This document shows, piece after piece, positions 1 through 57,526 of a stretch of DNA of 57,526 nucleotides (within the stretch, counting starts at the first letter, position 1; each line of letters opens with the position of its first letter). Made by a program: the position numbers and the translations under genes. Where the stretch lies: assembly GCA_030613505.1 (NCBI GenBank), contig JAUWLW010000016.1, positions 1-57,526 on the forward strand, written 5' to 3'. This DNA is from Candidatus Zixiibacteriota bacterium (GTDB lineage Bacteria; RBG-13-66-14; B26-G2; WVWN01). The notes under the pieces were generated by a model, which was given only the letters and a program-made list of their open reading frames with translations, was not told the origin of the DNA and searched no databases.

Positions 1-576
1 CCGCTGGTCTACCTCTCGTTCGGCGTCGACGACGCGCTCGAGGGCGCGCCGCACTACCTCACCTTCAACTTCGCCTCGCCGCTGCAAGTAGCAGGCGAGG
101 AGGTCCGGCGGGCGTCGCTCCGGGTGTACAACTTCGACCCCACCCTCGCGCCGCCGGGCAAGATCGTCGTAACCGTCATGTTCGAATCGAACTACGATTA
201 CTGGAAGGGGCTTCGCGACCAAGACCGCGACCGCTACCGGGCGCAGAAGGACCACGTCGCCGCGACGGTCCTGGAAGAGCTCGAGCGGCGCTTCCCCGGC
301 GTCAAGGGCAAGGTGGAGGCGCGCGACGTCGCTACGCCGGCCACGTTCGAGCGCTATACCGGCAACTGGCAGGGAACGTACGAGGGCTGGCGGATATCGC
401 CCCGGACGCTCACGCTGCGGATGAAGAAGACGCTGCCCGGCCTGGCGAACTTCTGGATGGCGGGCCAGTGGGTAATGCCGGGGGGAGGTTTGCCGACCGC
501 GCTGCTCGCGGGGCGGCAGGTAATCCAACTTATATGCCACGGCGACGGCCGCGAGTTCGTCGCGACGGAGGCGTAG
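1..576 (+). CDS. C-terminal part of a phytoene-desaturase-like NAD(P)/FAD oxidoreductase
   Basis: The reading frame is open from the first base, so this is the last 191 residues of a longer protein whose Rossmann FAD-binding start lies outside the window. Near the end is the stretch WMAGQWVMPGGGLPTALLAG (about 451-513), the C-terminal FAD-contacting motif typical of CrtI/phytoene-desaturase-like flavoproteins, where the enzyme closes over the isoalloxazine ring. Upstream residues (PHYLTFNFASPL) suit the substrate domain of the same family. Substrate cannot be read from this part: carotenoid desaturases, retinol saturases and uncharacterised members look alike here. The GTG at 124 is internal, not the start. 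Confidence 0.7.
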   Translation, partial: PLVYLSFGVDDALEGAPHYLTFNFASPLQVAGEEVRRASLRVYNFDPTLAPPGKIVVTVMFESNYDYWKGLRDQDRDRYRAQKDHVAATVLEELERRFPGVKGKVEARDVATPATFERYTGNWQGTYEGWRISPRTLTLRMKKTLPGLANFWMAGQWVMPGGGLPTALLAGRQVIQLICHGDGREFVATEA

Positions 577-654
577 CGGCCGGGAGCTACCGGACGCCGA
601 CGCCGTCTTGGAGTATGAAGGGAAGAGCAAGGGCGGCGGGGAGATGAAGGTAAA

Positions 655-981
655 ATGAGCGAGAAGACGTTCACGCAACGCGTCGTCGAGGTTATAAAGA
701 ACATCCCGCGCGGGAAGGTGGCGACCTACGGCCAACTCGCGGCGATGGCCGGCAACCCGCGCGGCGCGCGCCAGGTGGTGCGGGTGCTGGTCGCGAAGTC
801 CGGAAAAGAGGGCCTCCCCTGGCACCGCGTCATCAACGGCAAGGGAACGATATCGCTCACCGGCGCCGGCTTCGACGAGCAGAAGGCGCTGCTCACGGCG
901 GAGGGCGTAGCGGCGGACGAGCGGGGCGCGATCGACTTAGAGAAGTATCAGTGGCGGCCGGCGGAAAACGTTTCCCCTTGA
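655..981 (+). CDS. Alkyltransferase-like protein (ATL), MGMT-fold, Trp in place of the catalytic Cys
   Basis: 108 residues, the size of the DNA-binding domain of O6-alkylguanine-DNA alkyltransferases. The helix-turn-helix segment GKVATYGQLA (20-29) and the Arg-finger region GARQV (37-41) are present. The active-site motif PCHR reads PWHR (55-58). Trp for Cys is the hallmark of ATLs, which bind O6-alkylguanine, flip it out and hand the lesion to nucleotide excision repair instead of removing the alkyl group. Family role is established knowledge; the Trp is seen directly. The ATG follows a purine-rich run (gggagatgaagg). No full MGMT or Ada partner is in the window. Confidence 0.9.
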   Translation: MSEKTFTQRVVEVIKNIPRGKVATYGQLAAMAGNPRGARQVVRVLVAKSGKEGLPWHRVINGKGTISLTGAGFDEQKALLTAEGVAADERGAIDLEKYQWRPAENVSP

Positions 982-1006
982 TTTCGGCGGCGGAAATTTT
1001 TAATAT
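978..1006 (+). promoter_or_regulatory. Sigma70-type promoter for the secreted-protein gene at 1087
   Basis: TTGATT at 978-983 and TAATAT at 1001-1006 are separated by exactly 17 bases. The -35 box overlaps the stop codon of the preceding ATL gene. The leader to the ATG at 1087 would be about 75 nt and contains the ribosome binding site AGAGGAGG near 1075-1082. Confidence 0.6.
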
Positions 1007-1086
1007 AACGCGAAGGGAAAACTCGTCGGGGCTTTTAAGCTCTGACGCGGAGGCATTCACCGGAGGTTTTATCCAGAGGAGGTTGG

Positions 1087-1836
1087 ATGATGAGGACGGG
1101 TACGTTAATAACGATCGTCGGGCTAGTAACTTTACTGCTCATAAGCGGTACGCTCCAAGCCGCCGAACTAAACTACGACAAGAAGAAAGTAAAATTAAAG
1201 GACCTAGCAGCTTACCCCGACGACCCGGAAAAAGCGGGAGAAATCGGTAACAAAGAAATGAAAAAGGCGAGAGGCCGCGTTAAAATTGAACACAAGGCGT
1301 TAATGGGCGGAGCGGCGGGTTGGTTTCAAGATTGGGCCGCGGAAACCTCGGGTAAAGGGACCGGCCGCTCCGCAGAGTACAAAATTACGGTCGTCTATAA
1401 TACCTGGGATCTTACGATCACCTCCGCATATCGTAATATTAATTCAAAAATGCTCATGGACGCCCAGGCCCAAGAGCTAATTAAGACGGCCAAAGAAGAA
1501 TTCCCTCTTGCCGAGCGCTTCTTCATAACGATGAAATATACCGATGAATTCGGCGCAGACGCCGACCTGGACAATTGGAACGTACTCATGTTCGACCAAG
1601 AAGGCCGGCGGTACGAACCGACCGACGTAATTAAAATCGGTTCCGAGGCTACGGAAAGTCTGGGCGCCACTTACTACGACGCGACCGGCAAGGAAAAAGC
1701 GGCCGAGGTCGTCATAAACAACTACGTAGTTACCTTCGAAAAACTACCCGAAGGGAAAGAGAAAATCGAACTCGTCATGGCCGGAGGCGCAACCGAGGAT
1801 AAAAAACTAGGTTTCCGGTGGGAGTTTAAACGGTAG
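1087..1836 (+). CDS. Secreted protein of unknown function
   Basis: 249 residues. A signal peptide is clear: MMRTG, then a hydrophobic run through about residue 21, and an Ala-rich cleavage site near LQAAE (22-26). The mature part is Lys/Glu-rich and lacks Cys pairs, membrane segments and any motif I recognise. Its C-terminal half (WDLTITSAYRNINSKM and on) alternates polar and hydrophobic residues as in a beta sandwich. It ends FRWEFKR, without the tail shared by the propeller proteins further right. The start follows a strong AGAGGAGG site. Codon use is clearly more AT-rich than in the flanking genes, as for the genes at 4520 and 11039, which suggests recent acquisition or different selection. 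Confidence 0.75.
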   Translation: MMRTGTLITIVGLVTLLLISGTLQAAELNYDKKKVKLKDLAAYPDDPEKAGEIGNKEMKKARGRVKIEHKALMGGAAGWFQDWAAETSGKGTGRSAEYKITVVYNTWDLTITSAYRNINSKMLMDAQAQELIKTAKEEFPLAERFFITMKYTDEFGADADLDNWNVLMFDQEGRRYEPTDVIKIGSEATESLGATYYDATGKEKAAEVVINNYVVTFEKLPEGKEKIELVMAGGATEDKKLGFRWEFKR

Positions 1837-1858
1837 GCTAACTCGAAAAAAACGCAAG

Positions 1859-1931
<73 letters not shown>

Positions 1932-1939
1932 TAGCAAAA

Positions 1940-1970
1940 GGCGCCCTCGCGAGGGGGCGCCGATTTTATT
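1940..1970 (+). terminator. Rho-independent terminator after tRNA-Lys
   Basis: GC-rich inverted repeat GGCGCCCTC/GAGGGGGCGCC (1940-1961, one bulged G) followed by GATTTTATT on the plus strand, 9 bases after the tRNA. Confidence 0.75.
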
Positions 1971-1972
1971 GC

Positions 1973-2002
1973 AAAAAAGCCCCGCCTTCTAAGAGGCGGG
2001 GC
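1973..2002 (-). terminator. Rho-independent terminator of the first cold-shock gene
   Basis: Stem GCCCCGCCT/AGGCGGGGC (1979-1987/1994-2002). Reading the minus strand it is followed by a run of six T (A at 1973-1978). It lies just past the stop of the gene at 2019. Confidence 0.85.
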
Positions 2003-2018
2003 TTCGTCTTTTAGGCCG

Positions 2019-2225
2019 TTACCCTACTAGCGTAACGTTTTCGGCCTGCGGTCCTTTATCGCCTGATACGACCTCGAACTCGACTTCCTGGCCTTCCTTG
2101 AGGGTCCTGAAACCCTCGCCGACTATGGCCGTGAAATGGACGAAGACGTCTTCGCCTTCCTCCCGCTCGATGAAGCCGTAACCCTTGGCGTCACTGAACC
2201 ACTTGATCTTGCCTTTTTCGGGCAT
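2019..2225 (-). CDS. Cold-shock domain protein (CspA family), copy 1
   Basis: 68 residues, a single OB-fold cold-shock domain. RNP1 KGYGFIE (14-20) and RNP2 VFVHF (27-31) are intact, with the family start KGKIKWF and end [10 protein letters not shown]. Such proteins bind single-stranded RNA/DNA as RNA chaperones. It differs from the copy at 2612 at about a dozen positions, so the two are separate paralogs, not an assembly duplicate. Each copy has its own terminator, and this copy has a recognisable promoter ahead of its long leader, so they are probably transcribed apart. The ATG is the natural start because the domain begins right after it. Confidence 0.95.
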
Positions 2226-2435
2226 AAATAACGCGAACTCCCGGTACTACCCCGCCGCCCGGGCGGCCTGCGGGCCTACTTGCAACGGCCCGCCTGCACT
2301 TACTATTACTTCCGTCTTTCGCCTAAAGAGCCGCCCGCGCAGAAACACGCGGAAGCAGCCGGGTCGTGCGGCTGGTGTTATACCGAGGTTCTCGACGTAC
2401 ACCTCCTCTGAAATATAAATGCGAGCACTCTTTAT
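2226..2435 (-). promoter_or_regulatory. Long 5' leader of cold-shock gene copy 1
   Basis: No gene is seen in 2226-2435. From the promoter at 2442-2470 the transcript would carry about 210 nt before the ATG at 2225. Read on the minus strand, the leader holds GAGGAGGT followed by AGAACCTCGGTAT; the latter is also found in the leader of the second cold-shock gene (about 2973-2985). Long structured leaders are typical of thermoregulated csp genes. A short upstream reading frame starting after the GGAGG is possible (it would contain NLGI in both copies), but I do not call it a gene. Confidence 0.55.
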
Positions 2436-2441
2436 GCAAAC

Positions 2442-2470
2442 ATTATAATACATACATGCTTAAAAGTCAA
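2442..2470 (-). promoter_or_regulatory. Sigma70-type promoter of cold-shock gene copy 1
   Basis: On the minus strand TTGACT (2470-2465) and TATAAT (2447-2442) are spaced by 17 bases, in a locally AT-rich stretch. This is one of the best promoter matches in the window. Confidence 0.75.
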
Positions 2471-2559
2471 TAACAATGACGCATTTTTCTCGGCGAGGCC
2501 GCGGCCCTATCAAGGTTCGCCCCGAGAAGCTCCCGCCCGCGCCGAGCCGTTTTTATATA

Positions 2560-2594
2560 AAAAAAAAGCCCCGCCCACTCGGAGAGGGCGGGGC
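2560..2594 (-). terminator. Rho-independent terminator of the second cold-shock gene
   Basis: Stem GCCCCGCCC/GGGCGGGGC (2568-2576/2586-2594) with A-tract 2560-2567, which reads as a T-tract after the stem on the minus strand. The stem is nearly the same as that of copy 1. Confidence 0.85.
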
Positions 2595-2611
2595 CTTCGC
2601 GCTTAAGGCCG

Positions 2612-2818
2612 TCACGCTACCAAGGTAACGTTCTCGGCTTGTGGTCCCTTCGTGCCCTGTACGACTTCGAACTCAACCTCTTGCCCTTCGGCGAGGGTCT
2701 TGAACCCCTCCATCTGGATCGAGTTGTAGTGCACGAAGACATCGTCGCCCTCTTCGCGCTCGATGAAGCCGTACCCTTTGGCCTCGCTGAACCACTTGAT
2801 CTTGCCTTTTTCGGGCAT
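2612..2818 (-). CDS. Cold-shock domain protein (CspA family), copy 2
   Basis: 68 residues with RNP1 KGYGFIE and RNP2 VFVHY. It is a paralog of the gene at 2019; changes are concentrated after RNP2 ([14 protein letters not shown] versus [14 protein letters not shown]). A longer frame extends upstream to 2902, but the domain begins exactly at the ATG at 2818 ([10 protein letters not shown]), identical to copy 1, so I use that start. Role as for copy 1: OB-fold RNA chaperone, with a separate terminator. Confidence 0.95.
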
Positions 2819-3060
2819 GCATTCGCGCCAACCTGATACTCCCCGCTCCCGGACGTCCAGCGGGCGTCTCGACCTCCGCCCGCCTGCGCTTGCCAACACC
2901 ACGTCTTAGCCCTCGTAATCTTGCGGCCCCGCCGTCGCGGCCGGGGAAAGAGCCGGGCCCGGTGCTCAGGGAAATACCGAGGTTCTTAGCTCCGACCTCC
3001 TTGGACCTTTTGGACCTTTAAAAGATTAGTGCCGTTCGTTGACGCGCCATTTTAGTAGAA
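2819..3060 (-). promoter_or_regulatory. Putative long leader of cold-shock gene copy 2; 3061-3357 holds no supported gene
   Basis: Read on the minus strand this stretch contains AAGGAGGT followed by AAGAACCTCGGTAT, matching the element in the leader of copy 1. The rest is GC-rich and not alignable by eye. A promoter is not clear. The remaining 3061-3357 is intergenic: I see no gene or terminator in it, only the ribosome binding site of the gene at 3358. Confidence 0.4.
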
Positions 3061-3357
3061 GAAGGTGTCAATGTCAAGTGCTTACGTCAGTATTACGCGC
3101 GCCGCCGCCCGCTCGAGCGGTATTTCGAACGGGTTATTTTTTATCTTGATATTGAGCGGAGGCGGTGTTACAGTTTATATCGGTTTAAAGGGCGGCAGAA
3201 AGCTCGGCGGCGCCGGAGGCCTTAAAACCGGCTTGAGGCGGCGGTTCGTGGCCAAGCTTCGCCCCCTTCCTTAGGACGCGTCAAATCGCTATTCTACTAA
3301 GCGAGGGACAGTTATAACCATCCAACGTAATATCGTCGCTAACCAAGGAGGTTTAAA

Positions 3358-3987
3358 ATGCGCAGCGTTTCTTTCTTGGCAATTCTCGCCATAATGACGA
3401 GCGCCGCGTTCGTAAACGCCGCAGAAGAAGTTCTCAACCCGGCTGCGGACTCGCCCTTATGGGAAGGGGCGGCAACCCGGAATTTCGGTAGCGCAACGTA
3501 CGGCTACTGGGGCTGGTACAACGGTTGCCAACGTACGCTCGTCAGATACGATTGCACGAAAATTTCCGGGAAGGTAACCGGCGCCAAACTTAGTTTCCAG
3601 TTTATGCGGAACGACTACGGCACCGGCAAAATGTGGGCGTGCAAGGTTACCGAGACGTGGGTAGAGTCTGTCGTAACGTGGAATACCCAGCCGAAACACG
3701 ACGACGCCGTCGCCAGCAGGCTCCTCGACATCGACTGGGTCTCCGGCCTCGGGCCGCACACCAAAGATTGCACCGCCGCGGCCGTAGCCATAATCCAGGG
3801 CTGGGTCGACACCCCGGCCACTAACTACGGCGTGATGTTGAAGAAAAACCCCGAGTCGGGCACCGTCCCGCGTTGCTACCCCTATATGAAGGAATCCTCC
3901 TCCCAGCCGGTGCGCCTTATCGTTACTTACACGCCTTCCGCGGTCGCGCCCGCCTCCCTCGGTAAAATCAAGACGCTGTTCAAATAA
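3358..3987 (+). CDS. Secreted DNRLRE/CBM96-like protein with SLGKIKTLFK tail
   Basis: 209 residues. Signal peptide 1-21 (cleavage after VNA|A). The mature domain has the pattern of DNRLRE/disaggregatase-type beta-sandwich modules: an early NFGSATYGYWG segment, R-x-L-V-R-YD (about 60-66), a KLSFQF strand, VTETWVESVVTWNTQP (about 97-112) and a final RLIVTYTP strand. Such modules occur in extracellular adhesins and polysaccharide-binding proteins. The last 15 residues, AVAPASLGKIKTLFK, are the tail shared with eight propeller proteins in this window. A perfect AAGGAGG site lies 6 bases before the ATG. A terminator follows at 4009. Localisation at the cell surface is inference. Confidence 0.8.
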   Translation: MRSVSFLAILAIMTSAAFVNAAEEVLNPAADSPLWEGAATRNFGSATYGYWGWYNGCQRTLVRYDCTKISGKVTGAKLSFQFMRNDYGTGKMWACKVTETWVESVVTWNTQPKHDDAVASRLLDIDWVSGLGPHTKDCTAAAVAIIQGWVDTPATNYGVMLKKNPESGTVPRCYPYMKESSSQPVRLIVTYTPSAVAPASLGKIKTLFK

Positions 3988-4008
3988 CGGGAACCGCTAA
4001 CCGGCGAG

Positions 4009-4032
4009 AAAAAGGGCCTTCGGGCCCTTTTT
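4009..4032 (+). terminator. Rho-independent terminator after the gene at 3358
   Basis: AAAAAGGGCC-TTCG-GGCCCTTTTT, a perfect stem closed by a stable TTCG tetraloop and ending in a T run. A second copy of this terminator is found at 5153 as part of a direct repeat. Confidence 0.9.
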
Positions 4033-4243
4033 CATTTACGCGCCGCAGGCCGCTCGAGCGCACCCCTTTTTTTTATAACCTTGCCAAGGCACCCGGCTCG
4101 GTTTATAATACCCGACGACCGTTATGACTTCCGAAGCTAAAAGCGCCGGCGCCCCTCCTCTCCTCCTGGCCTCTACGTCGCCGCGGCGACGCTTCCTCTT
4201 GCGGGAAGCCGGCATCGCCTTCGACGCCGTCCCGCCCCGACTT
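4009..4243 (+). repeat. Direct repeat, left copy (terminator + promoter + 5' end of maf)
   Basis: About 235 bases match 5153-5387 over their full length, with scattered substitutions (roughly nine of ten positions the same by eye). The repeat runs from the TTCG terminator through the spacer and the TTGCCA/TATAAT promoter into the first ~40 codons of maf. This copy is the broken one. The right copy carries the intact maf gene. Between the copies lies an AT-rich lipoprotein gene in the same orientation. Confidence 0.85.
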
Positions 4244-4279
4244 TTATTCCCGCACGCCAAGAACAACCTTCTCCCTTAA
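4124..4279 (+). pseudogene. Truncated 5' copy of maf
   Basis: Starts at an ATG 14 bases after a TTGCCA (4081-4086) / TATAAT (4104-4109) promoter with 17-base spacing, exactly as at the intact maf gene. The first ~40 codons parallel Maf (SEAKSAGAPPLLLASTSPRR, then RFLLREAGIAF), after which the frame runs into unrelated sequence and stops at 4277. It keeps the STSPRR phosphate-binding loop but lacks the catalytic GADT Asp, so it cannot be a working pyrophosphatase. The rest of 4280-4519 is AT-rich intergenic DNA in which I see no gene. Confidence 0.85.
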
Positions 4280-4519
4280 AACAAATATTTTACGACGTCG
4301 CGACCCGTGCGCCACAGCCCAAGCGTACGGGGCGCTTTTAAACTGCACACACTATTTTATATTTTGTTTCGTACTTAAAGACTGACAGGTTCCGTCAGGG
4401 GTTTATGTTATGAATATAGCGTAAAAATAAAAAAGGGGGTATGAATGACCTAATAAACGGGGATAGCTAACGCGCGATAAAAGTAATGAAAACCGATACT
4501 AAACAAAGAGAGAAAAGAA

Positions 4520-4921
4520 ATGTTACGAAAAACCCTAATTAGCTTAGCGGCTATAAGCTTCGGAATTGCGTTACTCGCGTGCCAGACTGACGTAACGGAA
4601 CCGAATTTCGCCCCCTCTTACGAAACAACCGACGACTTGGGAGCTATAAGGGGCTACGTTAAGCAAACTGACGGCGTGTACATATCTGGTGCTACGGTTA
4701 CTTGGTATGACGTAGTAAGCTTAGAGATCCTAGGAACCGACGATACCAACAACGGCGGTTTCTACATAATTAACGCAGAGCCATGGTGGGAAAATTACGA
4801 CGGAAATTTAATCGAGGGTATAGCCACACACCCCGAGTACCAAGACGCTTATAATCAAATCGGAAACTTTAACCACGGGTCCTGGTATTGGCGCGGCTTC
4901 GAAATGGAAGAAGCTAAATAA
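4520..4921 (+). CDS. Small lipoprotein with a carboxypeptidase-regulatory-like domain
   Basis: 133 residues. MLRK, a hydrophobic stretch, then the lipobox LLAC with Cys21 as the predicted lipidation site. From about 42 to 95 the pattern GAIRGYVKQ...VYISGATVTWYD......TDDTNNGGFYIINAEP fits a carboxypeptidase regulatory-like / CNA-B-type beta sandwich, commonly found on surface proteins. No enzyme motif. The ribosome site is weak (aaagagagaaaagaaATG). The gene is strongly AT-rich compared with maf and recG, and sits between two copies of a ~235 bp direct repeat, so it was probably inserted here. A terminator follows at 4941. Confidence 0.75.
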   Translation: MLRKTLISLAAISFGIALLACQTDVTEPNFAPSYETTDDLGAIRGYVKQTDGVYISGATVTWYDVVSLEILGTDDTNNGGFYIINAEPWWENYDGNLIEGIATHPEYQDAYNQIGNFNHGSWYWRGFEMEEAK

Positions 4922-4940
4922 ATAGGGCCGTACGGAAGTC

Positions 4941-4970
4941 AAACCCCGTCTTACTTAGGCGGGGTTTATT
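4941..4970 (+). terminator. Rho-independent terminator after the lipoprotein gene
   Basis: AAACCCCG/CGGGGTTT stem (4941-4948/4960-4967) followed by ATTTCG. It lies 20 bases after the lipoprotein stop codon. The remaining 4971-5152 is AT-rich with no gene seen. Confidence 0.75.
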
Positions 4971-5152
4971 TCGTCCTCGGTTATTAAAACTATCGAATTA
5001 AAAAATTGAGGAGCGTCAAAACCGACGTGTTAACTTGGGAGTTCAATAAACCTTATTAAAAACTTAATACTTTTCTAGAACCGCCTTGGGTGTCCGTTAC
5101 AAGTAAACTAACCGGTCTTTTTATTTAGATACGCCGGTAAATTCAAGGACCG

Positions 5153-5178
5153 ACAAAAGGGCCTTCGGGCCCTTTTGT
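5153..5178 (+). terminator. Orphan duplicate of the TTCG terminator
   Basis: ACAAAAGGGCC-TTCG-GGCCCTTTTGT. No gene ends just before it; it is the left end of the right-hand direct-repeat copy and marks where the duplicated segment begins. Confidence 0.8.
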
Positions 5179-5224
5179 TTTTACGCGCCGCAGCCCGCTC
5201 GAGCGCACCCCTTTTTTTATAACC

Positions 5225-5253
5225 TTGCCAAGGCACCCGGGCCGGTTTATAAT
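5225..5253 (+). promoter_or_regulatory. Promoter of maf-recG
   Basis: TTGCCA (5225-5230) and TATAAT (5248-5253) with a 17-base spacer. The maf ATG is at 5268, only 14 bases past the -10 box, so the predicted leader is 7-8 nt and has no room for a Shine-Dalgarno sequence. Confidence 0.8.
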
Positions 5254-5267
5254 ACCCGACGACCGTT

Positions 5268-5876
5268 ATGGTTTCCGAAGCTAAAAGCGCCGGCGCCCCT
5301 CCCCTCCTCCTGGCCTCCACGTCGCCGCGGCGCCGGTTCCTCTTGCGCGAGGCCGGCATCGCGTTCGCCGCCGTCGCGCCCCGCGACGTGGCCGAGGACT
5401 TCCCGCCGGGAGAGCCGGCCGAAGATCTCGTCGTCCGCCACGCGCTGGCGAAGGCGCGCTCCGTGGCGGCGGCCAACCGGGGCCGGCTGGTCCTGGGCGC
5501 CGACACCGTCGTCGTCCTCGACGAGCGCATCTTCGGCAAACCGGCCGACGAAGAGGAGGCGCGGGCGATGTTGGCCCAACTCGCCGGCCGAACCCACACC
5601 GTGTATACCGGCCTGGCTCTGGTCGACGGCCCGAGCGGGCGCGAGGCGGCCGAGGCCGAGGCCACCGCCGTCACGATGAGGCCGCTGGGCGACGAGGAGA
5701 TAAAGTACTACGTCGCCACCGGCGAGCCGCTGGACAAGGCCGGCGCGTACGCCGTCCAGGGGCGGGGGGCGCTGCTGGTGAAGCGCGTGGACGGCGACTA
5801 CTTCAACGTCGTCGGCCTGCCGCTCTACCGCCTCTCGAAGATGCTGGCGGCCTTAGGCTACGACGTGTTCCGGTGA
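5268..5876 (+). CDS. maf: Maf family nucleoside triphosphate pyrophosphatase
   Basis: 202 residues, full family length. The phosphate loop STSPRR (17-22), GADT (77-80) with catalytic Asp79, and GEPLDKAGAYAVQG (152-165) are all intact. Maf enzymes hydrolyse non-canonical or methylated NTPs (dTTP/UTP or m7GTP types) to the monophosphate and act as house-cleaning enzymes in the cytosol. The substrate subclass cannot be fixed by eye. It overlaps recG by four bases (GTGA), so the two are translationally coupled from the promoter at 5225. A broken copy of its 5' end is at 4124. Confidence 0.93.
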   Translation: MVSEAKSAGAPPLLLASTSPRRRFLLREAGIAFAAVAPRDVAEDFPPGEPAEDLVVRHALAKARSVAAANRGRLVLGADTVVVLDERIFGKPADEEEARAMLAQLAGRTHTVYTGLALVDGPSGREAAEAEATAVTMRPLGDEEIKYYVATGEPLDKAGAYAVQGRGALLVKRVDGDYFNVVGLPLYRLSKMLAALGYDVFR

Positions 5877-8230
5877 ACGAAAACGTCTCACAGATAATCG
5901 CGAAGATGCGACGGCCGACCGCGCTGGCGGTCGCTTTCGACTATTACGGCCTGGAGAAACTGCGCGGCGTCGAGCGTCGCATGCGGGAGTGGGCCGCGGA
6001 GGGTCGCGCGACCGCGGCTCGAGACGAGCACGTGCGGCGGCTCTTCGACCAACTCGCGTCGCTCTTCCCCGACGAACGACCGGACCTCCTGGCGGAGCGG
6101 CTGGAGCGCGCGTCGCGCCTGCTGGACGAAATGGAGCGGCCGCCCAAGCCGGCGGCGGTGCGCAAGAAAACGCTCGACGCCGACACCAACGTCCAATACC
6201 TCAAGGGCGTGGGCCCGGCGCGGGCGCGGGCGCTGGCCAACCTGGGCGTCACCACCGCCCGCGATTTGCTCCACCTCTTCCCCCGCGACTACGTCGACCG
6301 CTCGCGCGTCACGCCGCTGGGCGACGTCCGCGTCGGCGACGACGTCACGGTGGAGGGGACGGTGGGCGAAATAGTGCTGGAGCGCAAGCGCCGCGGCCGC
6401 ACGCTGGTCACGGCGTTGTTGTCCGACGACACGGGCGACATCCTGCTGAAGTGGTTCAACGCGCCGTACGTGGCAGACAAGGTGAAGGCCGACGACCGCG
6501 TCGTCGCCAGCGGCAAACTAAAATTCTACCAGGCGCCGGAGCTGGTGAACCCGGAGTTCGACGTCATAGGCCGCGGCGCCGACGCGGAGTCCTTCGGCGG
6601 CGTCATCCCGGTATACCCGCTCTCGGCGGGGCTGACGCAGCGCGCCCTCCGGCGAGCCACGCTCCAGGCGCTGGACGGCCTGGCCGACGAGCTGCCCGAG
6701 CCGCTGCCGCCGGCGGTACTGGCCCGCACCTCTTTCCCGCCGCTGGGCGAGGCGCTGCGACAAATCCACTACCCCGACGGCATGGACGAGCAGCGGCGCG
6801 CGCGAAGGCGCCTCAGCTTCGAGCACCTCTACCTCATGGAGTGCGGCCTGCTCCTCAAGAAGCGCCAGGGCCTCGCGCAAGCCGGCGTCCGCGTGCAGGG
6901 CGACGGCTCGCTCCGCGGCCGCCTCGAGCTGCCGTTCGAGCTCACCGGCGCCCAGCGAAAGGCGCTGGCCGCCATCGACGACGACCTCGCCGCGAGCTGG
7001 CCCATGCGCCGGCTGCTGCAGGGCGACGTAGGCTCCGGCAAGACGGTGGTGGCGCTGGAGGCGATGTTGGCCGCGGCGGAGGCCGGCTTCCAGGCCGCGC
7101 TCATGGCGCCCACCGAGATACTGGCGCGGCAGCACTGGTACACCGCCTCGGCGTTCCTGGCGCCCGCCGGCATCGCGTGCGAGCTGCTGGCGGCCACGAC
7201 GCCGGCGGCGGACCGCGAACGCATCCTCGCCGGCCTGGCCGACGGGACGCTGCAGCTCGTCGTGGGGACGCACGCGCTGTTGGAGGACGACGTGCGCTTC
7301 AAGAGTCTCGGCCTGGCCGTCGTCGACGAGCAGCACCGCTTCGGCGTCGGCCAGCGCCAGCGCCTCGCCGCCAAGGGTGCAAACCCCAACGTCCTCGTGA
7401 TGACGGCCACGCCCATACCGCGGACGCTCGCGCTCTGCGTCTACGGCGACCTGGAGCTAACCGTGATCGACGAGATGCCGGCCGGCCGCCCGGGCACGAC
7501 GACGACGGTGCTCGCCGAGAAACGCGTGAGCGAGGCGTTCGAGCTTTTGGGCCGGGAGGTGGCCGCCGGCCGCCAGGGCTTCGTCGTCTATCCGGTCATT
7601 GAGGAGTCGGAGGCGAACGCGCTCAAGGCCGCGACGGCGATGGCCGAAAAACTCGCCGACGAAGTATTCCCGGATTACCGGATAGGGCTGGTCCACGGCC
7701 GCCTGCCGGCGGACGAGCGCGAGGCCACGATGACGGCCTTCTGCGGCGGCGACGTGGACGTCCTGGTGGCGACGACGGTGGTGGAGGTGGGCCTGGACGT
7801 GCCCAATGCCACCGTGATGGTGGTGGAGCACGCCGACCGCTACGGCCTGTCGCAACTGCACCAGCTCCGCGGCCGCGTCGGCCGGGGCGAGCACGCCTCC
7901 CACTTCGTCGCCGTCGCGCCGGGGAAGGTAACGGCGGAGGCGAAGGCCCGGCTGAAGACGCTGGCGCGCACGTCGGACGGCTTCGAGATCGCCGAGGCGG
8001 ACCTGGCGATACGGGGCCCGGGCGAGCTGTTGGGGACGAGGCAGCACGGCCTGCCCGACTTCGCTTTACAGGCCCTGATTCACGACCGCGGTTTATTCGA
8101 GCTGGCGCGGGAGCTGGCGGCGGCCACGCTGGACGAGGACGAGCGGCTCGAGCGGCCGGAACATACAAACCTCCGCGAGCGCATCCGCGCCGACTTCGGC
8201 CGGCGGCTGCAGTTGGCGGGGGCGGTTTAA
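5873..8230 (+). CDS. recG: ATP-dependent DNA helicase RecG
   Basis: 785 residues. An N-terminal extension (about 1-105) precedes the helix-hairpin-helix-like VQYLKGVGPARARALANLGV region and the OB-fold wedge domain (about 140-240). Helicase motifs follow: Walker A GDVGSGKT (384-391), motif II DEQH (485-488), MTATPIPRT, and the motif VI region QLRGRVGRG (664-672). RecG reverses stalled forks and branch-migrates Holliday junctions. The GTG start overlaps the maf stop (GTGA). The extension before the wedge is typical of the longer RecG form. It converges on the minus-strand gene at 8314; hairpins at 8255-8316 lie between them. Confidence 0.95.
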   Translation: MNENVSQIIAKMRRPTALAVAFDYYGLEKLRGVERRMREWAAEGRATAARDEHVRRLFDQLASLFPDERPDLLAERLERASRLLDEMERPPKPAAVRKKTLDADTNVQYLKGVGPARARALANLGVTTARDLLHLFPRDYVDRSRVTPLGDVRVGDDVTVEGTVGEIVLERKRRGRTLVTALLSDDTGDILLKWFNAPYVADKVKADDRVVASGKLKFYQAPELVNPEFDVIGRGADAESFGGVIPVYPLSAGLTQRALRRATLQALDGLADELPEPLPPAVLARTSFPPLGEALRQIHYPDGMDEQRRARRRLSFEHLYLMECGLLLKKRQGLAQAGVRVQGDGSLRGRLELPFELTGAQRKALAAIDDDLAASWPMRRLLQGDVGSGKTVVALEAMLAAAEAGFQAALMAPTEILARQHWYTASAFLAPAGIACELLAATTPAADRERILAGLADGTLQLVVGTHALLEDDVRFKSLGLAVVDEQHRFGVGQRQRLAAKGANPNVLVMTATPIPRTLALCVYGDLELTVIDEMPAGRPGTTTTVLAEKRVSEAFELLGREVAAGRQGFVVYPVIEESEANALKAATAMAEKLADEVFPDYRIGLVHGRLPADEREATMTAFCGGDVDVLVATTVVEVGLDVPNATVMVVEHADRYGLSQLHQLRGRVGRGEHASHFVAVAPGKVTAEAKARLKTLARTSDGFEIAEADLAIRGPGELLGTRQHGLPDFALQALIHDRGLFELARELAAATLDEDERLERPEHTNLRERIRADFGRRLQLAGAV

Positions 8231-8254
8231 TCCCCGGAAATATAAATATGAAAC

Positions 8255-8316
8255 GGGCCGACCTGAAGGTCGGCCCGGCGCGGGGAACGGTAGGGGCGCA
8301 AGGCCTTGCGCCCCTA
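8255..8316. repeat. Bipartite hairpin repeat, copy 1
   Basis: Two inverted repeats in tandem: GGGCCGACCT-GA-AGGTCGGCCC (8255-8276) and a perfect 26-base palindrome TAGGGGCGCAAGG/CCTTGCGCCCCTA (8291-8316), joined by cggcgcggggaacgg. The same layout with the same linker core (cggggaac) recurs at 12826-12887. Here it sits between convergent genes and overlaps the stop codon of the gene at 8314, so it may also serve as a bidirectional terminator. Confidence 0.75.
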
Positions 8317-9114
8317 CTTAAACAACGCCTTCACGCGGCCGAGGGACACGGGTTCTACCGCCCCCCAGGGCGCCGGGCAATGGAGCATCCAAATGTAGTG
8401 GCTGCCGGTGGTCGTTCCCAACCAGAGGTAAGACCCGGTATAAGCAAAGGCGCGGGGATTGTCGGCCTGTATCCGGAACGAGCCGGCGACCGAGCCGTTG
8501 GTCCTAAAGGCGTAGACGTAGTCGCCCGTGCTCCCGGTCCAGACATACCGGTTCTGCAAGTCCCACGCCAGGTCGTAAATCGCGGGGGAGGGGGCGAACG
8601 AGGCGTAGATAGAGCCGTTCGTTAAGCTCTGGCGGTAGACGTACCGGGGCGAGGTATCGCTAGAGAGCATGTGGGTTGGGGCCCGGCCGCCGGCGCCGGT
8701 CGCCATAACGGCCAGGCCGCCGTACATGTCGTGGTTGGCCGGAATCGAGGCGTAGGCGCTGCCGGTGTTGAAATTGCACCGATATATACGATCGGTGGAG
8801 TAATTGCCCATCCAGAGGTAGCTTCCGGTGGGCAGGCCGCCGCCTCCGCCGTAACTATACGTGAGGCCGCGCGTGTACCTCCCCTGCGGCGAGACGAAGG
8901 AGGCGTAAACGGCCCCGTTCATCCCCCCCATCCGATAGATGCGGTACGGCGAGGTATCGCAGAAAACCCAAAGGTAATGATTGTAGTCGGCCCCAACCGC
9001 CAACGCGATCGGGTAATTCGCCGGCGCGGGGAAGGAGGCGACGACGTCGCCCATCTTGGCGAATGCCGCGCCGGCCGCCAATAGGGCAACTCCTAAAATT
9101 ATTAACCGTTTCAT
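8314..9114 (-). CDS. Secreted TGS-propeller protein with SLGRVKALFK tail (paralog A2)
   Basis: 266 residues. Signal peptide 1-19 (MKRLIILGV, cleavage after AFA). The mature protein is built from about five repeats of roughly 50 residues, each with a [TN]-G-S-x-x-x-SF core (for example NGSIYASFAPSP, NGSVAGSFRIQ) followed by a strand ending in LWxG or VWTG, the pattern of a beta propeller. No catalytic motif. It is close to the gene at 11938 (long identical runs such as the APSPAIYDLAWD segment) and more distantly related to 20338. It ends AVEPVSLGRVKALFK, the shared tail. TAGGAGG precedes the ATG. Function unknown; surface location inferred. Confidence 0.8.
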   Translation of the reverse strand: MKRLIILGVALLAAGAAFAKMGDVVASFPAPANYPIALAVGADYNHYLWVFCDTSPYRIYRMGGMNGAVYASFVSPQGRYTRGLTYSYGGGGGLPTGSYLWMGNYSTDRIYRCNFNTGSAYASIPANHDMYGGLAVMATGAGGRAPTHMLSSDTSPRYVYRQSLTNGSIYASFAPSPAIYDLAWDLQNRYVWTGSTGDYVYAFRTNGSVAGSFRIQADNPRAFAYTGSYLWLGTTTGSHYIWMLHCPAPWGAVEPVSLGRVKALFK

Positions 9115-9124
9115 TTTATCCCTC

Positions 9125-9175
9125 CTACCGGAACAACGCTTTCACGCGGCTCCGCGACTTCGGCGCCGCGTCCGC
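9125..9175 (-). pseudogene. Orphan C-terminal tail fragment
   Basis: Read on the minus strand, the 51 bases after the HD-GYP stop encode AADAAPKSRSRVKALFR and a stop, matching the tail of the propeller proteins at RVKALF and the upstream Pro/Ser positions. No signal peptide or domain precedes it; the frame is blocked by a stop at about 9176. Its TAG stop is part of the TAGGAGG ribosome site of the gene at 9114. Best read as the 3' remnant of a deleted family member. Confidence 0.65.
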
Positions 9176-9181
9176 CTAAAC

Positions 9182-10618
9182 CTATTCGAACAGGAAGCCC
9201 TTTTCGCGGAATAATATAAGGCAGGCGTCGACGGCGTCGGCGTCGTACCGGATGCCCCGATACCGCGTTATCTCCTCGAAACCCTTTCCCTCGCCCAGGT
9301 GGGGGCGGTACGGCCGGTGCGAGGACATGGCCTCGACCACGTCCGCGACGCACAAAATCCGCGCCTCGAGTAGAATATCGTCGGCGCGCAGGCCGGCCGG
9401 ATACCCGGAACCGTCCAGATGCTCGTGGTGCTGGAGGACGACCTCGGTCACGGGCCAGGGGAACTCGACGTTCTCCAGGATCTCGTAACCGACCCGGGCA
9501 TGGGTCTTAATAATATCCAACTCCATCTCGGTAAGTTGGCCCGGCTTGCTGAGTATCTCCGCCGGGATGGAGATCTTGCCGATGTCGTGCGCGGAGGCGG
9601 CCACGAAGATTCCCTCCACCCGGTCCTCGGACAGGCCCATCTCCCCGGCGATGGCCCGAGCCAGCGCGGCGACGCGCGATTGGTGGCCGGAGGTATAGGG
9701 ATCGCGTTCCTCGACGATTTTGGATATGGCCTTGATCGTGCCGTACAGGCTCTCCTGCAATCTTTCGTAAGCCCGCTTGCGCTCGGTAATGTCGCGGGGG
9801 ATGCCCTGGATAACCTTCTTACCCGCTATCTCGAACAAACTCGACGATACCTCGGCCGGGAAAACCGAGCCGTCCTTCTTTCGGAAATCGACCTCGAACC
9901 GGACGAACCCCTCTCGCGATATCCGGCGGAACGCCTCGTGGGAGGCCGCGAGCGCCTCCGGCGGATGGAGGTCCCCGACGGTGAGGGAGGCCATCTCCTC
10001 CCTGGTATATCCGAACAGGTCCGAGGCCTGCTCGTTGGAATCCAGTACGGCCCCCTCCAAATCGTGGATTATAATGGCGTCCCTGGAACGGTGGAACAGG
10101 TTGCTGTATTTCTCCTCCGATTCCCGCAACGCCTCCTCGGCGCGCTTCCGCTCGGTGACGTCGAGGAACATCGCCGCCATCTTCCCCGGCGACGTTTGGA
10201 AGGCGGTGACGTCGAAAGCGCCCTTGATTTGCTCGTATTCGTATACGATCTGTTCGGTATGCCAGAGCTCGCCTTGGGCGGCGGCGAGCCGGTACCGCTC
10301 CGGTACCTCGGTCCCGGCGAGAGGAGGAAACGCCTCCTCGAGCGTCTTCCCGATGAATTGCGAATTGTCGACGCCGAGAATCTCATCGGCCGCGCGGTTG
10401 GCGCCGATAAAAATAAGCCGTCCGTCCGGGGCCAGTTCGTACATGTGGATGCCCATCGGCGACGACTCGACGACGTTGCGGAATTTCTCCTCCGATTCCC
10501 CCGGTCCCTCCCCCGCCCGCCTGGCCGCGTCCGCCAAGATCTCCAACTCGCGGAGCCGGCCGCGCGCCGCGGCGAGTTCCTCGACAAGCTCCGCCTTGGT
10601 CTTCTTATCGTTCTTCAT
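9182..10618 (-). CDS. PAS-PAS-HD-GYP cyclic-di-GMP phosphodiesterase-type signalling protein
   Basis: 478 residues from the ATG at 10618. A charged coiled segment (1-45) is followed by two PAS domains (about 45-160 and 166-285, each ending in DVTERKR or DITERKR) and an HD-GYP domain with HDIGK (344-348), HHEHLDGSGYP (397-407) and DVVEAMSSHRPYRP. These ligands are those of active c-di-GMP hydrolases; the reaction itself is inferred from the family. No membrane segment, so a cytosolic sensor is likely. An upstream TTG at 10642 is in frame, but GAGGAAG sits 10 bases before the ATG at 10618, which I prefer. The first ~29 codons are duplicated at 11734-11823. Confidence 0.9.
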   Translation of the reverse strand: MKNDKKTKAELVEELAAARGRLRELEILADAARRAGEGPGESEEKFRNVVESSPMGIHMYELAPDGRLIFIGANRAADEILGVDNSQFIGKTLEEAFPPLAGTEVPERYRLAAAQGELWHTEQIVYEYEQIKGAFDVTAFQTSPGKMAAMFLDVTERKRAEEALRESEEKYSNLFHRSRDAIIIHDLEGAVLDSNEQASDLFGYTREEMASLTVGDLHPPEALAASHEAFRRISREGFVRFEVDFRKKDGSVFPAEVSSSLFEIAGKKVIQGIPRDITERKRAYERLQESLYGTIKAISKIVEERDPYTSGHQSRVAALARAIAGEMGLSEDRVEGIFVAASAHDIGKISIPAEILSKPGQLTEMELDIIKTHARVGYEILENVEFPWPVTEVVLQHHEHLDGSGYPAGLRADDILLEARILCVADVVEAMSSHRPYRPHLGEGKGFEEITRYRGIRYDADAVDACLILFREKGFLFE

Positions 10619-10760
10619 CGCCCGGACTTCCTCGGCGCCCAAACATCGCGAGAGCTACTTTATCATATAATCGCCCCCGCGTAAACAAAACGCTCGTCGC
10701 GACCACGCCGGCGTCGGCGGCACCGGCCTTCCTACCTGAACAACGCCTTCACGCGGCGGA
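10532..10760 (-). repeat. Direct repeat, copy attached to the intact HD-GYP gene
   Basis: About 229 bases match 11734-11964 at roughly nine of ten positions by eye. In minus-strand order the repeat covers the last codons of a tail-bearing gene, the intergenic spacer, and the first ~29 codons of the HD-GYP gene. Offset between copies is about 1.2 kb. Confidence 0.85.
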
Positions 10761-10761
10761 C
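10732..10761 (-). pseudogene. Orphan C-terminal tail fragment (RRVKALFR)
   Basis: The minus strand encodes RVRRVKALFR and a TAG stop. This is the 3' end of the propeller gene at 11938 carried into the second repeat copy; nothing coding for a propeller precedes it. Together with the fragment at 9125 it shows that tail-encoding DNA has been copied and left behind at least twice. Confidence 0.75.
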
Positions 10762-10782
10762 GCGGCGCCGCCTTACCGAACC

Positions 10783-11007
10783 ACGACCATCCGCTTCGTC
10801 GCGGCGCACGCCTTAGCCGGGACCGTCTGGTATATACCGGTCCTCGTGGGGATGAACCCGCTCGACAAGGCCGCGTTCCTGCCCGTAACGCACGTCCTTA
10901 GCTTTCTCAGCCTGACGCTGAGGCGCCGAACGGGGTGCATCTGGCCCGGCAGCCGGGCACGTCCTCGCGAAGTTCTTGCTTACGTGGTGATTAAGGAAAA
11001 GCGGTAA
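10783..11007 (+). pseudogene. Decayed C-terminal fragment of a CPBP-type membrane protease
   Basis: One frame gives hydrophobic sequence with VTHVLSFLSLTLRRRTGCIW, which resembles the end of CPBP (Abi/CAAX) proteases, where a short helix is followed by RTGSIW and then a His-containing helix. The expected continuation (AGHVLAKFLLTW) is present but in a different frame near 10950, implying a frameshift. No start codon or N-terminal part is seen. GC-rich like the bulk genome, unlike the adjacent gene at 11039. The assignment rests on pattern only. Confidence 0.4.
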
Positions 11008-11038
11008 AGGCGCGTATAAAGCGGGGGGGGCAGTAAAA

Positions 11039-11680
11039 CTAGAAATGTATCGCGGGGCCCACCAGAAAGGTTAACGCGTCGGGGCCGTCAGGGTGCTTGG
11101 GGAGGCCTTTGAAATAAGATAAAGAAGCCGTAATACCTACGGCGTTAGAAATATCGAAATAGGACGTTATAAGGGGTTCCAAAAAATATTCTTTACCTTT
11201 TCCGTCAGAGGCGCCGGGATTAGCGCCTTCCCCCGCGGCCAAGTAATAAACAATAAACATACTTCTAATTATCAATTTATTACGGGCGTAGCCAATACCG
11301 AAAGTAGGGCCGACGTATAAACCATTCTCCCAGGAATAGGAATCCGGCGGTTCTTCGGGTACGTTTAACGGTACTTGTCTCTCGAGCTGTAACTTCAACG
11401 ATATACCGGGGAACACGGATATAGCGGGGTTTAGCTGAAAATGAAAAACGAAGTTGTCTTCGGCGAGAACAAACACGTCGTTCGAACTAGGGTCACTCAA
11501 ATAAGCCGAAAAAGCAGAATTAAAAAACCGGCCCCACGTAAATTCAGTCGCGGCGCCAGCACCGATAAACGAAGGATTAGCCGTTAAAACAAAAACCGGG
11601 GCCACTACCCGGCGGGCCCCCGAAAACGTAGGCGTCGCTAAAAACACGGCCAACGTTAAATAGGGGATCAATCGAAACAA
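11039..11680 (-). CDS. Predicted outer-membrane beta-barrel protein
   Basis: 213 residues. A signal peptide (about 1-21, TLAVFLATPTFSGA) is followed by alternating amphipathic strands (FVFHFQLNPAISVF, SLKLQLERQ, LYVGPTFGIGYARNKLIIRS, GITASLSYFKGL) and a C-terminal Phe (VGPAIHF), the usual BAM recognition end of small barrels. Substrate or role unknown. The start is a TTG preceded by GGAGG at 5 bases. Codon use is AT-rich against the neighbours. The gene lies between two copies of a ~230 bp direct repeat and points the same way as the HD-GYP gene, which matches the lipoprotein locus at 4520. Confidence 0.75.
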   Translation of the reverse strand: MFRLIPYLTLAVFLATPTFSGARRVVAPVFVLTANPSFIGAGAATEFTWGRFFNSAFSAYLSDPSSNDVFVLAEDNFVFHFQLNPAISVFPGISLKLQLERQVPLNVPEEPPDSYSWENGLYVGPTFGIGYARNKLIIRSMFIVYYLAAGEGANPGASDGKGKEYFLEPLITSYFDISNAVGITASLSYFKGLPKHPDGPDALTFLVGPAIHF

Positions 11681-11715
11681 TTCGGCCTCCGAAGAAAAGT
11701 AATCGTGGAAAAGTA

Positions 11716-11823
11716 TTACGGTTCCCCTACCGCGCCCGCCAAGATCTCCAACTCGCGGAGCCGGCCGCGCGCCGCGGCGAGTTCCTCTATTAGCTCCGCC
11801 TTGGTCCTCTTATCGTTCTTCAT
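11716..11823 (-). pseudogene. Truncated 5' copy of the HD-GYP gene
   Basis: Starts at an ATG with the same GAGGAAG site as the intact gene. It encodes MKNDKRTKAELIEELAAARG and on to about residue 29 in parallel with the HD-GYP protein, then leaves the homology and stops at 11716 after 35 codons. It lacks both PAS domains and the HD-GYP domain. Confidence 0.85.
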
Positions 11824-11964
11824 CGCCCGGACTTCCTCGGCGCCCAAATATCACAAGAGCTACTTTATCATACAATCGCCCCCGCGTAAAACAAAACGTT
11901 CGGCGCGACCACGCCGACGTCGGCGGCGCCGGCCTTCCTACCTGAACAACGCCTTCACGCGGCC
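11734..11964 (-). repeat. Direct repeat, copy attached to the intact propeller gene
   Basis: Partner of 10532-10760. In this copy the upstream propeller gene is intact and the HD-GYP gene is truncated; in the other copy the reverse holds. Confidence 0.85.
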
Positions 11965-12747
11965 GACCGAGGACGGTTCTATCGCATTCCACTGAAAAGG
12001 ACAATGGATCATCCATATACGGTGACTACCGGTCGTAGTCCCTACCCAAAGGTATTGGCTCGTGTACGCGAACGCGCGGGGATTGTTGGCCGGTATCGGG
12101 AACGAGCCGACGACCGAGCCCGTGGTCCGGTGTAGGGCGTAAACGCGGTTGCCGGCGTTGCCGGTCCAGATTACGTAATTCCGCCAGTCCCACGCCAGGT
12201 CGTAAATCGCGGGGGAGGGGGCGAAGGAGGCGTAAATAGAACCGTTCGTCAAGCTCTGACGGTAGATGTACCGGGGCGAGGTGTCGCTGGAAAACATATA
12301 CGACGGTTTACCGCCGCCGTCGATGAGCGCCATAACGGCCAGGCCACCGTACATGTCGTGGTTCGCGGGAATCGAGGCGTGGACGCTGCCGTTGTTGTAA
12401 TGACACCGGTAAATGCGATCTGTGGAGTAATTACCCATCCAAAGGTAGCTCCCGGTCGGCAGGCCGCCGCCGCCGCCCCAGCTATATGTGAGGCCCCGCG
12501 TGTACCTCCCCTGCGGCGAGACGAAGGACGAGAAAACGGAACCCGTTCTCCCCGCCACCCTATAAACGCGGTAAGGGGAAGTATTGCAGAAAACCCAGAG
12601 GTAAGAAGCGTAATTACCGTGGACCGCCAAGGCTATAGGGTAATTCGCCGGCGCCGGGAACGAGGCTACGACGTCGCCGATCCGGGCGAAGGCCGCGCCG
12701 GCCGAAAGGACCAACAACGCAACTATAAAAATTATTAACCGTTTCAT
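11938..12747 (-). CDS. Secreted TGS-propeller protein with SVGRVKALFR tail (paralog A1)
   Basis: 269 residues, signal peptide 1-21 (MKRLIIFIVALLVLSAGAAFA). It is closely similar to the gene at 8314 along its whole length. Repeat cores include TGSVFSSFVSPQG, NGSVHASIPANH, NGSIYASFAPSP and TGSVVGSFPIPA at intervals of about 50 residues, consistent with a five- to six-bladed propeller. The end AIEPSSVGRVKALFR carries the shared tail with Arg at the last position. GAGGAGGTAGAG precedes the ATG. Its 3' end is inside a direct repeat. No enzyme motif; ligand unknown. Confidence 0.8.
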   Translation of the reverse strand: MKRLIIFIVALLVLSAGAAFARIGDVVASFPAPANYPIALAVHGNYASYLWVFCNTSPYRVYRVAGRTGSVFSSFVSPQGRYTRGLTYSWGGGGGLPTGSYLWMGNYSTDRIYRCHYNNGSVHASIPANHDMYGGLAVMALIDGGGKPSYMFSSDTSPRYIYRQSLTNGSIYASFAPSPAIYDLAWDWRNYVIWTGNAGNRVYALHRTTGSVVGSFPIPANNPRAFAYTSQYLWVGTTTGSHRIWMIHCPFQWNAIEPSSVGRVKALFR

Positions 12748-12825
12748 CTCTACCTCCTCGAACCCCTTTGAATATTACCTCTTACTCTCTATTATAGCAA
12801 ACTATTTTATAAAATTCAAAAAAAC

Positions 12826-12887
12826 GGGCCGACGCGAAGGCCGGCCCCTACGGGGAACAGTAGGGGCGACTGGCTCGTCGCCCCTAC
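12826..12887. repeat. Bipartite hairpin repeat, copy 2
   Basis: An imperfect hairpin GGGCCGAC...GGCCGGCCC (12826-12847), linker with cggggaac, then GTAGGGGCGAC/GTCGCCCCTAC (12860-12870/12877-12887). Same order, spacing and linker as 8255-8316. It lies 3' of the gene ending at 12912. A partial third copy (left hairpin only, GCCGACGCGAAGGCCGG) is at about 21219-21235. Confidence 0.7.
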
Positions 12888-12911
12888 CAGACGGCACGAA
12901 CGCCAAAGAAC

Positions 12912-13169
12912 TTACATCCCCGCCTGTTCCTTCTCCGAGCCCTTGGTGCAGTAGTAGCCGTGCTTGAGGTCCATCTGCGCGTAGACCGGGCAGCCGCCGC
13001 AGATGCAGCCCTTCTCCTCGGTGATGCACGCGCTCTTGCCGATGGGCGCGAAGCAGTAGCCGCCCGCCTCGTCGCACTCCACCCAGCTGGGGCACGACTT
13101 GCAGGTGCACGTCGACAGCACCATCTGCTTCTTCTTTTCCATCTCCTCGGGCGTCATTTCGCCTTCCAT
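12912..13169 (-). CDS. Small Cys-rich protein, DUF2769-like
   Basis: 85 residues with ten Cys. CTCKSCPSW (21-29) begins the metal-binding-like core, with further Cys at 32, 39, 48, 55, 57, 60 and 74; this CxCxxCPS pattern is that of DUF2769 proteins, whose function is not known. A longer start at 13184 exists, but GGAGGT lies 7 bases before the ATG at 13169, so that start is used. Cys content suggests iron-sulfur or zinc binding. It sits directly downstream of the rubredoxin/glutamate-synthase-domain gene on the same strand, so a redox link is plausible but inferred. Confidence 0.75.
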   Translation of the reverse strand: MEGEMTPEEMEKKKQMVLSTCTCKSCPSWVECDEAGGYCFAPIGKSACITEEKGCICGGCPVYAQMDLKHGYYCTKGSEKEQAGM

Positions 13170-13229
13170 AGCGAGGACCTCCATTAGTTGAAGTTAAGAA
13201 TGCGGTTCGACCCCTATATACGGTCACGC

Positions 13230-14660
13230 CTAGACGTGCTCGACGTCGGTATAGTTGGATATCTCCGAATTGGCGGTGCACAGGTCCGCGACGGCAAGTT
13301 TGTGGACGTCGTCGTTGCCGGTCAGCCGCGCGAAGTCGCACAGCTCCGCCGCCGAGACCCGCAGGAAGTTCGCCAGCTTTACCGCGGAGACGTCCACCTT
13401 GAGCCGGGAGGTCAGCTCCGGGTCGTGCGTCGTCACGCCCACCGGACACTTGCCGGTGTCGCACAGGCGGTACTGTTGGCAGGCGCAGGCCATGAGCGCC
13501 GCGGTGCCGACGGCGACGGCGTCCGCGCCCAGCGCCAGCGCCTTGGCGAAGTCGGCCGACGTCCTCAGCCCTCCCGTAATGACCAGCGATACGCCCTCGG
13601 CCCCTTTCTTATCCAGGAACTTCCGGGCCCGGGCCAGCGCGAATATCGTCGGCACCGACGTGGCGTCCTTGACGAACTTGGGGGCCGCGGCCGTCGCGCC
13701 CGGCCTTCCGTCTATCGTTACGAAATCCGGCTCGGCGTGGAGCGCGACCTCCAGGTCGGCCTCGACGTTCCCGGCGGCCAATTTGACCCCTATGGGTTTG
13801 CCTCCCGACTTCTCGCGCAGCCAGGCGACTTTCATTTTGAGGTCATCTTTGTTCTCAATATCCCTGAACCGGGCCGGGCTGACGATGTCGGTGCCCTCCG
13901 GAAAGCCGCGCACCGCGGCTATTTCCTTGGTCACCTTCTCGGCCGGTAGGTGGGCGCCCATCCCCGGCTTGGCCGACTGGCCTATCTTGATCTCGACGGC
14001 GTCGACGGCCTTGAGGTTGTCGTCGGTGACGCTGTACTCGTTGGGAACGTACTCGAAGATGTACTTGTACGCCGCGGTCCGCGCTTCCTCCAGGATGCCT
14101 CCCTCGCCCGAGCACATGGCCGTCATGGCCGCGGCGCTCCCCCTGGCCAGCGCCACCTTGACCTCCCGCGACAGCGCGCCGAACGACATGTGCGTCACGT
14201 AGACCGGGATGTCTATCTCGAGCGGGTGCGCGGCGCCGGGGCCGATGACGGTGCGGGTGTTGACGGCCTCGTCGGCGTTCAACGGCAACTTGGCGAGCTG
14301 GGCCCCCTTTATCAAAATGTCGTCCCACGAGACGACGTCCTTTCGCGTCCGCATCGGCGCGAGGATGGGTTCGCCGGTGCGCGATATCAGGTGCACGTCG
14401 TCCATGTACCTCTCGGTCTCGTCGCCCTCGCGCCGCCACTCGCCGAGGTAGCTCTCCACGTCCGCCTTTTCGGGGGGGCGAGGCTCTTCCACCGGTTCCG
14501 GGACCGGCTTCAGGTGCGTCTTATCGGACCGGCAGATGGGGCACTGCCAATCGTCGGCGAAATCCTCGGTCTTCGTCCCCGGCTTGACGTTAGTGAGGGA
14601 GTTTCCCCGCCGCTCGTCGTACTCGAAGACGTTGCATACGTCGCACCTGTACGTGGCCAT
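13230..14660 (-). CDS. FMN-dependent glutamate synthase-family protein with N-terminal rubredoxin domain
   Basis: 476 residues. Residues 1-50 form a rubredoxin domain with CDVC (6-9) and CPIC (40-43). After a linker, 100-476 is the FMN-binding alpha/beta barrel of the glutamate synthase central domain: SFGALS (159-164), GEGG (185-188), K-G-Q-S-A-K-P-G-like IKIGQSAKPGMGAHLP, IDGRPGATAAAP (316-327), ITGGLRTS (361-368) and a 3Fe-4S motif C394-x5-C400-x4-C405. The glutaminase domain is absent, as in archaeal-type GltB homologs. The ATG at 14660 overlaps the stop of the upstream gene (TAATG); a GTG-free alternative ATG lies 9 bases earlier. Physiological reaction uncertain. Confidence 0.88.
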   Translation of the reverse strand: MATYRCDVCNVFEYDERRGNSLTNVKPGTKTEDFADDWQCPICRSDKTHLKPVPEPVEEPRPPEKADVESYLGEWRREGDETERYMDDVHLISRTGEPILAPMRTRKDVVSWDDILIKGAQLAKLPLNADEAVNTRTVIGPGAAHPLEIDIPVYVTHMSFGALSREVKVALARGSAAAMTAMCSGEGGILEEARTAAYKYIFEYVPNEYSVTDDNLKAVDAVEIKIGQSAKPGMGAHLPAEKVTKEIAAVRGFPEGTDIVSPARFRDIENKDDLKMKVAWLREKSGGKPIGVKLAAGNVEADLEVALHAEPDFVTIDGRPGATAAAPKFVKDATSVPTIFALARARKFLDKKGAEGVSLVITGGLRTSADFAKALALGADAVAVGTAALMACACQQYRLCDTGKCPVGVTTHDPELTSRLKVDVSAVKLANFLRVSAAELCDFARLTGNDDVHKLAVADLCTANSEISNYTDVEHV

Positions 14661-14887
14661 TAGATCCATACTCCCGTAATTAGACCCACCAACGACAACA
14701 CCACGTGTACGAAGGCGAACAACGTCGCCAGCGACAACGTCAGGTTGTGGTACTTCTTCAAATAACGTGAAATAGGCCGGAGGCGGTAGGCCCAGTGTTC
14801 GTTGCAGGATGGCAGGTGCAGCAGAATAAATATGCCGGCGACGAACGCCGTCCAGAAGCCGATATCCTTTCCCAGGATATGTACCAT
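14660..14887 (-). CDS. Small two-helix His-containing membrane protein
   Basis: 75 residues. Two hydrophobic segments (about 11-26 and 50-73) are linked by a basic loop (YRLRPISRYLKKYHN). His at 24, 30, 47 and 61 and one Cys in PSCNEHW. Paired His near membrane faces recall small cytochrome b or ferric-reductase-like helices, but two helices are too few to assign. It is translationally coupled (TAATG) to the rubredoxin/FMN protein, which suggests it docks that redox enzyme at the membrane. That is inference. Confidence 0.6.
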   Translation of the reverse strand: MVHILGKDIGFWTAFVAGIFILLHLPSCNEHWAYRLRPISRYLKKYHNLTLSLATLFAFVHVVLSLVGLITGVWI

Positions 14888-14982
14888 TTTCTTTACCCCG
14901 TCAGGCCGTTAGTTGAACGACGCCAGACCCGGCATAAATTACTATTTCAGTAAGCTTATGTCAAATAAAAAAGGCGAGCCGG

Positions 14983-15513
14983 CTATTTAAAGGCCACGAG
15001 CTCCTCGAACCACGGCTCTTCGCGGTACCGGTCGAAGTCGGCGTCGATGGCGGCGGCGCTATTCAGGCCCGGGTCGAGCTCGAGGGCGCGCCGCAGCTCG
15101 CGCTCGCAATCGTCGCGCCTGCCCATATGCGCCCAGAAGCAGGCGTAGTTGAAGTGGACCAGCGCGTCGTCGGGGCCGAGCTTGGTCGCCAACTCGTAAT
15201 CGGCGTTGGCGTCGTCCCGGCGGCCTAGGTTGCGGAAGACGGCGCCGCGCATAGTATAGATGACGGCGTAAGAGGGGTCGCGGCCTATGGCGTCGTCGCA
15301 TACCTGCAGCGCCTCGTCGAAGCGCGCCAGAACCGTCAGCGCGTTGGCCTTGCCGGCGTATGGCCGGATGAAGGCCTCGTCGGCCGCAATCGCCTCCTCG
15401 AACGCGGCCAGCGCCTCCTCGTACTTGCGGACGTTGAAGAGCTGGCGGCCGCGCTCGAAGTGCATCTCCGCGTGGAGCCTATCTCCCGATTTTCCCTCTT
15501 GGCACGCGTCCAT
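14983..15513 (-). CDS. TPR-repeat protein
   Basis: 176 residues made of about four tetratricopeptide repeats from residue 16 on: HFERGRQLFNVRKYEEALAA, then repeats with A-x-A-L-x-x-L-x-R-x-DEAL, RGAVFRNLGRRDDA and NYACFWAHMGRRDDCERELR, each with the small residues at TPR positions 8 and 20. No signal peptide, so cytosolic. TPR folds hold protein partners; the partner is not evident. It follows the four NHL genes on the same strand after a short gap. Confidence 0.8.
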   Translation of the reverse strand: MDACQEGKSGDRLHAEMHFERGRQLFNVRKYEEALAAFEEAIAADEAFIRPYAGKANALTVLARFDEALQVCDDAIGRDPSYAVIYTMRGAVFRNLGRRDDANADYELATKLGPDDALVHFNYACFWAHMGRRDDCERELRRALELDPGLNSAAAIDADFDRYREEPWFEELVAFK

Positions 15514-15576
15514 ACGCTTTTCCCGGGTTATCCGCCGCTCGCCGCCACCTCCAATTATTCTCGGGCGGCGGCGCCC

Positions 15577-16557
15577 CTATTTAAACAACGCCTTTACGCG
15601 GCCCAGCGTCGTCGGGACGACCGGCGGGTCGGCCCAACGAAAATACTGAACCCGGTCGTTACCGGTGTCCGCGACGTAGGCCAGCGCGCCATCCGACGCG
15701 ACGGCTACGCCCCCGGGCGATTTAAACTCGCCGTCGCGGCTCCCTCGCGAGCCCCATTTCCCTAAAAAGGACCCCGCGGCGCCGAAGTATTGGATGCGGC
15801 AGTTGCCGGCGTCGGCGACGTAGACCTGGTTCTTATCCCCCAGGAAATCTATGCCTAACGGTACTATAAACCGGCCGTCCTCGGAACCGTATCGACCCCA
15901 TCCGCCGCGATACGCGCCGGTGGCCGTAAAGACCTGTACGCGGTGGTTTCCGCATTCGACGACGTAGACGTCGCCGCCCGGCGCCGTCGCCACGTCGACG
16001 GGGTTTTCGAATTCGCCGTTTCCCGATCCCAAGGAACCCCACGCGTCGAGGAACTCGCCGCGCGAGGTGAAGTATTGGACGCGATGGTTTCCGCAGTCAG
16101 CGACGTACACGTCGCCGTTCGGCGCGACGCCTACGCCCGTCGGGCCGTTGAAAAAGCCCTTGTCCTTGCCCCGCGAACCCCACTTGCGTAGAAACGACCC
16201 GGCGGCCGTAAAATATTGTACGCGGTGATTCTGCGTATCGGCGACGTACACCCTCCCGCCGCGACCGATAACTACGTCACCCGGCCACCGGAATTGGCCG
16301 TCGTCGGAACCGTACACGCCCCACCTGCCCAGGGTCGAGCCGGTGGGCGTGAAGTAATGGATGTAGTGGTTGTCGCGGTCGGCGACGTAAACGTTGCCGT
16401 TCGGCGCGACCGCCACGCCGACGGGGTAGTCGAAAAACGGCAGCGGCGGCCTGTGCACGCCTGGCGAGCCCCACGAACCTCCGTAGATCCATTCCGCCGA
16501 GACTCCGGCGGCCGCTAAGACGATTACGCCGACCGCGAATGTCGGTACACGTTTCGT
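15577..16557 (-). CDS. Secreted NHL-repeat beta-propeller protein with tail; apparent ACG start
   Basis: 326 residues if read from 16557. Six NHL repeats of about 47 residues, each with G-N-x-Y-V-A-D-x-x-N-H-R-x-Q-Y-F then G-S-F-L-x-K-W-G-S-x-G, end in PVVPTTLGRVKALFK. The first canonical start in frame is a GTG at 16458, which would remove the signal peptide and half a repeat. Upstream in frame is GGAGGAGAAGCG-ACG-AAACGT followed by a good signal sequence (VPTFAVGVIVLAAAGVSA). Paralogs begin ATGAAACG at this spot, so the start ATG seems changed to ACG. It may be initiated at ACG or be a fresh null allele. NHL propellers usually bind proteins or sugars. Confidence 0.75.
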   Translation of the reverse strand, partial: TKRVPTFAVGVIVLAAAGVSAEWIYGGSWGSPGVHRPPLPFFDYPVGVAVAPNGNVYVADRDNHYIHYFTPTGSTLGRWGVYGSDDGQFRWPGDVVIGRGGRVYVADTQNHRVQYFTAAGSFLRKWGSRGKDKGFFNGPTGVGVAPNGDVYVADCGNHRVQYFTSRGEFLDAWGSLGSGNGEFENPVDVATAPGGDVYVVECGNHRVQVFTATGAYRGGWGRYGSEDGRFIVPLGIDFLGDKNQVYVADAGNCRIQYFGAAGSFLGKWGSRGSRDGEFKSPGGVAVASDGALAYVADTGNDRVQYFRWADPPVVPTTLGRVKALFK

Positions 16558-16584
16558 CGCTTCTCCTCCGTTAACGCCCCCGCG

Positions 16585-17523
16585 TTATTTAAACAACGCC
16601 TTAACGCGGCCCAGCGAGGCGGGCGCGACCGCCGGGTCGGACCAGCGGAAATATTGTACGCGGTGGTTGCCGGTGTCGACGACGTACACCCGCTCGCCGC
16701 CCGGGCTGACGTCGACGTCGGCGGGGGACCGAAACTGCCCCCGGCGCGAGCCGCTCGAGCCCCACTTGCCGAGAAAAGAACCGCCCTTGGTGAAGTACTG
16801 GATGCGGTCGTTGCCGGAATCGGCCACGAACACCACCGCGCGGTTCTTGGGGAGGGCCACCCCCGTGGGATACCTGAATTGGCCGTCGCCCGAGCCGCGC
16901 GTCCCCCACTTGCCGACGAAGGTCCCGTCCGACTTGAAGTACTGGACGCGGTGGTTGGCCGAATCGGCGACGTAGACGTTGCCCAAGGGGGCCGCGGCTA
17001 TGCCCTCCGGGCCGTTGAAGAAACCTTCGCCGGACCCGTACGAGCCCCACTTGCCGAGGAAGGAACCGGTCATAGTGAAATACTGAACCCTGCGGTTCAA
17101 TCGGTCGATTACGAAAACGACGTAGTACCGCGATACGGCCACGTCGTAAGGGTAGCAGAATAGGCCGTTGCCGCGGCCGAACGAACCCCAAGAAAGACGG
17201 CCGCGGTAGCTCGAATATACTATGCGGTGATTTAACGTATCCGCTACGTATAAGTAGCCGTCGGGCGCTATGGCAATGCCCCTGGGGTTCTTTAAATCAA
17301 ACCGAAACTTCCCGATAAAGGAGCCGTTCGCCTTAAAATGGCATACCCGGTCGTTACCGCTGTCGGCCACGTATACGTCGCCGTCGGGCGCGACGGCCAC
17401 GCCGTACGGCGAATCGAATTGACGTTCGCCCGAGCCGTACGAGCCCCACCCGCCTTCGTAGACCCATTCGCCCCACGCCGCGCAGGCCGCGAGCGCCGCG
17501 AGTAAAAAAACGACCCGTTTCAT
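16585..17523 (-). CDS. Secreted NHL-repeat beta-propeller protein with SLGRVKALFK tail
   Basis: 312 residues. Signal peptide 1-18 (MKRVVFLLAALAACAAWG). Six NHL repeats, each carrying VYVADSGN-HRVQYF or close variants and separated by W-G-S-x-G-S-G-x-G-x-F turns. It ends AVAPASLGRVKALFK. The ATG overlaps the stop of the upstream paralog by four bases (ATGA), so the NHL genes are one translationally coupled unit. No catalytic residues are visible. Repeat number and spacing match a six-bladed propeller of the NHL type, as in PAL or Brat-like structures, which bind ligands rather than catalyse in most cases. Confidence 0.85.
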   Translation of the reverse strand: MKRVVFLLAALAACAAWGEWVYEGGWGSYGSGERQFDSPYGVAVAPDGDVYVADSGNDRVCHFKANGSFIGKFRFDLKNPRGIAIAPDGYLYVADTLNHRIVYSSYRGRLSWGSFGRGNGLFCYPYDVAVSRYYVVFVIDRLNRRVQYFTMTGSFLGKWGSYGSGEGFFNGPEGIAAAPLGNVYVADSANHRVQYFKSDGTFVGKWGTRGSGDGQFRYPTGVALPKNRAVVFVADSGNDRIQYFTKGGSFLGKWGSSGSRRGQFRSPADVDVSPGGERVYVVDTGNHRVQYFRWSDPAVAPASLGRVKALFK

Positions 17524-18506
17524 TTAAACAACGCCTTTACGCGGCCCAGGGAGGCTGGCGCTACCGCCGGCGCCGACCACCGGAAATACTGGACGCGATA
17601 GTTACGCCGGTCTACGACGTAGACTCGAGCCGGCGGCAGCGACACGCCGACGCCGGAGGGGAGGTTGAATTGGCCGTTCCCGCCGCCGTACGAGCCCCAC
17701 TTCCCGAGAAAGGAACCGCCTCGCGTGAAGTACTGAATGCGGTCGTTGCCGGCGTCGGCGACGAAGACGCACGAGCGGCTACTTTCGACGACTACGGCCG
17801 AAGGCAATTTGAACTCGCCGGCGCCCGCGCCGAACGAACCCCAAGCGCCGAGGAACGACCCGCCCGAGGTGAAGTACTGTACGCGGTGATTCCCGGCGTC
17901 GGCCACGTAAACGCGGCCGTCGGAAGCGACGGCGACGTCGAGCGGATTGTTGAATTGGCCTTCGCCCGACCCCAGGCCGCCCCAAGCGCCTAAAAACGAG
18001 CCGCCCAACGTAAAGCGCTGGATGCGGTGGTTCCCCGCGTCGGCGACGTAGACGCGGCGGCTTGGGCTCACGTCTATACCCGCGGGCCCGTTAAACTTCC
18101 CGGCCTCCGAACCCCGCGACCCCCACTTCCCGAGGAACGAGCCGACCAAGGTGAAGTATTGGACGCGGTGGTTGTAGTAATCGGTGACGTAGACGTTGAG
18201 GTTGGGGGCGGCGGCTAAGCCGCGGGGCCAGCGAAACCCGCCTTTACCCGTTCCAAACGTACCCCACTTACCGATGAAACTGCCGTAGCGAGAAAAATAC
18301 TGTACGCGATGGCTGTCGCGGTCTACTACGTAAACGTAATCCTTAGGCGTTACGATTACCGAGACCGGGTCCCAGAACTCGCCCGGGCCCGAGCCGTAGG
18401 AGCCCCATTGGCCCTCGTACATGTGGCCCTCGTACATGTGGCCGGTTAAGGCGCCGACCGTTGACGCCGTCGAAGCCCCGATTACGGCGATAGCGATTAG
18501 CTTCAT
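17520..18506 (-). CDS. Secreted NHL-repeat beta-propeller protein with SLGRVKALFK tail
   Basis: 328 residues from the ATG at 18506, which follows GGGGGAT; a GTG at 18533 would place nine charged residues before the signal peptide and is less likely. Signal peptide about 1-19 (MKLIAIAVIGASTASTVGA). Next comes a five-residue tandem duplication, GHMYE-GHMYE, from two copies of a 15-base unit (18411-18425 and 18426-18440). Six NHL repeats follow with VYVADAGNHRxQYF cores, then AVAPASLGRVKALFK. It overlaps the next gene by ATGA and begins just after the previous one stops. Confidence 0.85.
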   Translation of the reverse strand: MKLIAIAVIGASTASTVGALTGHMYEGHMYEGQWGSYGSGPGEFWDPVSVIVTPKDYVYVVDRDSHRVQYFSRYGSFIGKWGTFGTGKGGFRWPRGLAAAPNLNVYVTDYYNHRVQYFTLVGSFLGKWGSRGSEAGKFNGPAGIDVSPSRRVYVADAGNHRIQRFTLGGSFLGAWGGLGSGEGQFNNPLDVAVASDGRVYVADAGNHRVQYFTSGGSFLGAWGSFGAGAGEFKLPSAVVVESSRSCVFVADAGNDRIQYFTRGGSFLGKWGSYGGGNGQFNLPSGVGVSLPPARVYVVDRRNYRVQYFRWSAPAVAPASLGRVKALFK

Positions 18507-18532
18507 ACGCCTATCCCCCGCCCTATGCGCCA

Positions 18533-19498
18533 CTACTTAAACAACGCCTTTACGCGGCCCAGCGAGGCGGGCGCGACGGCGGGCTCCCCCTTGCCGAAAT
18601 ATTGTATGCGGTGGTTGCCGGTATCGGCGACGTAAACCCAGCGGCCCGCCCCGTCAACGGCTACCCCCGCGGGTAGATCGAATTGGCCGGCGCCTTTCCC
18701 GTACGAGCCGAACGCGCCCAGGAAAATGCCTGCGGGGCCGAAGTACTGCACCCGATCGTTGCCGGCGTCGGCGACGAAGACGCGGCGTTCGGCCGGCGAG
18801 ACCGTCACGGCGGAGGGTACCTTGAAGTAACCCTCGCCCGCGCCGTACGAACCCCACTTGCCGAGAAACGAACCGCTCGAGGTGAAATATTGGATGCGGT
18901 GATTTCCGCCGTCGGCGACGTACACCGTCCCGCCGGTTACGGCCACGTCCATCGGGTTATTGAATTCGCCGTTTCCCGAGCCCGGGCCGCCCCATGCACG
19001 GCTAAAGGACCCGGAGGCGGTGAACTCCTGACAGCGATGGTTGTGGGAATCCGTAACGTAAACGCTATGGCCCGACGAGATTGCTACACCTACCGGGTAT
19101 CGAAACTGCCCTTCCCCCGTGCCGAAAGTCCCCCATTTCCCGAGGAAAGAACCTGTCGAGGTGAAGTATTGGACGCGATGATTGAAGTGATCGACGACAT
19201 AAACGTTGCCTCCCGGCGCTATCGTCAACCCGGTTGGCCACCTGAATTGACCGTCCCCCGTGCCGGGCTCCCCCCATGCGCCGAGTTGCCAACCGTCGAA
19301 CGTGAAGTATTGTACGCGGTGGTTATCCCGGTCGGCAACGTATACGTCGCCCGTAGGGGCGACCGCTGCGCCCGCGGGGTGGTCGAAATAGCCGTCGCCG
19401 GTACCGCGCCTACCCCACTGCCCCTCATAGACGTACGTAGTCGCGGCTACGCTCGCCGCTACGGTTAGGTACGCCGTTATTACAATCCAGACCTTCAT
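18533..19498 (-). CDS. Secreted NHL-repeat beta-propeller protein with SLGRVKALFK tail
   Basis: 321 residues. Signal peptide 1-19 (MKVWIVITAYLTVAASVAA). Six NHL repeats beginning YEGQWGRRGTGDG, with cores such as VYVADRDNHRVQYF, VYVVDHFNHRVQYF and VYVTDSHNHRCQEF. Ends AVAPASLGRVKALFK. Upstream neighbour ends 13 bases before the ATG. The four NHL paralogs align end to end without gaps in the repeats, so they arose by gene-level tandem duplication, while the tail and signal peptide stayed fixed. Confidence 0.85.
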   Translation of the reverse strand: MKVWIVITAYLTVAASVAATTYVYEGQWGRRGTGDGYFDHPAGAAVAPTGDVYVADRDNHRVQYFTFDGWQLGAWGEPGTGDGQFRWPTGLTIAPGGNVYVVDHFNHRVQYFTSTGSFLGKWGTFGTGEGQFRYPVGVAISSGHSVYVTDSHNHRCQEFTASGSFSRAWGGPGSGNGEFNNPMDVAVTGGTVYVADGGNHRIQYFTSSGSFLGKWGSYGAGEGYFKVPSAVTVSPAERRVFVADAGNDRVQYFGPAGIFLGAFGSYGKGAGQFDLPAGVAVDGAGRWVYVADTGNHRIQYFGKGEPAVAPASLGRVKALFK

Positions 19499-19511
19499 CT
19501 TGCCACCCGGC

Positions 19512-20327
19512 CTACTTAAATAGAGCTTTTATCCGCCCCACCGACGCCGGCGCCACGGCCGTATTGCCGCCGATATCGATCTGGTATACCCAAACCTCCC
19601 GCCAGAGGTGCCAAAAAGTGCACCACAGCGTAGTCCCGTACGAGGGCGGGTATCCCGGACCGCATACGTTACACATAGGCAATTCATAATGACCCGGCGC
19701 CGGGAAAGTGGCTACGAGGGAACCGGAAGGCGCGTATACGTGCACAGGTTTAAATTGCGGCTCGTAGGGAAACATCAAGACGAATTCACCTGACACGCCC
19801 TCGTACACAGGCGCTACCGCTATCGACTTGGGCCATTCGTCTGTCCACGTCTTAAACGAACTCACGAAACTTCCGTTCGTCGTATAACGATAAATATACT
19901 CCCTCTTACCCACGTAAAAGTAAGGACTTCCGGGCGAATGGCCGTACGCCGTAGTCAGGCCACCCGAGTGCCAAGACGCCGCGAGCGAACCTGTACTTAC
20001 CGTATAATGGAGAATGTACTCCTCGCCGGCCCGGACGCCGAAATATCCCCCGCCCCGGGGCGAATGGTCAGCGTCGCACGCGTCCGCAAGACCATACAGC
20101 GGCCTCTTCCCGTACGGCGTCCCGGCAGGCGTGAAGCGGTACAAATAAAAAATAAGTCCCACGCGAAAGATCGTATAAACGTAATGCGCGTCGCGGTACA
20201 CGCCGCCGCCATCCACGATCTGCGCCTCGAACGCGAGAAACGAATTTATTACCGACCCGGCGCCGCGGGCGCCGGCCGCGGCAAAGGCCGCACACACCGT
20301 TATCGTTACCGGTATACCCCTCCTCAC
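19512..20327 (-). CDS. Secreted propeller-like protein with SVGRIKALFK tail
   Basis: 271 residues. GTG start with TAGGAGG 6 bases upstream. Signal peptide 1-22 (ending GARGAG). Repeats are looser than in its neighbours but keep the T-x-G-S-x-x-x-SF core (TGSLAASWHSGG, NGSFVSSFKTW, SGSLVATFPAPG) and aromatic strand ends, so it is probably a divergent member of the TGS-propeller group. It ends AVAPASVGRIKALFK. Cys appear near CNVCGPG and CTFW; a disulfide is possible. Ligand unknown. Confidence 0.75.
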   Translation of the reverse strand: MRRGIPVTITVCAAFAAAGARGAGSVINSFLAFEAQIVDGGGVYRDAHYVYTIFRVGLIFYLYRFTPAGTPYGKRPLYGLADACDADHSPRGGGYFGVRAGEEYILHYTVSTGSLAASWHSGGLTTAYGHSPGSPYFYVGKREYIYRYTTNGSFVSSFKTWTDEWPKSIAVAPVYEGVSGEFVLMFPYEPQFKPVHVYAPSGSLVATFPAPGHYELPMCNVCGPGYPPSYGTTLWCTFWHLWREVWVYQIDIGGNTAVAPASVGRIKALFK

Positions 20328-20337
20328 GAATTACCTC

Positions 20338-21117
20338 CTATTTGAACAGCGCCTTCACGCGGCCCAGCGAAGCGGGCGCCACGCCGACCGTATTCGGACA
20401 ATGGACCTGGTACACGTAATACGGAGAGGAGTTCGTCCCGACCCACAAATATTGGCCGTAGTAGCACATGCCCTGGGGGTTGACGGCCGGGGAGCGGAAG
20501 GACGCCGCAACCGCACCCCCGGTCGTGCATCCGTATACGTAGTTGACGTTCGCGTCCCCTCCCCACACGAGGTTGTTCCGCCAGTCCCAGGCGAGGTCGC
20601 CGTAGAGGGCGGGAGAATAGGTAAAGGAGGATATGATGCTGCCGTTGCTCGTCCGGTGGCGCCAGGTGGTCGTCGCGACGGCGTTTACTAATATGCCGTC
20701 CTGGTTTACGCCGCCGTCGCCGCGCGCCTTCAGCGCCAGGCCCGAGGTGCCGTGGTTCGCCGCCCAGGAGTACAGCACGCTCCCGCTGGCGGCCCGGCAC
20801 CGGTATACGCGCCGGTTGTTGAAGTTGCCGACCCACAGGTAGCCCGGGTCCTCGTACGTTAATCCCCGCGTATATTCGCCGCAGTACGAGACGAACGAAC
20901 TATACACGGAGCCGCTCGTGTGGTGGACCAGGAAGATCCGCCAGCCGCTCGTATTTTGGTTGCAGAACAGCCACATTTGCGTGGCGTTGTTGGCGTGGGC
21001 CAACGCGATCGGGGCGCGATAAGGCGAGGCGAAAGATGCGACGACGTCGCCCAAACCGGCGAACGCCGCGCCGGCCGTCACGACCCCGATAAAACCGGAC
21101 AATAGTACTTTTTTCAC
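20338..21117 (-). CDS. Secreted TGS-propeller protein with SLGRVKALFK tail (paralog A3)
   Basis: 259 residues. GTG start with GGAAGGGAA upstream. Signal peptide 1-20 (MKKVLLSGFIGVVTAGAAFA). It shares with 8314 and 11938 the start of the mature part (GDVVASF......PIALA), the blade cores TSGSVYSSFVSYCGEYTRGL and NGSIISSFTYSPALYGDLAW, and the tail GVAPASLGRVKALFK, but is otherwise clearly diverged. It is the first gene of the six-gene minus-strand run of tail proteins 21117-15577. No enzyme motif. Confidence 0.8.
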   Translation of the reverse strand: MKKVLLSGFIGVVTAGAAFAGLGDVVASFASPYRAPIALAHANNATQMWLFCNQNTSGWRIFLVHHTSGSVYSSFVSYCGEYTRGLTYEDPGYLWVGNFNNRRVYRCRAASGSVLYSWAANHGTSGLALKARGDGGVNQDGILVNAVATTTWRHRTSNGSIISSFTYSPALYGDLAWDWRNNLVWGGDANVNYVYGCTTGGAVAASFRSPAVNPQGMCYYGQYLWVGTNSSPYYVYQVHCPNTVGVAPASLGRVKALFK

Positions 21118-21245
21118 GGTATTCCCTTCCTATAACGGGCTTGAACAATAACGGCCAAAGAAACCGGCGGCGTCGGGATGAACTTGTATAGTAACGGCCG
21201 GCGCCATGGGACGCCGCGCCGACGCGAAGGCCGGTCGCCGCCGCG

Positions 21246-21551
21246 CTAGCCGCTCTTCTGGCCTGCGCCCCTCTGGCCGGCGCCTTTCTGACCCGCGCCG
21301 CTTTGACCCGCGCCGCTCTGACCCGCGCCCTTTTGGCCCGCGCCCTTTTGGCCCGCGCCCTTGGCGCGCCGGTCGGCGAGCAACTCGCCCCCCACGCCCA
21401 CGTTCTCGGCCTGGTTCTCCCGGATTAAAACGATAAAAGCTTCCGTCGGTATATCCTCGTACACGGCCATGGCCGCTTTGGTAAGCCCTTCCACGAGGTC
21501 GCGTTTCTTTTCGACCGGGACGGGCGGCCCTTCCACCGTTATCGTCGGCAT
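21246..21551 (-). CDS. 4-oxalocrotonate tautomerase-family protein with GAGQ-repeat tail
   Basis: 101 residues. Tautomerases of this family use an N-terminal Pro exposed by Met removal; starting at the ATG at 21551 gives MPTITVEGPPV, and GAGGAG lies 8 bases before it. The ATG at 21557 is only 2 bases from that site and would bury the Pro, so it is rejected. Residues 1-62 are a normal 4-OT subunit (KKRDLVEGLTKAAMAVY, FIVLIRENQAENVGVGG). The remainder is seven copies of GAGQ[K/S/R], low-complexity and basic. The fold normally forms hexamers or dimers; a flexible cationic tail on each subunit is unusual. Confidence 0.85.
   Translation of the reverse strand: MPTITVEGPPVPVEKKRDLVEGLTKAAMAVYEDIPTEAFIVLIRENQAENVGVGGELLADRRAKGAGQKGAGQKGAGQSGAGQSGAGQKGAGQRGAGQKSG
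21255..21359 (-). repeat. Seven tandem 15-base units encoding GAGQ[KSR]
   Basis: Units of 15 bases at 21255, 21270, 21285, 21300, 21315, 21330 and 21345; the last two are identical. They are in frame inside the tautomerase gene. Such arrays change length by slippage. Confidence 0.9.
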
Positions 21552-21605
21552 ACGCATAGCTCCTCTCTGTCGAATTACATTAAAACCTCAACCTTGGTTC
21601 GCACG

Positions 21606-22580
21606 TCAGCGCCGGTCGCGGGCGATGCGCTCCCGCAGCTCGGCTATACGCCGCTCGGTGCTCTCCTTGCCCCGGCGGGCGTAGCTGCGCTTCAGGAAGG
21701 CCAGCTTGACGAGGCGGTTGTACATCCGCCGAACTCGCAAGAAGCCGCCGAGGTCGAAGGCAAACAGGAACCTGAGCTCCCAACCCAGGCGGCCGAACCA
21801 CTTCGAAACCTGGCGATATTCGCGTTCGCCGATGGTCCCCGAAAGGACCTCCGCGCGCAGTTCCTTCTTGATCCAGTGCCACTCCGTAAACCACACGACG
21901 ACCACGACCAGAAACAGGCCCAACACGCCGCCCCAGTGCACCAGGAACGACACCACGACGCCGGCTTCGCCGCCTATGCTCACCAGCGTGTTGTGCAGGA
22001 AATGCGCCCCCACCGCGGCGCCGAAGAAGAAGAGCACCGCGATGCCGCCCAGCCAACAACTCCGAACCACTTTGGCGATGCCGAAGCCGAGGCCCGTCAG
22101 CGCGGTGAAGAAGGCGTGGTTGAGGCCGAAGACGAATACCCGCAGCACGAAGACGAAACTCATGGCCTCGACGCCCCCCTCCGCCCCGGCGCCGAAGAGG
22201 TATAATATATCCTCGACCCAGGCGAAGCCCACGCCCACCAGCGCGCCGTATATGATGCCGTCCAGGATGTCGTCGAAGTGGTGCCGCAACGCGGCGAAGA
22301 CGAAGAGCAACGCCAGCGCTTTCGCGAACTCCTCCACTACCGGCGCCACGACGGTGCTCATTAAGACGTCCGCGGCCCAGGCGTCCACCAGGTGCGGGAG
22401 CGGCAGGCCGAAGACAATCTCGACTATCAACGAGATTATCACCGCCGGCACCGCGCCCCATAAAAAGACCAGCCCCAAAAGCCACACCGGGTCTTTCTCG
22501 AACCGGTCCAGGAACCATATCAATATCAAGCTGGCTACGGTCGTCACCGTTACCGCCAGCGTCGCCGCCAGGTACTCCAA
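21606..22580 (-). CDS. PrsW-family intramembrane metalloprotease
   Basis: 324 residues with about eight hydrophobic segments. All motifs of the PrsW/CPBP-related family are visible: EEFAK (83-87, the EExxK motif), FAWVED (119-124), NHAFF (154-158) and HFLHN (193-197), the Glu/His set expected to hold the catalytic metal in the membrane. The C-terminal 90 residues are soluble and Arg-rich. PrsW cleaves anti-sigma factors in Bacillus, but family members have many roles, so the target here is unknown. The start is a TTG with GGAGAG 6 bases upstream. It is divergent from the sugar transferase gene at 22732. Confidence 0.88.
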   Translation of the reverse strand: MEYLAATLAVTVTTVASLILIWFLDRFEKDPVWLLGLVFLWGAVPAVIISLIVEIVFGLPLPHLVDAWAADVLMSTVVAPVVEEFAKALALLFVFAALRHHFDDILDGIIYGALVGVGFAWVEDILYLFGAGAEGGVEAMSFVFVLRVFVFGLNHAFFTALTGLGFGIAKVVRSCWLGGIAVLFFFGAAVGAHFLHNTLVSIGGEAGVVVSFLVHWGGVLGLFLVVVVVWFTEWHWIKKELRAEVLSGTIGEREYRQVSKWFGRLGWELRFLFAFDLGGFLRVRRMYNRLVKLAFLKRSYARRGKESTERRIAELRERIARDRR

Positions 22581-22688
22581 GTCGCACTCTCCCGTTGAAA
22601 GGCTATCGCCGTCGCCGACCTTTACCGCTTCATAATAGGGTAACCGGGCGACGCAGACAAGGGAAATATCGGCCCCCCGACATTACCC

Positions 22689-22717
22689 TTGCGCCGCGCC
22701 GCCGGGGCGTTTATAAT
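22689..22717 (+). promoter_or_regulatory. Promoter of the sugar transferase-fmt group
   Basis: TTGCGC (22689-22694) and TATAAT (22712-22717) with a 17-base spacer. The GTG at 22732 is 14 bases past the -10 box, the same distance as at maf. Confidence 0.65.
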
Positions 22718-22731
22718 CCGGCGAGTGGGCC

Positions 22732-23661
22732 GTGAACGTTTATTCGGCGGGCTCGAGTATGAACGAATCCGTAATTATAATGGGGACGGGCGAGGAGGCC
22801 CGCCGCCTGGCCCGAGACGTCGAGAAAGGCGCCGCGCCGCCGCTTTCCTTGTGCGACTTCGCCGCCGACGCGCAGGCGCTGGCCGAGCTGCTGCCGCGCC
22901 TCGAGGACGTCGCCGTCGTGGTGGCCGAAGCGCCCTCCAAAGACGAGGCGTTGGAGGCGGTGGCCGCGGCGTGGGAGGCGGGCGCGCCGGCGTACGTCGC
23001 CGCGGACATCCTGGCCGAACTCGCGCCCGTCGCCGGCACGGTGGCCATAGCCGGACGAGAGTTCGTGCCGTTCCCCGGCGTCCGCCGGGGCCCGGTGCGC
23101 GGCCTTACGAAGTGGCTCATGGACAAGCTCGTGGCCGCGGCGTTCATTATAATCCTCACGCCCGTCTGGCTGCCGATGTTCGTCGCCGTCAAGCTCGACT
23201 CGCGGGGGCCGATAATATTCCGCCAGAAGCGCGTCACCCGAGGCCGCCGCGAGTTCAACATGTACAAGTTCCGGACGATGTTCGCCTCCGTTCCCAAGTA
23301 CCAGCAGTCGCCCCCCGGGAGCGACGACATCCGCGTCACGCGCGCGGGTCGCCTGCTGCGCAAGCTCGGCCTGGACGAGACGGCCCAGCTCATCAACGTC
23401 ATAAAGGGCCAGATGAGCCTGGTGGGGCCGCGGCCCGAGATGGCGCGCGAGGCCGCGGAATACGAGCCCTGGCAGAACTTCCGCCTGAGCGTCAAACCCG
23501 GCATCACCGGCCTGTGGCAAATAGCGGGCCGCGCCGACCGCGCCATCCGCGAGAGCCTGGAGTTCGACTTCTACTACATCGCCAACCAAACGCTCGCGAT
23601 GGACGGGAGGATATTCCGCAAGACCGTCCCCATCCTCTTCGGCAAGGGGGGCAGCCACTGA
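22732..23661 (+). CDS. Polyprenyl-phosphate sugar-1-phosphate transferase (bacterial sugar transferase)
   Basis: 309 residues. Residues 131-153 form one membrane helix, followed by the catalytic domain: KFRTM (179-183), the LDE region (214-216), SLVGPRPE (229-236) and KPGITGLWQ (255-263). These enzymes move a sugar phosphate from a nucleotide sugar to undecaprenyl phosphate, the first step of a capsule, O-antigen or exopolysaccharide. The usual four-helix N-terminal part is missing; instead there is a ~115-residue soluble domain starting SVIIMGTG, like the nucleotide-binding half of the CoA-binding region. Start: GTG at 22732 fits the near-leaderless promoter; an in-frame ATG at 22759 is the alternative. 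Confidence 0.9.
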   Translation: MNVYSAGSSMNESVIIMGTGEEARRLARDVEKGAAPPLSLCDFAADAQALAELLPRLEDVAVVVAEAPSKDEALEAVAAAWEAGAPAYVAADILAELAPVAGTVAIAGREFVPFPGVRRGPVRGLTKWLMDKLVAAAFIIILTPVWLPMFVAVKLDSRGPIIFRQKRVTRGRREFNMYKFRTMFASVPKYQQSPPGSDDIRVTRAGRLLRKLGLDETAQLINVIKGQMSLVGPRPEMAREAAEYEPWQNFRLSVKPGITGLWQIAGRADRAIRESLEFDFYYIANQTLAMDGRIFRKTVPILFGKGGSH

Positions 23662-23662
23662 G

Positions 23663-24619
23663 ATGCGCGTAATTGCCGTAGGCACGCCGGCTTTCGCGCT
23701 GCCCACCTTCGACGCCCTCCACCAGGCGCCCGACGTCGAAATAGCGCAGGTCATAACCAAGGCCGAGCGACCCGGCGGCCGAGGCTTGAAGCCCATATAC
23801 CCGCCGGTGTACGAGTGGGCCCGGGATAAGGGGCTGCCGGTGGTCCAACTGGAGAAACTCGCACGCGCCTACGACGCCGGCGCGAGCGAGGTAGACGTAA
23901 GCGTGGACGCCGTCGTAGTAGTTGCGTCGGCCTTCTTCGTCCCGGCGTGGCTGGGCGAGCCGCAACCGGAGGGCCTCGTAAAATACGGCGCCGTCAACCT
24001 CCATCCCTCGTTGTTGCCCGAGCTTCGCGGCCCGGCGCCCGTCAATTGGGCCATAATCGAAGGGTACGCCGAAACGGGCGTGACCACCATCAGCCTCGTC
24101 GACGAGCTCGACGCCGGCGACGTCCTGCTGCAAGAACGGCTGGCCGTCGACGCCGGCGAGACGGCCGGTTCGTTGGCCGAGAAGCTGGCGCAGCTCGGCG
24201 CGCGCGTCGTCCTGGACACCCTGCGCGGTTTGGCTCGAGGCGAAATACAACCCGCGCCGCAGGACCCGGGCCGGGCGAAAATTCTGTATAGGCCGAAGAT
24301 AACCGCGGACATCCGGGCGGTCGACTGGTTCCAGGCCGCGGCGAAGCTCGATTGCCGAGTCCGCGGCCTCTACCCCGACGCGCCGGCGCGGGCGTCGCTG
24401 GCCGGCGAACTCGTGCAAATCCTGGAGGCGGAGCCGGCAGAAGGCCCGGCCGACGCGGCGCCGGGTACGATTACGGCGTTGGACGAGGCCGGCGTCGTCG
24501 CCGCCTGCGGCGAGGGCGCGCTCAAGCTCACGCGGGTGAAACCGGCCGGCCGCGGCGAGATGACGGCGCACGCCTTCGCCATCGGCCGGCGGCTGGCCCC
24601 GGGCGACCGCTTCGACTAG
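23663..24619 (+). CDS. fmt: Methionyl-tRNA formyltransferase
   Basis: 318 residues, normal length. Catalytic residues Asn112, His114 and Asp150 are seen in VNLHPSLLPELRGPAPVNWA and VDELDAGDVL. The C-terminal OB-like domain follows from about 210. It formylates Met-tRNA(fMet) for translation initiation using 10-formyl-THF. The ATG comes one base after the stop of the sugar transferase, so it is probably in that transcript. def and priA, frequent neighbours, are not adjacent. The segment GLYPDAPAR replaces the common ALNPWPGA turn of the C-terminal domain. Confidence 0.94.
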   Translation: MRVIAVGTPAFALPTFDALHQAPDVEIAQVITKAERPGGRGLKPIYPPVYEWARDKGLPVVQLEKLARAYDAGASEVDVSVDAVVVVASAFFVPAWLGEPQPEGLVKYGAVNLHPSLLPELRGPAPVNWAIIEGYAETGVTTISLVDELDAGDVLLQERLAVDAGETAGSLAEKLAQLGARVVLDTLRGLARGEIQPAPQDPGRAKILYRPKITADIRAVDWFQAAAKLDCRVRGLYPDAPARASLAGELVQILEAEPAEGPADAAPGTITALDEAGVVAACGEGALKLTRVKPAGRGEMTAHAFAIGRRLAPGDRFD

Positions 24620-24637
24620 CCGTTAACCGCTGCACTC

Positions 24638-26422
24638 GTGAACCGAAAGAATTTTAAATTGTACTTATGGGGCGGCGCGTTCGTCGCCGTCTTCGCGCTC
24701 AGCCACACGGCGTACCTCTCCGACGTCTTCACCGTGTTCGACGGGGGGCGGGGCGCCGGCTTCATGCTGGGCGCGCCCGGGCAGACGCCGGCGCCGCCGT
24801 CGTGGGTATTCCGTTACGGGTGGCTTATGGCCGCGGCGCTGTGCTTCGCGCCGGCCGCCGCGCCGCTGGGCCGCGCGGCGCTACGGTTCGCCGCGTACTG
24901 CCGCCGCGAGCTGGGCGACTGGTGGGTGGCCGGGATATTGGGCGTGGCGGCGGCGGTGGCCGCGGCGTGCTTCGCGTACCTCTCGCTGGGGGGCGAGGGC
25001 CACACCTGGGAGGAACGCGAATACGAATTCCAGGCCCGGACCTTCGCCGCCGGCAGCGTCACGGTGCAGGCGCCGGCAACCGACGAGTACGTCGCCGACG
25101 AGGGCAACTCGGCGAACTTCCTGGTGGGACCCAACGAGGCCGTGCGCGACGGCAAGTGGTTCACTATCTTCGTCCCGGCGTGGCCGTTGCTGCTCGCCGC
25201 CGGGACGGCGCTCGGGAAGCCGTGGCTCGTTAACCCGATTATCGCGTTCTTCACCGCCCTCGCGTTGTACGGCTACGGCCGGCGCGTCGTGGGGGCGGAC
25301 GCGGCGCTGGTAGGCATCTCGCTGTACGCCGTCTCGCCGTTCGCGGCCTTCAACAACGCGTCGCTCTTCGCCGAGCCCGCGTTCCTGTTGTTCTTGATAC
25401 TTTTCCTGTGGGCCTTCGACGCGGCGCGCGAGCCGGGAAAGTCGCCTTGCATGGCCGTCGCCGGCGCGCTGCTGGTCGTCGCCTTCGCCGTCCGCGACTA
25501 CGCCGCCCTGGCAGCGCTGCCCGCGGTAGCGCTGCTGTTTTATGACGTAGCGCGCAAGAAAACGAGCGGATACGCGCTCTCTTATTTCGTATTGGGCGTC
25601 GCCCTGGCCGCGGCGCCGCTGCTGTATTACAACTACGCCACGAGCGGCGCGCCGCTCACCTTCCCGCGCTCGTACGCGCTGCACACGCGCTTCGGCATCT
25701 CGCTGCCGTTCCTGTCGCCGTACCTGATATACTTCACGACGCGGCGGCTGTGGGTATTCGCGACGGACCTCATGGGCTGGCCGCTGATATCGTTCGTGCC
25801 GGCCTTGGTCCCCCTCTTGTTGAAAAAAATCCCGCCCCGCGCGCGGCTGGCGTACGTCGTAGGCGCGGCGACGCTGCTCCTCTACGTACTACCGTACGCC
25901 GAGGGTATACATTACGGCGCGCGCTTCTACTACGGCGCGCTCCCGGCGGCGGTCCTGGGCGGCGGCCTGGGCCTGACGCTCCTCCCGTCGTGGTTAAAAA
26001 GGAAATGGAATTTCGCCCGGGGCACGGCCGCGGCGGCTACCCTACTCGCCGTCGCCGTCGCGACGGTCCCGTACGTCGTCGCGCTCGAGCCCGGCTACCG
26101 CGACTCCTGGGCCTTCCGGGACGGAAAACGCCCCTGGGTCTCGCACCGGCTCGAGTGGGCGCTCGAGGAGTGGAACGTAAAAGAGGCGATAATCTTCGTC
26201 GCGCCCGAGGAACGCTGCGCCGGCCCGCCCCCCAACGACGCCGCGCTTAAGAACCGCATCATATACGCCCACGACCGCGGCCCGCGCAACGCCGTCTTCG
26301 CCGCGCTCTTCATGCCGCGTCCGTACCTGCTGTGCGACTACCGCGAATTCGAAGAGACCGGCGTCATCCGCGTGCTCGAGCTCGAGCCCGACCGCGACGC
26401 CGCCGAAAGGAGCACGGAATGA
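24638..26422 (+). CDS. Multi-pass membrane protein, GT-C/ArnT-like glycosyltransferase candidate
   Basis: 594 residues with roughly twelve hydrophobic segments and a soluble C-terminal part from about 500. The large first periplasmic loop between helices 3 and 4 holds HTWEEREYEFQAR and, later, FVPAWPLLLAAG, positions where GT-C enzymes carry their Asp/Glu metal site. The general build is that of GT39/GT83-type lipid-linked sugar transferases, but no family signature is exact. GTG start 18 bases after fmt. Its stop overlaps the next gene (ATGA). Donor and acceptor unknown. Confidence 0.65.
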   Translation: MNRKNFKLYLWGGAFVAVFALSHTAYLSDVFTVFDGGRGAGFMLGAPGQTPAPPSWVFRYGWLMAAALCFAPAAAPLGRAALRFAAYCRRELGDWWVAGILGVAAAVAAACFAYLSLGGEGHTWEEREYEFQARTFAAGSVTVQAPATDEYVADEGNSANFLVGPNEAVRDGKWFTIFVPAWPLLLAAGTALGKPWLVNPIIAFFTALALYGYGRRVVGADAALVGISLYAVSPFAAFNNASLFAEPAFLLFLILFLWAFDAAREPGKSPCMAVAGALLVVAFAVRDYAALAALPAVALLFYDVARKKTSGYALSYFVLGVALAAAPLLYYNYATSGAPLTFPRSYALHTRFGISLPFLSPYLIYFTTRRLWVFATDLMGWPLISFVPALVPLLLKKIPPRARLAYVVGAATLLLYVLPYAEGIHYGARFYYGALPAAVLGGGLGLTLLPSWLKRKWNFARGTAAAATLLAVAVATVPYVVALEPGYRDSWAFRDGKRPWVSHRLEWALEEWNVKEAIIFVAPEERCAGPPPNDAALKNRIIYAHDRGPRNAVFAALFMPRPYLLCDYREFEETGVIRVLELEPDRDAAERSTE

Positions 26423-26973
26423 TACTTCACCACGGTTGCGGCCCGGAGTTCACCGAGGCCACGGTTAAGGCCGCGGTCGACGCCTGCCGCGAACGTAAAA
26501 TCAAGCATCTCGTCGTCGCCTCCACCACCGGCGCCACCGCCCGCGCGGCCCACGAGGCCGTAAAGGGCAGCGACGTCCAGCTCGTCGTCGTAACCCACAA
26601 CACCGGCTTCGGCGAAGAAGGCCAACAGAAATTCCCCGCCGACCTTCGCGCCGAGTTGGAGGCGGAGGGTACGCGGGTCCTCACCGGAGCGATGGTCTTT
26701 CGGAGCCTGGGCCGCGCCATCCGCGACAAGACGGGCGGCGACCAGGAGACGCTGGTGGCCTCGGCCCTCCGCGTCCTGGGCGAGGGGACGAAGGTATGCG
26801 CCGAAATAGCGATGATGGCGGCGGACGCCGGCCTGGTTCCTCCCGAAGACGTGGTATGCGTCGCCGGGACCGGTCGCGGCGCCGACACCGCCGCCGTCGT
26901 CCGCGCCGTCCCGTCGAACAAATTCTTCGACCTCAAAATCCGCTCGTACGTCGCGAAACCGTACGAGTTCTAA
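26419..26973 (+). CDS. Pyruvate kinase C-terminal-domain-like protein
   Basis: 184 residues. TVKAAVDACRERKIKHLVVASTTGATARAAHEAV and the later FRSLGRAIRDKTGGDQ, with a final KFFDLKIRSYVAKP, match the stand-alone pyruvate kinase alpha/beta (allosteric) domain family known from archaea and some bacteria; the kinase barrel is absent. Its role is not established; binding of a phosphorylated effector is likely from the fold. The frame is open further upstream, but that is a shadow of the previous gene; the ATG at 26419 overlaps its stop by four bases (ATGA), so the two genes are coupled. Confidence 0.8.
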   Translation: MILHHGCGPEFTEATVKAAVDACRERKIKHLVVASTTGATARAAHEAVKGSDVQLVVVTHNTGFGEEGQQKFPADLRAELEAEGTRVLTGAMVFRSLGRAIRDKTGGDQETLVASALRVLGEGTKVCAEIAMMAADAGLVPPEDVVCVAGTGRGADTAAVVRAVPSNKFFDLKIRSYVAKPYEF

Positions 26974-27017
26974 TCCTCCGCTTTTCGCCTGGAAGGGCGT
27001 TAGAAATAACCGGCCGT

Positions 27018-27046
27018 TTGAAATGTTCGGCCGATTAATGTATAAT
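27018..27046 (+). promoter_or_regulatory. Promoter of pyrC-pyrB
   Basis: TTGAAA (27018-27023) and TATAAT (27041-27046) with 17-base spacing. The pyrC ATG is at 27054, only 7 bases past the -10 box, so transcription should start at or next to the ATG and give a leaderless mRNA. Confidence 0.8.
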
Positions 27047-27053
27047 CAGCGAA

Positions 27054-28385
27054 ATGGCCACGCCTCCTGACCAAAGACCCATCTTGATCGCCGGAGGCCA
27101 CGTCGTCGACCCGGTCGGCGGTACGGCTGACGAGGATATACTCGTCGATGACGGCGTCGTCGCCGCGCGGGGCGCGGGTCTCGAAGCACCGCCCGGCGCC
27201 GTCGTCGTCGACGCCGCGGGCAAATACGTCTTCCCCGGCCTTATCGACATGCACGTCCACCTCCGCGAGCCCGGCCGGGAGGACAAGGAGACCATCGCCA
27301 CCGGCACGCGGGCCGCGGTCATGGGCGGGTTCACGTCGGTGTGCGCCAAGGCCAACACCTTCCTGGTGATGGACAACCCGGCGGTGGTGGAGTTCGTCTG
27401 CTCGCGCGCGGAGGGCGCCGCGTACGCCCACGTCTTCCCGGTCGGCTCCGTCACCGAAGGGCTGCGGGGCTACGGCAGCCTTTCGGAGATAGGCAGCCTG
27501 AAGGAGGCGGGGGTCGTCGCGCTCTCCGACGACGGCGTGCCGGTGGTGCGGAGCGACGTCATGGTCGCGGCCTTGCGCTACGCCGCCGACTTCGGCCTCC
27601 CCCTCATCGCCCACTCCGAAGACTACGCGCTGTCGGCGGGCGGCGCCGTGACCGAGGGCCCGGTCTCGAGCCGGACCGGCCTGGTCGGCATCCCGCCGGA
27701 GGCCGAGGAGGCGATGGTCGCACGCGACATAACGCTGCTGCGCGAAGCGGGGGGCAAGCTCCACGTGGCGCACGTGAGCGCCGCGGCCTCGTTGGCGCAC
27801 ATCCGGCGCGCCAAGGCCGAGGGGCTGGACGTGACGTGCGAGACCGCCCCCCACTATCTGCTGCTCACCACGGAGGCCGTGACCGGGTTCGACGCCGACG
27901 CCAAGATGAACCCGCCGCTGCGGGACGAAGCGGACCGCCAGGCGATACTGGCCGCCGTCGCGGACGGGACCGTCGACTGCGTCGCCACCGACCACGCGCC
28001 CCACACGCCCGCGGAAAAGGACAAGGAGTTCGCCCGGGCGCCCTTCGGCGTCGCAGGCCTGGAGACGGCGCTCCGTTTGATATATACCTATCTGGTCCTT
28101 CCGGGTATAATTTCGCTCGAGCGTATGGTAGAATTGATGTCGGCCGGTCCGGCGCTGCGGCTGGGGCTCGAAGGCCGGGGTGCGCTGGCGGTCGGCGCTC
28201 GAGGCGACGTCACCGTTTTCGACCCGGCGGCCGAAGACGCGATTAGCGCGGCGTCGTTTTACTCCAAAGGCAAGAACACGCCCTTCGAGGGGTGGGCCGT
28301 GCGGGGCCGGGTGGATACGGTGCTGGTGGACGGCCGGCCCGTAGTGCGGGACGGCCGCCTTATTGAAGCCGCTGAGCTAGCGTAA
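27054..28385 (+). CDS. pyrC: Dihydroorotase, class I
   Basis: 443 residues. Metal ligands: His67 and His69 in DMHVHLREPG, Asp159/Asp160 in LSDDG, His187 (AHSED), His240 (LHVAHVS) and Asp313 in TDHAPH (312-317). It closes carbamoyl-aspartate to dihydroorotate in pyrimidine synthesis. The substrate loop that reads MPNT in most class I enzymes is KANT here (99-102); the Asn is kept. Allantoinase or hydantoinase are alternatives within the superfamily, but pyrB directly downstream (6-base gap) supports dihydroorotase. The start is fixed by the leaderless promoter at 27018. Confidence 0.9.
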   Translation: MATPPDQRPILIAGGHVVDPVGGTADEDILVDDGVVAARGAGLEAPPGAVVVDAAGKYVFPGLIDMHVHLREPGREDKETIATGTRAAVMGGFTSVCAKANTFLVMDNPAVVEFVCSRAEGAAYAHVFPVGSVTEGLRGYGSLSEIGSLKEAGVVALSDDGVPVVRSDVMVAALRYAADFGLPLIAHSEDYALSAGGAVTEGPVSSRTGLVGIPPEAEEAMVARDITLLREAGGKLHVAHVSAAASLAHIRRAKAEGLDVTCETAPHYLLLTTEAVTGFDADAKMNPPLRDEADRQAILAAVADGTVDCVATDHAPHTPAEKDKEFARAPFGVAGLETALRLIYTYLVLPGIISLERMVELMSAGPALRLGLEGRGALAVGARGDVTVFDPAAEDAISAASFYSKGKNTPFEGWAVRGRVDTVLVDGRPVVRDGRLIEAAELA

Positions 28386-28391
28386 GGGGAT

Positions 28392-29501
28392 ATGAAACAC
28401 TTCGTCGATATGTCGCGCCTCTCCAAGCAGAGCCTGACGGCGCTGTTGGAGGTAGCCGAGGAGATGGTGCCGCTCGCGCGCGAGGGCACGGACGTAGCCG
28501 CGGGCAAGATCCTGGCCACCCTCTTCTACGAGCCGTCGACGCGGACGCGGCTCTCGTTCGAGTCGGCGATGCAGCGGTTGGGCGGCCGGGCGCTCGGCTT
28601 CGCCGACGCCGCGGCCTCCTCCGTCGCCAAGGGCGAGTCGCTGGCCGATACCATCCGAACGGTCGACAAGTACGCCGACGTCATCGCCATCCGCCACCCG
28701 ACGGAGGGTGCGGCGCTGGCCTGCTCGTTCTACTCGGAAGTCCCCGTTATAAACGCGGGCGACGGCGGCCACCTCCACCCCACGCAGACGCTGCTCGACC
28801 TGTTGACGATAAAGCGCGAGCTGGGCCGCCTCGACAACCTGAGCGTGGTGCTGGCCGGCGACCTGCGCTACGGGCGGACGGCGAGCTCGCTGGCGCTGGC
28901 GCTGGCGCCGTTCAAGCCGCAGCTGGTGTGCGTCGCGCCGGAGGGGCTCGAGCTACCGCCGCACGTCGCGCGGCGGCTCCGGGCGGAGTTGGGAACGGCG
29001 GTGGAGGAGACGGACGACCTGGCCGCGGCGGCTCGAGGCGCCGACGTCCTCTACGTGACGCGCATCCAGCAGGAGCGCTTCTTCTCCTCGGACGACTACC
29101 TCAAGGTCAAGGGCTCGTACGTGGTGGACGAGAGTATCGTCGAGCGGATGCCCGAGGGTTCGCTGGTGCTGCACCCGCTGCCGCGGGTGGACGAGATCCC
29201 GCCGGAGGTGGACGACGACGTCCGGGCGCGCTACTTCGAACAGATGCGCTACGGCGTGCCGGCGCGGATGGCGCTCATCGCGGTGCTCTTGGGCCTGGTG
29301 GACAAGGATATCCCGTACAAAGAGGTCCGCGGCGAGGAGCTCGACCTTCCCTGCCCCAACCCGCGCTGCGTCACGGCCTCGGAGAAATATTTAAAAAACT
29401 TCTACACGCCGATACTGGATAAGACCGAGTCGCTCTTCGGCGAGCTGGGCGAGGGCAAGCGGTACCGGTGCCTGTATTGCGACTACGAGGTAGTGGTGTA
29501 A
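28392..29501 (+). CDS. pyrB: Aspartate carbamoyltransferase catalytic chain fused to a PyrI-type zinc ribbon
   Basis: 369 residues, about 60 more than a standard PyrB. The catalytic part has STRTR (49-53, carbamoyl-phosphate site), Lys80 from the 80s loop, HPTQ (129-132), GDLRYGRT (156-163) and HPLPR. The C-terminal 55 residues hold CPNPRC (321-326) and CLYC (360-363), the same four-Cys arrangement as the zinc domain of the regulatory chain PyrI. The nucleotide-binding allosteric domain of PyrI is absent, and no separate pyrI is seen. PyrB-PyrI fusions are known (Thermotoga); a zinc domain without the allosteric part is less common. AAGGGGAT precedes the ATG. Confidence 0.92.
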
Positions 29502-29508
29502 TTACTCC

Positions 29509-32700
<3,192 letters not shown>

Positions 32701-32799
32701 CCGCCCCCTGAAGCCATCGAAAATCCCCCCGACAACCGCCCCACGTCTATTTTCGTAGCCGCCGCCTGGGCCGTCGCCGTCCTGGCGCTGGCGCTCCGG

Positions 32800-33870
32800 T
32801 TGGCGTACGCCTGGCACCTGGGAGTACCGGTCCCGTGGGCTCCGGTCGCCTCCAGCGCCGTCACGGCGTTCGCGCTGGCGGCGCTCGGCCTCCGGTTGGG
32901 CGGGCCGCTCGCCGGCGCGGCCGCGGCCTTCGTGTGGGCCGTACTGCCCGCCTCCATCGTCGCCGCGGTATTCCATCCGTCGGTAACGTACGCCGCGGGG
33001 GCCGCGGCTTTCTCGCTGTACCTCTTCGCCGAAGGCGAGGGTCGCAGCGGCCGCGTCTCGGACCTGCTCTGGGCGGGAGCGCTCGTGGGCGTCGCCGCGG
33101 CCTTGAGCGTCAGCGCGCTGGCGCTCGTCGCGTTCTACTTGTTATATTCCATATACAACGCCCTCCGTAGAAACGGCGCCGCCGCGCGAGCGTTCGCCTG
33201 GCTGGGGGGCTTCGCGCCGGTAGTCGCCGCGGCCGCGGCCCTGGAGTACTTCCGCACGGGGGAGCCCCTCGCCCACCTGCGAGGGACGCTGGCGACGCCG
33301 ACGCAATTTTACGCCGAGGCGGCGTTGTTGATAAAAAGGCTCGTCGCGGCCGCCGCGGCCATGCTCTTCTGGGACCCGCTCGGCTTCGGCTTCGCCGTCG
33401 TCGTCGCTCTCGCTGCGGGGATTTATTTTATTAGGGAACGGTCGCGCGACGCGTTCTTCTACGCCGGCCTGCTCGTCTTCACGCTGGCGGCGTTCGACTT
33501 TATGCCGACGTCGCTCGGCGGCTACGCGCCGATGGCGCTCGAGCCTACGCGGTGGCTTATAGCGGCGCTGCCCGCGGCGGTCCTGGCGGGCGCCGCCGTC
33601 GGCGAGCTGTGGCGGTCGGAAGGGAAAAAAGCGCTGCGCCGTTGGACGGGGGCGTTGGGGGCGGCGGCGGTCCTGGCGACGCTGTTCATTAACGGCAACA
33701 TGCCCTTCGCGCCCCTCAGCCTGCTTATGTTAGCGTTAGCCGTTATTATTACGATAACGCTCGCAGGCGCGGCCCGCCGGCGACCGGGGGCGTCGCGACG
33801 GCTTGGCCGGGGCGCGGCGGCGCTCATTGTCTTGATATCCCTCTATCCGGTTGTTATATTATACTTGTGA
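32800..33870 (+). CDS. Multi-pass membrane protein of unknown function
   Basis: 356 residues from a TTG at 32800, about nine hydrophobic segments, Ala-rich. The frame stays open back to the secA stop at 32700 and the extra stretch encodes a good first membrane helix (IFVAAAWAVAVLALALRLAY), yet no ATG, GTG or TTG is found before 32800. Either a non-standard start (ATT at about 32749, ATC or CTG) is used or the first helix is lost. The helix-Arg-x-x-Tyr start is common in GT-C membrane glycosyltransferases, and the neighbours are glycosyltransferases, but no catalytic motif is seen. Confidence 0.6.
   Translation: MAYAWHLGVPVPWAPVASSAVTAFALAALGLRLGGPLAGAAAAFVWAVLPASIVAAVFHPSVTYAAGAAAFSLYLFAEGEGRSGRVSDLLWAGALVGVAAALSVSALALVAFYLLYSIYNALRRNGAAARAFAWLGGFAPVVAAAAALEYFRTGEPLAHLRGTLATPTQFYAEAALLIKRLVAAAAAMLFWDPLGFGFAVVVALAAGIYFIRERSRDAFFYAGLLVFTLAAFDFMPTSLGGYAPMALEPTRWLIAALPAAVLAGAAVGELWRSEGKKALRRWTGALGAAAVLATLFINGNMPFAPLSLLMLALAVIITITLAGAARRRPGASRRLGRGAAALIVLISLYPVVILYL
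33832..33860 (+). promoter_or_regulatory. Promoter of the GT2-WecG pair
   Basis: TTGATA (33832-33837) and TATATT (33855-33860) with a 17-base spacer, inside the 3' end of the membrane-protein gene. The GTG at 33881 is 20 bases past the -10 box. Confidence 0.5.
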
Positions 33871-33880
33871 AATCAGAGGG

Positions 33881-34552
33881 GTGAAGGCCATCGCGGTAAT
33901 CCCGGCGTACCGCGAGGAAGGCCGAGTGGGAAAAGTCGTTGCCGCGGCGAGGGAGTACCTGGCGGACGTGCTCGTCGTCGATGACGGCGCGCCCGACGGG
34001 ACGGGCGCGGAGGCGACACGAGCCGGTGCGTCGGTCTTGCGGCTCGAGCCCAATCGGGGTAAGGGCGCGGCGCTGCTCGCGGGCCTGCAGGAGGCGCGGC
34101 GGCGCGGCTTCGACGCCGCCGTAACGCTCGACGCCGACGGCCAACACGACGCCGCGGCTATCCCGGCAATGCTGGCGACGCTCGCGCGGGGCGCCGACAT
34201 CGTCATCGGAACGCGAATGAAAGACGTGCGCGGCATGCCGCCGCAGCGAATATTCTCCAACACCTTCACCTCCGTAGTAATATCGGTGCTGGCGGGCCGG
34301 CTGGTGCGGGACAGCCAGACCGGCTACCGAGCGCTCCGACTGGCCGCGCTGGAGAGGCTCCCTCTCGTCCGCCGCGGGTTCGACCTCGAGTCGGAGATGC
34401 TGCTCAAGGCCGCGCGCGCGGGCGCCAGGATAGGCCACGTCCCCGTGCCCACCATCTACGGCGACGAGAAGAGCAAGATAAACGTGCTGGCGGACACGTA
34501 CCGCTTTTTCCGCGTCGTCGTCGCGGACCTGGCCGAGAGGCTGGAGAGATAG
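33881..34552 (+). CDS. Family 2 glycosyltransferase (dolichol/polyprenol-phosphate mannosyltransferase-like)
   Basis: 223 residues. AVIPAYREEGRVG (4-16), VDDGAPDGT, and LDADGQHD (the DxD metal/nucleotide site) are GT-A motifs; SQTGYRALR and FDLESEML are typical of the DPM1-like GT2 subgroup that transfers a hexose from a nucleotide sugar to a polyprenyl phosphate. No membrane helices. A TTG at 33851 would give 10 more residues (LYYTCEIRG) but falls on the -10 region of the promoter, so GTG at 33881 is preferred. The WecG-type gene follows after 7 bases. Confidence 0.85.
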   Translation: MKAIAVIPAYREEGRVGKVVAAAREYLADVLVVDDGAPDGTGAEATRAGASVLRLEPNRGKGAALLAGLQEARRRGFDAAVTLDADGQHDAAAIPAMLATLARGADIVIGTRMKDVRGMPPQRIFSNTFTSVVISVLAGRLVRDSQTGYRALRLAALERLPLVRRGFDLESEMLLKAARAGARIGHVPVPTIYGDEKSKINVLADTYRFFRVVVADLAERLER

Positions 34553-34559
34553 TAAAACC

Positions 34560-35354
34560 GTGACAGTCGCGTTGGAGCTCGAGCGCTTCCCCATCATGGA
34601 TACGGCGATCCACAACGTCTCCGTGGCCGAGACGTTGGACATCGTCGACGCCTTCGTCGCTGACGGTTCGCCCCGCGTGATCGTCACGGCCAACGTCGAC
34701 CATTTGATGCTTCTGCGTAAGGACGCCCCGTTCCGGGAGGCGTACCGCCGGGCGGACCTCGTGACCTGCGACAGCGTGCCGCTGAAGTGGGCCTTGACCT
34801 TTTTGGGAACGCCGGTGAAGGAGCGCGTCGCCGGCGCGGACTTGTTCGGAGCGCTGGCGAAACGCGCGGCGACCGCGGGACATCGCTTCTTTTACCTGGG
34901 GGCGGCGCCGGGGGTGGCGGCGCAGGCTGCCCGCGTCCTCGCGGAACGCCACCCCGGCCTCAACGTCGTCGGGACGTACTCGCCGCCGGTGATGCCGTGG
35001 GATGAACTGGCGCACGACGAGGGTACGCTGGCGCGCATCCGCGAGGCGAAGCCGGACGTACTCTTCGTCGCTTTCGGCGCGCCCAAGCAGGAGCTGTGGC
35101 TCGCCGCCGTGCGCGACCGGCTGGGCGTCCCGGTGGGCATCGGCGTGGGCGCGGCCTTCGACTTCGCCGCCGGGACCGTAAAACGCGCGCCCCGTTGGAT
35201 ACAGCGCGCCGGCTTGGAGTGGTTCTTTCGACTGTCGCAGGAACCCCGCCGACTCTGGCGGCGGTACCTCTTCGTCGACTCGCGATTCGCCTGCTACGTA
35301 TTGAGAGAAAAATTCCGCGGCCGAAAAGCCGCGGCCCCGCTTAAACCCGAATAA
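34560..35354 (+). CDS. WecG/TagA/CpsF-family (GT26) glycosyltransferase
   Basis: 264 residues. VIVTANVDHLMLLRKD, LVTCDSVPLKWAL, VKERVAGADL and FGAPKQELW are the conserved blocks of GT26, which adds ManNAc or a similar sugar (often a ManNAcA residue) to a polyprenyl-diphosphate-linked GlcNAc in O-antigen, teichoic-acid linkage or capsule pathways. The long C-terminal part (FRLSQEPRRLWRRYL and on) is typical and mediates membrane contact. GTG start, preceded by GGAGA. With the GT2 gene and the sugar transferase at 22732 it suggests a surface polysaccharide, though the genes are not in one cluster. Confidence 0.9.
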   Translation: MTVALELERFPIMDTAIHNVSVAETLDIVDAFVADGSPRVIVTANVDHLMLLRKDAPFREAYRRADLVTCDSVPLKWALTFLGTPVKERVAGADLFGALAKRAATAGHRFFYLGAAPGVAAQAARVLAERHPGLNVVGTYSPPVMPWDELAHDEGTLARIREAKPDVLFVAFGAPKQELWLAAVRDRLGVPVGIGVGAAFDFAAGTVKRAPRWIQRAGLEWFFRLSQEPRRLWRRYLFVDSRFACYVLREKFRGRKAAAPLKPE

Positions 35355-35381
35355 CTTAAGTACGCTCCCGCCGCCCGGCGC

Positions 35382-36332
35382 TTAGGCCGCCGACGACAAA
35401 CCCTGGTTATTCTCTTCTTCGAAATAGCGATACGCGACGCCGTAGCGTACCCCCTGCGAGGAGACGACGGCACTGTCGGCACCGAGCTTGTCCAGGAATT
35501 CCGCCAGCGCCAGCGCTCCCGCCGGGAAGACGTCCGCCCGACCCGCCGGCATGCCGATTAACCGTCGCCTTTTCGACAACGTCATGAAGAAGACGCCCTT
35601 GCCGACGGCTGCGATCGTAGCAGTCGACAGGACGTAGCCGTGTACTCGCGCCGCGTCGTATGCCGGGAGCGCCAACTTGAGCGTCGCCGTCGTCGCGGCC
35701 GTCCCGCCGGTTATGACGACGTCGCCCGCCGCGGCCGGGATGTCGACCAGCGTCCCCCGAACGAAGTTCCGCGCCGCGTCCCACGCCGCCGGCGTGCGCG
35801 CCGCGCCGAAGAACCTCTCCGTTACCAGAACGCAGCCGACGGCGTAACTCGCCACCGCCGCGGGCCCGCCGTCGCCCTCGCGCGCGAGCTGGGCGCTGCC
35901 GCCCCCCACGTCCACCGCCGTCGCCGGCCCCTCGCCCAGCGCCAGGCTCCGCCGCGCCGCCAATAACGTCAACTCCCCCTCCTCCTTCGGCGTGAGCACG
36001 TCGACCCGCAAGCCGAGGCGCTTCCAGAGGGCCTCCGCGAACTCGTCGCTCCACCGCCCCCGGCGAAGCACCTCGGTGCCGACCACCCGGAGCTCGGAAA
36101 GGCCCGCCCCCTCGGCCCGCTGCACGAACGACGCCAGCGCGCGCACCGTTCGCTCTACGGCGGTCGCCGACGGCTCCCCCGAGGCCAAGCCCCGGCCCAG
36201 CCGGGTGGGCGCGAACCCCTCGTCTTCGACGACGAATTCGCCGTCCGCGCCCCGCGTCATCAGCAAGTACAACACCGTATTGGTGCCGACGTCGAAGACC
36301 GCTATGGCGTCCCTTCGGTCCTTATTTGACAA
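35382..36332 (-). CDS. Ppx/GppA-type phosphatase
   Basis: 316 residues. AVFDVGTNTVLYL (11-23) is the phosphate-1 loop, GTEVLRRG the next block, then TPKEEGELTLLA with catalytic Glu, AVDVGGGSAQLA (phosphate 2) and ITGGTAATTATLK. The C-terminal GRADVFPAGALAL is also standard. Family members hydrolyse polyphosphate or the 5'-phosphate of pppGpp. The short single-module form is close to archaeal and actinobacterial Ppx. The frame is open to 36458, but this is inside the upstream gene; the TTG at 36332 has GGAAGG 6 bases upstream and overlaps the upstream stop by 11 bases. Confidence 0.85.
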   Translation of the reverse strand: MSNKDRRDAIAVFDVGTNTVLYLLMTRGADGEFVVEDEGFAPTRLGRGLASGEPSATAVERTVRALASFVQRAEGAGLSELRVVGTEVLRRGRWSDEFAEALWKRLGLRVDVLTPKEEGELTLLAARRSLALGEGPATAVDVGGGSAQLAREGDGGPAAVASYAVGCVLVTERFFGAARTPAAWDAARNFVRGTLVDIPAAAGDVVITGGTAATTATLKLALPAYDAARVHGYVLSTATIAAVGKGVFFMTLSKRRRLIGMPAGRADVFPAGALALAEFLDKLGADSAVVSSQGVRYGVAYRYFEEENNQGLSSAA

Positions 36333-38757
36333 CCGCAACCTTCCCCGCGCGTTTTTCTCCGTCGCTTTCCAAAACGTACAGGTAAACCCCCGACGCAACG
36401 TCGGCGCCCCACGCCCACGCGCCGCTCGAGTCGGGCCTTCCTTCGGCCACGCGTTCACCGGCTAGGTTATAAACGTTTATCGCGGCCTCGGACGGCACGT
36501 TGTCGAACGTCACGCCCCGGGGGGCCGCCGATAAGGACGGCTTGTACGGGTTGGGGTAAACGCGGACCGCATCCAGCGACAGCGCCGGCCCCTCGTCCAT
36601 CAAACCCGCCCATCCCGCTACGGTCGCGGCGGCAAGCCGCGCGTTCGCCGCGACGAACGGCAGGTCCAGGTGGTCCATCGTGTCGGTAGTCTTGTGGTAG
36701 TGGGGATACCCGCCGCCGCTCGGGTCCTCGTGGAGGTACGTCGCGGCGAAGCCCTGCTGCCAGAAGGAGTAGTGGTCGCTGTTGGCCCTGAAGGGGTTGT
36801 ACTCGCCGGCGAGCGTCAGCTCCGGCACGTACAGTCGGCTCGCGCGCGCCCCGGCCTGGTACATCCACCTCGAGTCGTCCTTATAGTACAACTTCGCGTC
36901 GCGGGGGCCGTCGCCGACGTAGCCCACCATGTCCATGTTCCACACCGCGCGGATGTCGTCGCCGCGGGCCTTGGCGCGCCGGGCGTAGTCGCGGCTGCCC
37001 ACCAGGCCCTGCTCCTCGCCGGCGAAGAGTATTATCCGAACCGTGCGCTCGAGGCGGGAGGTCGCCAACGCGCGCGCCACCGCGAGCGCCGCCACCACCC
37101 CCGAGCCGTTGTCGTCCGCACCGGGGGCGAGACGCCACGGCTCGTCCGAGATGCTGTCGTAATGGGCGACGACGAGGTATTGCTCGGCCGGCTCCCGGCG
37201 ACCCGGGACGTCGCACACCACGTTCTTCCAGCCCAGCTCCTCCGGCAAGTTGTCCCGCAGGCTAACCCAGCTCGCGCCCCCGTCCGCGGTATAATTGACG
37301 CAGGAGCCGTAGCCGCAGGCCCAGCCCTCGGCCGCGGAACCGAAGGATACGGCCGTCAACGGGAAGTCGGCGGGTATGCCGGCCTTGCGCCAGCTCGAGC
37401 CGCCGTCCGTCGTCCGAAGTACGGCGCCCTTGTTACCGCCGCCCACCGCCACGCCCGTCTTGCCGTCGAAGAAATGGACCGCGCCCAGGTATCCGCCCTT
37501 CTCGACGTCGTACCGCTGCACTTCCCAGCTCGAGCCGCCGTCGTCGGTGTGCATTATGACGTCGTAGTGGTTGCCGACCACCCACCCCTCGTCCCGCGAT
37601 ATGAAGCTCAGGCCCGTCAGCTCGACGACCTCCGCCGGCGACTGCGGGTCCGAGAAGGGGGTCCGCCGCCGCACCCACGTCGCGCCCCCGTCGTCGGTCC
37701 GCCGGACCTCGCCGTGCCACCCCACGGCGTAACCATAACGGTCGTCGAGGAACTGGATCTCGAAGAGGGCGTCGGTGATGCCGCTCGGCTGGGACTCCCA
37801 GCTCGAGGCGCCGTCGTCGGTATGCAGTATGACGCCCCCCGTTCCGCACGCCCATCCCTCGAGCCGGCTCACGAAGTGGACGCCGGTGAGGTGACGGTCG
37901 GTCGGCTTGTGCATGCGGCGCCAGCTCGAGCCGCCGTCCGAGGTCTTGAGGACGGTCCCGTTCGCGCCCACTATCCAGCCGTAGGTTCGGTCGACGAAGA
38001 AGACGTCCACCAGTTCCTCCTCGGTCCCGCCCTTCTGCATAAGCCAGCTCGAGCCGCCATCGTCGGTACGTAAGATGAGCCCCGAAGCGCCCACCAGCCA
38101 CCCCCGCTCCGTGCCGGGGAGGAAGAAGCAGGAGTCGAAGTCGTGCGCCGTAATGAAGACGTCGTAGCGCGGCGCCAAGCCGTAGGAGGAGAAGCTGTCG
38201 TGGAGCAGGGCCGCGGCCTTGTCGAGATAGGGCGAAAAGGAATACCGCGTGGGTAACGCCGTCAACGCGGCGAGGTCCTCTTCGACGTCTTCGGTTCTAA
38301 TGCGGCTCAGCAGGTATTGAATGCGGCCGTCGGCCGCGGGGAGCGGCGGCGCCGGCGGCCGGGTCGCGGGCTCGGCCACGTGCGTCGGAACGAGGAGTCG
38401 CCACGGCGCCCGAAGCGACTTCATCGCCTTATCGTATACGAAGCCGTATTGCCGGCTCAATAGGATTTCGCCGGCGTCCTCGAGTAGTACCTCGCCGAAC
38501 GGCGCGAGCGCCTCCGCCGGGACGCCCTCGACGCGGTAGTAGAAGCGGCCCCCGGCGAGCGGCAGCACCGCGTCGCCCAAGGCGCCGGCCGCCGCGCCGC
38601 AGAACAGGTGCACCCGGCCCACGCGGCCCAGATAATACACGTCGACCTCCGGGCCCAACAGAAAGGCCGACGGGTCCGCGGCCACGGCTACCAAGGGGCC
38701 GTTCGCCGCGCCGGCCGCCGCGGCCAGCACTAAAAGCGCTACCGCAACGCGCCTCAT
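36322..38757 (-). CDS. Secreted M28 metallopeptidase with inserted YCF48 propeller and YPNPY C-terminal domain
   Basis: 811 residues. Signal peptide 1-18. M28 parts flank an insert: a helical lead-in at 161-205 (LPTRYSFSPYLDKAA), then zinc ligands His532, Asp548, Glu582, Asp609 and His688 in AHYDS, PGADDNGSG, AGEEQG, NMDMVGY and PHYHKTTDT. Between them, 206-500, are seven repeats with [RKHY]TxDGGxSW at about 230, 271, 312, 353, 403, 448 and 490: a YCF48/BNR-type seven-blade propeller. Residues 727-811, with VYPNPY and a final KVAVVK, form a T9SS type A/FlgD-like C-terminal domain, suggesting outward secretion. ATGA overlap with the PHP gene upstream. Confidence 0.9.
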   Translation of the reverse strand: MRRVAVALLVLAAAAGAANGPLVAVAADPSAFLLGPEVDVYYLGRVGRVHLFCGAAAGALGDAVLPLAGGRFYYRVEGVPAEALAPFGEVLLEDAGEILLSRQYGFVYDKAMKSLRAPWRLLVPTHVAEPATRPPAPPLPAADGRIQYLLSRIRTEDVEEDLAALTALPTRYSFSPYLDKAAALLHDSFSSYGLAPRYDVFITAHDFDSCFFLPGTERGWLVGASGLILRTDDGGSSWLMQKGGTEEELVDVFFVDRTYGWIVGANGTVLKTSDGGSSWRRMHKPTDRHLTGVHFVSRLEGWACGTGGVILHTDDGASSWESQPSGITDALFEIQFLDDRYGYAVGWHGEVRRTDDGGATWVRRRTPFSDPQSPAEVVELTGLSFISRDEGWVVGNHYDVIMHTDDGGSSWEVQRYDVEKGGYLGAVHFFDGKTGVAVGGGNKGAVLRTTDGGSSWRKAGIPADFPLTAVSFGSAAEGWACGYGSCVNYTADGGASWVSLRDNLPEELGWKNVVCDVPGRREPAEQYLVVAHYDSISDEPWRLAPGADDNGSGVVAALAVARALATSRLERTVRIILFAGEEQGLVGSRDYARRAKARGDDIRAVWNMDMVGYVGDGPRDAKLYYKDDSRWMYQAGARASRLYVPELTLAGEYNPFRANSDHYSFWQQGFAATYLHEDPSGGGYPHYHKTTDTMDHLDLPFVAANARLAAATVAGWAGLMDEGPALSLDAVRVYPNPYKPSLSAAPRGVTFDNVPSEAAINVYNLAGERVAEGRPDSSGAWAWGADVASGVYLYVLESDGEKRAGKVAVVK

Positions 38758-39662
38758 CGAATCGCCTCCGCCGGGCGGCGGCTTCGGAGCTCGTCGACGA
38801 GGGCGTAACCGTTATGGGTTATGTCACCCATCTTGACGTGGGGTTTGACCCGCGGGCCGTGGAAGTCCGAGCCGGCGGTGGCGACGAGGCCCAGGCGACG
38901 CGCCAGCTCGGCGAAGGCCCGACCCTGCTCGTCGTCGTGATACGAACAATAGGCCTCGATACCAGCCAGCCCGGCCGCAGCCAATTCCGCGAATACCGGT
39001 TCGTCCTCCGGCAGGCGGAACTTGTCGCCCGGGTGCGCGAAGACGGCGGCGCCGCCCGACGCCCGGACCACCTCGACCGCCTCGGCCGGCGACAATCGTT
39101 TCACCGGGAAATAGGCCGGCTTGCCGTGGGACAGCAGGTCGCGGTCGAAGTGGAAGTACGGCGCCGCGGCCTTGGGGGGCCGGCGCAGCGGCTCGAGCAA
39201 CGGGTGGCCGTCGTTGGCGGGGTCGTTTAGCACCACGCGACCTATGACGGGCCCCACCGGCGGCTGGCCCCGCGCTTCCCGCGCCAGCTTTCCGTCGTCG
39301 ACGACGATGCCCAGCTTTCGTAAATTCGCCAGTCGCCCCGCGGCTTGCCGCCGCCTGGCGGCCGTTAAAGCGGCTATGGCCCGCGTCATGGCGTCCGCCT
39401 CCCAATCGATGAAATAGCCGAGGGTGTGGACCCAGCGTTGGCCCAGGTCGCAGGTCAGCTCGACGCCCGGTATGGTCTCGACCTCGCTCGCGGCGCCGGC
39501 GGCCATGAACGCCGGCAGGCCGGCGACGTCGTCGTGGTCCGTCAGCGCCACCGCGGCCAATCCCTTCTCCTCGGCCAGCCGGACGAGCTCCGGCGGCGGG
39601 TATTGGCCGTCGCTGGAGTACGAGCTGTGCATATGCAGATCTACGAGTCGCTTTGCACCCAT
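38754..39662 (-). CDS. PHP-domain metal-dependent phosphoesterase
   Basis: 302 residues. DLHMHSSYSSDG (8-19), ALTDHDD, IPGVELTC, VFAHPG and GSDFHG give the nine-ligand trinuclear metal site of PHP phosphoesterases. The length and the middle insert fit the YciV/RnaAM-type family (3',5'-nucleoside bisphosphate phosphatase or 5'-3' exonuclease). Function within that group is inferred. The ATG is immediately after the truB stop (TTAAATGG) and its TGA overlaps the M28 start, so it is in the long translational block. Confidence 0.85.
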   Translation of the reverse strand: MGAKRLVDLHMHSSYSSDGQYPPPELVRLAEEKGLAAVALTDHDDVAGLPAFMAAGAASEVETIPGVELTCDLGQRWVHTLGYFIDWEADAMTRAIAALTAARRRQAAGRLANLRKLGIVVDDGKLAREARGQPPVGPVIGRVVLNDPANDGHPLLEPLRRPPKAAAPYFHFDRDLLSHGKPAYFPVKRLSPAEAVEVVRASGGAAVFAHPGDKFRLPEDEPVFAELAAAGLAGIEAYCSYHDDEQGRAFAELARRLGLVATAGSDFHGPRVKPHVKMGDITHNGYALVDELRSRRPAEAIR

Positions 39663-40583
39663 TTAACCGTTCCTGAGTTCGCCGGGCTTTACGAAGACCG
39701 CATCCGGCTTGACGCGGCCGCCCTCCGCGGCGACGCCGACGCCGACGAGCTCGCCGTTGGAGTCCAGCAGGCGAACAGCGTCACCCACGCTCACGCCCCC
39801 CGGCGCCGGTACGAAGCGGCCGTGTGCAACGTCTTCCACCTGGGCAGCGGAAAGCCGCGCCAGCGCCAGCTCCGGCAACAGCTCCGCCGCGGGCGTGAAG
39901 TGCGGCGCCGCCAGGACTTCGTCAATACCCGCATTCGCGAGGCGGTCCTGGGGAAGCGCGTCCGCGACGGCGAAAGGCCCCACGGCGAGACGCGTCAGAT
40001 CGACGAGGTAACCGCCCACGCCCAGCTTGCGGCCTACGTCGCGGGCGAGCGCGCGGACGTAGGTGCCGCCGCCGCACTCGACGAAGGCGGTGAAAGTCGG
40101 CGGCTCTACGCTCTCGATTTCGAGGCGGTACACGGTAACCGTTCGCGTGGGCGCGGCCACGGCCTCGCCGCGGCGCGCCTTCTTATAGAGCGGCTCGCCG
40201 CCGCGCTTGACGGCGGAGAAGGTCGGCACCTCCTGCGCGATCTCACCCTCGAGCGAGCGCGCCACCGCGGCCAGGCCGTCGTACGCGCCGGCGGGAACTT
40301 CCCGCGTATAAAGGATTTCGCCCTCGTCGTCGCCGGTCGACGTCTCCGCCCCCAGCTTTACGACGGCGCGGTATTGCTTTCTATAATCGCCGAAGAAGCG
40401 CGCGAGCCGGGTAACGCGGCCAAAGAGGATTAGGAGGACGCCGTGCGCCGCCGGGTCAAGCGTACCGGCGTGGCCCACGCGCCTGGTGCCGAGCGCCCGC
40501 CGCGCCATGTCGACGACGTCGTGGGACGTCGGCCCTCGGCCCTTGTTCACGTTTACCAGGCCCCCTATCGTCGGCGCAGCCAA
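39663..40583 (-). CDS. truB: tRNA pseudouridine(55) synthase TruB
   Basis: 306 residues. Motif GHAGTLDPAAHGVL (37-50) with catalytic Asp43, KQYRAVVKLGAETSTGDDEG, and C-terminal PUA-like LLDSNGELVGVG. It makes pseudouridine 55 in the T loop of tRNAs. The start is a TTG at 40583, 19 bases inside the end of nrnA; the next candidate, a GTG at 40550, would cut off the conserved GLVNVNKG strand, so the TTG is preferred. rbfA-nrnA-truB order is a classical arrangement. Confidence 0.94.
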   Translation of the reverse strand: MAAPTIGGLVNVNKGRGPTSHDVVDMARRALGTRRVGHAGTLDPAAHGVLLILFGRVTRLARFFGDYRKQYRAVVKLGAETSTGDDEGEILYTREVPAGAYDGLAAVARSLEGEIAQEVPTFSAVKRGGEPLYKKARRGEAVAAPTRTVTVYRLEIESVEPPTFTAFVECGGGTYVRALARDVGRKLGVGGYLVDLTRLAVGPFAVADALPQDRLANAGIDEVLAAPHFTPAAELLPELALARLSAAQVEDVAHGRFVPAPGGVSVGDAVRLLDSNGELVGVGVAAEGGRVKPDAVFVKPGELRNG

Positions 40584-41536
40584 TCCTCCACCTCGGCCAG
40601 TACGGCCTCCTGAACGTCCGCCAGCGAACCTTCGACGAAGCAGCCGGCCGCGGCGGCGTGGCCGCCGCCGCCCCGGGCGAGGGCGAGGCCGCTGACGTCT
40701 ATATCCTCCGCGGCTCGGAACGATATCTTCACGCCGCCCTCCTCCTCGCGAAAGAGGATGCCCACCCGGCCGCCGTCGACGCGACGGGTATAGTCGACTA
40801 TCCCCTCCGTGTTCTCGGCCGTCGCGCCCGCGCGGGCCAGCGCGTCCCGCGTTATCGCAGTGTACACTATGCCCCCCCGGCGCGTCATCCCGGCCAGCGC
40901 CGCGCCCAGGACGTTCATATAGGCCGCGGGGTACCGCCGGTGAAGCTCGCGCTCGACGTCAACGGGTAATACGCCGCGGGCCACGAGGTCCGCCGCCATT
41001 TCGAACGCCCAGGCGTTGGTGTTGGAGTAGGTGAAGTTGCCGGTGTCGGTGACCAGGCCGACGTACAGACACAGCGCCGCGGCGTCGGGCAGCTCCACCT
41101 TCAGCTCCCGCAATACGGCCCACACCTGCGCCGCGGCCGCGGGGGCCGCGGGTTCGACCCAGTTCACCGCGCCGAAGCCGGGGTTGGACGCGTGATGGTC
41201 TATATTGATAACGACGCCGCCGTCGCGGCCGAACGCCGCCACCGGCTCCGGCAGGCGGGTTACGTCGGCGCTGTCGAGCGCGACGACTACGTCGCCGTCG
41301 CGCCAGGCCGGCGGTTCCGCCGCGGTCAGCTCGTCGAATCCGGGGAGAAAGGAGTAGCGTCGGGGGGCGGCATCCAAGGGCCACAGGGCCGCGGCGCGCC
41401 CCAGCGAACGTAGGCCGTGGACAAACGCCAATACGCTTGCCACCGCGTCGCCGTCGGGCTCGGCGTGGGTGGCGAGCACGAGCCGCGGCGCGGCCTTAAC
41501 CGCCGCCGCTATCTTCGCCGCCGCCGGGAAATTCAT
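40565..41536 (-). CDS. nrnA: DHH-DHHA1 phosphoesterase NrnA-like (nanoRNase/pAp phosphatase)
   Basis: 323 residues from the ATG at 41536. THAEPDGDA (23-31), ALDSADV with Asp88, and IDHH (112-115) are the DHH-domain metal ligands. GGGGHAAAAG in the C-terminal part is the DHHA1 substrate loop. NrnA degrades 2-5 nt RNAs and dephosphorylates pAp. Here the loop motif reads THAEPDGDA instead of HxxPDGDA with hydrophobics. The frame is open to 41659, but that region is rbfA; the ATG chosen overlaps rbfA by 41 bases, consistent with coupling. Confidence 0.9.
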   Translation of the reverse strand: MNFPAAAKIAAAVKAAPRLVLATHAEPDGDAVASVLAFVHGLRSLGRAAALWPLDAAPRRYSFLPGFDELTAAEPPAWRDGDVVVALDSADVTRLPEPVAAFGRDGGVVINIDHHASNPGFGAVNWVEPAAPAAAAQVWAVLRELKVELPDAAALCLYVGLVTDTGNFTYSNTNAWAFEMAADLVARGVLPVDVERELHRRYPAAYMNVLGAALAGMTRRGGIVYTAITRDALARAGATAENTEGIVDYTRRVDGGRVGILFREEEGGVKISFRAAEDIDVSGLALARGGGGHAAAAGCFVEGSLADVQEAVLAEVEDWLRRR

Positions 41537-41888
41537 CGGCTTCCAATTCCTTGAGGATATCGAAGACGCGCGCCGCCGCCCGATACTCTTTATCGAGTCG
41601 GAAGCGGATGTGGGGGGTGCGCCGCAGCCGGACGCGGGCGCCGACCTGCTTCTGCACAAACGGGCGACACCGCGCCAGCGCCGCCAGGCCCCGCGCCACG
41701 TGCTCCTCGTCGCCGAAAACGCTGACGTAGACGTCGGCGAACTGTAGGTCTCGCGACACCCTGGCCCAAAGCACGGTCACGCCTCGAGCCGCGGGCTCCA
41801 CGACCTCGGAGGCCAGGACGTCGGCGACCTCCTTCTTGATCAACCGCTCCACCCGAGCTATGCGAAATCCTTCTTTCACCGAAATCAC
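41496..41888 (-). CDS. rbfA: Ribosome-binding factor A
   Basis: 130 residues. RVERLIKKEVADVLASEV starts the KH-like fold, followed by VTVLWARVSRDLQFADVYVSVFGDEE, PFVQKQVGARVRLRRTPHIRFRLD. It assists late maturation of the 30S subunit by binding 16S rRNA near helix 1. It has a Gly-rich end (GGGEDSGGG). GTG at 41888; a second GTG three codons later is also possible. Confidence 0.92.
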   Translation of the reverse strand: MISVKEGFRIARVERLIKKEVADVLASEVVEPAARGVTVLWARVSRDLQFADVYVSVFGDEEHVARGLAALARCRPFVQKQVGARVRLRRTPHIRFRLDKEYRAAARVFDILKELEADEFPGGGEDSGGG

Positions 41889-41914
41889 CGCCCCGAGGCC
41901 CCTCGGGACCCCGC

Positions 41915-42220
41915 CTAGAGCTCTACCACTTGCCCCTCGAGCGTCAGGTCGAGGTCGCCGAACCGGCGTTCGAGGTGATTCTCGAAACTGGCGAGTAGCG
42001 CATCCGCGCGGCGCCGCGCCGTCGCCAGGCCGGCCAGCGCGACGACGGCCCGCGTTTTATCGTCCAGGCCGTCGACCTCGGCCACCGCGGCGCCGAAGCG
42101 CGAGCGCATCACGTCCTTCAGACTCCGGACGACCATCCGCTTATCCTTCAGGCTGCGCGCGCCCTCCAAACGGACGGTAACGGTCAACAACGCCAAATAA
42201 AGCCGCTTGGGCTCGCTCAT
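41915..42220 (-). CDS. ylxP: DUF503 family protein (YlxP-like)
   Basis: 101 residues. The pattern YLALLTVTVRLEGARSLKDK followed by RSLKDVMRSRFGAAVAEVDG is the DUF503/YlxP signature; the C-terminal part closes a ferredoxin-like fold. The gene is commonly found between infB and rbfA, as here, and is thought to act in ribosome or 30S biogenesis; the molecular role is not established. ATG overlaps the infB stop by four bases. Confidence 0.88.
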   Translation of the reverse strand: MSEPKRLYLALLTVTVRLEGARSLKDKRMVVRSLKDVMRSRFGAAVAEVDGLDDKTRAVVALAGLATARRRADALLASFENHLERRFGDLDLTLEGQVVEL

Positions 42221-44682
42221 TTACTTTCGAAGCGACGCGCCACTTTGCGCTCTCCCAGCACCTCGACGACGTCGCCCTCGGCCACCTCCGGGGAACCGCT
42301 CACCACGATGCCGCACTCCAACCCTTGCTGAACTTCCTTGACGTCGTCGCGGAAACGACGCAACGACGAGATGGTCCCCTCGTGGACGACCTCGCCCTCG
42401 CGCAATACGCGTGCGTGCGCGCCGCGGAGGACGCGGCCTCCGGTCACCATGCTGCCGGCGACGCGGGTCGAGCTCGAGACGTCGAACACCTGGCGCACCT
42501 CCGCCGTACCCACGACCTCGATAACAATTTCGGGTTCGAGCAAGCCCTCCAGCGCCGCCCGCACGTCCTCGATGGTCTCGTAGATGACGTCGTAATAGCG
42601 GATCTCAACGCCCTCGCGTTGGGCCAGCTTCCTCGCGTTCGACTCCACGCCGACGCGATACGCTACCAACACCGCTTGCGAAGCGCCCGCGAGCAGCACG
42701 TCGCTCTCGGTTACGGACCCCACGCCGGTGTGGAGGATCTTGGGGCTCACTTCCTCGTTCCCCAATTGGCCCAGGTGTTCCACCAGCGCCTCCGCCGAAC
42801 CGGCCACGTCCGCCTTGACGACCAGGTTCAGCTCCGACTTCCCGCCTTCCTCGAGTTGGCGATACCACTCGTCGAGAGAGAACGCCGGCTCGGGCGCCTT
42901 TTCGGCCTCGCCCTCTACCGCCAAAAGCGCGGCCAGGCTGCGCGCCGTCTTGTCGTCCGGCATGCCGACCAGGATATCCCCCGCGTCCGGAAGGCCCTCC
43001 GCGCCGAGCACCAAAACCGGCGTGGAAGGACCGGCCTCCTTGACTTTCTTGCCGGCGTCGTCGAACATAGCCCGCACGCGGCCCGCCCGCCGGCCCGCTA
43101 CGAACGCGTCGCCCACCTTGAGGACGCCTTGCTGTACCAGGACGGTGACAACTACGCCGCGGCCCCGGTCGAGCGTCGATTCGATGACTACGCCTCCCGT
43201 CCGGGCGTTGACGTCGGCCTTGAGCTCCATGATCTCCGATTGCAGCGAAATGGCCTCCAATAATTTTTCAAGGCCTTCACCCCGAAGCGCGGAGATCTCG
43301 GCCGAGAGCACTTCGCCTCCCCAGTCTTCGGTGGTAACGCCGTGCTCGGCCAGACCCCGCTTGACGCGAAGCGCGTCCGCCTCCGCCTTATCCATCTTGG
43401 TAATGGCGACGACGATCGGGACGTGGGCGGCTTTGGCGTGGCTCACGGACTCCAGCGTCTGGGGCATGACGCCGTCGTCGGCCGCAACCACCAGGACGAC
43501 GACGTCCGTGACGTGGGCGCCGCGGGCCCGCATCTGGGTAAATACCTCGTGGCCCGGCGTGTCTATGAAGACGACGTCGCCGAACCGGCTATCCGCGACG
43601 GAGGCTCCGACGTGTTGAGTGATACCGCCCGATTCGGTGGCCACGACGTTGGTCTTCCGGATGGCGTCGAGGAGCGTCGTCTTGCCGTGGTCGACGTGGC
43701 CCAGGACGGCCACGACGGTCCGGCGGGGCTCGAACTTCGGCTCCACGGCCTGGACGTCAACGTCGAACTCCATCTCTCGGGCGGCCTCGGCCTGCTCGTC
43801 AACAGTCAGGATGGTCAACGGCGTGAGGTCGGAACGCCCCTTGCCGCGGAAGAACGCCTCGACTTTTTCGGTGGCGGCGTCGAGCGCGAACGCGAGCTCG
43901 CCCAACGTCTGCTCGCCCCGCAGGCGCACCTTCTTCTTGGGGGCGACCTTGGGCTCCGCGGTGGCCGCACTCCGGGCGGCCTTACGGCCGTACGCATGCG
44001 ACCGTTCCGGTACGCCCCTCTTCCCCCGGGCGCCCTTCTCGCCGCGGCCTCGGCCGGCCCGGTGCCCGCGGGGGCGCGCCACCCGTTCCGGTTTCGTGAG
44101 CCGCCGCAACGCGTCCGGCGCCACCGTAGCGCCGCGGTCATCCAGGATCTCCTCCTGGGCAACGACCCGGGCGTCGGCCTTCTCCGGACGGGGAGCCTTC
44201 TTAACCTTGCCGGCCTTCGCTTTTTCGTCGACGCCGGCCTCACCCTCCGCGGCCGCCGGTTTCCCCTCTGCAGCTTCCTCGGCCGGCGGTTCCACGACTG
44301 CCTCCGCGGGTTCGGCTTTGGCCTCCTTCGGCGCCTTCTCGGAGGTTTCCGCCTTTTCGGCCGCTACGGCCGCCGACGCCCCCTCCGCCGCGGGCGCCTC
44401 CACCGGCGCCGGTTCTTCCTTCTGCTCTCGCGGCGCCTTTTTACGAAGGCGGACCTTGGCAGCCGCCGGCTTCGCCATTTCGGGAACGACGACCGGCTGC
44501 TCCTTGGCCTCGCTGTCTTTTATGCCGAATAAGTGCGCGCGCAGTTTCGCCTCGTCCTCGGGCGTGACGACGCTGTTGGCGGCCTTGGCGTCGACGCCGA
44601 TCCGCCGCAGCACCTCTATAAGCTCTTTACTGTTTCGGCCCAACGACTTGGCTACTTCGTGGACCCTTCTTTTGCCGGCCAA
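42217..44682 (-). CDS. infB: Translation initiation factor IF-2
   Basis: 821 residues. IF2N module at 1-50 (RRVHEVAKSLGRNSKELIEVLRRIG is split across the start), then a long Ala/Glu/Pro/Lys linker to about 230, a second N-terminal module around 255-320, and the G domain with GHVDHGKTT (328-336), DTPGHE and TKMD, followed by the two beta barrels that bind fMet-tRNA. It places initiator tRNA on the 30S subunit. The ylxR and ylxQ genes often seen between nusA and infB are absent; the gap is 55 bases. Confidence 0.96.
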   Translation of the reverse strand: MAGKRRVHEVAKSLGRNSKELIEVLRRIGVDAKAANSVVTPEDEAKLRAHLFGIKDSEAKEQPVVVPEMAKPAAAKVRLRKKAPREQKEEPAPVEAPAAEGASAAVAAEKAETSEKAPKEAKAEPAEAVVEPPAEEAAEGKPAAAEGEAGVDEKAKAGKVKKAPRPEKADARVVAQEEILDDRGATVAPDALRRLTKPERVARPRGHRAGRGRGEKGARGKRGVPERSHAYGRKAARSAATAEPKVAPKKKVRLRGEQTLGELAFALDAATEKVEAFFRGKGRSDLTPLTILTVDEQAEAAREMEFDVDVQAVEPKFEPRRTVVAVLGHVDHGKTTLLDAIRKTNVVATESGGITQHVGASVADSRFGDVVFIDTPGHEVFTQMRARGAHVTDVVVLVVAADDGVMPQTLESVSHAKAAHVPIVVAITKMDKAEADALRVKRGLAEHGVTTEDWGGEVLSAEISALRGEGLEKLLEAISLQSEIMELKADVNARTGGVVIESTLDRGRGVVVTVLVQQGVLKVGDAFVAGRRAGRVRAMFDDAGKKVKEAGPSTPVLVLGAEGLPDAGDILVGMPDDKTARSLAALLAVEGEAEKAPEPAFSLDEWYRQLEEGGKSELNLVVKADVAGSAEALVEHLGQLGNEEVSPKILHTGVGSVTESDVLLAGASQAVLVAYRVGVESNARKLAQREGVEIRYYDVIYETIEDVRAALEGLLEPEIVIEVVGTAEVRQVFDVSSSTRVAGSMVTGGRVLRGAHARVLREGEVVHEGTISSLRRFRDDVKEVQQGLECGIVVSGSPEVAEGDVVEVLGERKVARRFESK

Positions 44683-44737
44683 AGCTTAACACCTCACTTA
44701 GTTTGCCTCGGTGACCCAAATCCCGCGCAGCCGTAAA

Positions 44738-46375
44738 TCAGTCCTGCTTGGGAGCTTCCCCTTCCTCCTCCGATTGCGTCTCGTCGGCCGGCGCGCCACC
44801 GGCCGCGACCTCTTCGTCCTCTTCCGACGGCTCTTCTTCGGGCGGCGCGGCCTCGGGAGTTTCGCCTAATTCCTCGGCCGGAGCTTCCTCCCCTTCGACC
44901 GCTTCGGCGGGAGCCGCGGCGGCCTCCTCGGGCGGGGGCGCCTCCTCGGCTTCCGCTGCCGGTTCCTCGGCGACCTCGGTCACTTCATCCTCGGCGGGCG
45001 CTTCCCCTTCGGCGGCGGGTTCCTCCTCGCCGGCCTCCTCCTCGGCAGCCGCTTCGACGAATTCGGGTTCGAGGTAGTCGTCCGGCTTGGGAGGCTCGAG
45101 GCCCTGTTCGGCCAACTCCGCCAGGCGCGCCGTAACCTTCTGTTGTAACTCGACGGCGGTTTTAGGCCCGATACCCGGCGCGGTAGCGAGCTCCTTGGGC
45201 GTCGCGGCCAGTATTTCGTCGGCGGAGCCGAAGCCTTGTTCGTACAACGCGAGGGCGGTTTTCTCGCCCACGCCGGGAAGTGTAGTGAGGAAATCGTACG
45301 AGGCCGCGGCCTCGGCCTCTTCGCGCGCCGTCAGTTCCTCGCGCTCGCGCTCGCTTATAATGTCTACGTGCCAACCGATCAACTTCGCGGCCAACCGGAC
45401 GTTCTGACCGCCGCGGCCTATGGCCAGCGAGAGCTGACTCTCCGGTACCACGACGACGACGTGATGGGCATCTTCGTCAACTTCGAGGCCGGTAATCTGC
45501 GCCGGCGCCAGCGCGTTGCGGGTGAACTCCTCCACCGTCGCCGCGAACCGCACGATGTCGACTTTCTCGCCCGAGAGCTCGCGTACGACGGCTTGCACGC
45601 GATAACCGCGCATGCCGACGCAAGTGCCCACCGGGTCAACGTTCTTATCGCGGCTCGAGACCGCTATTTTGGAGCGCGAGCCGGGCTCGCGAGCGACGGC
45701 ATGTATCTTGACCAGTCCCTCGTAGACCTCGGGCACCTCGAGCTCGAACAATTTCCCCAAGAAGTCGGGGTTGGCACGCGAGACGACGATCTGGGCGCCC
45801 TTGGTGGTTTCGCGGACCTCGATGAGGTACGCCCGAACGCGATCGCCCACGCGGTACTCCTCGCCGGGGAGTCTTTCGCGGTACGGCATAACGGCCTCGG
45901 TCCGGCCGAGGTCTATGACGACGGTTCCCTTGGATTCGCGCTTGACGACGCCGCTCACTACCTCGCCAACGCGCTTCTGGTACTCGGCGAGGATGACGGT
46001 CCGCTCGGCCTCGCGCAGCCTTTGGATCACGACCTGCTTGGCTATCTGGGCGGCGTTGCGGCCGAAAATGGAGGGCGAGATCTCGACGTCCAACTCGTCG
46101 TCCAGCTCGGCCTCCGGGTCCATCGCCCGCGCCTCCGCCAGGTTTATCTCCATCCCCGGCTTGGTCACCTCGTCGACGACGGTACGGCGCGACACGATGA
46201 TTATGTCGTCGTCCTCCTCCAGGAGGTGTATGTCCATCTCCGGAATGTTGAGGTGGCTGCGCCGCGACGCCGAGTTCAGCGCCGCCTCCAACGCCTCGAT
46301 AACGATTTCGCGTTCGATGTCCTTAGCGCGCGCCAGCTGGTCCACCATCTCTTTTAATTGGATCTCGTCCGCCAT
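44738..46375 (-). CDS. nusA: Transcription termination/antitermination factor NusA
   Basis: 545 residues. An N-terminal RNAP-binding domain, S1 (about 130-200), two KH domains with LAIGRGGQNVRLAAKL, then helix-hairpin-helix repeats (LPGVGEKTALALYEQG, APGIGPKTAVELQ). From about 425 to the end is a strongly acidic Ala/Glu/Pro-rich tail of ~120 residues, longer than in model NusA proteins and mirrored by the acidic linker of the adjacent IF-2. The ATG at 46375 is used over a TTG two codons upstream; AGGAGAGA lies before it. Confidence 0.95.
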   Translation of the reverse strand: MADEIQLKEMVDQLARAKDIEREIVIEALEAALNSASRRSHLNIPEMDIHLLEEDDDIIIVSRRTVVDEVTKPGMEINLAEARAMDPEAELDDELDVEISPSIFGRNAAQIAKQVVIQRLREAERTVILAEYQKRVGEVVSGVVKRESKGTVVIDLGRTEAVMPYRERLPGEEYRVGDRVRAYLIEVRETTKGAQIVVSRANPDFLGKLFELEVPEVYEGLVKIHAVAREPGSRSKIAVSSRDKNVDPVGTCVGMRGYRVQAVVRELSGEKVDIVRFAATVEEFTRNALAPAQITGLEVDEDAHHVVVVVPESQLSLAIGRGGQNVRLAAKLIGWHVDIISEREREELTAREEAEAAASYDFLTTLPGVGEKTALALYEQGFGSADEILAATPKELATAPGIGPKTAVELQQKVTARLAELAEQGLEPPKPDDYLEPEFVEAAAEEEAGEEEPAAEGEAPAEDEVTEVAEEPAAEAEEAPPPEEAAAAPAEAVEGEEAPAEELGETPEAAPPEEEPSEEDEEVAAGGAPADETQSEEEGEAPKQD

Positions 46376-46389
46376 GGGCAATCTCTCTC

Positions 46390-46914
46390 CTAGCGCCGCG
46401 GCCGCGCTCGGTCACGGCCCTTCTTACGGGTGGGCTCGCGCTTCTCAAAGCCCGGCAGCTCCGGCTCGAGCCTGGCTTCGGCCACCGAGCCGAATTCGAA
46501 AGTCCGGCGGCCCTCGTCGCTATCGAGCTCGAGACCGTCGGCGTCAATCCTCACGATGCGTCCCACGACCACTTCGGGCCGCGTGCCGCGTTTTACCTTC
46601 AAACGAACCAGCATGCCGCGGAAGCGTTCGAAATCACGCCAGCCCCGCAACCGTCGGTCCAACCCGGGCGACGATACCTCGAGGTCGAACACCCCGACCA
46701 GCGCGTTCTCTAGCTCGAGCCGGGCACGCAACCGAACGTTTACGTCGGCGCAATCGTCCACGCCCACGAAACCTTCGACCCGGTCGAGGATGACCTTCAC
46801 CACCCAGCCTTTGGGACCGCGATTAAGCGAGACGTCCCACACGTCGACGCCCCGCGCCCGGGCCACCGCAGCAGCGAGTTCGACGACCTTCTCCCGCACG
46901 TCTTCCAGCAACAT
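46390..46914 (-). CDS. rimP: Ribosome maturation factor RimP
   Basis: 174 residues. VVELAAAVARARGVDVWDVSLNR, then VKVILDR, VGVDDCADVNVRLRARLE and LEVSSPGLDRRL, the signature region of RimP. The C-terminal SH3-like part is followed by a basic tail (EKREPTRKKGRDRARPRR). RimP acts in 30S assembly. The frame is open further upstream, overlapping ispG, but the domain starts at the ATG at 46914. rimP-nusA-infB is the standard order. Confidence 0.93.
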   Translation of the reverse strand: MLLEDVREKVVELAAAVARARGVDVWDVSLNRGPKGWVVKVILDRVEGFVGVDDCADVNVRLRARLELENALVGVFDLEVSSPGLDRRLRGWRDFERFRGMLVRLKVKRGTRPEVVVGRIVRIDADGLELDSDEGRRTFEFGSVAEARLEPELPGFEKREPTRKKGRDRARPRR

Positions 46915-46918
46915 AAAC

Positions 46919-47977
46919 CTACAACTCCAAACTATCCAATTCTTCGAGCAGCGCGGCCACGAGTTCGTCCTCGTCCGCCGAGCGCACGATCTCGCCCTTG
47001 CGGTATACGACGCCGCGGCCCTTGCCGCCGGCGCCGCCGCCATCGGCCTCGCTCGCCTCGCCCGGGCCGTTCACGGCGCAACCCATGACGGCCACCACGA
47101 CGTCCCGCGCGTCGCCGTCCAGGCTCTCGGCCACGCGGCGGGCCAGAGACGCCACGTCCACCTGGGCGCGGCCGCAGCCGGGACAGGAGATGAGCGTGGG
47201 GCCCCGGCGCCTCAGCTCGAGCGCCCGTAAGACCTCGTAGCCGACGGCCACCTCGCGCTCCGGCTCGTCGGTGAGCGATACCCTGAGGGTATCGCCCAGT
47301 CCCGCGGCCAGTATGAGGGCGAGCCCCGCCACCGAACGCACGACGCCGGCGTCGCCCAAGCCGGCCTCGGTGACGCCGACGTGGAGCGGGTACGGGAGCT
47401 CCTCCGCTATTAAACGGTTGGCCTGGAGCGTAACCGCCGGCGACGTGGCTTTGGCCGAAACGATCACGTCTCCCAGGCCCGCGTCCTCCAAGCGCCGCAC
47501 GCCCTCGACGGCGCTCGCCGCCATGGCCGCGGCGGTGCGGCCGCCGTATCGGGCGACGACGTCGCGTTCGAGCGAGCCGGCGTTCACGCCCACGCGAGCC
47601 GTCACGCCGCGGGCCGCCATCTCGCGGCCTAGCTCGAGCCAATGCTCGCGCCGCGTTATATTGCCCGGGTTGAGGCGGACGGCCGCGGCGCCGGCGTCGA
47701 GACAGGCCAGCGCCAGGCGGCGGTCGAAATGTATGTCCGCCATGAGCGGTACCGGCGACCGGCGCGCCAACTCGCCGAAAGCCGCCGCGGCGTCGACGTC
47801 GGGAACCGCCGCCCGCGCCAGCTCGCACCCCGCCGCGGCCAGCCGCTCGAGCTGCGCCAGCGTCGCCGCTACGTCCCGGGTGTCGGTCTTGGTCATGGAC
47901 TCGACGCGCACCGGCTCGCCGCCGCCCACCGCGACCTCTCCGACCATAATTTTCTTCGTTTCGTCTCGCGTAAACAT
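46919..47977 (-). CDS. ispG: 4-hydroxy-3-methylbut-2-en-1-yl diphosphate synthase IspG
   Basis: 352 residues, the compact bacterial form without the plant insert. 4Fe-4S ligands Cys265 and Cys268 (SCPGCGR), Cys300 (MGCAVNGPGE) and Glu307 are present, as are PLMADIHFD and RLNPGNI of the TIM barrel. It reduces MEcPP to HMBPP in the MEP pathway, with electrons from ferredoxin or flavodoxin. A Gly-rich loop (ADGGGAGGKG) is inserted after the Glu ligand. It lies near dxr and uppS in the same block, so isoprenoid supply genes are linked to envelope synthesis. Confidence 0.95.
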   Translation of the reverse strand: MFTRDETKKIMVGEVAVGGGEPVRVESMTKTDTRDVAATLAQLERLAAAGCELARAAVPDVDAAAAFGELARRSPVPLMADIHFDRRLALACLDAGAAAVRLNPGNITRREHWLELGREMAARGVTARVGVNAGSLERDVVARYGGRTAAAMAASAVEGVRRLEDAGLGDVIVSAKATSPAVTLQANRLIAEELPYPLHVGVTEAGLGDAGVVRSVAGLALILAAGLGDTLRVSLTDEPEREVAVGYEVLRALELRRRGPTLISCPGCGRAQVDVASLARRVAESLDGDARDVVVAVMGCAVNGPGEASEADGGGAGGKGRGVVYRKGEIVRSADEDELVAALLEELDSLEL

Positions 47978-47986
47978 AGCGCCCCC

Positions 47987-49309
47987 CTAGCTCCCAAAGA
48001 CCCTCGTGAAGGCGGCGACGAGCGCCAAAGCGATGATGCCGACCAGAAAGGCGAAGCCGACGGCGTTGACTAGCTCCCGGGCCCTAGCCGAAAGGTTCTT
48101 GCGCCGCGCGGTCTCGAAAACGCCGATTACGATGTGGCCGCCGTCCAAAACCGGCACCGGCAAGAGGTTCATCATCGCCAACATAACCGAAAGGAAACCT
48201 ATGTACTCCACGTACGGCACGAAGCCCGCGCGCGCCGTCTCGCCGGCGAAGCGCGCGATCGTAATGGGGCCGCCCAGCGCCTTGGTAACTTTGACGCGGC
48301 CTTTGAACACCAGCACCATGCCGCGCGCGGTGCCGGTCACTATCTCCCACGTACGCTCCCAACCCGCCGGGACGGCGCCGAGCCAGCTCTCGGACTTCCG
48401 GACCTCGAGCAGGCCGCACACCACGCCGAGCTTCTCGACAAACTCCTCGGCGCCGCCTCCCTCGTATTCGACGGCCACCGCCACCGGCCCCGCGGCCGTC
48501 TCAAAACCGACGTCGTGGCGGCCCGGCGCGAGGCCCACGGTCAGCGACAGCAGTTCGTTGAACGTGGCCACCGGCCGTCCGTCCAACGACGCGACGCGGT
48601 CGCCCTTCGTCACGCCCGCCGCGGCCGCGTACGTCTCCTCGGCAACGGCGAAGACGTCGTTCGTCTGGTACGGCATTAACCCCACCAGGCCGCGACCGGT
48701 CTCGGCATCCAGCACCGGCACGGCCTCGAGCGTTACCTTACGGCCGCGGCGCCGGACGTCGAACGCGAGCTTGCGGTCGGCGTTGGCGTTCACGACGCGC
48801 TGGAGGTCGAACCAATAGATCGTGGGTCGGCCGTTCACGGCCACGATGACGTCGCCCTCCTCGAAGCCCGCCAGATTGGCGGGCGCCGGCACCCGGCCGC
48901 CGTCGACGGCTACCGTTTCCAATACGCCGCCGACCCGATTCGGGAAGGTGTAAAGCGTATACCCGGCCTTGGCCACTACCGCGAAGAGGACTATCGCCAG
49001 GACGAAATTCATCGCCGGGCCGGCGAAGGCCACCAGCATCCGCACCCACGGCGGTTTGGATAGGAACTCATCCGGCGCGCCCTCGCGCTCGCGCTCGTCG
49101 CCGCCCGCCATCTTGACGTAGCCACCCAGCGGCAAGAGCGATATGGCGTACTCGGTGCCGCGCCACGTAACGCTTAAGAGGACCTTGCCGAAACCGAACG
49201 AAAATCGTAAAACGCGGATGCGCGCCAGCTTGGCCACGGCGAAGTGGCCGGCCTCGTGTACGAAGACCAGGATTCCAAGAACGACTATGAATGCCAATAT
49301 CGTGGTCAC
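47987..49309 (-). CDS. rseP: RseP/site-2-type intramembrane zinc protease
   Basis: 440 residues. HEAGH (18-22) in the first helix, two PDZ-like domains (about 130-200 and 210-290), and the third-ligand motif NLLPVPVLDGGH near the C-terminus, four membrane helices in all. RseP cleaves anti-sigma factors and leftover signal peptides within the membrane. GTG start. It sits between dxr/cdsA and ispG, as in many genomes with a uppS-cdsA-dxr-rseP order. Confidence 0.94.
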   Translation of the reverse strand: MTTILAFIVVLGILVFVHEAGHFAVAKLARIRVLRFSFGFGKVLLSVTWRGTEYAISLLPLGGYVKMAGGDEREREGAPDEFLSKPPWVRMLVAFAGPAMNFVLAIVLFAVVAKAGYTLYTFPNRVGGVLETVAVDGGRVPAPANLAGFEEGDVIVAVNGRPTIYWFDLQRVVNANADRKLAFDVRRRGRKVTLEAVPVLDAETGRGLVGLMPYQTNDVFAVAEETYAAAAGVTKGDRVASLDGRPVATFNELLSLTVGLAPGRHDVGFETAAGPVAVAVEYEGGGAEEFVEKLGVVCGLLEVRKSESWLGAVPAGWERTWEIVTGTARGMVLVFKGRVKVTKALGGPITIARFAGETARAGFVPYVEYIGFLSVMLAMMNLLPVPVLDGGHIVIGVFETARRKNLSARARELVNAVGFAFLVGIIALALVAAFTRVFGS

Positions 49310-49319
49310 GCGTACCCGC

Positions 49320-49601
49320 CTAGTGGATGTAATCCTCGTCTAACTCGACGAAAAACAGGGTGGACGAGCCCTCGGCCCAATCCCACTCCGCCTGCGACAA
49401 CGACTGGGCGAAGTCCTCCATCGCGTCCGAGAACTCCGCAGCGTCGGCCCGGTAGTCCGCAAGCGCGGCCTCGATCTCTTCCTTCAGGCCGGCGATGCTC
49501 TCGCTGAAGCAAACTATTCCGGCCGGGAAGATCCGAGCCATGAAGCCGCCGCCGTGCGGGTATATCAAAGCCACCAATCGCACCGGTTTATCCGTCGGCA
49601 T
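49320..49601 (-). CDS. Small protein of unknown function, HicB-like strand pattern
   Basis: 93 residues. VRLVALIYPHGGGFMARI is followed by FPAGIVCFSESIAGLKEEIEAALADYRAD, a strand-strand-helix order that recalls the partial RNase H fold of HicB antitoxin-like proteins (quality strand, x-G-x-V, then EEA helix). The C-terminal half is acidic and ends ELDEDYIH. No hicA-like toxin is next to it. It is placed 10 bases before rseP and 2 bases after the TPR gene, so it belongs to the transcript. Function unknown. Confidence 0.65.
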   Translation of the reverse strand: MPTDKPVRLVALIYPHGGGFMARIFPAGIVCFSESIAGLKEEIEAALADYRADAAEFSDAMEDFAQSLSQAEWDWAEGSSTLFFVELDEDYIH

Positions 49602-49603
49602 CG

Positions 49604-50224
49604 CTACTCTCCGTAGACGTCCTTCTTCAGTTTGCGTACGTACGAGGCGAGGTCGTCACTGGTTCCGAAGACGCCTATTTCGCCCACGGCGGCGTACGCG
49701 CCCGTGCTGTAGTCCAAGACCTTCTCGTAACACGCCAGCGCGTCCCTTTTTCGCCCCACCTTCTCCAGCGCGCGCCCCAGAAACCACAGGCCGTTGAAAT
49801 CGTAGGGAGAAGCCTCCGCGTATTTCCCGAGCGAAGCCACGGCCTCATCATACTTTTTCATACCGAAGTACGCGCGCCCCATTTGATAATGGGCCTTATT
49901 GAGGTTTTCGTCGAGGGCGACGGCCTTACGGTACTCGTCTATCGCCGGCTCGAGCTTGTCGACGGCGAAGTACACCTCCGCCAACCGGAAGTGGACGTCG
50001 GCGTCGTTAGGGACGAGCGCAAGCGCCATCAGGTACGCGTCCACGGCTTCCCGCCAATCATTCGCGTACTCGTACTCCATGGCGAGCTCGACGTACAGGT
50101 CGGCATTATCCGGGTCCGCGGCGATTTCGGCTTCGATCTCTTCGATGACGCCGCCGTACGCCGCGGCCGCGAAAACCGCCGCCGCCAAAAGGTACCTCGC
50201 GCGCGAAATATTATTTATAAACAT
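49604..50224 (-). CDS. Exported TPR-repeat protein
   Basis: 206 residues from the ATG at 50224. A signal sequence or membrane anchor (ARYLLAAAVFAAAAYGG, 8-24) is followed by four TPRs: NADLYVELAMEYEYANDWREAV, NDADVHFRLAEVYFAVDKLEPAI, NKAHYQMGRAYFGMKKYDEAV and FNGLWFLGRALEKVGRKRDAL. It is likely periplasmic or outer-membrane attached and a protein-complex scaffold. The open frame upstream to 50818 lies inside dxr and is a shadow. No paralog relation to the TPR gene at 14983 beyond the repeat itself. Confidence 0.8.
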   Translation of the reverse strand: MFINNISRARYLLAAAVFAAAAYGGVIEEIEAEIAADPDNADLYVELAMEYEYANDWREAVDAYLMALALVPNDADVHFRLAEVYFAVDKLEPAIDEYRKAVALDENLNKAHYQMGRAYFGMKKYDEAVASLGKYAEASPYDFNGLWFLGRALEKVGRKRDALACYEKVLDYSTGAYAAVGEIGVFGTSDDLASYVRKLKKDVYGE

Positions 50225-50241
50225 CGACCGTCGTCTCCCGC

Positions 50242-51414
50242 CTACGCGCGACTCGCAACCGCCGCGGCGACCTCCTCCGCCCGGCGCCGCGCCCACCGGT
50301 CCGCCCGGGCGACGTCGTCGTAGCCGGCGGCGTCGCCGTCCGGGGCGTCGGCCAGCGTCGCCTCGATTACCTCCGGCAGCGCGCCGAAGGGGATTTCGCC
50401 GGCCAGGAATTTCTCGACCGCCACTTCGTCGGCGGCGTTCATGACCGCGGGCTTCAAGCCGCCGGCGCGCCCCGCGGCGAGGGCCAAACCGAAGCACGGG
50501 AACTGCGCCGGGTCCGGCCGCGCGAACTCGAGCCGGCCTATGGTCGCGAGCTCGAGCGCCGCGGTGGGAAAAAGGGCCGCGCGCCTTTCCGGGTACGTGA
50601 GCGCGTACTGGATGGGAAGGCGCATGTCCGCGGTGGCGAGCTGCGCCACGAACGAGCCGTCCGCCATCTCGACCAGAGAGTGGACCACCGACTGGGGATG
50701 TATCAAGACGTCGATGCGGTCCCACGGCATGTCGAAGAGCCAGTACGCTTCGATGACTTCCAAACCCTTGTTCATCAGCGTCGCGGAGTCCACCGAGATC
50801 TTGGCGCCCATGTCCCACACCGGGTGCGCCACGGCCTGCTCAGGCGTCGCGTCGGCCACTTCCTCCCGGCTTTTCTCCAGAAACGGGCCGCCGGAGGCCG
50901 TAATTATCAGCCGCCGGACGGCGTCGGGGCGGCACATTTCCAGGCACTGGGCCAAGGCCGCGTGCTCGCTGTCCACGGGGAAGATGCGCGCGCCCGCGGC
51001 CCGTTGCGCCTCCCGCACCAGCTTCCCGCCCGCGACGAGCGACTCCTTGTTGGCGAGCGCCACGTCCTTTCCCGCGTTCAGCGCGGCGAGGGTGGGCGCC
51101 AGGCCGGCGAAACCCGCGACCGCGACCAGCACCAGGTCCGCCGTCGGCGTCGTGGCGACGTTCGCCGCGGCGCCGTCGCCCGCGAATACCTCCACGCCCT
51201 CGGCGGCCAACGGCTCGAGCACGCGCGCTTGCCGCTCGTCGCTCACGCCTACGGCGGCGACGCGAAAGGCGCGTGCCTGGCGGACCAAAAGCTCCGCGTT
51301 GTGGCGCGCGGCGAGCCCCACCACCTCGACCTCGTCGCCCAGCGAGGCGACGACGTCGAGCGCGTTCCGGCCTATGGAACCGGTGGACCCCAGTATGCTC
51401 ACCCGTTTCACCAT
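50242..51414 (-). CDS. dxr: 1-deoxy-D-xylulose 5-phosphate reductoisomerase
   Basis: 390 residues. NADPH site GSTGSIG (9-15), metal ligands Asp148 and Glu150 in PVDSEH and Glu219 in MNKGLEVIEA, and HPQSVVHSLVE of the active-site flap. It catalyses the first committed MEP-pathway step. The usual SEHSAI is SEHAAL here, so the Ser after His is Ala. Followed upstream by cdsA with a 6-base gap. Confidence 0.95.
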   Translation of the reverse strand: MVKRVSILGSTGSIGRNALDVVASLGDEVEVVGLAARHNAELLVRQARAFRVAAVGVSDERQARVLEPLAAEGVEVFAGDGAAANVATTPTADLVLVAVAGFAGLAPTLAALNAGKDVALANKESLVAGGKLVREAQRAAGARIFPVDSEHAALAQCLEMCRPDAVRRLIITASGGPFLEKSREEVADATPEQAVAHPVWDMGAKISVDSATLMNKGLEVIEAYWLFDMPWDRIDVLIHPQSVVHSLVEMADGSFVAQLATADMRLPIQYALTYPERRAALFPTAALELATIGRLEFARPDPAQFPCFGLALAAGRAGGLKPAVMNAADEVAVEKFLAGEIPFGALPEVIEATLADAPDGDAAGYDDVARADRWARRRAEEVAAAVASRA

Positions 51415-51420
51415 ATAGTC

Positions 51421-52227
51421 TTAGCCGGCCCGCCCCACCAGCACCAGTACGCCGAAGAAAAGCGGCGCGCAGAACAGCACGGAGTCGAAGCGGTCCAGGA
51501 CGCCGCCGTGCCCCGCCAAGACGCGGCCGCTGTCCTTGACGCCGGCGTCGCGCTTGAGCACCGACTCGGCCAGGTCGCCGGCGAGGTCGCCCGCGGCGAG
51601 CACCGCGCCCGCCGCCAGCGCGCCGAGCCATCCCAAACCGGCGCCGGTAAAGAAGAGCTTGGCCAGCGCGAGCGGCATTACCAGGCCCACGACGACGCCG
51701 CCCACGGTCCCCGCCACGGTCTTGCCCGGGCTTATGTCGGGCGCGAGGCGACGGCGCCCCACCGTCCGGCCTACGGCGTACGCCGCTATGTCGACGGCCC
51801 ATATCGTAATAAAGAATATCAACAACAGCTCCACGCCGGCGGGAAGGACCCGCACCAGCATCAAAAACGCGAGCAGCGCCGGCACGTACGCGAAGGCGAA
51901 GAGCGTCGCGCCGGCGTCGGTCAGCGCGCCCGCGGTGCTCCGCCGGAACACCGGGACCAAAAGCACCGCTATCACCAGCGCCGCCGCGGCCCAGAGCGAT
52001 ATCGCCGGCCGGTACGCCATCGCCGCCAGGTATACGACGCCGGCCGCGACCGCGACGAGGCGATGGGGCCGCCGGCCCGCGGCTTCCAGCAACTGGAACG
52101 TCTCGATAAGGGCGATCAGCGCTATCGCCTCCAAGTAAATCAAGAAGTGGTAAGGCCGACCCCAGATCAGGATTGCCAGGTGCACCGGTACCCATATCGC
52201 CGCCGTCAAGACGCGGATGGCCAACAT
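51421..52227 (-). CDS. cdsA: Phosphatidate cytidylyltransferase
   Basis: 268 residues with about seven membrane helices. The family signature near the C-terminus is KDSGRVLAGHGGVLDRFDS, with the metal-binding Asp residues; Ala replaces the common Pro before GHGG. It makes CDP-diacylglycerol for phospholipids in the inner membrane. The frame is open upstream through uppS, but the ATG at 52227 overlaps the uppS stop (TAATG) and precedes the first helix. Confidence 0.94.
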   Translation of the reverse strand: MLAIRVLTAAIWVPVHLAILIWGRPYHFLIYLEAIALIALIETFQLLEAAGRRPHRLVAVAAGVVYLAAMAYRPAISLWAAAALVIAVLLVPVFRRSTAGALTDAGATLFAFAYVPALLAFLMLVRVLPAGVELLLIFFITIWAVDIAAYAVGRTVGRRRLAPDISPGKTVAGTVGGVVVGLVMPLALAKLFFTGAGLGWLGALAAGAVLAAGDLAGDLAESVLKRDAGVKDSGRVLAGHGGVLDRFDSVLFCAPLFFGVLVLVGRAG

Positions 52228-52994
52228 TACCGGCCGCCGCCCTCGGCCGCCGATACCCTGCCGTACCTGCGTTCTCGATTCGCGTAATCGAGCAAGGCCG
52301 CGTACATGTGCCTGGCGCGGAAGTCGGGCCACAGAACGTTGGTGACGTAGATCTCGGCGTACGCTATTTCCCACAGCAGGAAGTTGGATACGCGCAATTC
52401 GCCGCTCGTCCGCACCAACAAGTCCGGGTCGGGGTGGTCCGGCGCGTAAAGGTACCGGCCAATCGTCCCCTCGTCGACGTCGCTCTCGCCGGCGGCGACG
52501 AGGGCGCGTACGGCGTCGGTCAGCTCGGCCCGGCCGCCGTAGGAGAGCGCGAGCGTGAGCGTCAGCTCGTCGTGGGGCGCCGTCAAGGCCATCGTCTTGT
52601 CCAGTTCGGCGCGGACGTCTTTGGGCAAACGGTCCAACCGGCCCATGGCCTCGAGCCGGATCTGCTTCTCGAGCAGCTCGTCGCGCTCGCCGACCAAGTA
52701 GTTCTTGAGCAGCTGCATCAGCGCCCGGACCTCGAGCGTGGGCCTCTCCCAGTTCTCGCTGGAGAACGCGTACAGCGTGAGATACTTGACGCCCACCTCG
52801 CGGCAAGCGGTCACGGCCTCGCGCACCGCCTTCACGCCCGCCTGGTGGCCGCGAATGCGAGCCAGGCTGCGGCTCCTCGCCCAACGGCCGTTGCCGTCCA
52901 TAATTACGGCGACGTGGGTGGGCAGCGCGGCGCCCTCCAAGCGGGCGCGGAGCTCCTCCTCGTCAAGCTCTTCCAACGGGTTAATTATTTCCAT
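52227..52994 (-). CDS. uppS: Undecaprenyl diphosphate synthase
   Basis: 255 residues. HVAVIMDGNGRWA (27-39) with Asp33 as the Mg site, HQAGVKAVREAV, YAFSSENWERP (75-85) and LLVRTSGELRVSNFLLWE near the C-terminus. It builds the C55 lipid carrier for peptidoglycan and surface glycans, the acceptor for the sugar transferases elsewhere in the window. Upstream is a 143-base gap to frr in which I see no gene. Confidence 0.95.
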   Translation of the reverse strand: MEIINPLEELDEEELRARLEGAALPTHVAVIMDGNGRWARSRSLARIRGHQAGVKAVREAVTACREVGVKYLTLYAFSSENWERPTLEVRALMQLLKNYLVGERDELLEKQIRLEAMGRLDRLPKDVRAELDKTMALTAPHDELTLTLALSYGGRAELTDAVRALVAAGESDVDEGTIGRYLYAPDHPDPDLLVRTSGELRVSNFLLWEIAYAEIYVTNVLWPDFRARHMYAALLDYANRERRYGRVSAAEGGGR

Positions 52995-53137
52995 ACGCGG
53001 ACGTCTTCGCTATTTCTCCGCTTCCCTTCCCGGGCCGTTCCGTTCGCGCACAGTCAAAAAGGGACGCGCGCCTACCCCAAACTGAACGGCGGGTCCCTCG
53101 CAAGAAGCTATTCAGTTGGAGAAGAGTTAGGCCATAA

Positions 53138-53698
53138 CTATATCTCCAGTATCTCTTTCTCCTTCGCTTCCAAGAGGGCGTCAACCCGCTCGATATAATT
53201 ATCGGTCAACTCCTGTATCTTATCCATAAGACGCTGCGCGTCGTCTTCGGATATGTCGCCTTCTTTCTGGGCGGCCTTTATGTTTTTGTTGGCGTCGCCG
53301 CGCACCCGCCGGACGGCGACCTTCCCCTCCTCGGCCAGCTTCTTCACGAGCTTAACCAACTCCTGGCGGCGCTCCTCGGTTAAGGATGGGATGTGGATAC
53401 GGATTATGTTGCCGTCGTTGGTGGGGGTAAGGCCGAGGCCGGACTGGTATATCGCCCGCTCCACGTCCTTGATGATGGACTTGTCCCACGGCTGGACGAC
53501 GATGGTACGGGCATCCGGGACCGATACCGTGGCCACATGCTTGAGCGGCATGCGCTGGCCGTACGACTCGACGAAGATGCGGTCGAGCAAAGCGACCGAC
53601 GCGCGGCCGGTCCGGATGGACCCGAGCTCGCGCCCGGTAGCGGCCGCCGAGTTCCCCATCTTCCCTTCCGCCTTTTTAAGTATCTCGTCCGCTACCAC
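53138..53698 (-). CDS. frr: Ribosome recycling factor
   Basis: 186 residues, the usual length. The three-helix-bundle ends and the hinge region are all recognisable: RTGRASVALLDRIFVESYG, TIVVQPWDKS, PSLTEERRQELVK and VRRVRGDANKNIK. It splits post-termination ribosomes with EF-G. GTG start with GAGGAA before it, six bases after pyrH. Confidence 0.95.
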   Translation of the reverse strand: MVADEILKKAEGKMGNSAAATGRELGSIRTGRASVALLDRIFVESYGQRMPLKHVATVSVPDARTIVVQPWDKSIIKDVERAIYQSGLGLTPTNDGNIIRIHIPSLTEERRQELVKLVKKLAEEGKVAVRRVRGDANKNIKAAQKEGDISEDDAQRLMDKIQELTDNYIERVDALLEAKEKEILEI

Positions 53699-53704
53699 GG
53701 TTCC

Positions 53705-54421
53705 TCACCCCACGTGGGTCCCGAGTTTCTCTCCTCTTATTATTTTACCAATATTGCCGGCGTCATACAAATAGAAAACGACGAGCGGTATGTTGTGGTC
53801 GCGGCACAGCGCCGCGGCCGCGGCGTCCATCACGGCCAGATTTTGCGCTATCACGTCGTCGTAGCTGAGGGACGCGACCAGTTTCGCTTCGCCGCCCTCC
53901 TTCGGGTCGCGGTCGTAGATGCCGGCCACGCCGGTGGCCTTCAACATCGCGTCCGCGTCCAGCTCGCAGGCGCGCAGCGCCGCGGCGGTGTCGGTCGAGA
54001 AGAACGGCCGGCCGGTCCCGCCCGCGAAAATCGTCGTCGCGCCCTCCTCCAACAGCTCGTGCGCGCGCTCCGGTCGGTAGCGCTCGCAGCACTCGCCGAC
54101 GTCGAAGGCGTTCAGTACCGCCGCCGGGACGCCGAGCTGCGCCAACCCCTCCTTGAGGGCCAACGCGTTCACGACGGTGGCGAGCATACCCATATGGTCT
54201 ACCGCGAGCTGCGGCCACCCCAGCGCCGCGGCCTCCCGCCCCCGCACGACGTTGCCGCCGCCCACCACGACCGCCACCTGGGCGCCCGCGGCCCGGGCGT
54301 CGGCCACCTCGCCCGCGACGAAGGACACCCGCGAGGGCTCGAGGCCCGCGTCCCCCTCGCCGGCGAACGCGGCGCCGGACAATTTCAATACAACTCGCTT
54401 ATATCTCGGGGCCGCGCCCAT
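53705..54421 (-). CDS. pyrH: UMP kinase
   Basis: 238 residues. KLSGAAFAG (13-21) is the phosphate loop, VVGGGNVVRG and DHMGMLAT follow, and KATGVAGIYDRDP is the nucleotide-binding stretch near the C-terminus. An amino-acid-kinase fold enzyme making UDP from UMP. It links pyrimidine synthesis (pyrC-pyrB at 27-29 kb) with RNA synthesis. Placed between tsf and frr as is usual. Confidence 0.95.
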   Translation of the reverse strand: MGAAPRYKRVVLKLSGAAFAGEGDAGLEPSRVSFVAGEVADARAAGAQVAVVVGGGNVVRGREAAALGWPQLAVDHMGMLATVVNALALKEGLAQLGVPAAVLNAFDVGECCERYRPERAHELLEEGATTIFAGGTGRPFFSTDTAAALRACELDADAMLKATGVAGIYDRDPKEGGEAKLVASLSYDDVIAQNLAVMDAAAAALCRDHNIPLVVFYLYDAGNIGKIIRGEKLGTHVG

Positions 54422-54426
54422 TATGC

Positions 54427-55020
54427 CTACTCGCCCAACTTGAAGCGGGAGAACCTGGCGATAACGAGGTTCTCGCCGAACTTCGCCACGGCCTCCTCGA
54501 CGTACTCCCGCACCGTCCTGTCGGCGTCCTTGACGAACGGCTGCTCGAGGAGCGTATTCTCGGTTATGAACTTCTTTAGGCGGCCCTCGACGATCTTCTC
54601 GATTATGTTATCCGGCTTGCCCTGCTCACGGGCTTGCTCGGCGGCTATCTTTCGCTCCCCCTCCAGTATTTCCGCGGGTAAGTCGTCGGACGTTACGCCT
54701 ATGGGGTCGGCGGCGGCGATGTGCATCGCGATATCCTTGACGAAGGCGCGGAAGTCTTCGTTGCGGGCCACGAAGTCGGTCTCGCAGTTGACCTCCACCA
54801 GCACCCCCAACTTGTCGCCGGGGTGGATGTAGGAAACGACGACGCCTTCGCCGGTGGCCCGGCCGGCCTTCTTTTTAGCCGCCGCCAGGCCCTTGATGCG
54901 GAGGTACTCCACCGCCTTTTCGTGGTCGCTGCCGCACTCCTGCAAGGCCCGCTTGCAGTCCATCATACCGGCGCCGGTACGGTCGCGGAGTTTCTTTACT
55001 TCTTTCGAATCGATCGCCAT
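54427..55020 (-). CDS. tsf: Elongation factor Ts
   Basis: 197 residues, the short form (E. coli has 283) as in Thermus and many candidate phyla. The N-terminal UBA-like module [19 protein letters not shown] and the core motif [13 protein letters not shown] are intact; one of the two coiled core subdomains is missing. It exchanges nucleotide on EF-Tu. The short form usually works as a dimer. Confidence 0.95.
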
Positions 55021-55035
55021 AGGACGTCCTCTCGT

Positions 55036-55806
55036 CTACTTCTCCGGGCTCACGTACGCGCCGGTTCCGGGCGCTTCCTCCGCTATGACTTCCCCGCCCT
55101 TGGCGCCCTCCTCGCCCTCGGTGGCCTCGGCGCGGCCGTCGACGACGCCGGTGGCGATGGTGGAGGCCGTGACGCGTATGGAACGTATGGCGTCGTCGTT
55201 GCCGGGGATGATGTGGTCTACCGGGTCCGGGTCGCAGTTGGTATCTACCAGCGCCACCACCGGTATGCCGAGGCGGTTGGCCTCCCGCAACGCTATGGCC
55301 TCCCGCCGCGGGTCGACCAGGAAGACCATCTGCGGCAAACGCCTCATGTCGCGTATGCCGCGGTACAACCTGGTGAGGCGGTCCTTCTCCTTCTGGAACT
55401 GGAGGCGCTCCTTTTTGTTGTACTTGGCCAGCGAGCCGTCCTCCTCCATCTCCTCGATCGCCTTGAGGCGGTCGATGTTCATCTTGATGGTCTCGAAGTT
55501 GGTGAGGGTGCCGCCCAGCCAGCGGGTGGTCACGTAGAAGGCGCCGGCGCGCGTCGCCTCCTCCTCCACCGCGGCCTGCGCCTGCTTCTTCGTCCCCACG
55601 AACAGCACCCGGCCTCCGGCGCGCGAGGTATCGCGGGCGAAGTCGTACGCCACCTCCAAGAGGCGCAGCGTCTTCTGCAAGTCGATAATATAAATGCCGT
55701 TGCGCTCCGCGAAGATGTACTTACGCATCTTCGGGTTCCAACGGCGCGTTTGGTGGCCGAAATGGACGCCGGCCTCCAACAGTTGCTTCATAGAAACTTC
55801 AAACAT
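55036..55806 (-). CDS. rpsB: Small-subunit ribosomal protein uS2
   Basis: 256 residues. [20 protein letters not shown] (7-26), [24 protein letters not shown] and [20 protein letters not shown] are the uS2 signatures. It binds the 30S head with uS1. 127 bases separate it from rpsI; I see no clear promoter there, only leader-like sequence. Confidence 0.96.
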
Positions 55807-55933
55807 GACTATCTAAACCTCCGTTACCCGCTTCGCTTCAGGCAAGGGGCGCGCCTGTCGCCGCCCCTTTGGAGCGATAGCCTTGGATTATGTGGGTCTC
55901 TAAAACGCGTCCTCCGCGGTTGCGACGTTATCG

Positions 55934-56326
55934 TTAGCGCTTCGAGAACTGGAACCGCTTACGGGCGCCCGGCTGGCCGTACTTCTTGCGCTCCTTCATG
56001 CGCGGGTCGCGGGTGAGCAGGCCCGCCTTCTTGAGCGCCGCACGGTACGAGCCGTCCACCTGCTGCAGCGCCCGGGCGATGCCGTGCCGCAGCGCGCCCC
56101 GCTGGCCGGTGATGCCGCCGCCCTTCACCGTCGAGAAGACGTCGAACTTGCCCGCGGTGGACGTGACCTCGAACGGCTTGGCGATGTCGGCCCGCCAGCT
56201 CTCCAGCGTGAAGTAATCCGCCATCGGCTGCCGGTTGACGACCACGTTGCCCTCGCCCGGCCATAGCCAGACGCGCGCCACCGACGTCTTGCGTCGGCCG
56301 GTGGCGTAATGTTTCTTCACTTCCAA
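55934..56326 (-). CDS. rpsI: Small-subunit ribosomal protein uS9
   Basis: 130 residues. [33 protein letters not shown] and the C-terminal RKRFQFSKR, whose last Arg contacts P-site tRNA. Directly downstream of rplM, the universal pair. Confidence 0.97.
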
Positions 56327-56347
56327 GCGAAATCCTCCAAACCCAGC

Positions 56348-56782
56348 CTAGACCTCAAGCGGCTGCGGGTTCTGGGCGGCGTGGGGATGGCTCGGGCCGC
56401 GGTAGACCTTGACCTTCTTGAGAAGCTTGCGGCCCAACCGGTTCTTGGGGAGCATGCCGCGCACGGCGTGCATGATGACCCACTCCGGCTTGCGCGCCAG
56501 CATCCGCCAAAGGGGCGTCTCCTTGAGGTGGCCCACGTAGCCCGAGTGGCGGTAATAAATTTTGTCGCGCAGCTTGTTGCCCGTCACGCGGATCTTCTCC
56601 GCGTTCACCACGACGACGAAGTCGCCGGTGTCGAGATGGGGCGTGAAGTACGGCTTCTCCTTGCCGCGTACGATCTGCGCGATGCGCGTCGCCAGCCGCC
56701 CCAGGACCTTGCCGTCGGCGTCGACGACGTACCAGCGCCGCTCGATATCTTCTTCCTTCGGGATAAAGGTTCGTTCGTCCAC
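56348..56782 (-). CDS. rplM: Large-subunit ribosomal protein uL13
   Basis: 144 residues from the GTG at 56782: [20 protein letters not shown], then [26 protein letters not shown] and HPHAAQNP at the end. The frame is open to 56845, but those 21 extra residues ([12 protein letters not shown]) match nothing in uL13, while GGAG sits 10 bases before the GTG. It opens the long minus-strand block. Confidence 0.95.
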
Positions 56783-56871
56783 TACTCGCAGCTCCGCAAT
56801 TATCAAGCGCTCGCGGCTCGCGCCGCGAGGGGGGGAATGTAACACTTACGCCGCGTAAAGTCAAGGATTAA

Positions 56872-56901
56872 TTGCACAAAACGGCCCATATATATTATAT
56901 T
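56872..56901 (+). promoter_or_regulatory. Promoter of the lipoprotein gene at 56933
   Basis: TTGCAC (56872-56877) and TATATT (56896-56901), 18-base spacer, in a locally AT-rich stretch between divergent genes. Leader about 25 nt with GGAGGAAG. Confidence 0.5.
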
Positions 56902-56932
56902 TTGAGGTGAACACCCAACCCCGGAGGAAGCC

Positions 56933-57394
56933 GTGGAAAAATATCTGCTTGCGCTGGCGCTGCCCCTCGCCCTGGCCTCGTGCGCGGGGGGCCGCGGAGG
57001 CGAGGAGGCCGGAGAGGACGTCATGAAAAGCTGGGAGGAAATGGCAGAGGCGCTGGCCTCCGACGCCGCCGTCAGCAAGGCCGAGGCGCGGCTGGGCGCC
57101 TCGGACGTCATATTCGTGGAAGTGGAAATCGACCACAAGGCCGCCGTGGCGGGAAGCAGACAGGAACTCGCCACGGGGATAACGCCCGCGATGCTCGCGG
57201 AGGCGCCCCACCCGGTCCAATTCCGGGTCACCATCCCGGCGCTGGAAGGCCGCTACTGGTGGGGCGAGTACGACAAGGATACGGGGAAATGGGTCGGGAT
57301 CGCCACGCACGCGAAAGCGCCCCACCCGGACCTCGAGCCCTATTTCAACGAGGCGGCGGGAACGTACGTCGTCGCGCTACCGGTAGAGGGGTAG
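56933..57394 (+). CDS. Lipoprotein of unknown function
   Basis: 153 residues. MEKYLLALALPLALASC gives a lipobox LASC with Cys17, followed by a Gly-rich linker typical of lipoproteins leaving the membrane surface. The mature domain has a helical segment (MKSWEEMAEALASDAAV) and beta strands ending in WWGEYDKDTGKWVG and YVVALPVEG. No family recognised. GTG start with GGAGGAAG 4 bases upstream. Divergent from the ribosomal block. Confidence 0.75.
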   Translation: MEKYLLALALPLALASCAGGRGGEEAGEDVMKSWEEMAEALASDAAVSKAEARLGASDVIFVEVEIDHKAAVAGSRQELATGITPAMLAEAPHPVQFRVTIPALEGRYWWGEYDKDTGKWVGIATHAKAPHPDLEPYFNEAAGTYVVALPVEG

Positions 57395-57458
57395 CGACCG
57401 CGCCCCCCCCCCGCCGGGCCGGCCTGATTTTATTCTCTATTACCTCAGCTTATTTTAG

Positions 57459-57487
57459 TTGACAAGGAAGGCGTATTTAGCTAATAT
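57459..57487 (+). promoter_or_regulatory. Strong sigma70-type promoter at the right edge
   Basis: Consensus TTGACA (57459-57464), 17-base spacer, TAATAT (57482-57487). GGAGGT at 57511-57516 precedes an ATG at 57522. Confidence 0.75.
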
Positions 57488-57521
57488 TATGAGGGTTGAA
57501 CAAGGTGCCCGGAGGTAGCCT

Positions 57522-57526
57522 ATGGA
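57522..57526 (+). CDS. Start of a gene cut by the window edge
   Basis: ATGGA only. Called because a consensus promoter and a GGAGGT site 5 bases upstream point to it. Product unknown. Confidence 0.6.

Follow-up and report, generated by a model that had tools for sequence, protein, structure and literature searches.

Why do nine exported proteins with different bodies, encoded within a single stretch of DNA, end in the same short peptide? The stretch in question, hereafter the window, is the whole of the 57,526 nucleotides that were analyzed. An earlier note on this DNA had proposed that the shared tail is a portable signal, preceded in all nine cases by a signal peptide and present on no other protein in the window. 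All nine tails were indeed found in the window sequence at their genes, each of them in frame and forming the very C-terminus of its protein (Table 1). There is also a tenth copy, SPPSLGRVKSLFY followed by a stop codon, which ends at position 3300 of the forward strand just upstream of the DNRLRE gene. It lies on an orphan fragment, probably all that is left of a tail gene that was deleted.

The signal peptides required one correction. Gene 15577, as listed from its GTG codon, does not have one. Its frame continues upstream to an ACG codon at about position 16557 (16555-16557, reverse strand), which is preceded by GGAGGAG, and the product starting there begins with TKRVPTFAVGVIVLAAAGVSA and does have a signal peptide. 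Judging from the sequence, it appears that either an ATG has changed to ACG or the assembly is wrong at this point. The start of gene 17520 is more likely the internal ATG at position 18506. Six of the tail genes (15577-21117, reverse strand) lie head to tail with short or overlapping junctions, and this run is a tandem expansion of propellers. As many of the window copies belong to one propeller superfamily, their local abundance overstates their independence. A comparison of the nine proteins with NCBIfam and Pfam gave matches to body domains only and no model on the tail; for the protein at 8314..9114 neither collection gave a confident match.

Table 1. Tail-carrying genes of the window and the position of each terminal peptide.
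Feature	Position	Strand	Basis
Exported DNRLRE/CBM96-domain protein with tail	3358..3987	+	NF033679 7.4e-17, PF24517 2.2e-8
Tail VAPASLGKIKTLFK and stop, DNRLRE gene	3943..3987	+	
Exported propeller-like (TGS-type) protein with tail	8314..9114	-	ORF and signal peptide
Tail VEPVSLGRVKALFK and stop, gene 8314	8314..8358	-	
Exported propeller-like protein with tail	11938..12747	-	
Tail IEPSSVGRVKALFR and stop, gene 11938	11938..11982	-	
NHL propeller with tail, apparent ACG start	15577..16557	-	PF01436 1.2e-46; upstream frame
Tail VVPTTLGRVKALFK and stop, gene 15577	15577..15621	-	
NHL propeller with tail	16585..17523	-	PF01436 8e-36
Tail VAPASLGRVKALFK and stop, gene 16585	16585..16629	-	
NHL propeller with tail, ATG start	17520..18506	-	PF01436 2.7e-39
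Tail VAPASLGRVKALFK and stop, gene 17520	17520..17564	-	
NHL propeller with tail	18533..19498	-	PF01436 4.4e-45; AlphaFold model
Tail VAPASLGRVKALFK and stop, gene 18533	18533..18577	-	
Exported protein with tail, no family assigned (Pfam and NCBIfam searched)	19512..20327	-	
Tail VAPASVGRIKALFK and stop, gene 19512	19512..19556	-	
Exported propeller-like protein with tail	20338..21117	-	
Tail VAPASLGRVKALFK and stop, gene 20338	20338..20382	-	
Orphan fragment of 25 residues (NRLEAAVRGQASPPSLGRVKSLFY) bearing the tenth tail, no start codon	3223..3300	+	

In the host genome (2.86 Mb in 100 contigs), a strict codon pattern gave 44 matches and a relaxed pattern of tail plus stop codon gave 115, with the reversed control giving 0 in both searches. 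The relaxed pattern matched 112 and 140 times in two further members of the genus and 30 times in a genome of the same order. The window lies in the phylum Coatesbacteria: genomes from its genus and order match CP070633 (bin961) and CP070755 (bin3), which are both labelled Candidatus Coatesbacteria, and genome G004 belongs to the same genus. Isolate A-C077 (L084, L087, L096 and other WVWN01 records), which is labelled Candidatus Zixiibacteriota, agrees with G004 site for site, and on these sequences its GenBank name looks wrong.

Every Coatesbacteria genus searched carries the tail. In the genomes of one Coatesbacteria family (f5), a pattern ending in L-[FY]-[KR]-stop gave only 0-6 matches because the f5 tails end in LE, LD, GF and the like; a core pattern lacking the stop codon gave 26-51 matches in each of them and 0 in the control. 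All 20 Eisenbacteria genomes have the tail, with 16-67 matches each (control 0-1). In the 60 Zixibacteria genomes the counts were close to those of the control, apart from a single conserved protein, ~140 residues long, that ends in TTWGKIKALFK. The core pattern had 0 matches in the one planctomycete genome searched, and the strict pattern found isolated single matches, consistent with chance, in genome contigs of other phyla. The expectation that relatives would have many matches per genome is borne out by dozens to >100 in Coatesbacteria and Eisenbacteria, these counts coming from incomplete MAGs and missing degenerate tails.

The general form of the tail is V-x-[P/E/D]-x-[ST]-[L/W/F]-G-x-[IV]-K-[AS] with another 1-3 residues behind it, ~14 residues in all. 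It occurs in several dialects, namely SLGRVKALF[KR], SWGxIKA[LM]YR and SWGxIKA(LE/GF/DFE), with SWGxIKALE, SWGxIKAGF and SFGCIKALYR as the endings found in f5. According to the position table, S/T at -9, V/I at -13 and, in 53/53 Eisenbacteria tails, W at -8 are conserved without being forced by the pattern. The terminal residue of the Coatesbacteria and Eisenbacteria tails is mostly R or K, in a tally where the pattern permitted K, R, N, S, H and Q. The earlier description of the tail as cationic is not general, as f5 has tails ending in E, D, GF or TF. Its description as amphipathic was not supported, the helical signal being no higher than when the positions were permuted (p 0.29 at 100 degrees). 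The codons at conserved positions vary synonymously (Leu at -2 is encoded by TTG, CTG, CTC, CTT, CTA and TTA), which shows that selection acts on the peptide and that the tail is not a copied DNA element. When the stop-free pattern was applied to 30 loci, nearly all core matches were 8-11 residues before the stop codon, the four exceptions resembling non-coding frames. The tail is thus confined to C-termini.

An AlphaFold prediction for the NHL protein at 18533-19498, made with 28 relatives, gave a pLDDT of 95-99 for the propeller body and 42-50 for the tail. Low confidence was confined to the signal peptide and the tail, which was modelled as a detached helix (residues 313-320). In this model the tail is outside the fold of the body. 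The most fitting description of it is that of a short linear motif that is exposed.

The bodies that carry this motif are diverse. Single-linkage clustering of blastp matches sorted 225 tail proteins into 52 body families, with one propeller cluster accounting for roughly half of the tail proteins. Pfam and NCBIfam identify right-handed beta-helix, CBM96/DNRLRE, NHL, PD40, other propeller, MAM, choice-of-anchor J and V, GDSL lipase, plastocyanin, pectate lyase and lamin tail domains. One body is a MYXO-CTERM-anchored family (NCBIfam). Choice-of-anchor and MYXO-CTERM-anchored domains owe their names to the different C-terminal anchors with which they are found. A crude script called a signal peptide in 260 of the 304 tail ORFs (86%) and in 213 of 657 non-tail control ORFs (32%), which supports export of the tail proteins and, together with the range of folds, upholds the notion of unrelated bodies behind signal peptides. 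A lipobox-like Cys follows the signal peptide in only 6/204 tail proteins, which does not mark them as lipoproteins. Among the matches listed for 91 tail proteins (Pfam at E 0.01, 25 of 26 families listed; NCBIfam at E 0.05, 24 of 24 listed) there was no T9SS CTD or CTERM signal model and, in Pfam, no beta-barrel family. No model of either collection covers the tail, although both may lack unpublished models.

The relation of the tail to the body is seen best in the DNRLRE family of window gene 3358, which we followed across 22 genomes of Coatesbacteria and Eisenbacteria. Nearly all intact members from Coatesbacteria terminate in one of the tail dialects, mostly 13-15 residues past the domain; the clear exceptions, L266 and L267, are two-domain orthologues of 450 residues. 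The Eisenbacteria members have either the tail (L260, L271) or a T9SS-type CTD (L257, L262). In 33 Zixibacteria genomes, the tail is present in 0/30 loci: the proteins end in a T9SS CTD (L363, L390) or a dockerin-like region (L381, L383, L391), stop right after the domain (L364, L384, L387, L388) or end in other sequence. Choice-of-anchor J bodies carry the tail on short proteins (L283, L299, L300, L305) and a T9SS CTD on long ones (L286, L290, L293, L294, L296). Hence, the tail is not a part of these domains. As a separate observation, the f5 DNRLRE genes L277, L278, L315, L316 and L323 contain an in-frame TGA (PHGxYPYxLxPxGG-TGA-...GLVEFDL) at the same position in several paralogues and genomes, and reading continues to a normal tail; a putative recoding event such as selenocysteine insertion is possible.

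The many bodies, the terminal position, the signal peptides and the alternation of tail and CTD all support the portable-signal reading. The tail probably acts as a portable C-terminal signal by which Coatesbacteria and Eisenbacteria sort or dock their envelope proteins, and it resembles an address label for cell-envelope proteins of a kind that has not been described before. The exchange with CTDs and the choice-of-anchor bodies argue for its equivalence to a sorting signal, and we infer that it functions in sorting, anchoring or processing. A tail protein would cross the inner membrane by Sec, lose its signal peptide and fold; its flexible C-terminal peptide would then be bound by a dedicated envelope receptor, which would route the protein to, or hold it at, the outer membrane or the cell surface. 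The tail would serve mainly small proteins, in parallel with the T9SS CTD as the alternative on large ones. As the core starts so close to the end of the chain, a receptor might bind the tail with no processing, or the entire tail might be cut off near V-x-P.

How does such a signal compare with those already described? The T9SS type A CTD (PF18962, TIGR04183) is likewise C-terminal, is found on Sec-exported proteins of unrelated folds and occurs in the same genomes and body families. However, it is an Ig-like domain of ~75 residues or more with KRMVVVR-like end strands, and neither of its models is among the families listed for the 91 tail proteins. Most of the tail-bearing genomes examined do encode the T9SS translocon. 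PEP-CTERM was recognized by the same portable C-terminal signal logic (PMC1569441). The PEP-CTERM/exosortase proteins resemble the tail proteins in their dozens of copies per genome, their signal peptides and their diverse bodies, and the tail has a loosely similar V-x-P-x-S-L ahead of its core, but it matches no PEP-CTERM model, and the position table for the last 18 residues contains no PEP motif, transmembrane helix or basic cluster. LPXTG, GlyGly-CTERM and MYXO-CTERM are also portable C-terminal signals that share some bodies with the tail (choice-of-anchor, MXAN_6652). The tail differs from them in that it lacks a hydrophobic helix as well as any LPXTG, GlyGly or Cys motif; the position table shows no sortase-type combination of LPXTG and helix, and the protein ends ~2-6 residues after the invariant Lys. 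These differences agree with the contrast that the earlier note drew with LPXTG, PEP-CTERM and T9SS type A signals. The terminal aromatic residue of outer-membrane beta-barrel signals is not a feature of the tail, which ends mostly in R/K or, in f5, in E, D or F. Encapsulin cargo-loading peptides are short C-terminal docking peptides on diverse proteins, as is the tail, but encapsulin cargo is cytoplasmic. Cargo loading of this kind was rejected on account of the signal peptides of the tail proteins.

The machinery that reads the tail may belong to an undescribed post-Sec pathway of Coatesbacteria and Eisenbacteria. This pathway would have its own receptor for a soluble C-terminal peptide of ~14 residues that has neither a membrane helix nor a CTD, and it would handle tens to >100 proteins per genome in parallel to T9SS. 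We put this forward tentatively, at somewhat below an even chance. It is rather doubtful that the tail is instead a minimal T9SS signal, read in place of the CTD by the SprA translocon or a PorV/PorP-like shuttle so that T9SS secretes the proteins. In favor of this explanation, T9SS CTD proteins were found in 14/14 Coatesbacteria searched and SprA (SprA_N) in 11/14 Coatesbacteria and 17/20 Eisenbacteria, and tail and CTD swap on the same bodies. Furthermore, the last 22 residues of a P. gingivalis CTD suffice for secretion, with the motif E lysines needed (PMC10202324), a precedent that leaves room for a T9SS role. On the other hand, the tail is unlike CTD ends such as KRMVVVR in sequence, and five genomes with tails, three from Eisenbacteria and two single-contig ones from Coatesbacteria, gave no SprA_N match, which incompleteness or divergence may explain. 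SprA is present in 12/12 Zixibacteria tested, yet the tail is on one protein only there. A T9SS role is thus possible, but T9SS is not sufficient, and as the sole explanation it was rejected. In the open-licence literature we found no paper on T9SS in Coatesbacteria or Eisenbacteria.

The specific transporter or protease expected to co-occur with the tail was not found. T9SS, the only secretion system examined across the genomes (the phylogenetic profile was limited to its parts), does co-occur, but is not specific to tail genomes. Gene neighborhoods of the tail genes contain no recurrent dedicated neighbor or candidate enzyme; they do contain a large cluster of T9SS-CTD proteins, partly through the choice of loci. 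The Zixibacteria tail protein (L083, L099, L109, L110, L206, L209) lies in a conserved order of rex, tail protein, STAS, RsbW-like kinase and SpoIIE-like phosphatase, the neighbors being named from their sequences and not by a family search. No sorting enzyme is found beside it, only Rex and partner-switch regulators.

It is unlikely that the tail is an assembly peptide, docking many exported proteins onto one scaffold such as a surface layer or an extracellular or periplasmic complex. A short and flexible C-terminus on bodies that differ in structure and mostly serve in binding or adhesion would suit such a role, and sequence alone hardly separates a docking signal from an anchoring one; however, no scaffold has been identified, and the cargo of microcompartments, like that of encapsulins, is cytoplasmic. 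It is very improbable that the tail marks proteins for a periplasmic protease or quality-control factor and so determines how long they last. The extreme C-terminal position and the conservation of the last residues within each dialect speak for such a tag, but the tail is on >100 proteins per genome, including those with choice-of-anchor bodies, and its core stays the same although the last residues (R, K, E, F) change from dialect to dialect. Finally, there is next to no chance that the tail goes back to the descent of a single propeller family or to a copied DNA repeat adding it by accident, as, despite the large propeller cluster, the 52 body families in two phyla, the DNRLRE proteins with or without the tail by lineage, the synonymous codons and the same core in different dialects across phyla already contradict it.

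In the absence of a model for such an abundant C-terminal signal, a large share of the surface proteome in two uncultured phyla is unrecognizable today. A tail profile would at once predict tens to >100 envelope proteins per genome. The receptor, once found, would point either to a new pathway of sorting or to a T9SS that can read peptides much shorter than the CTDs known so far, and the latter outcome would bear on how T9SS reads different signals.
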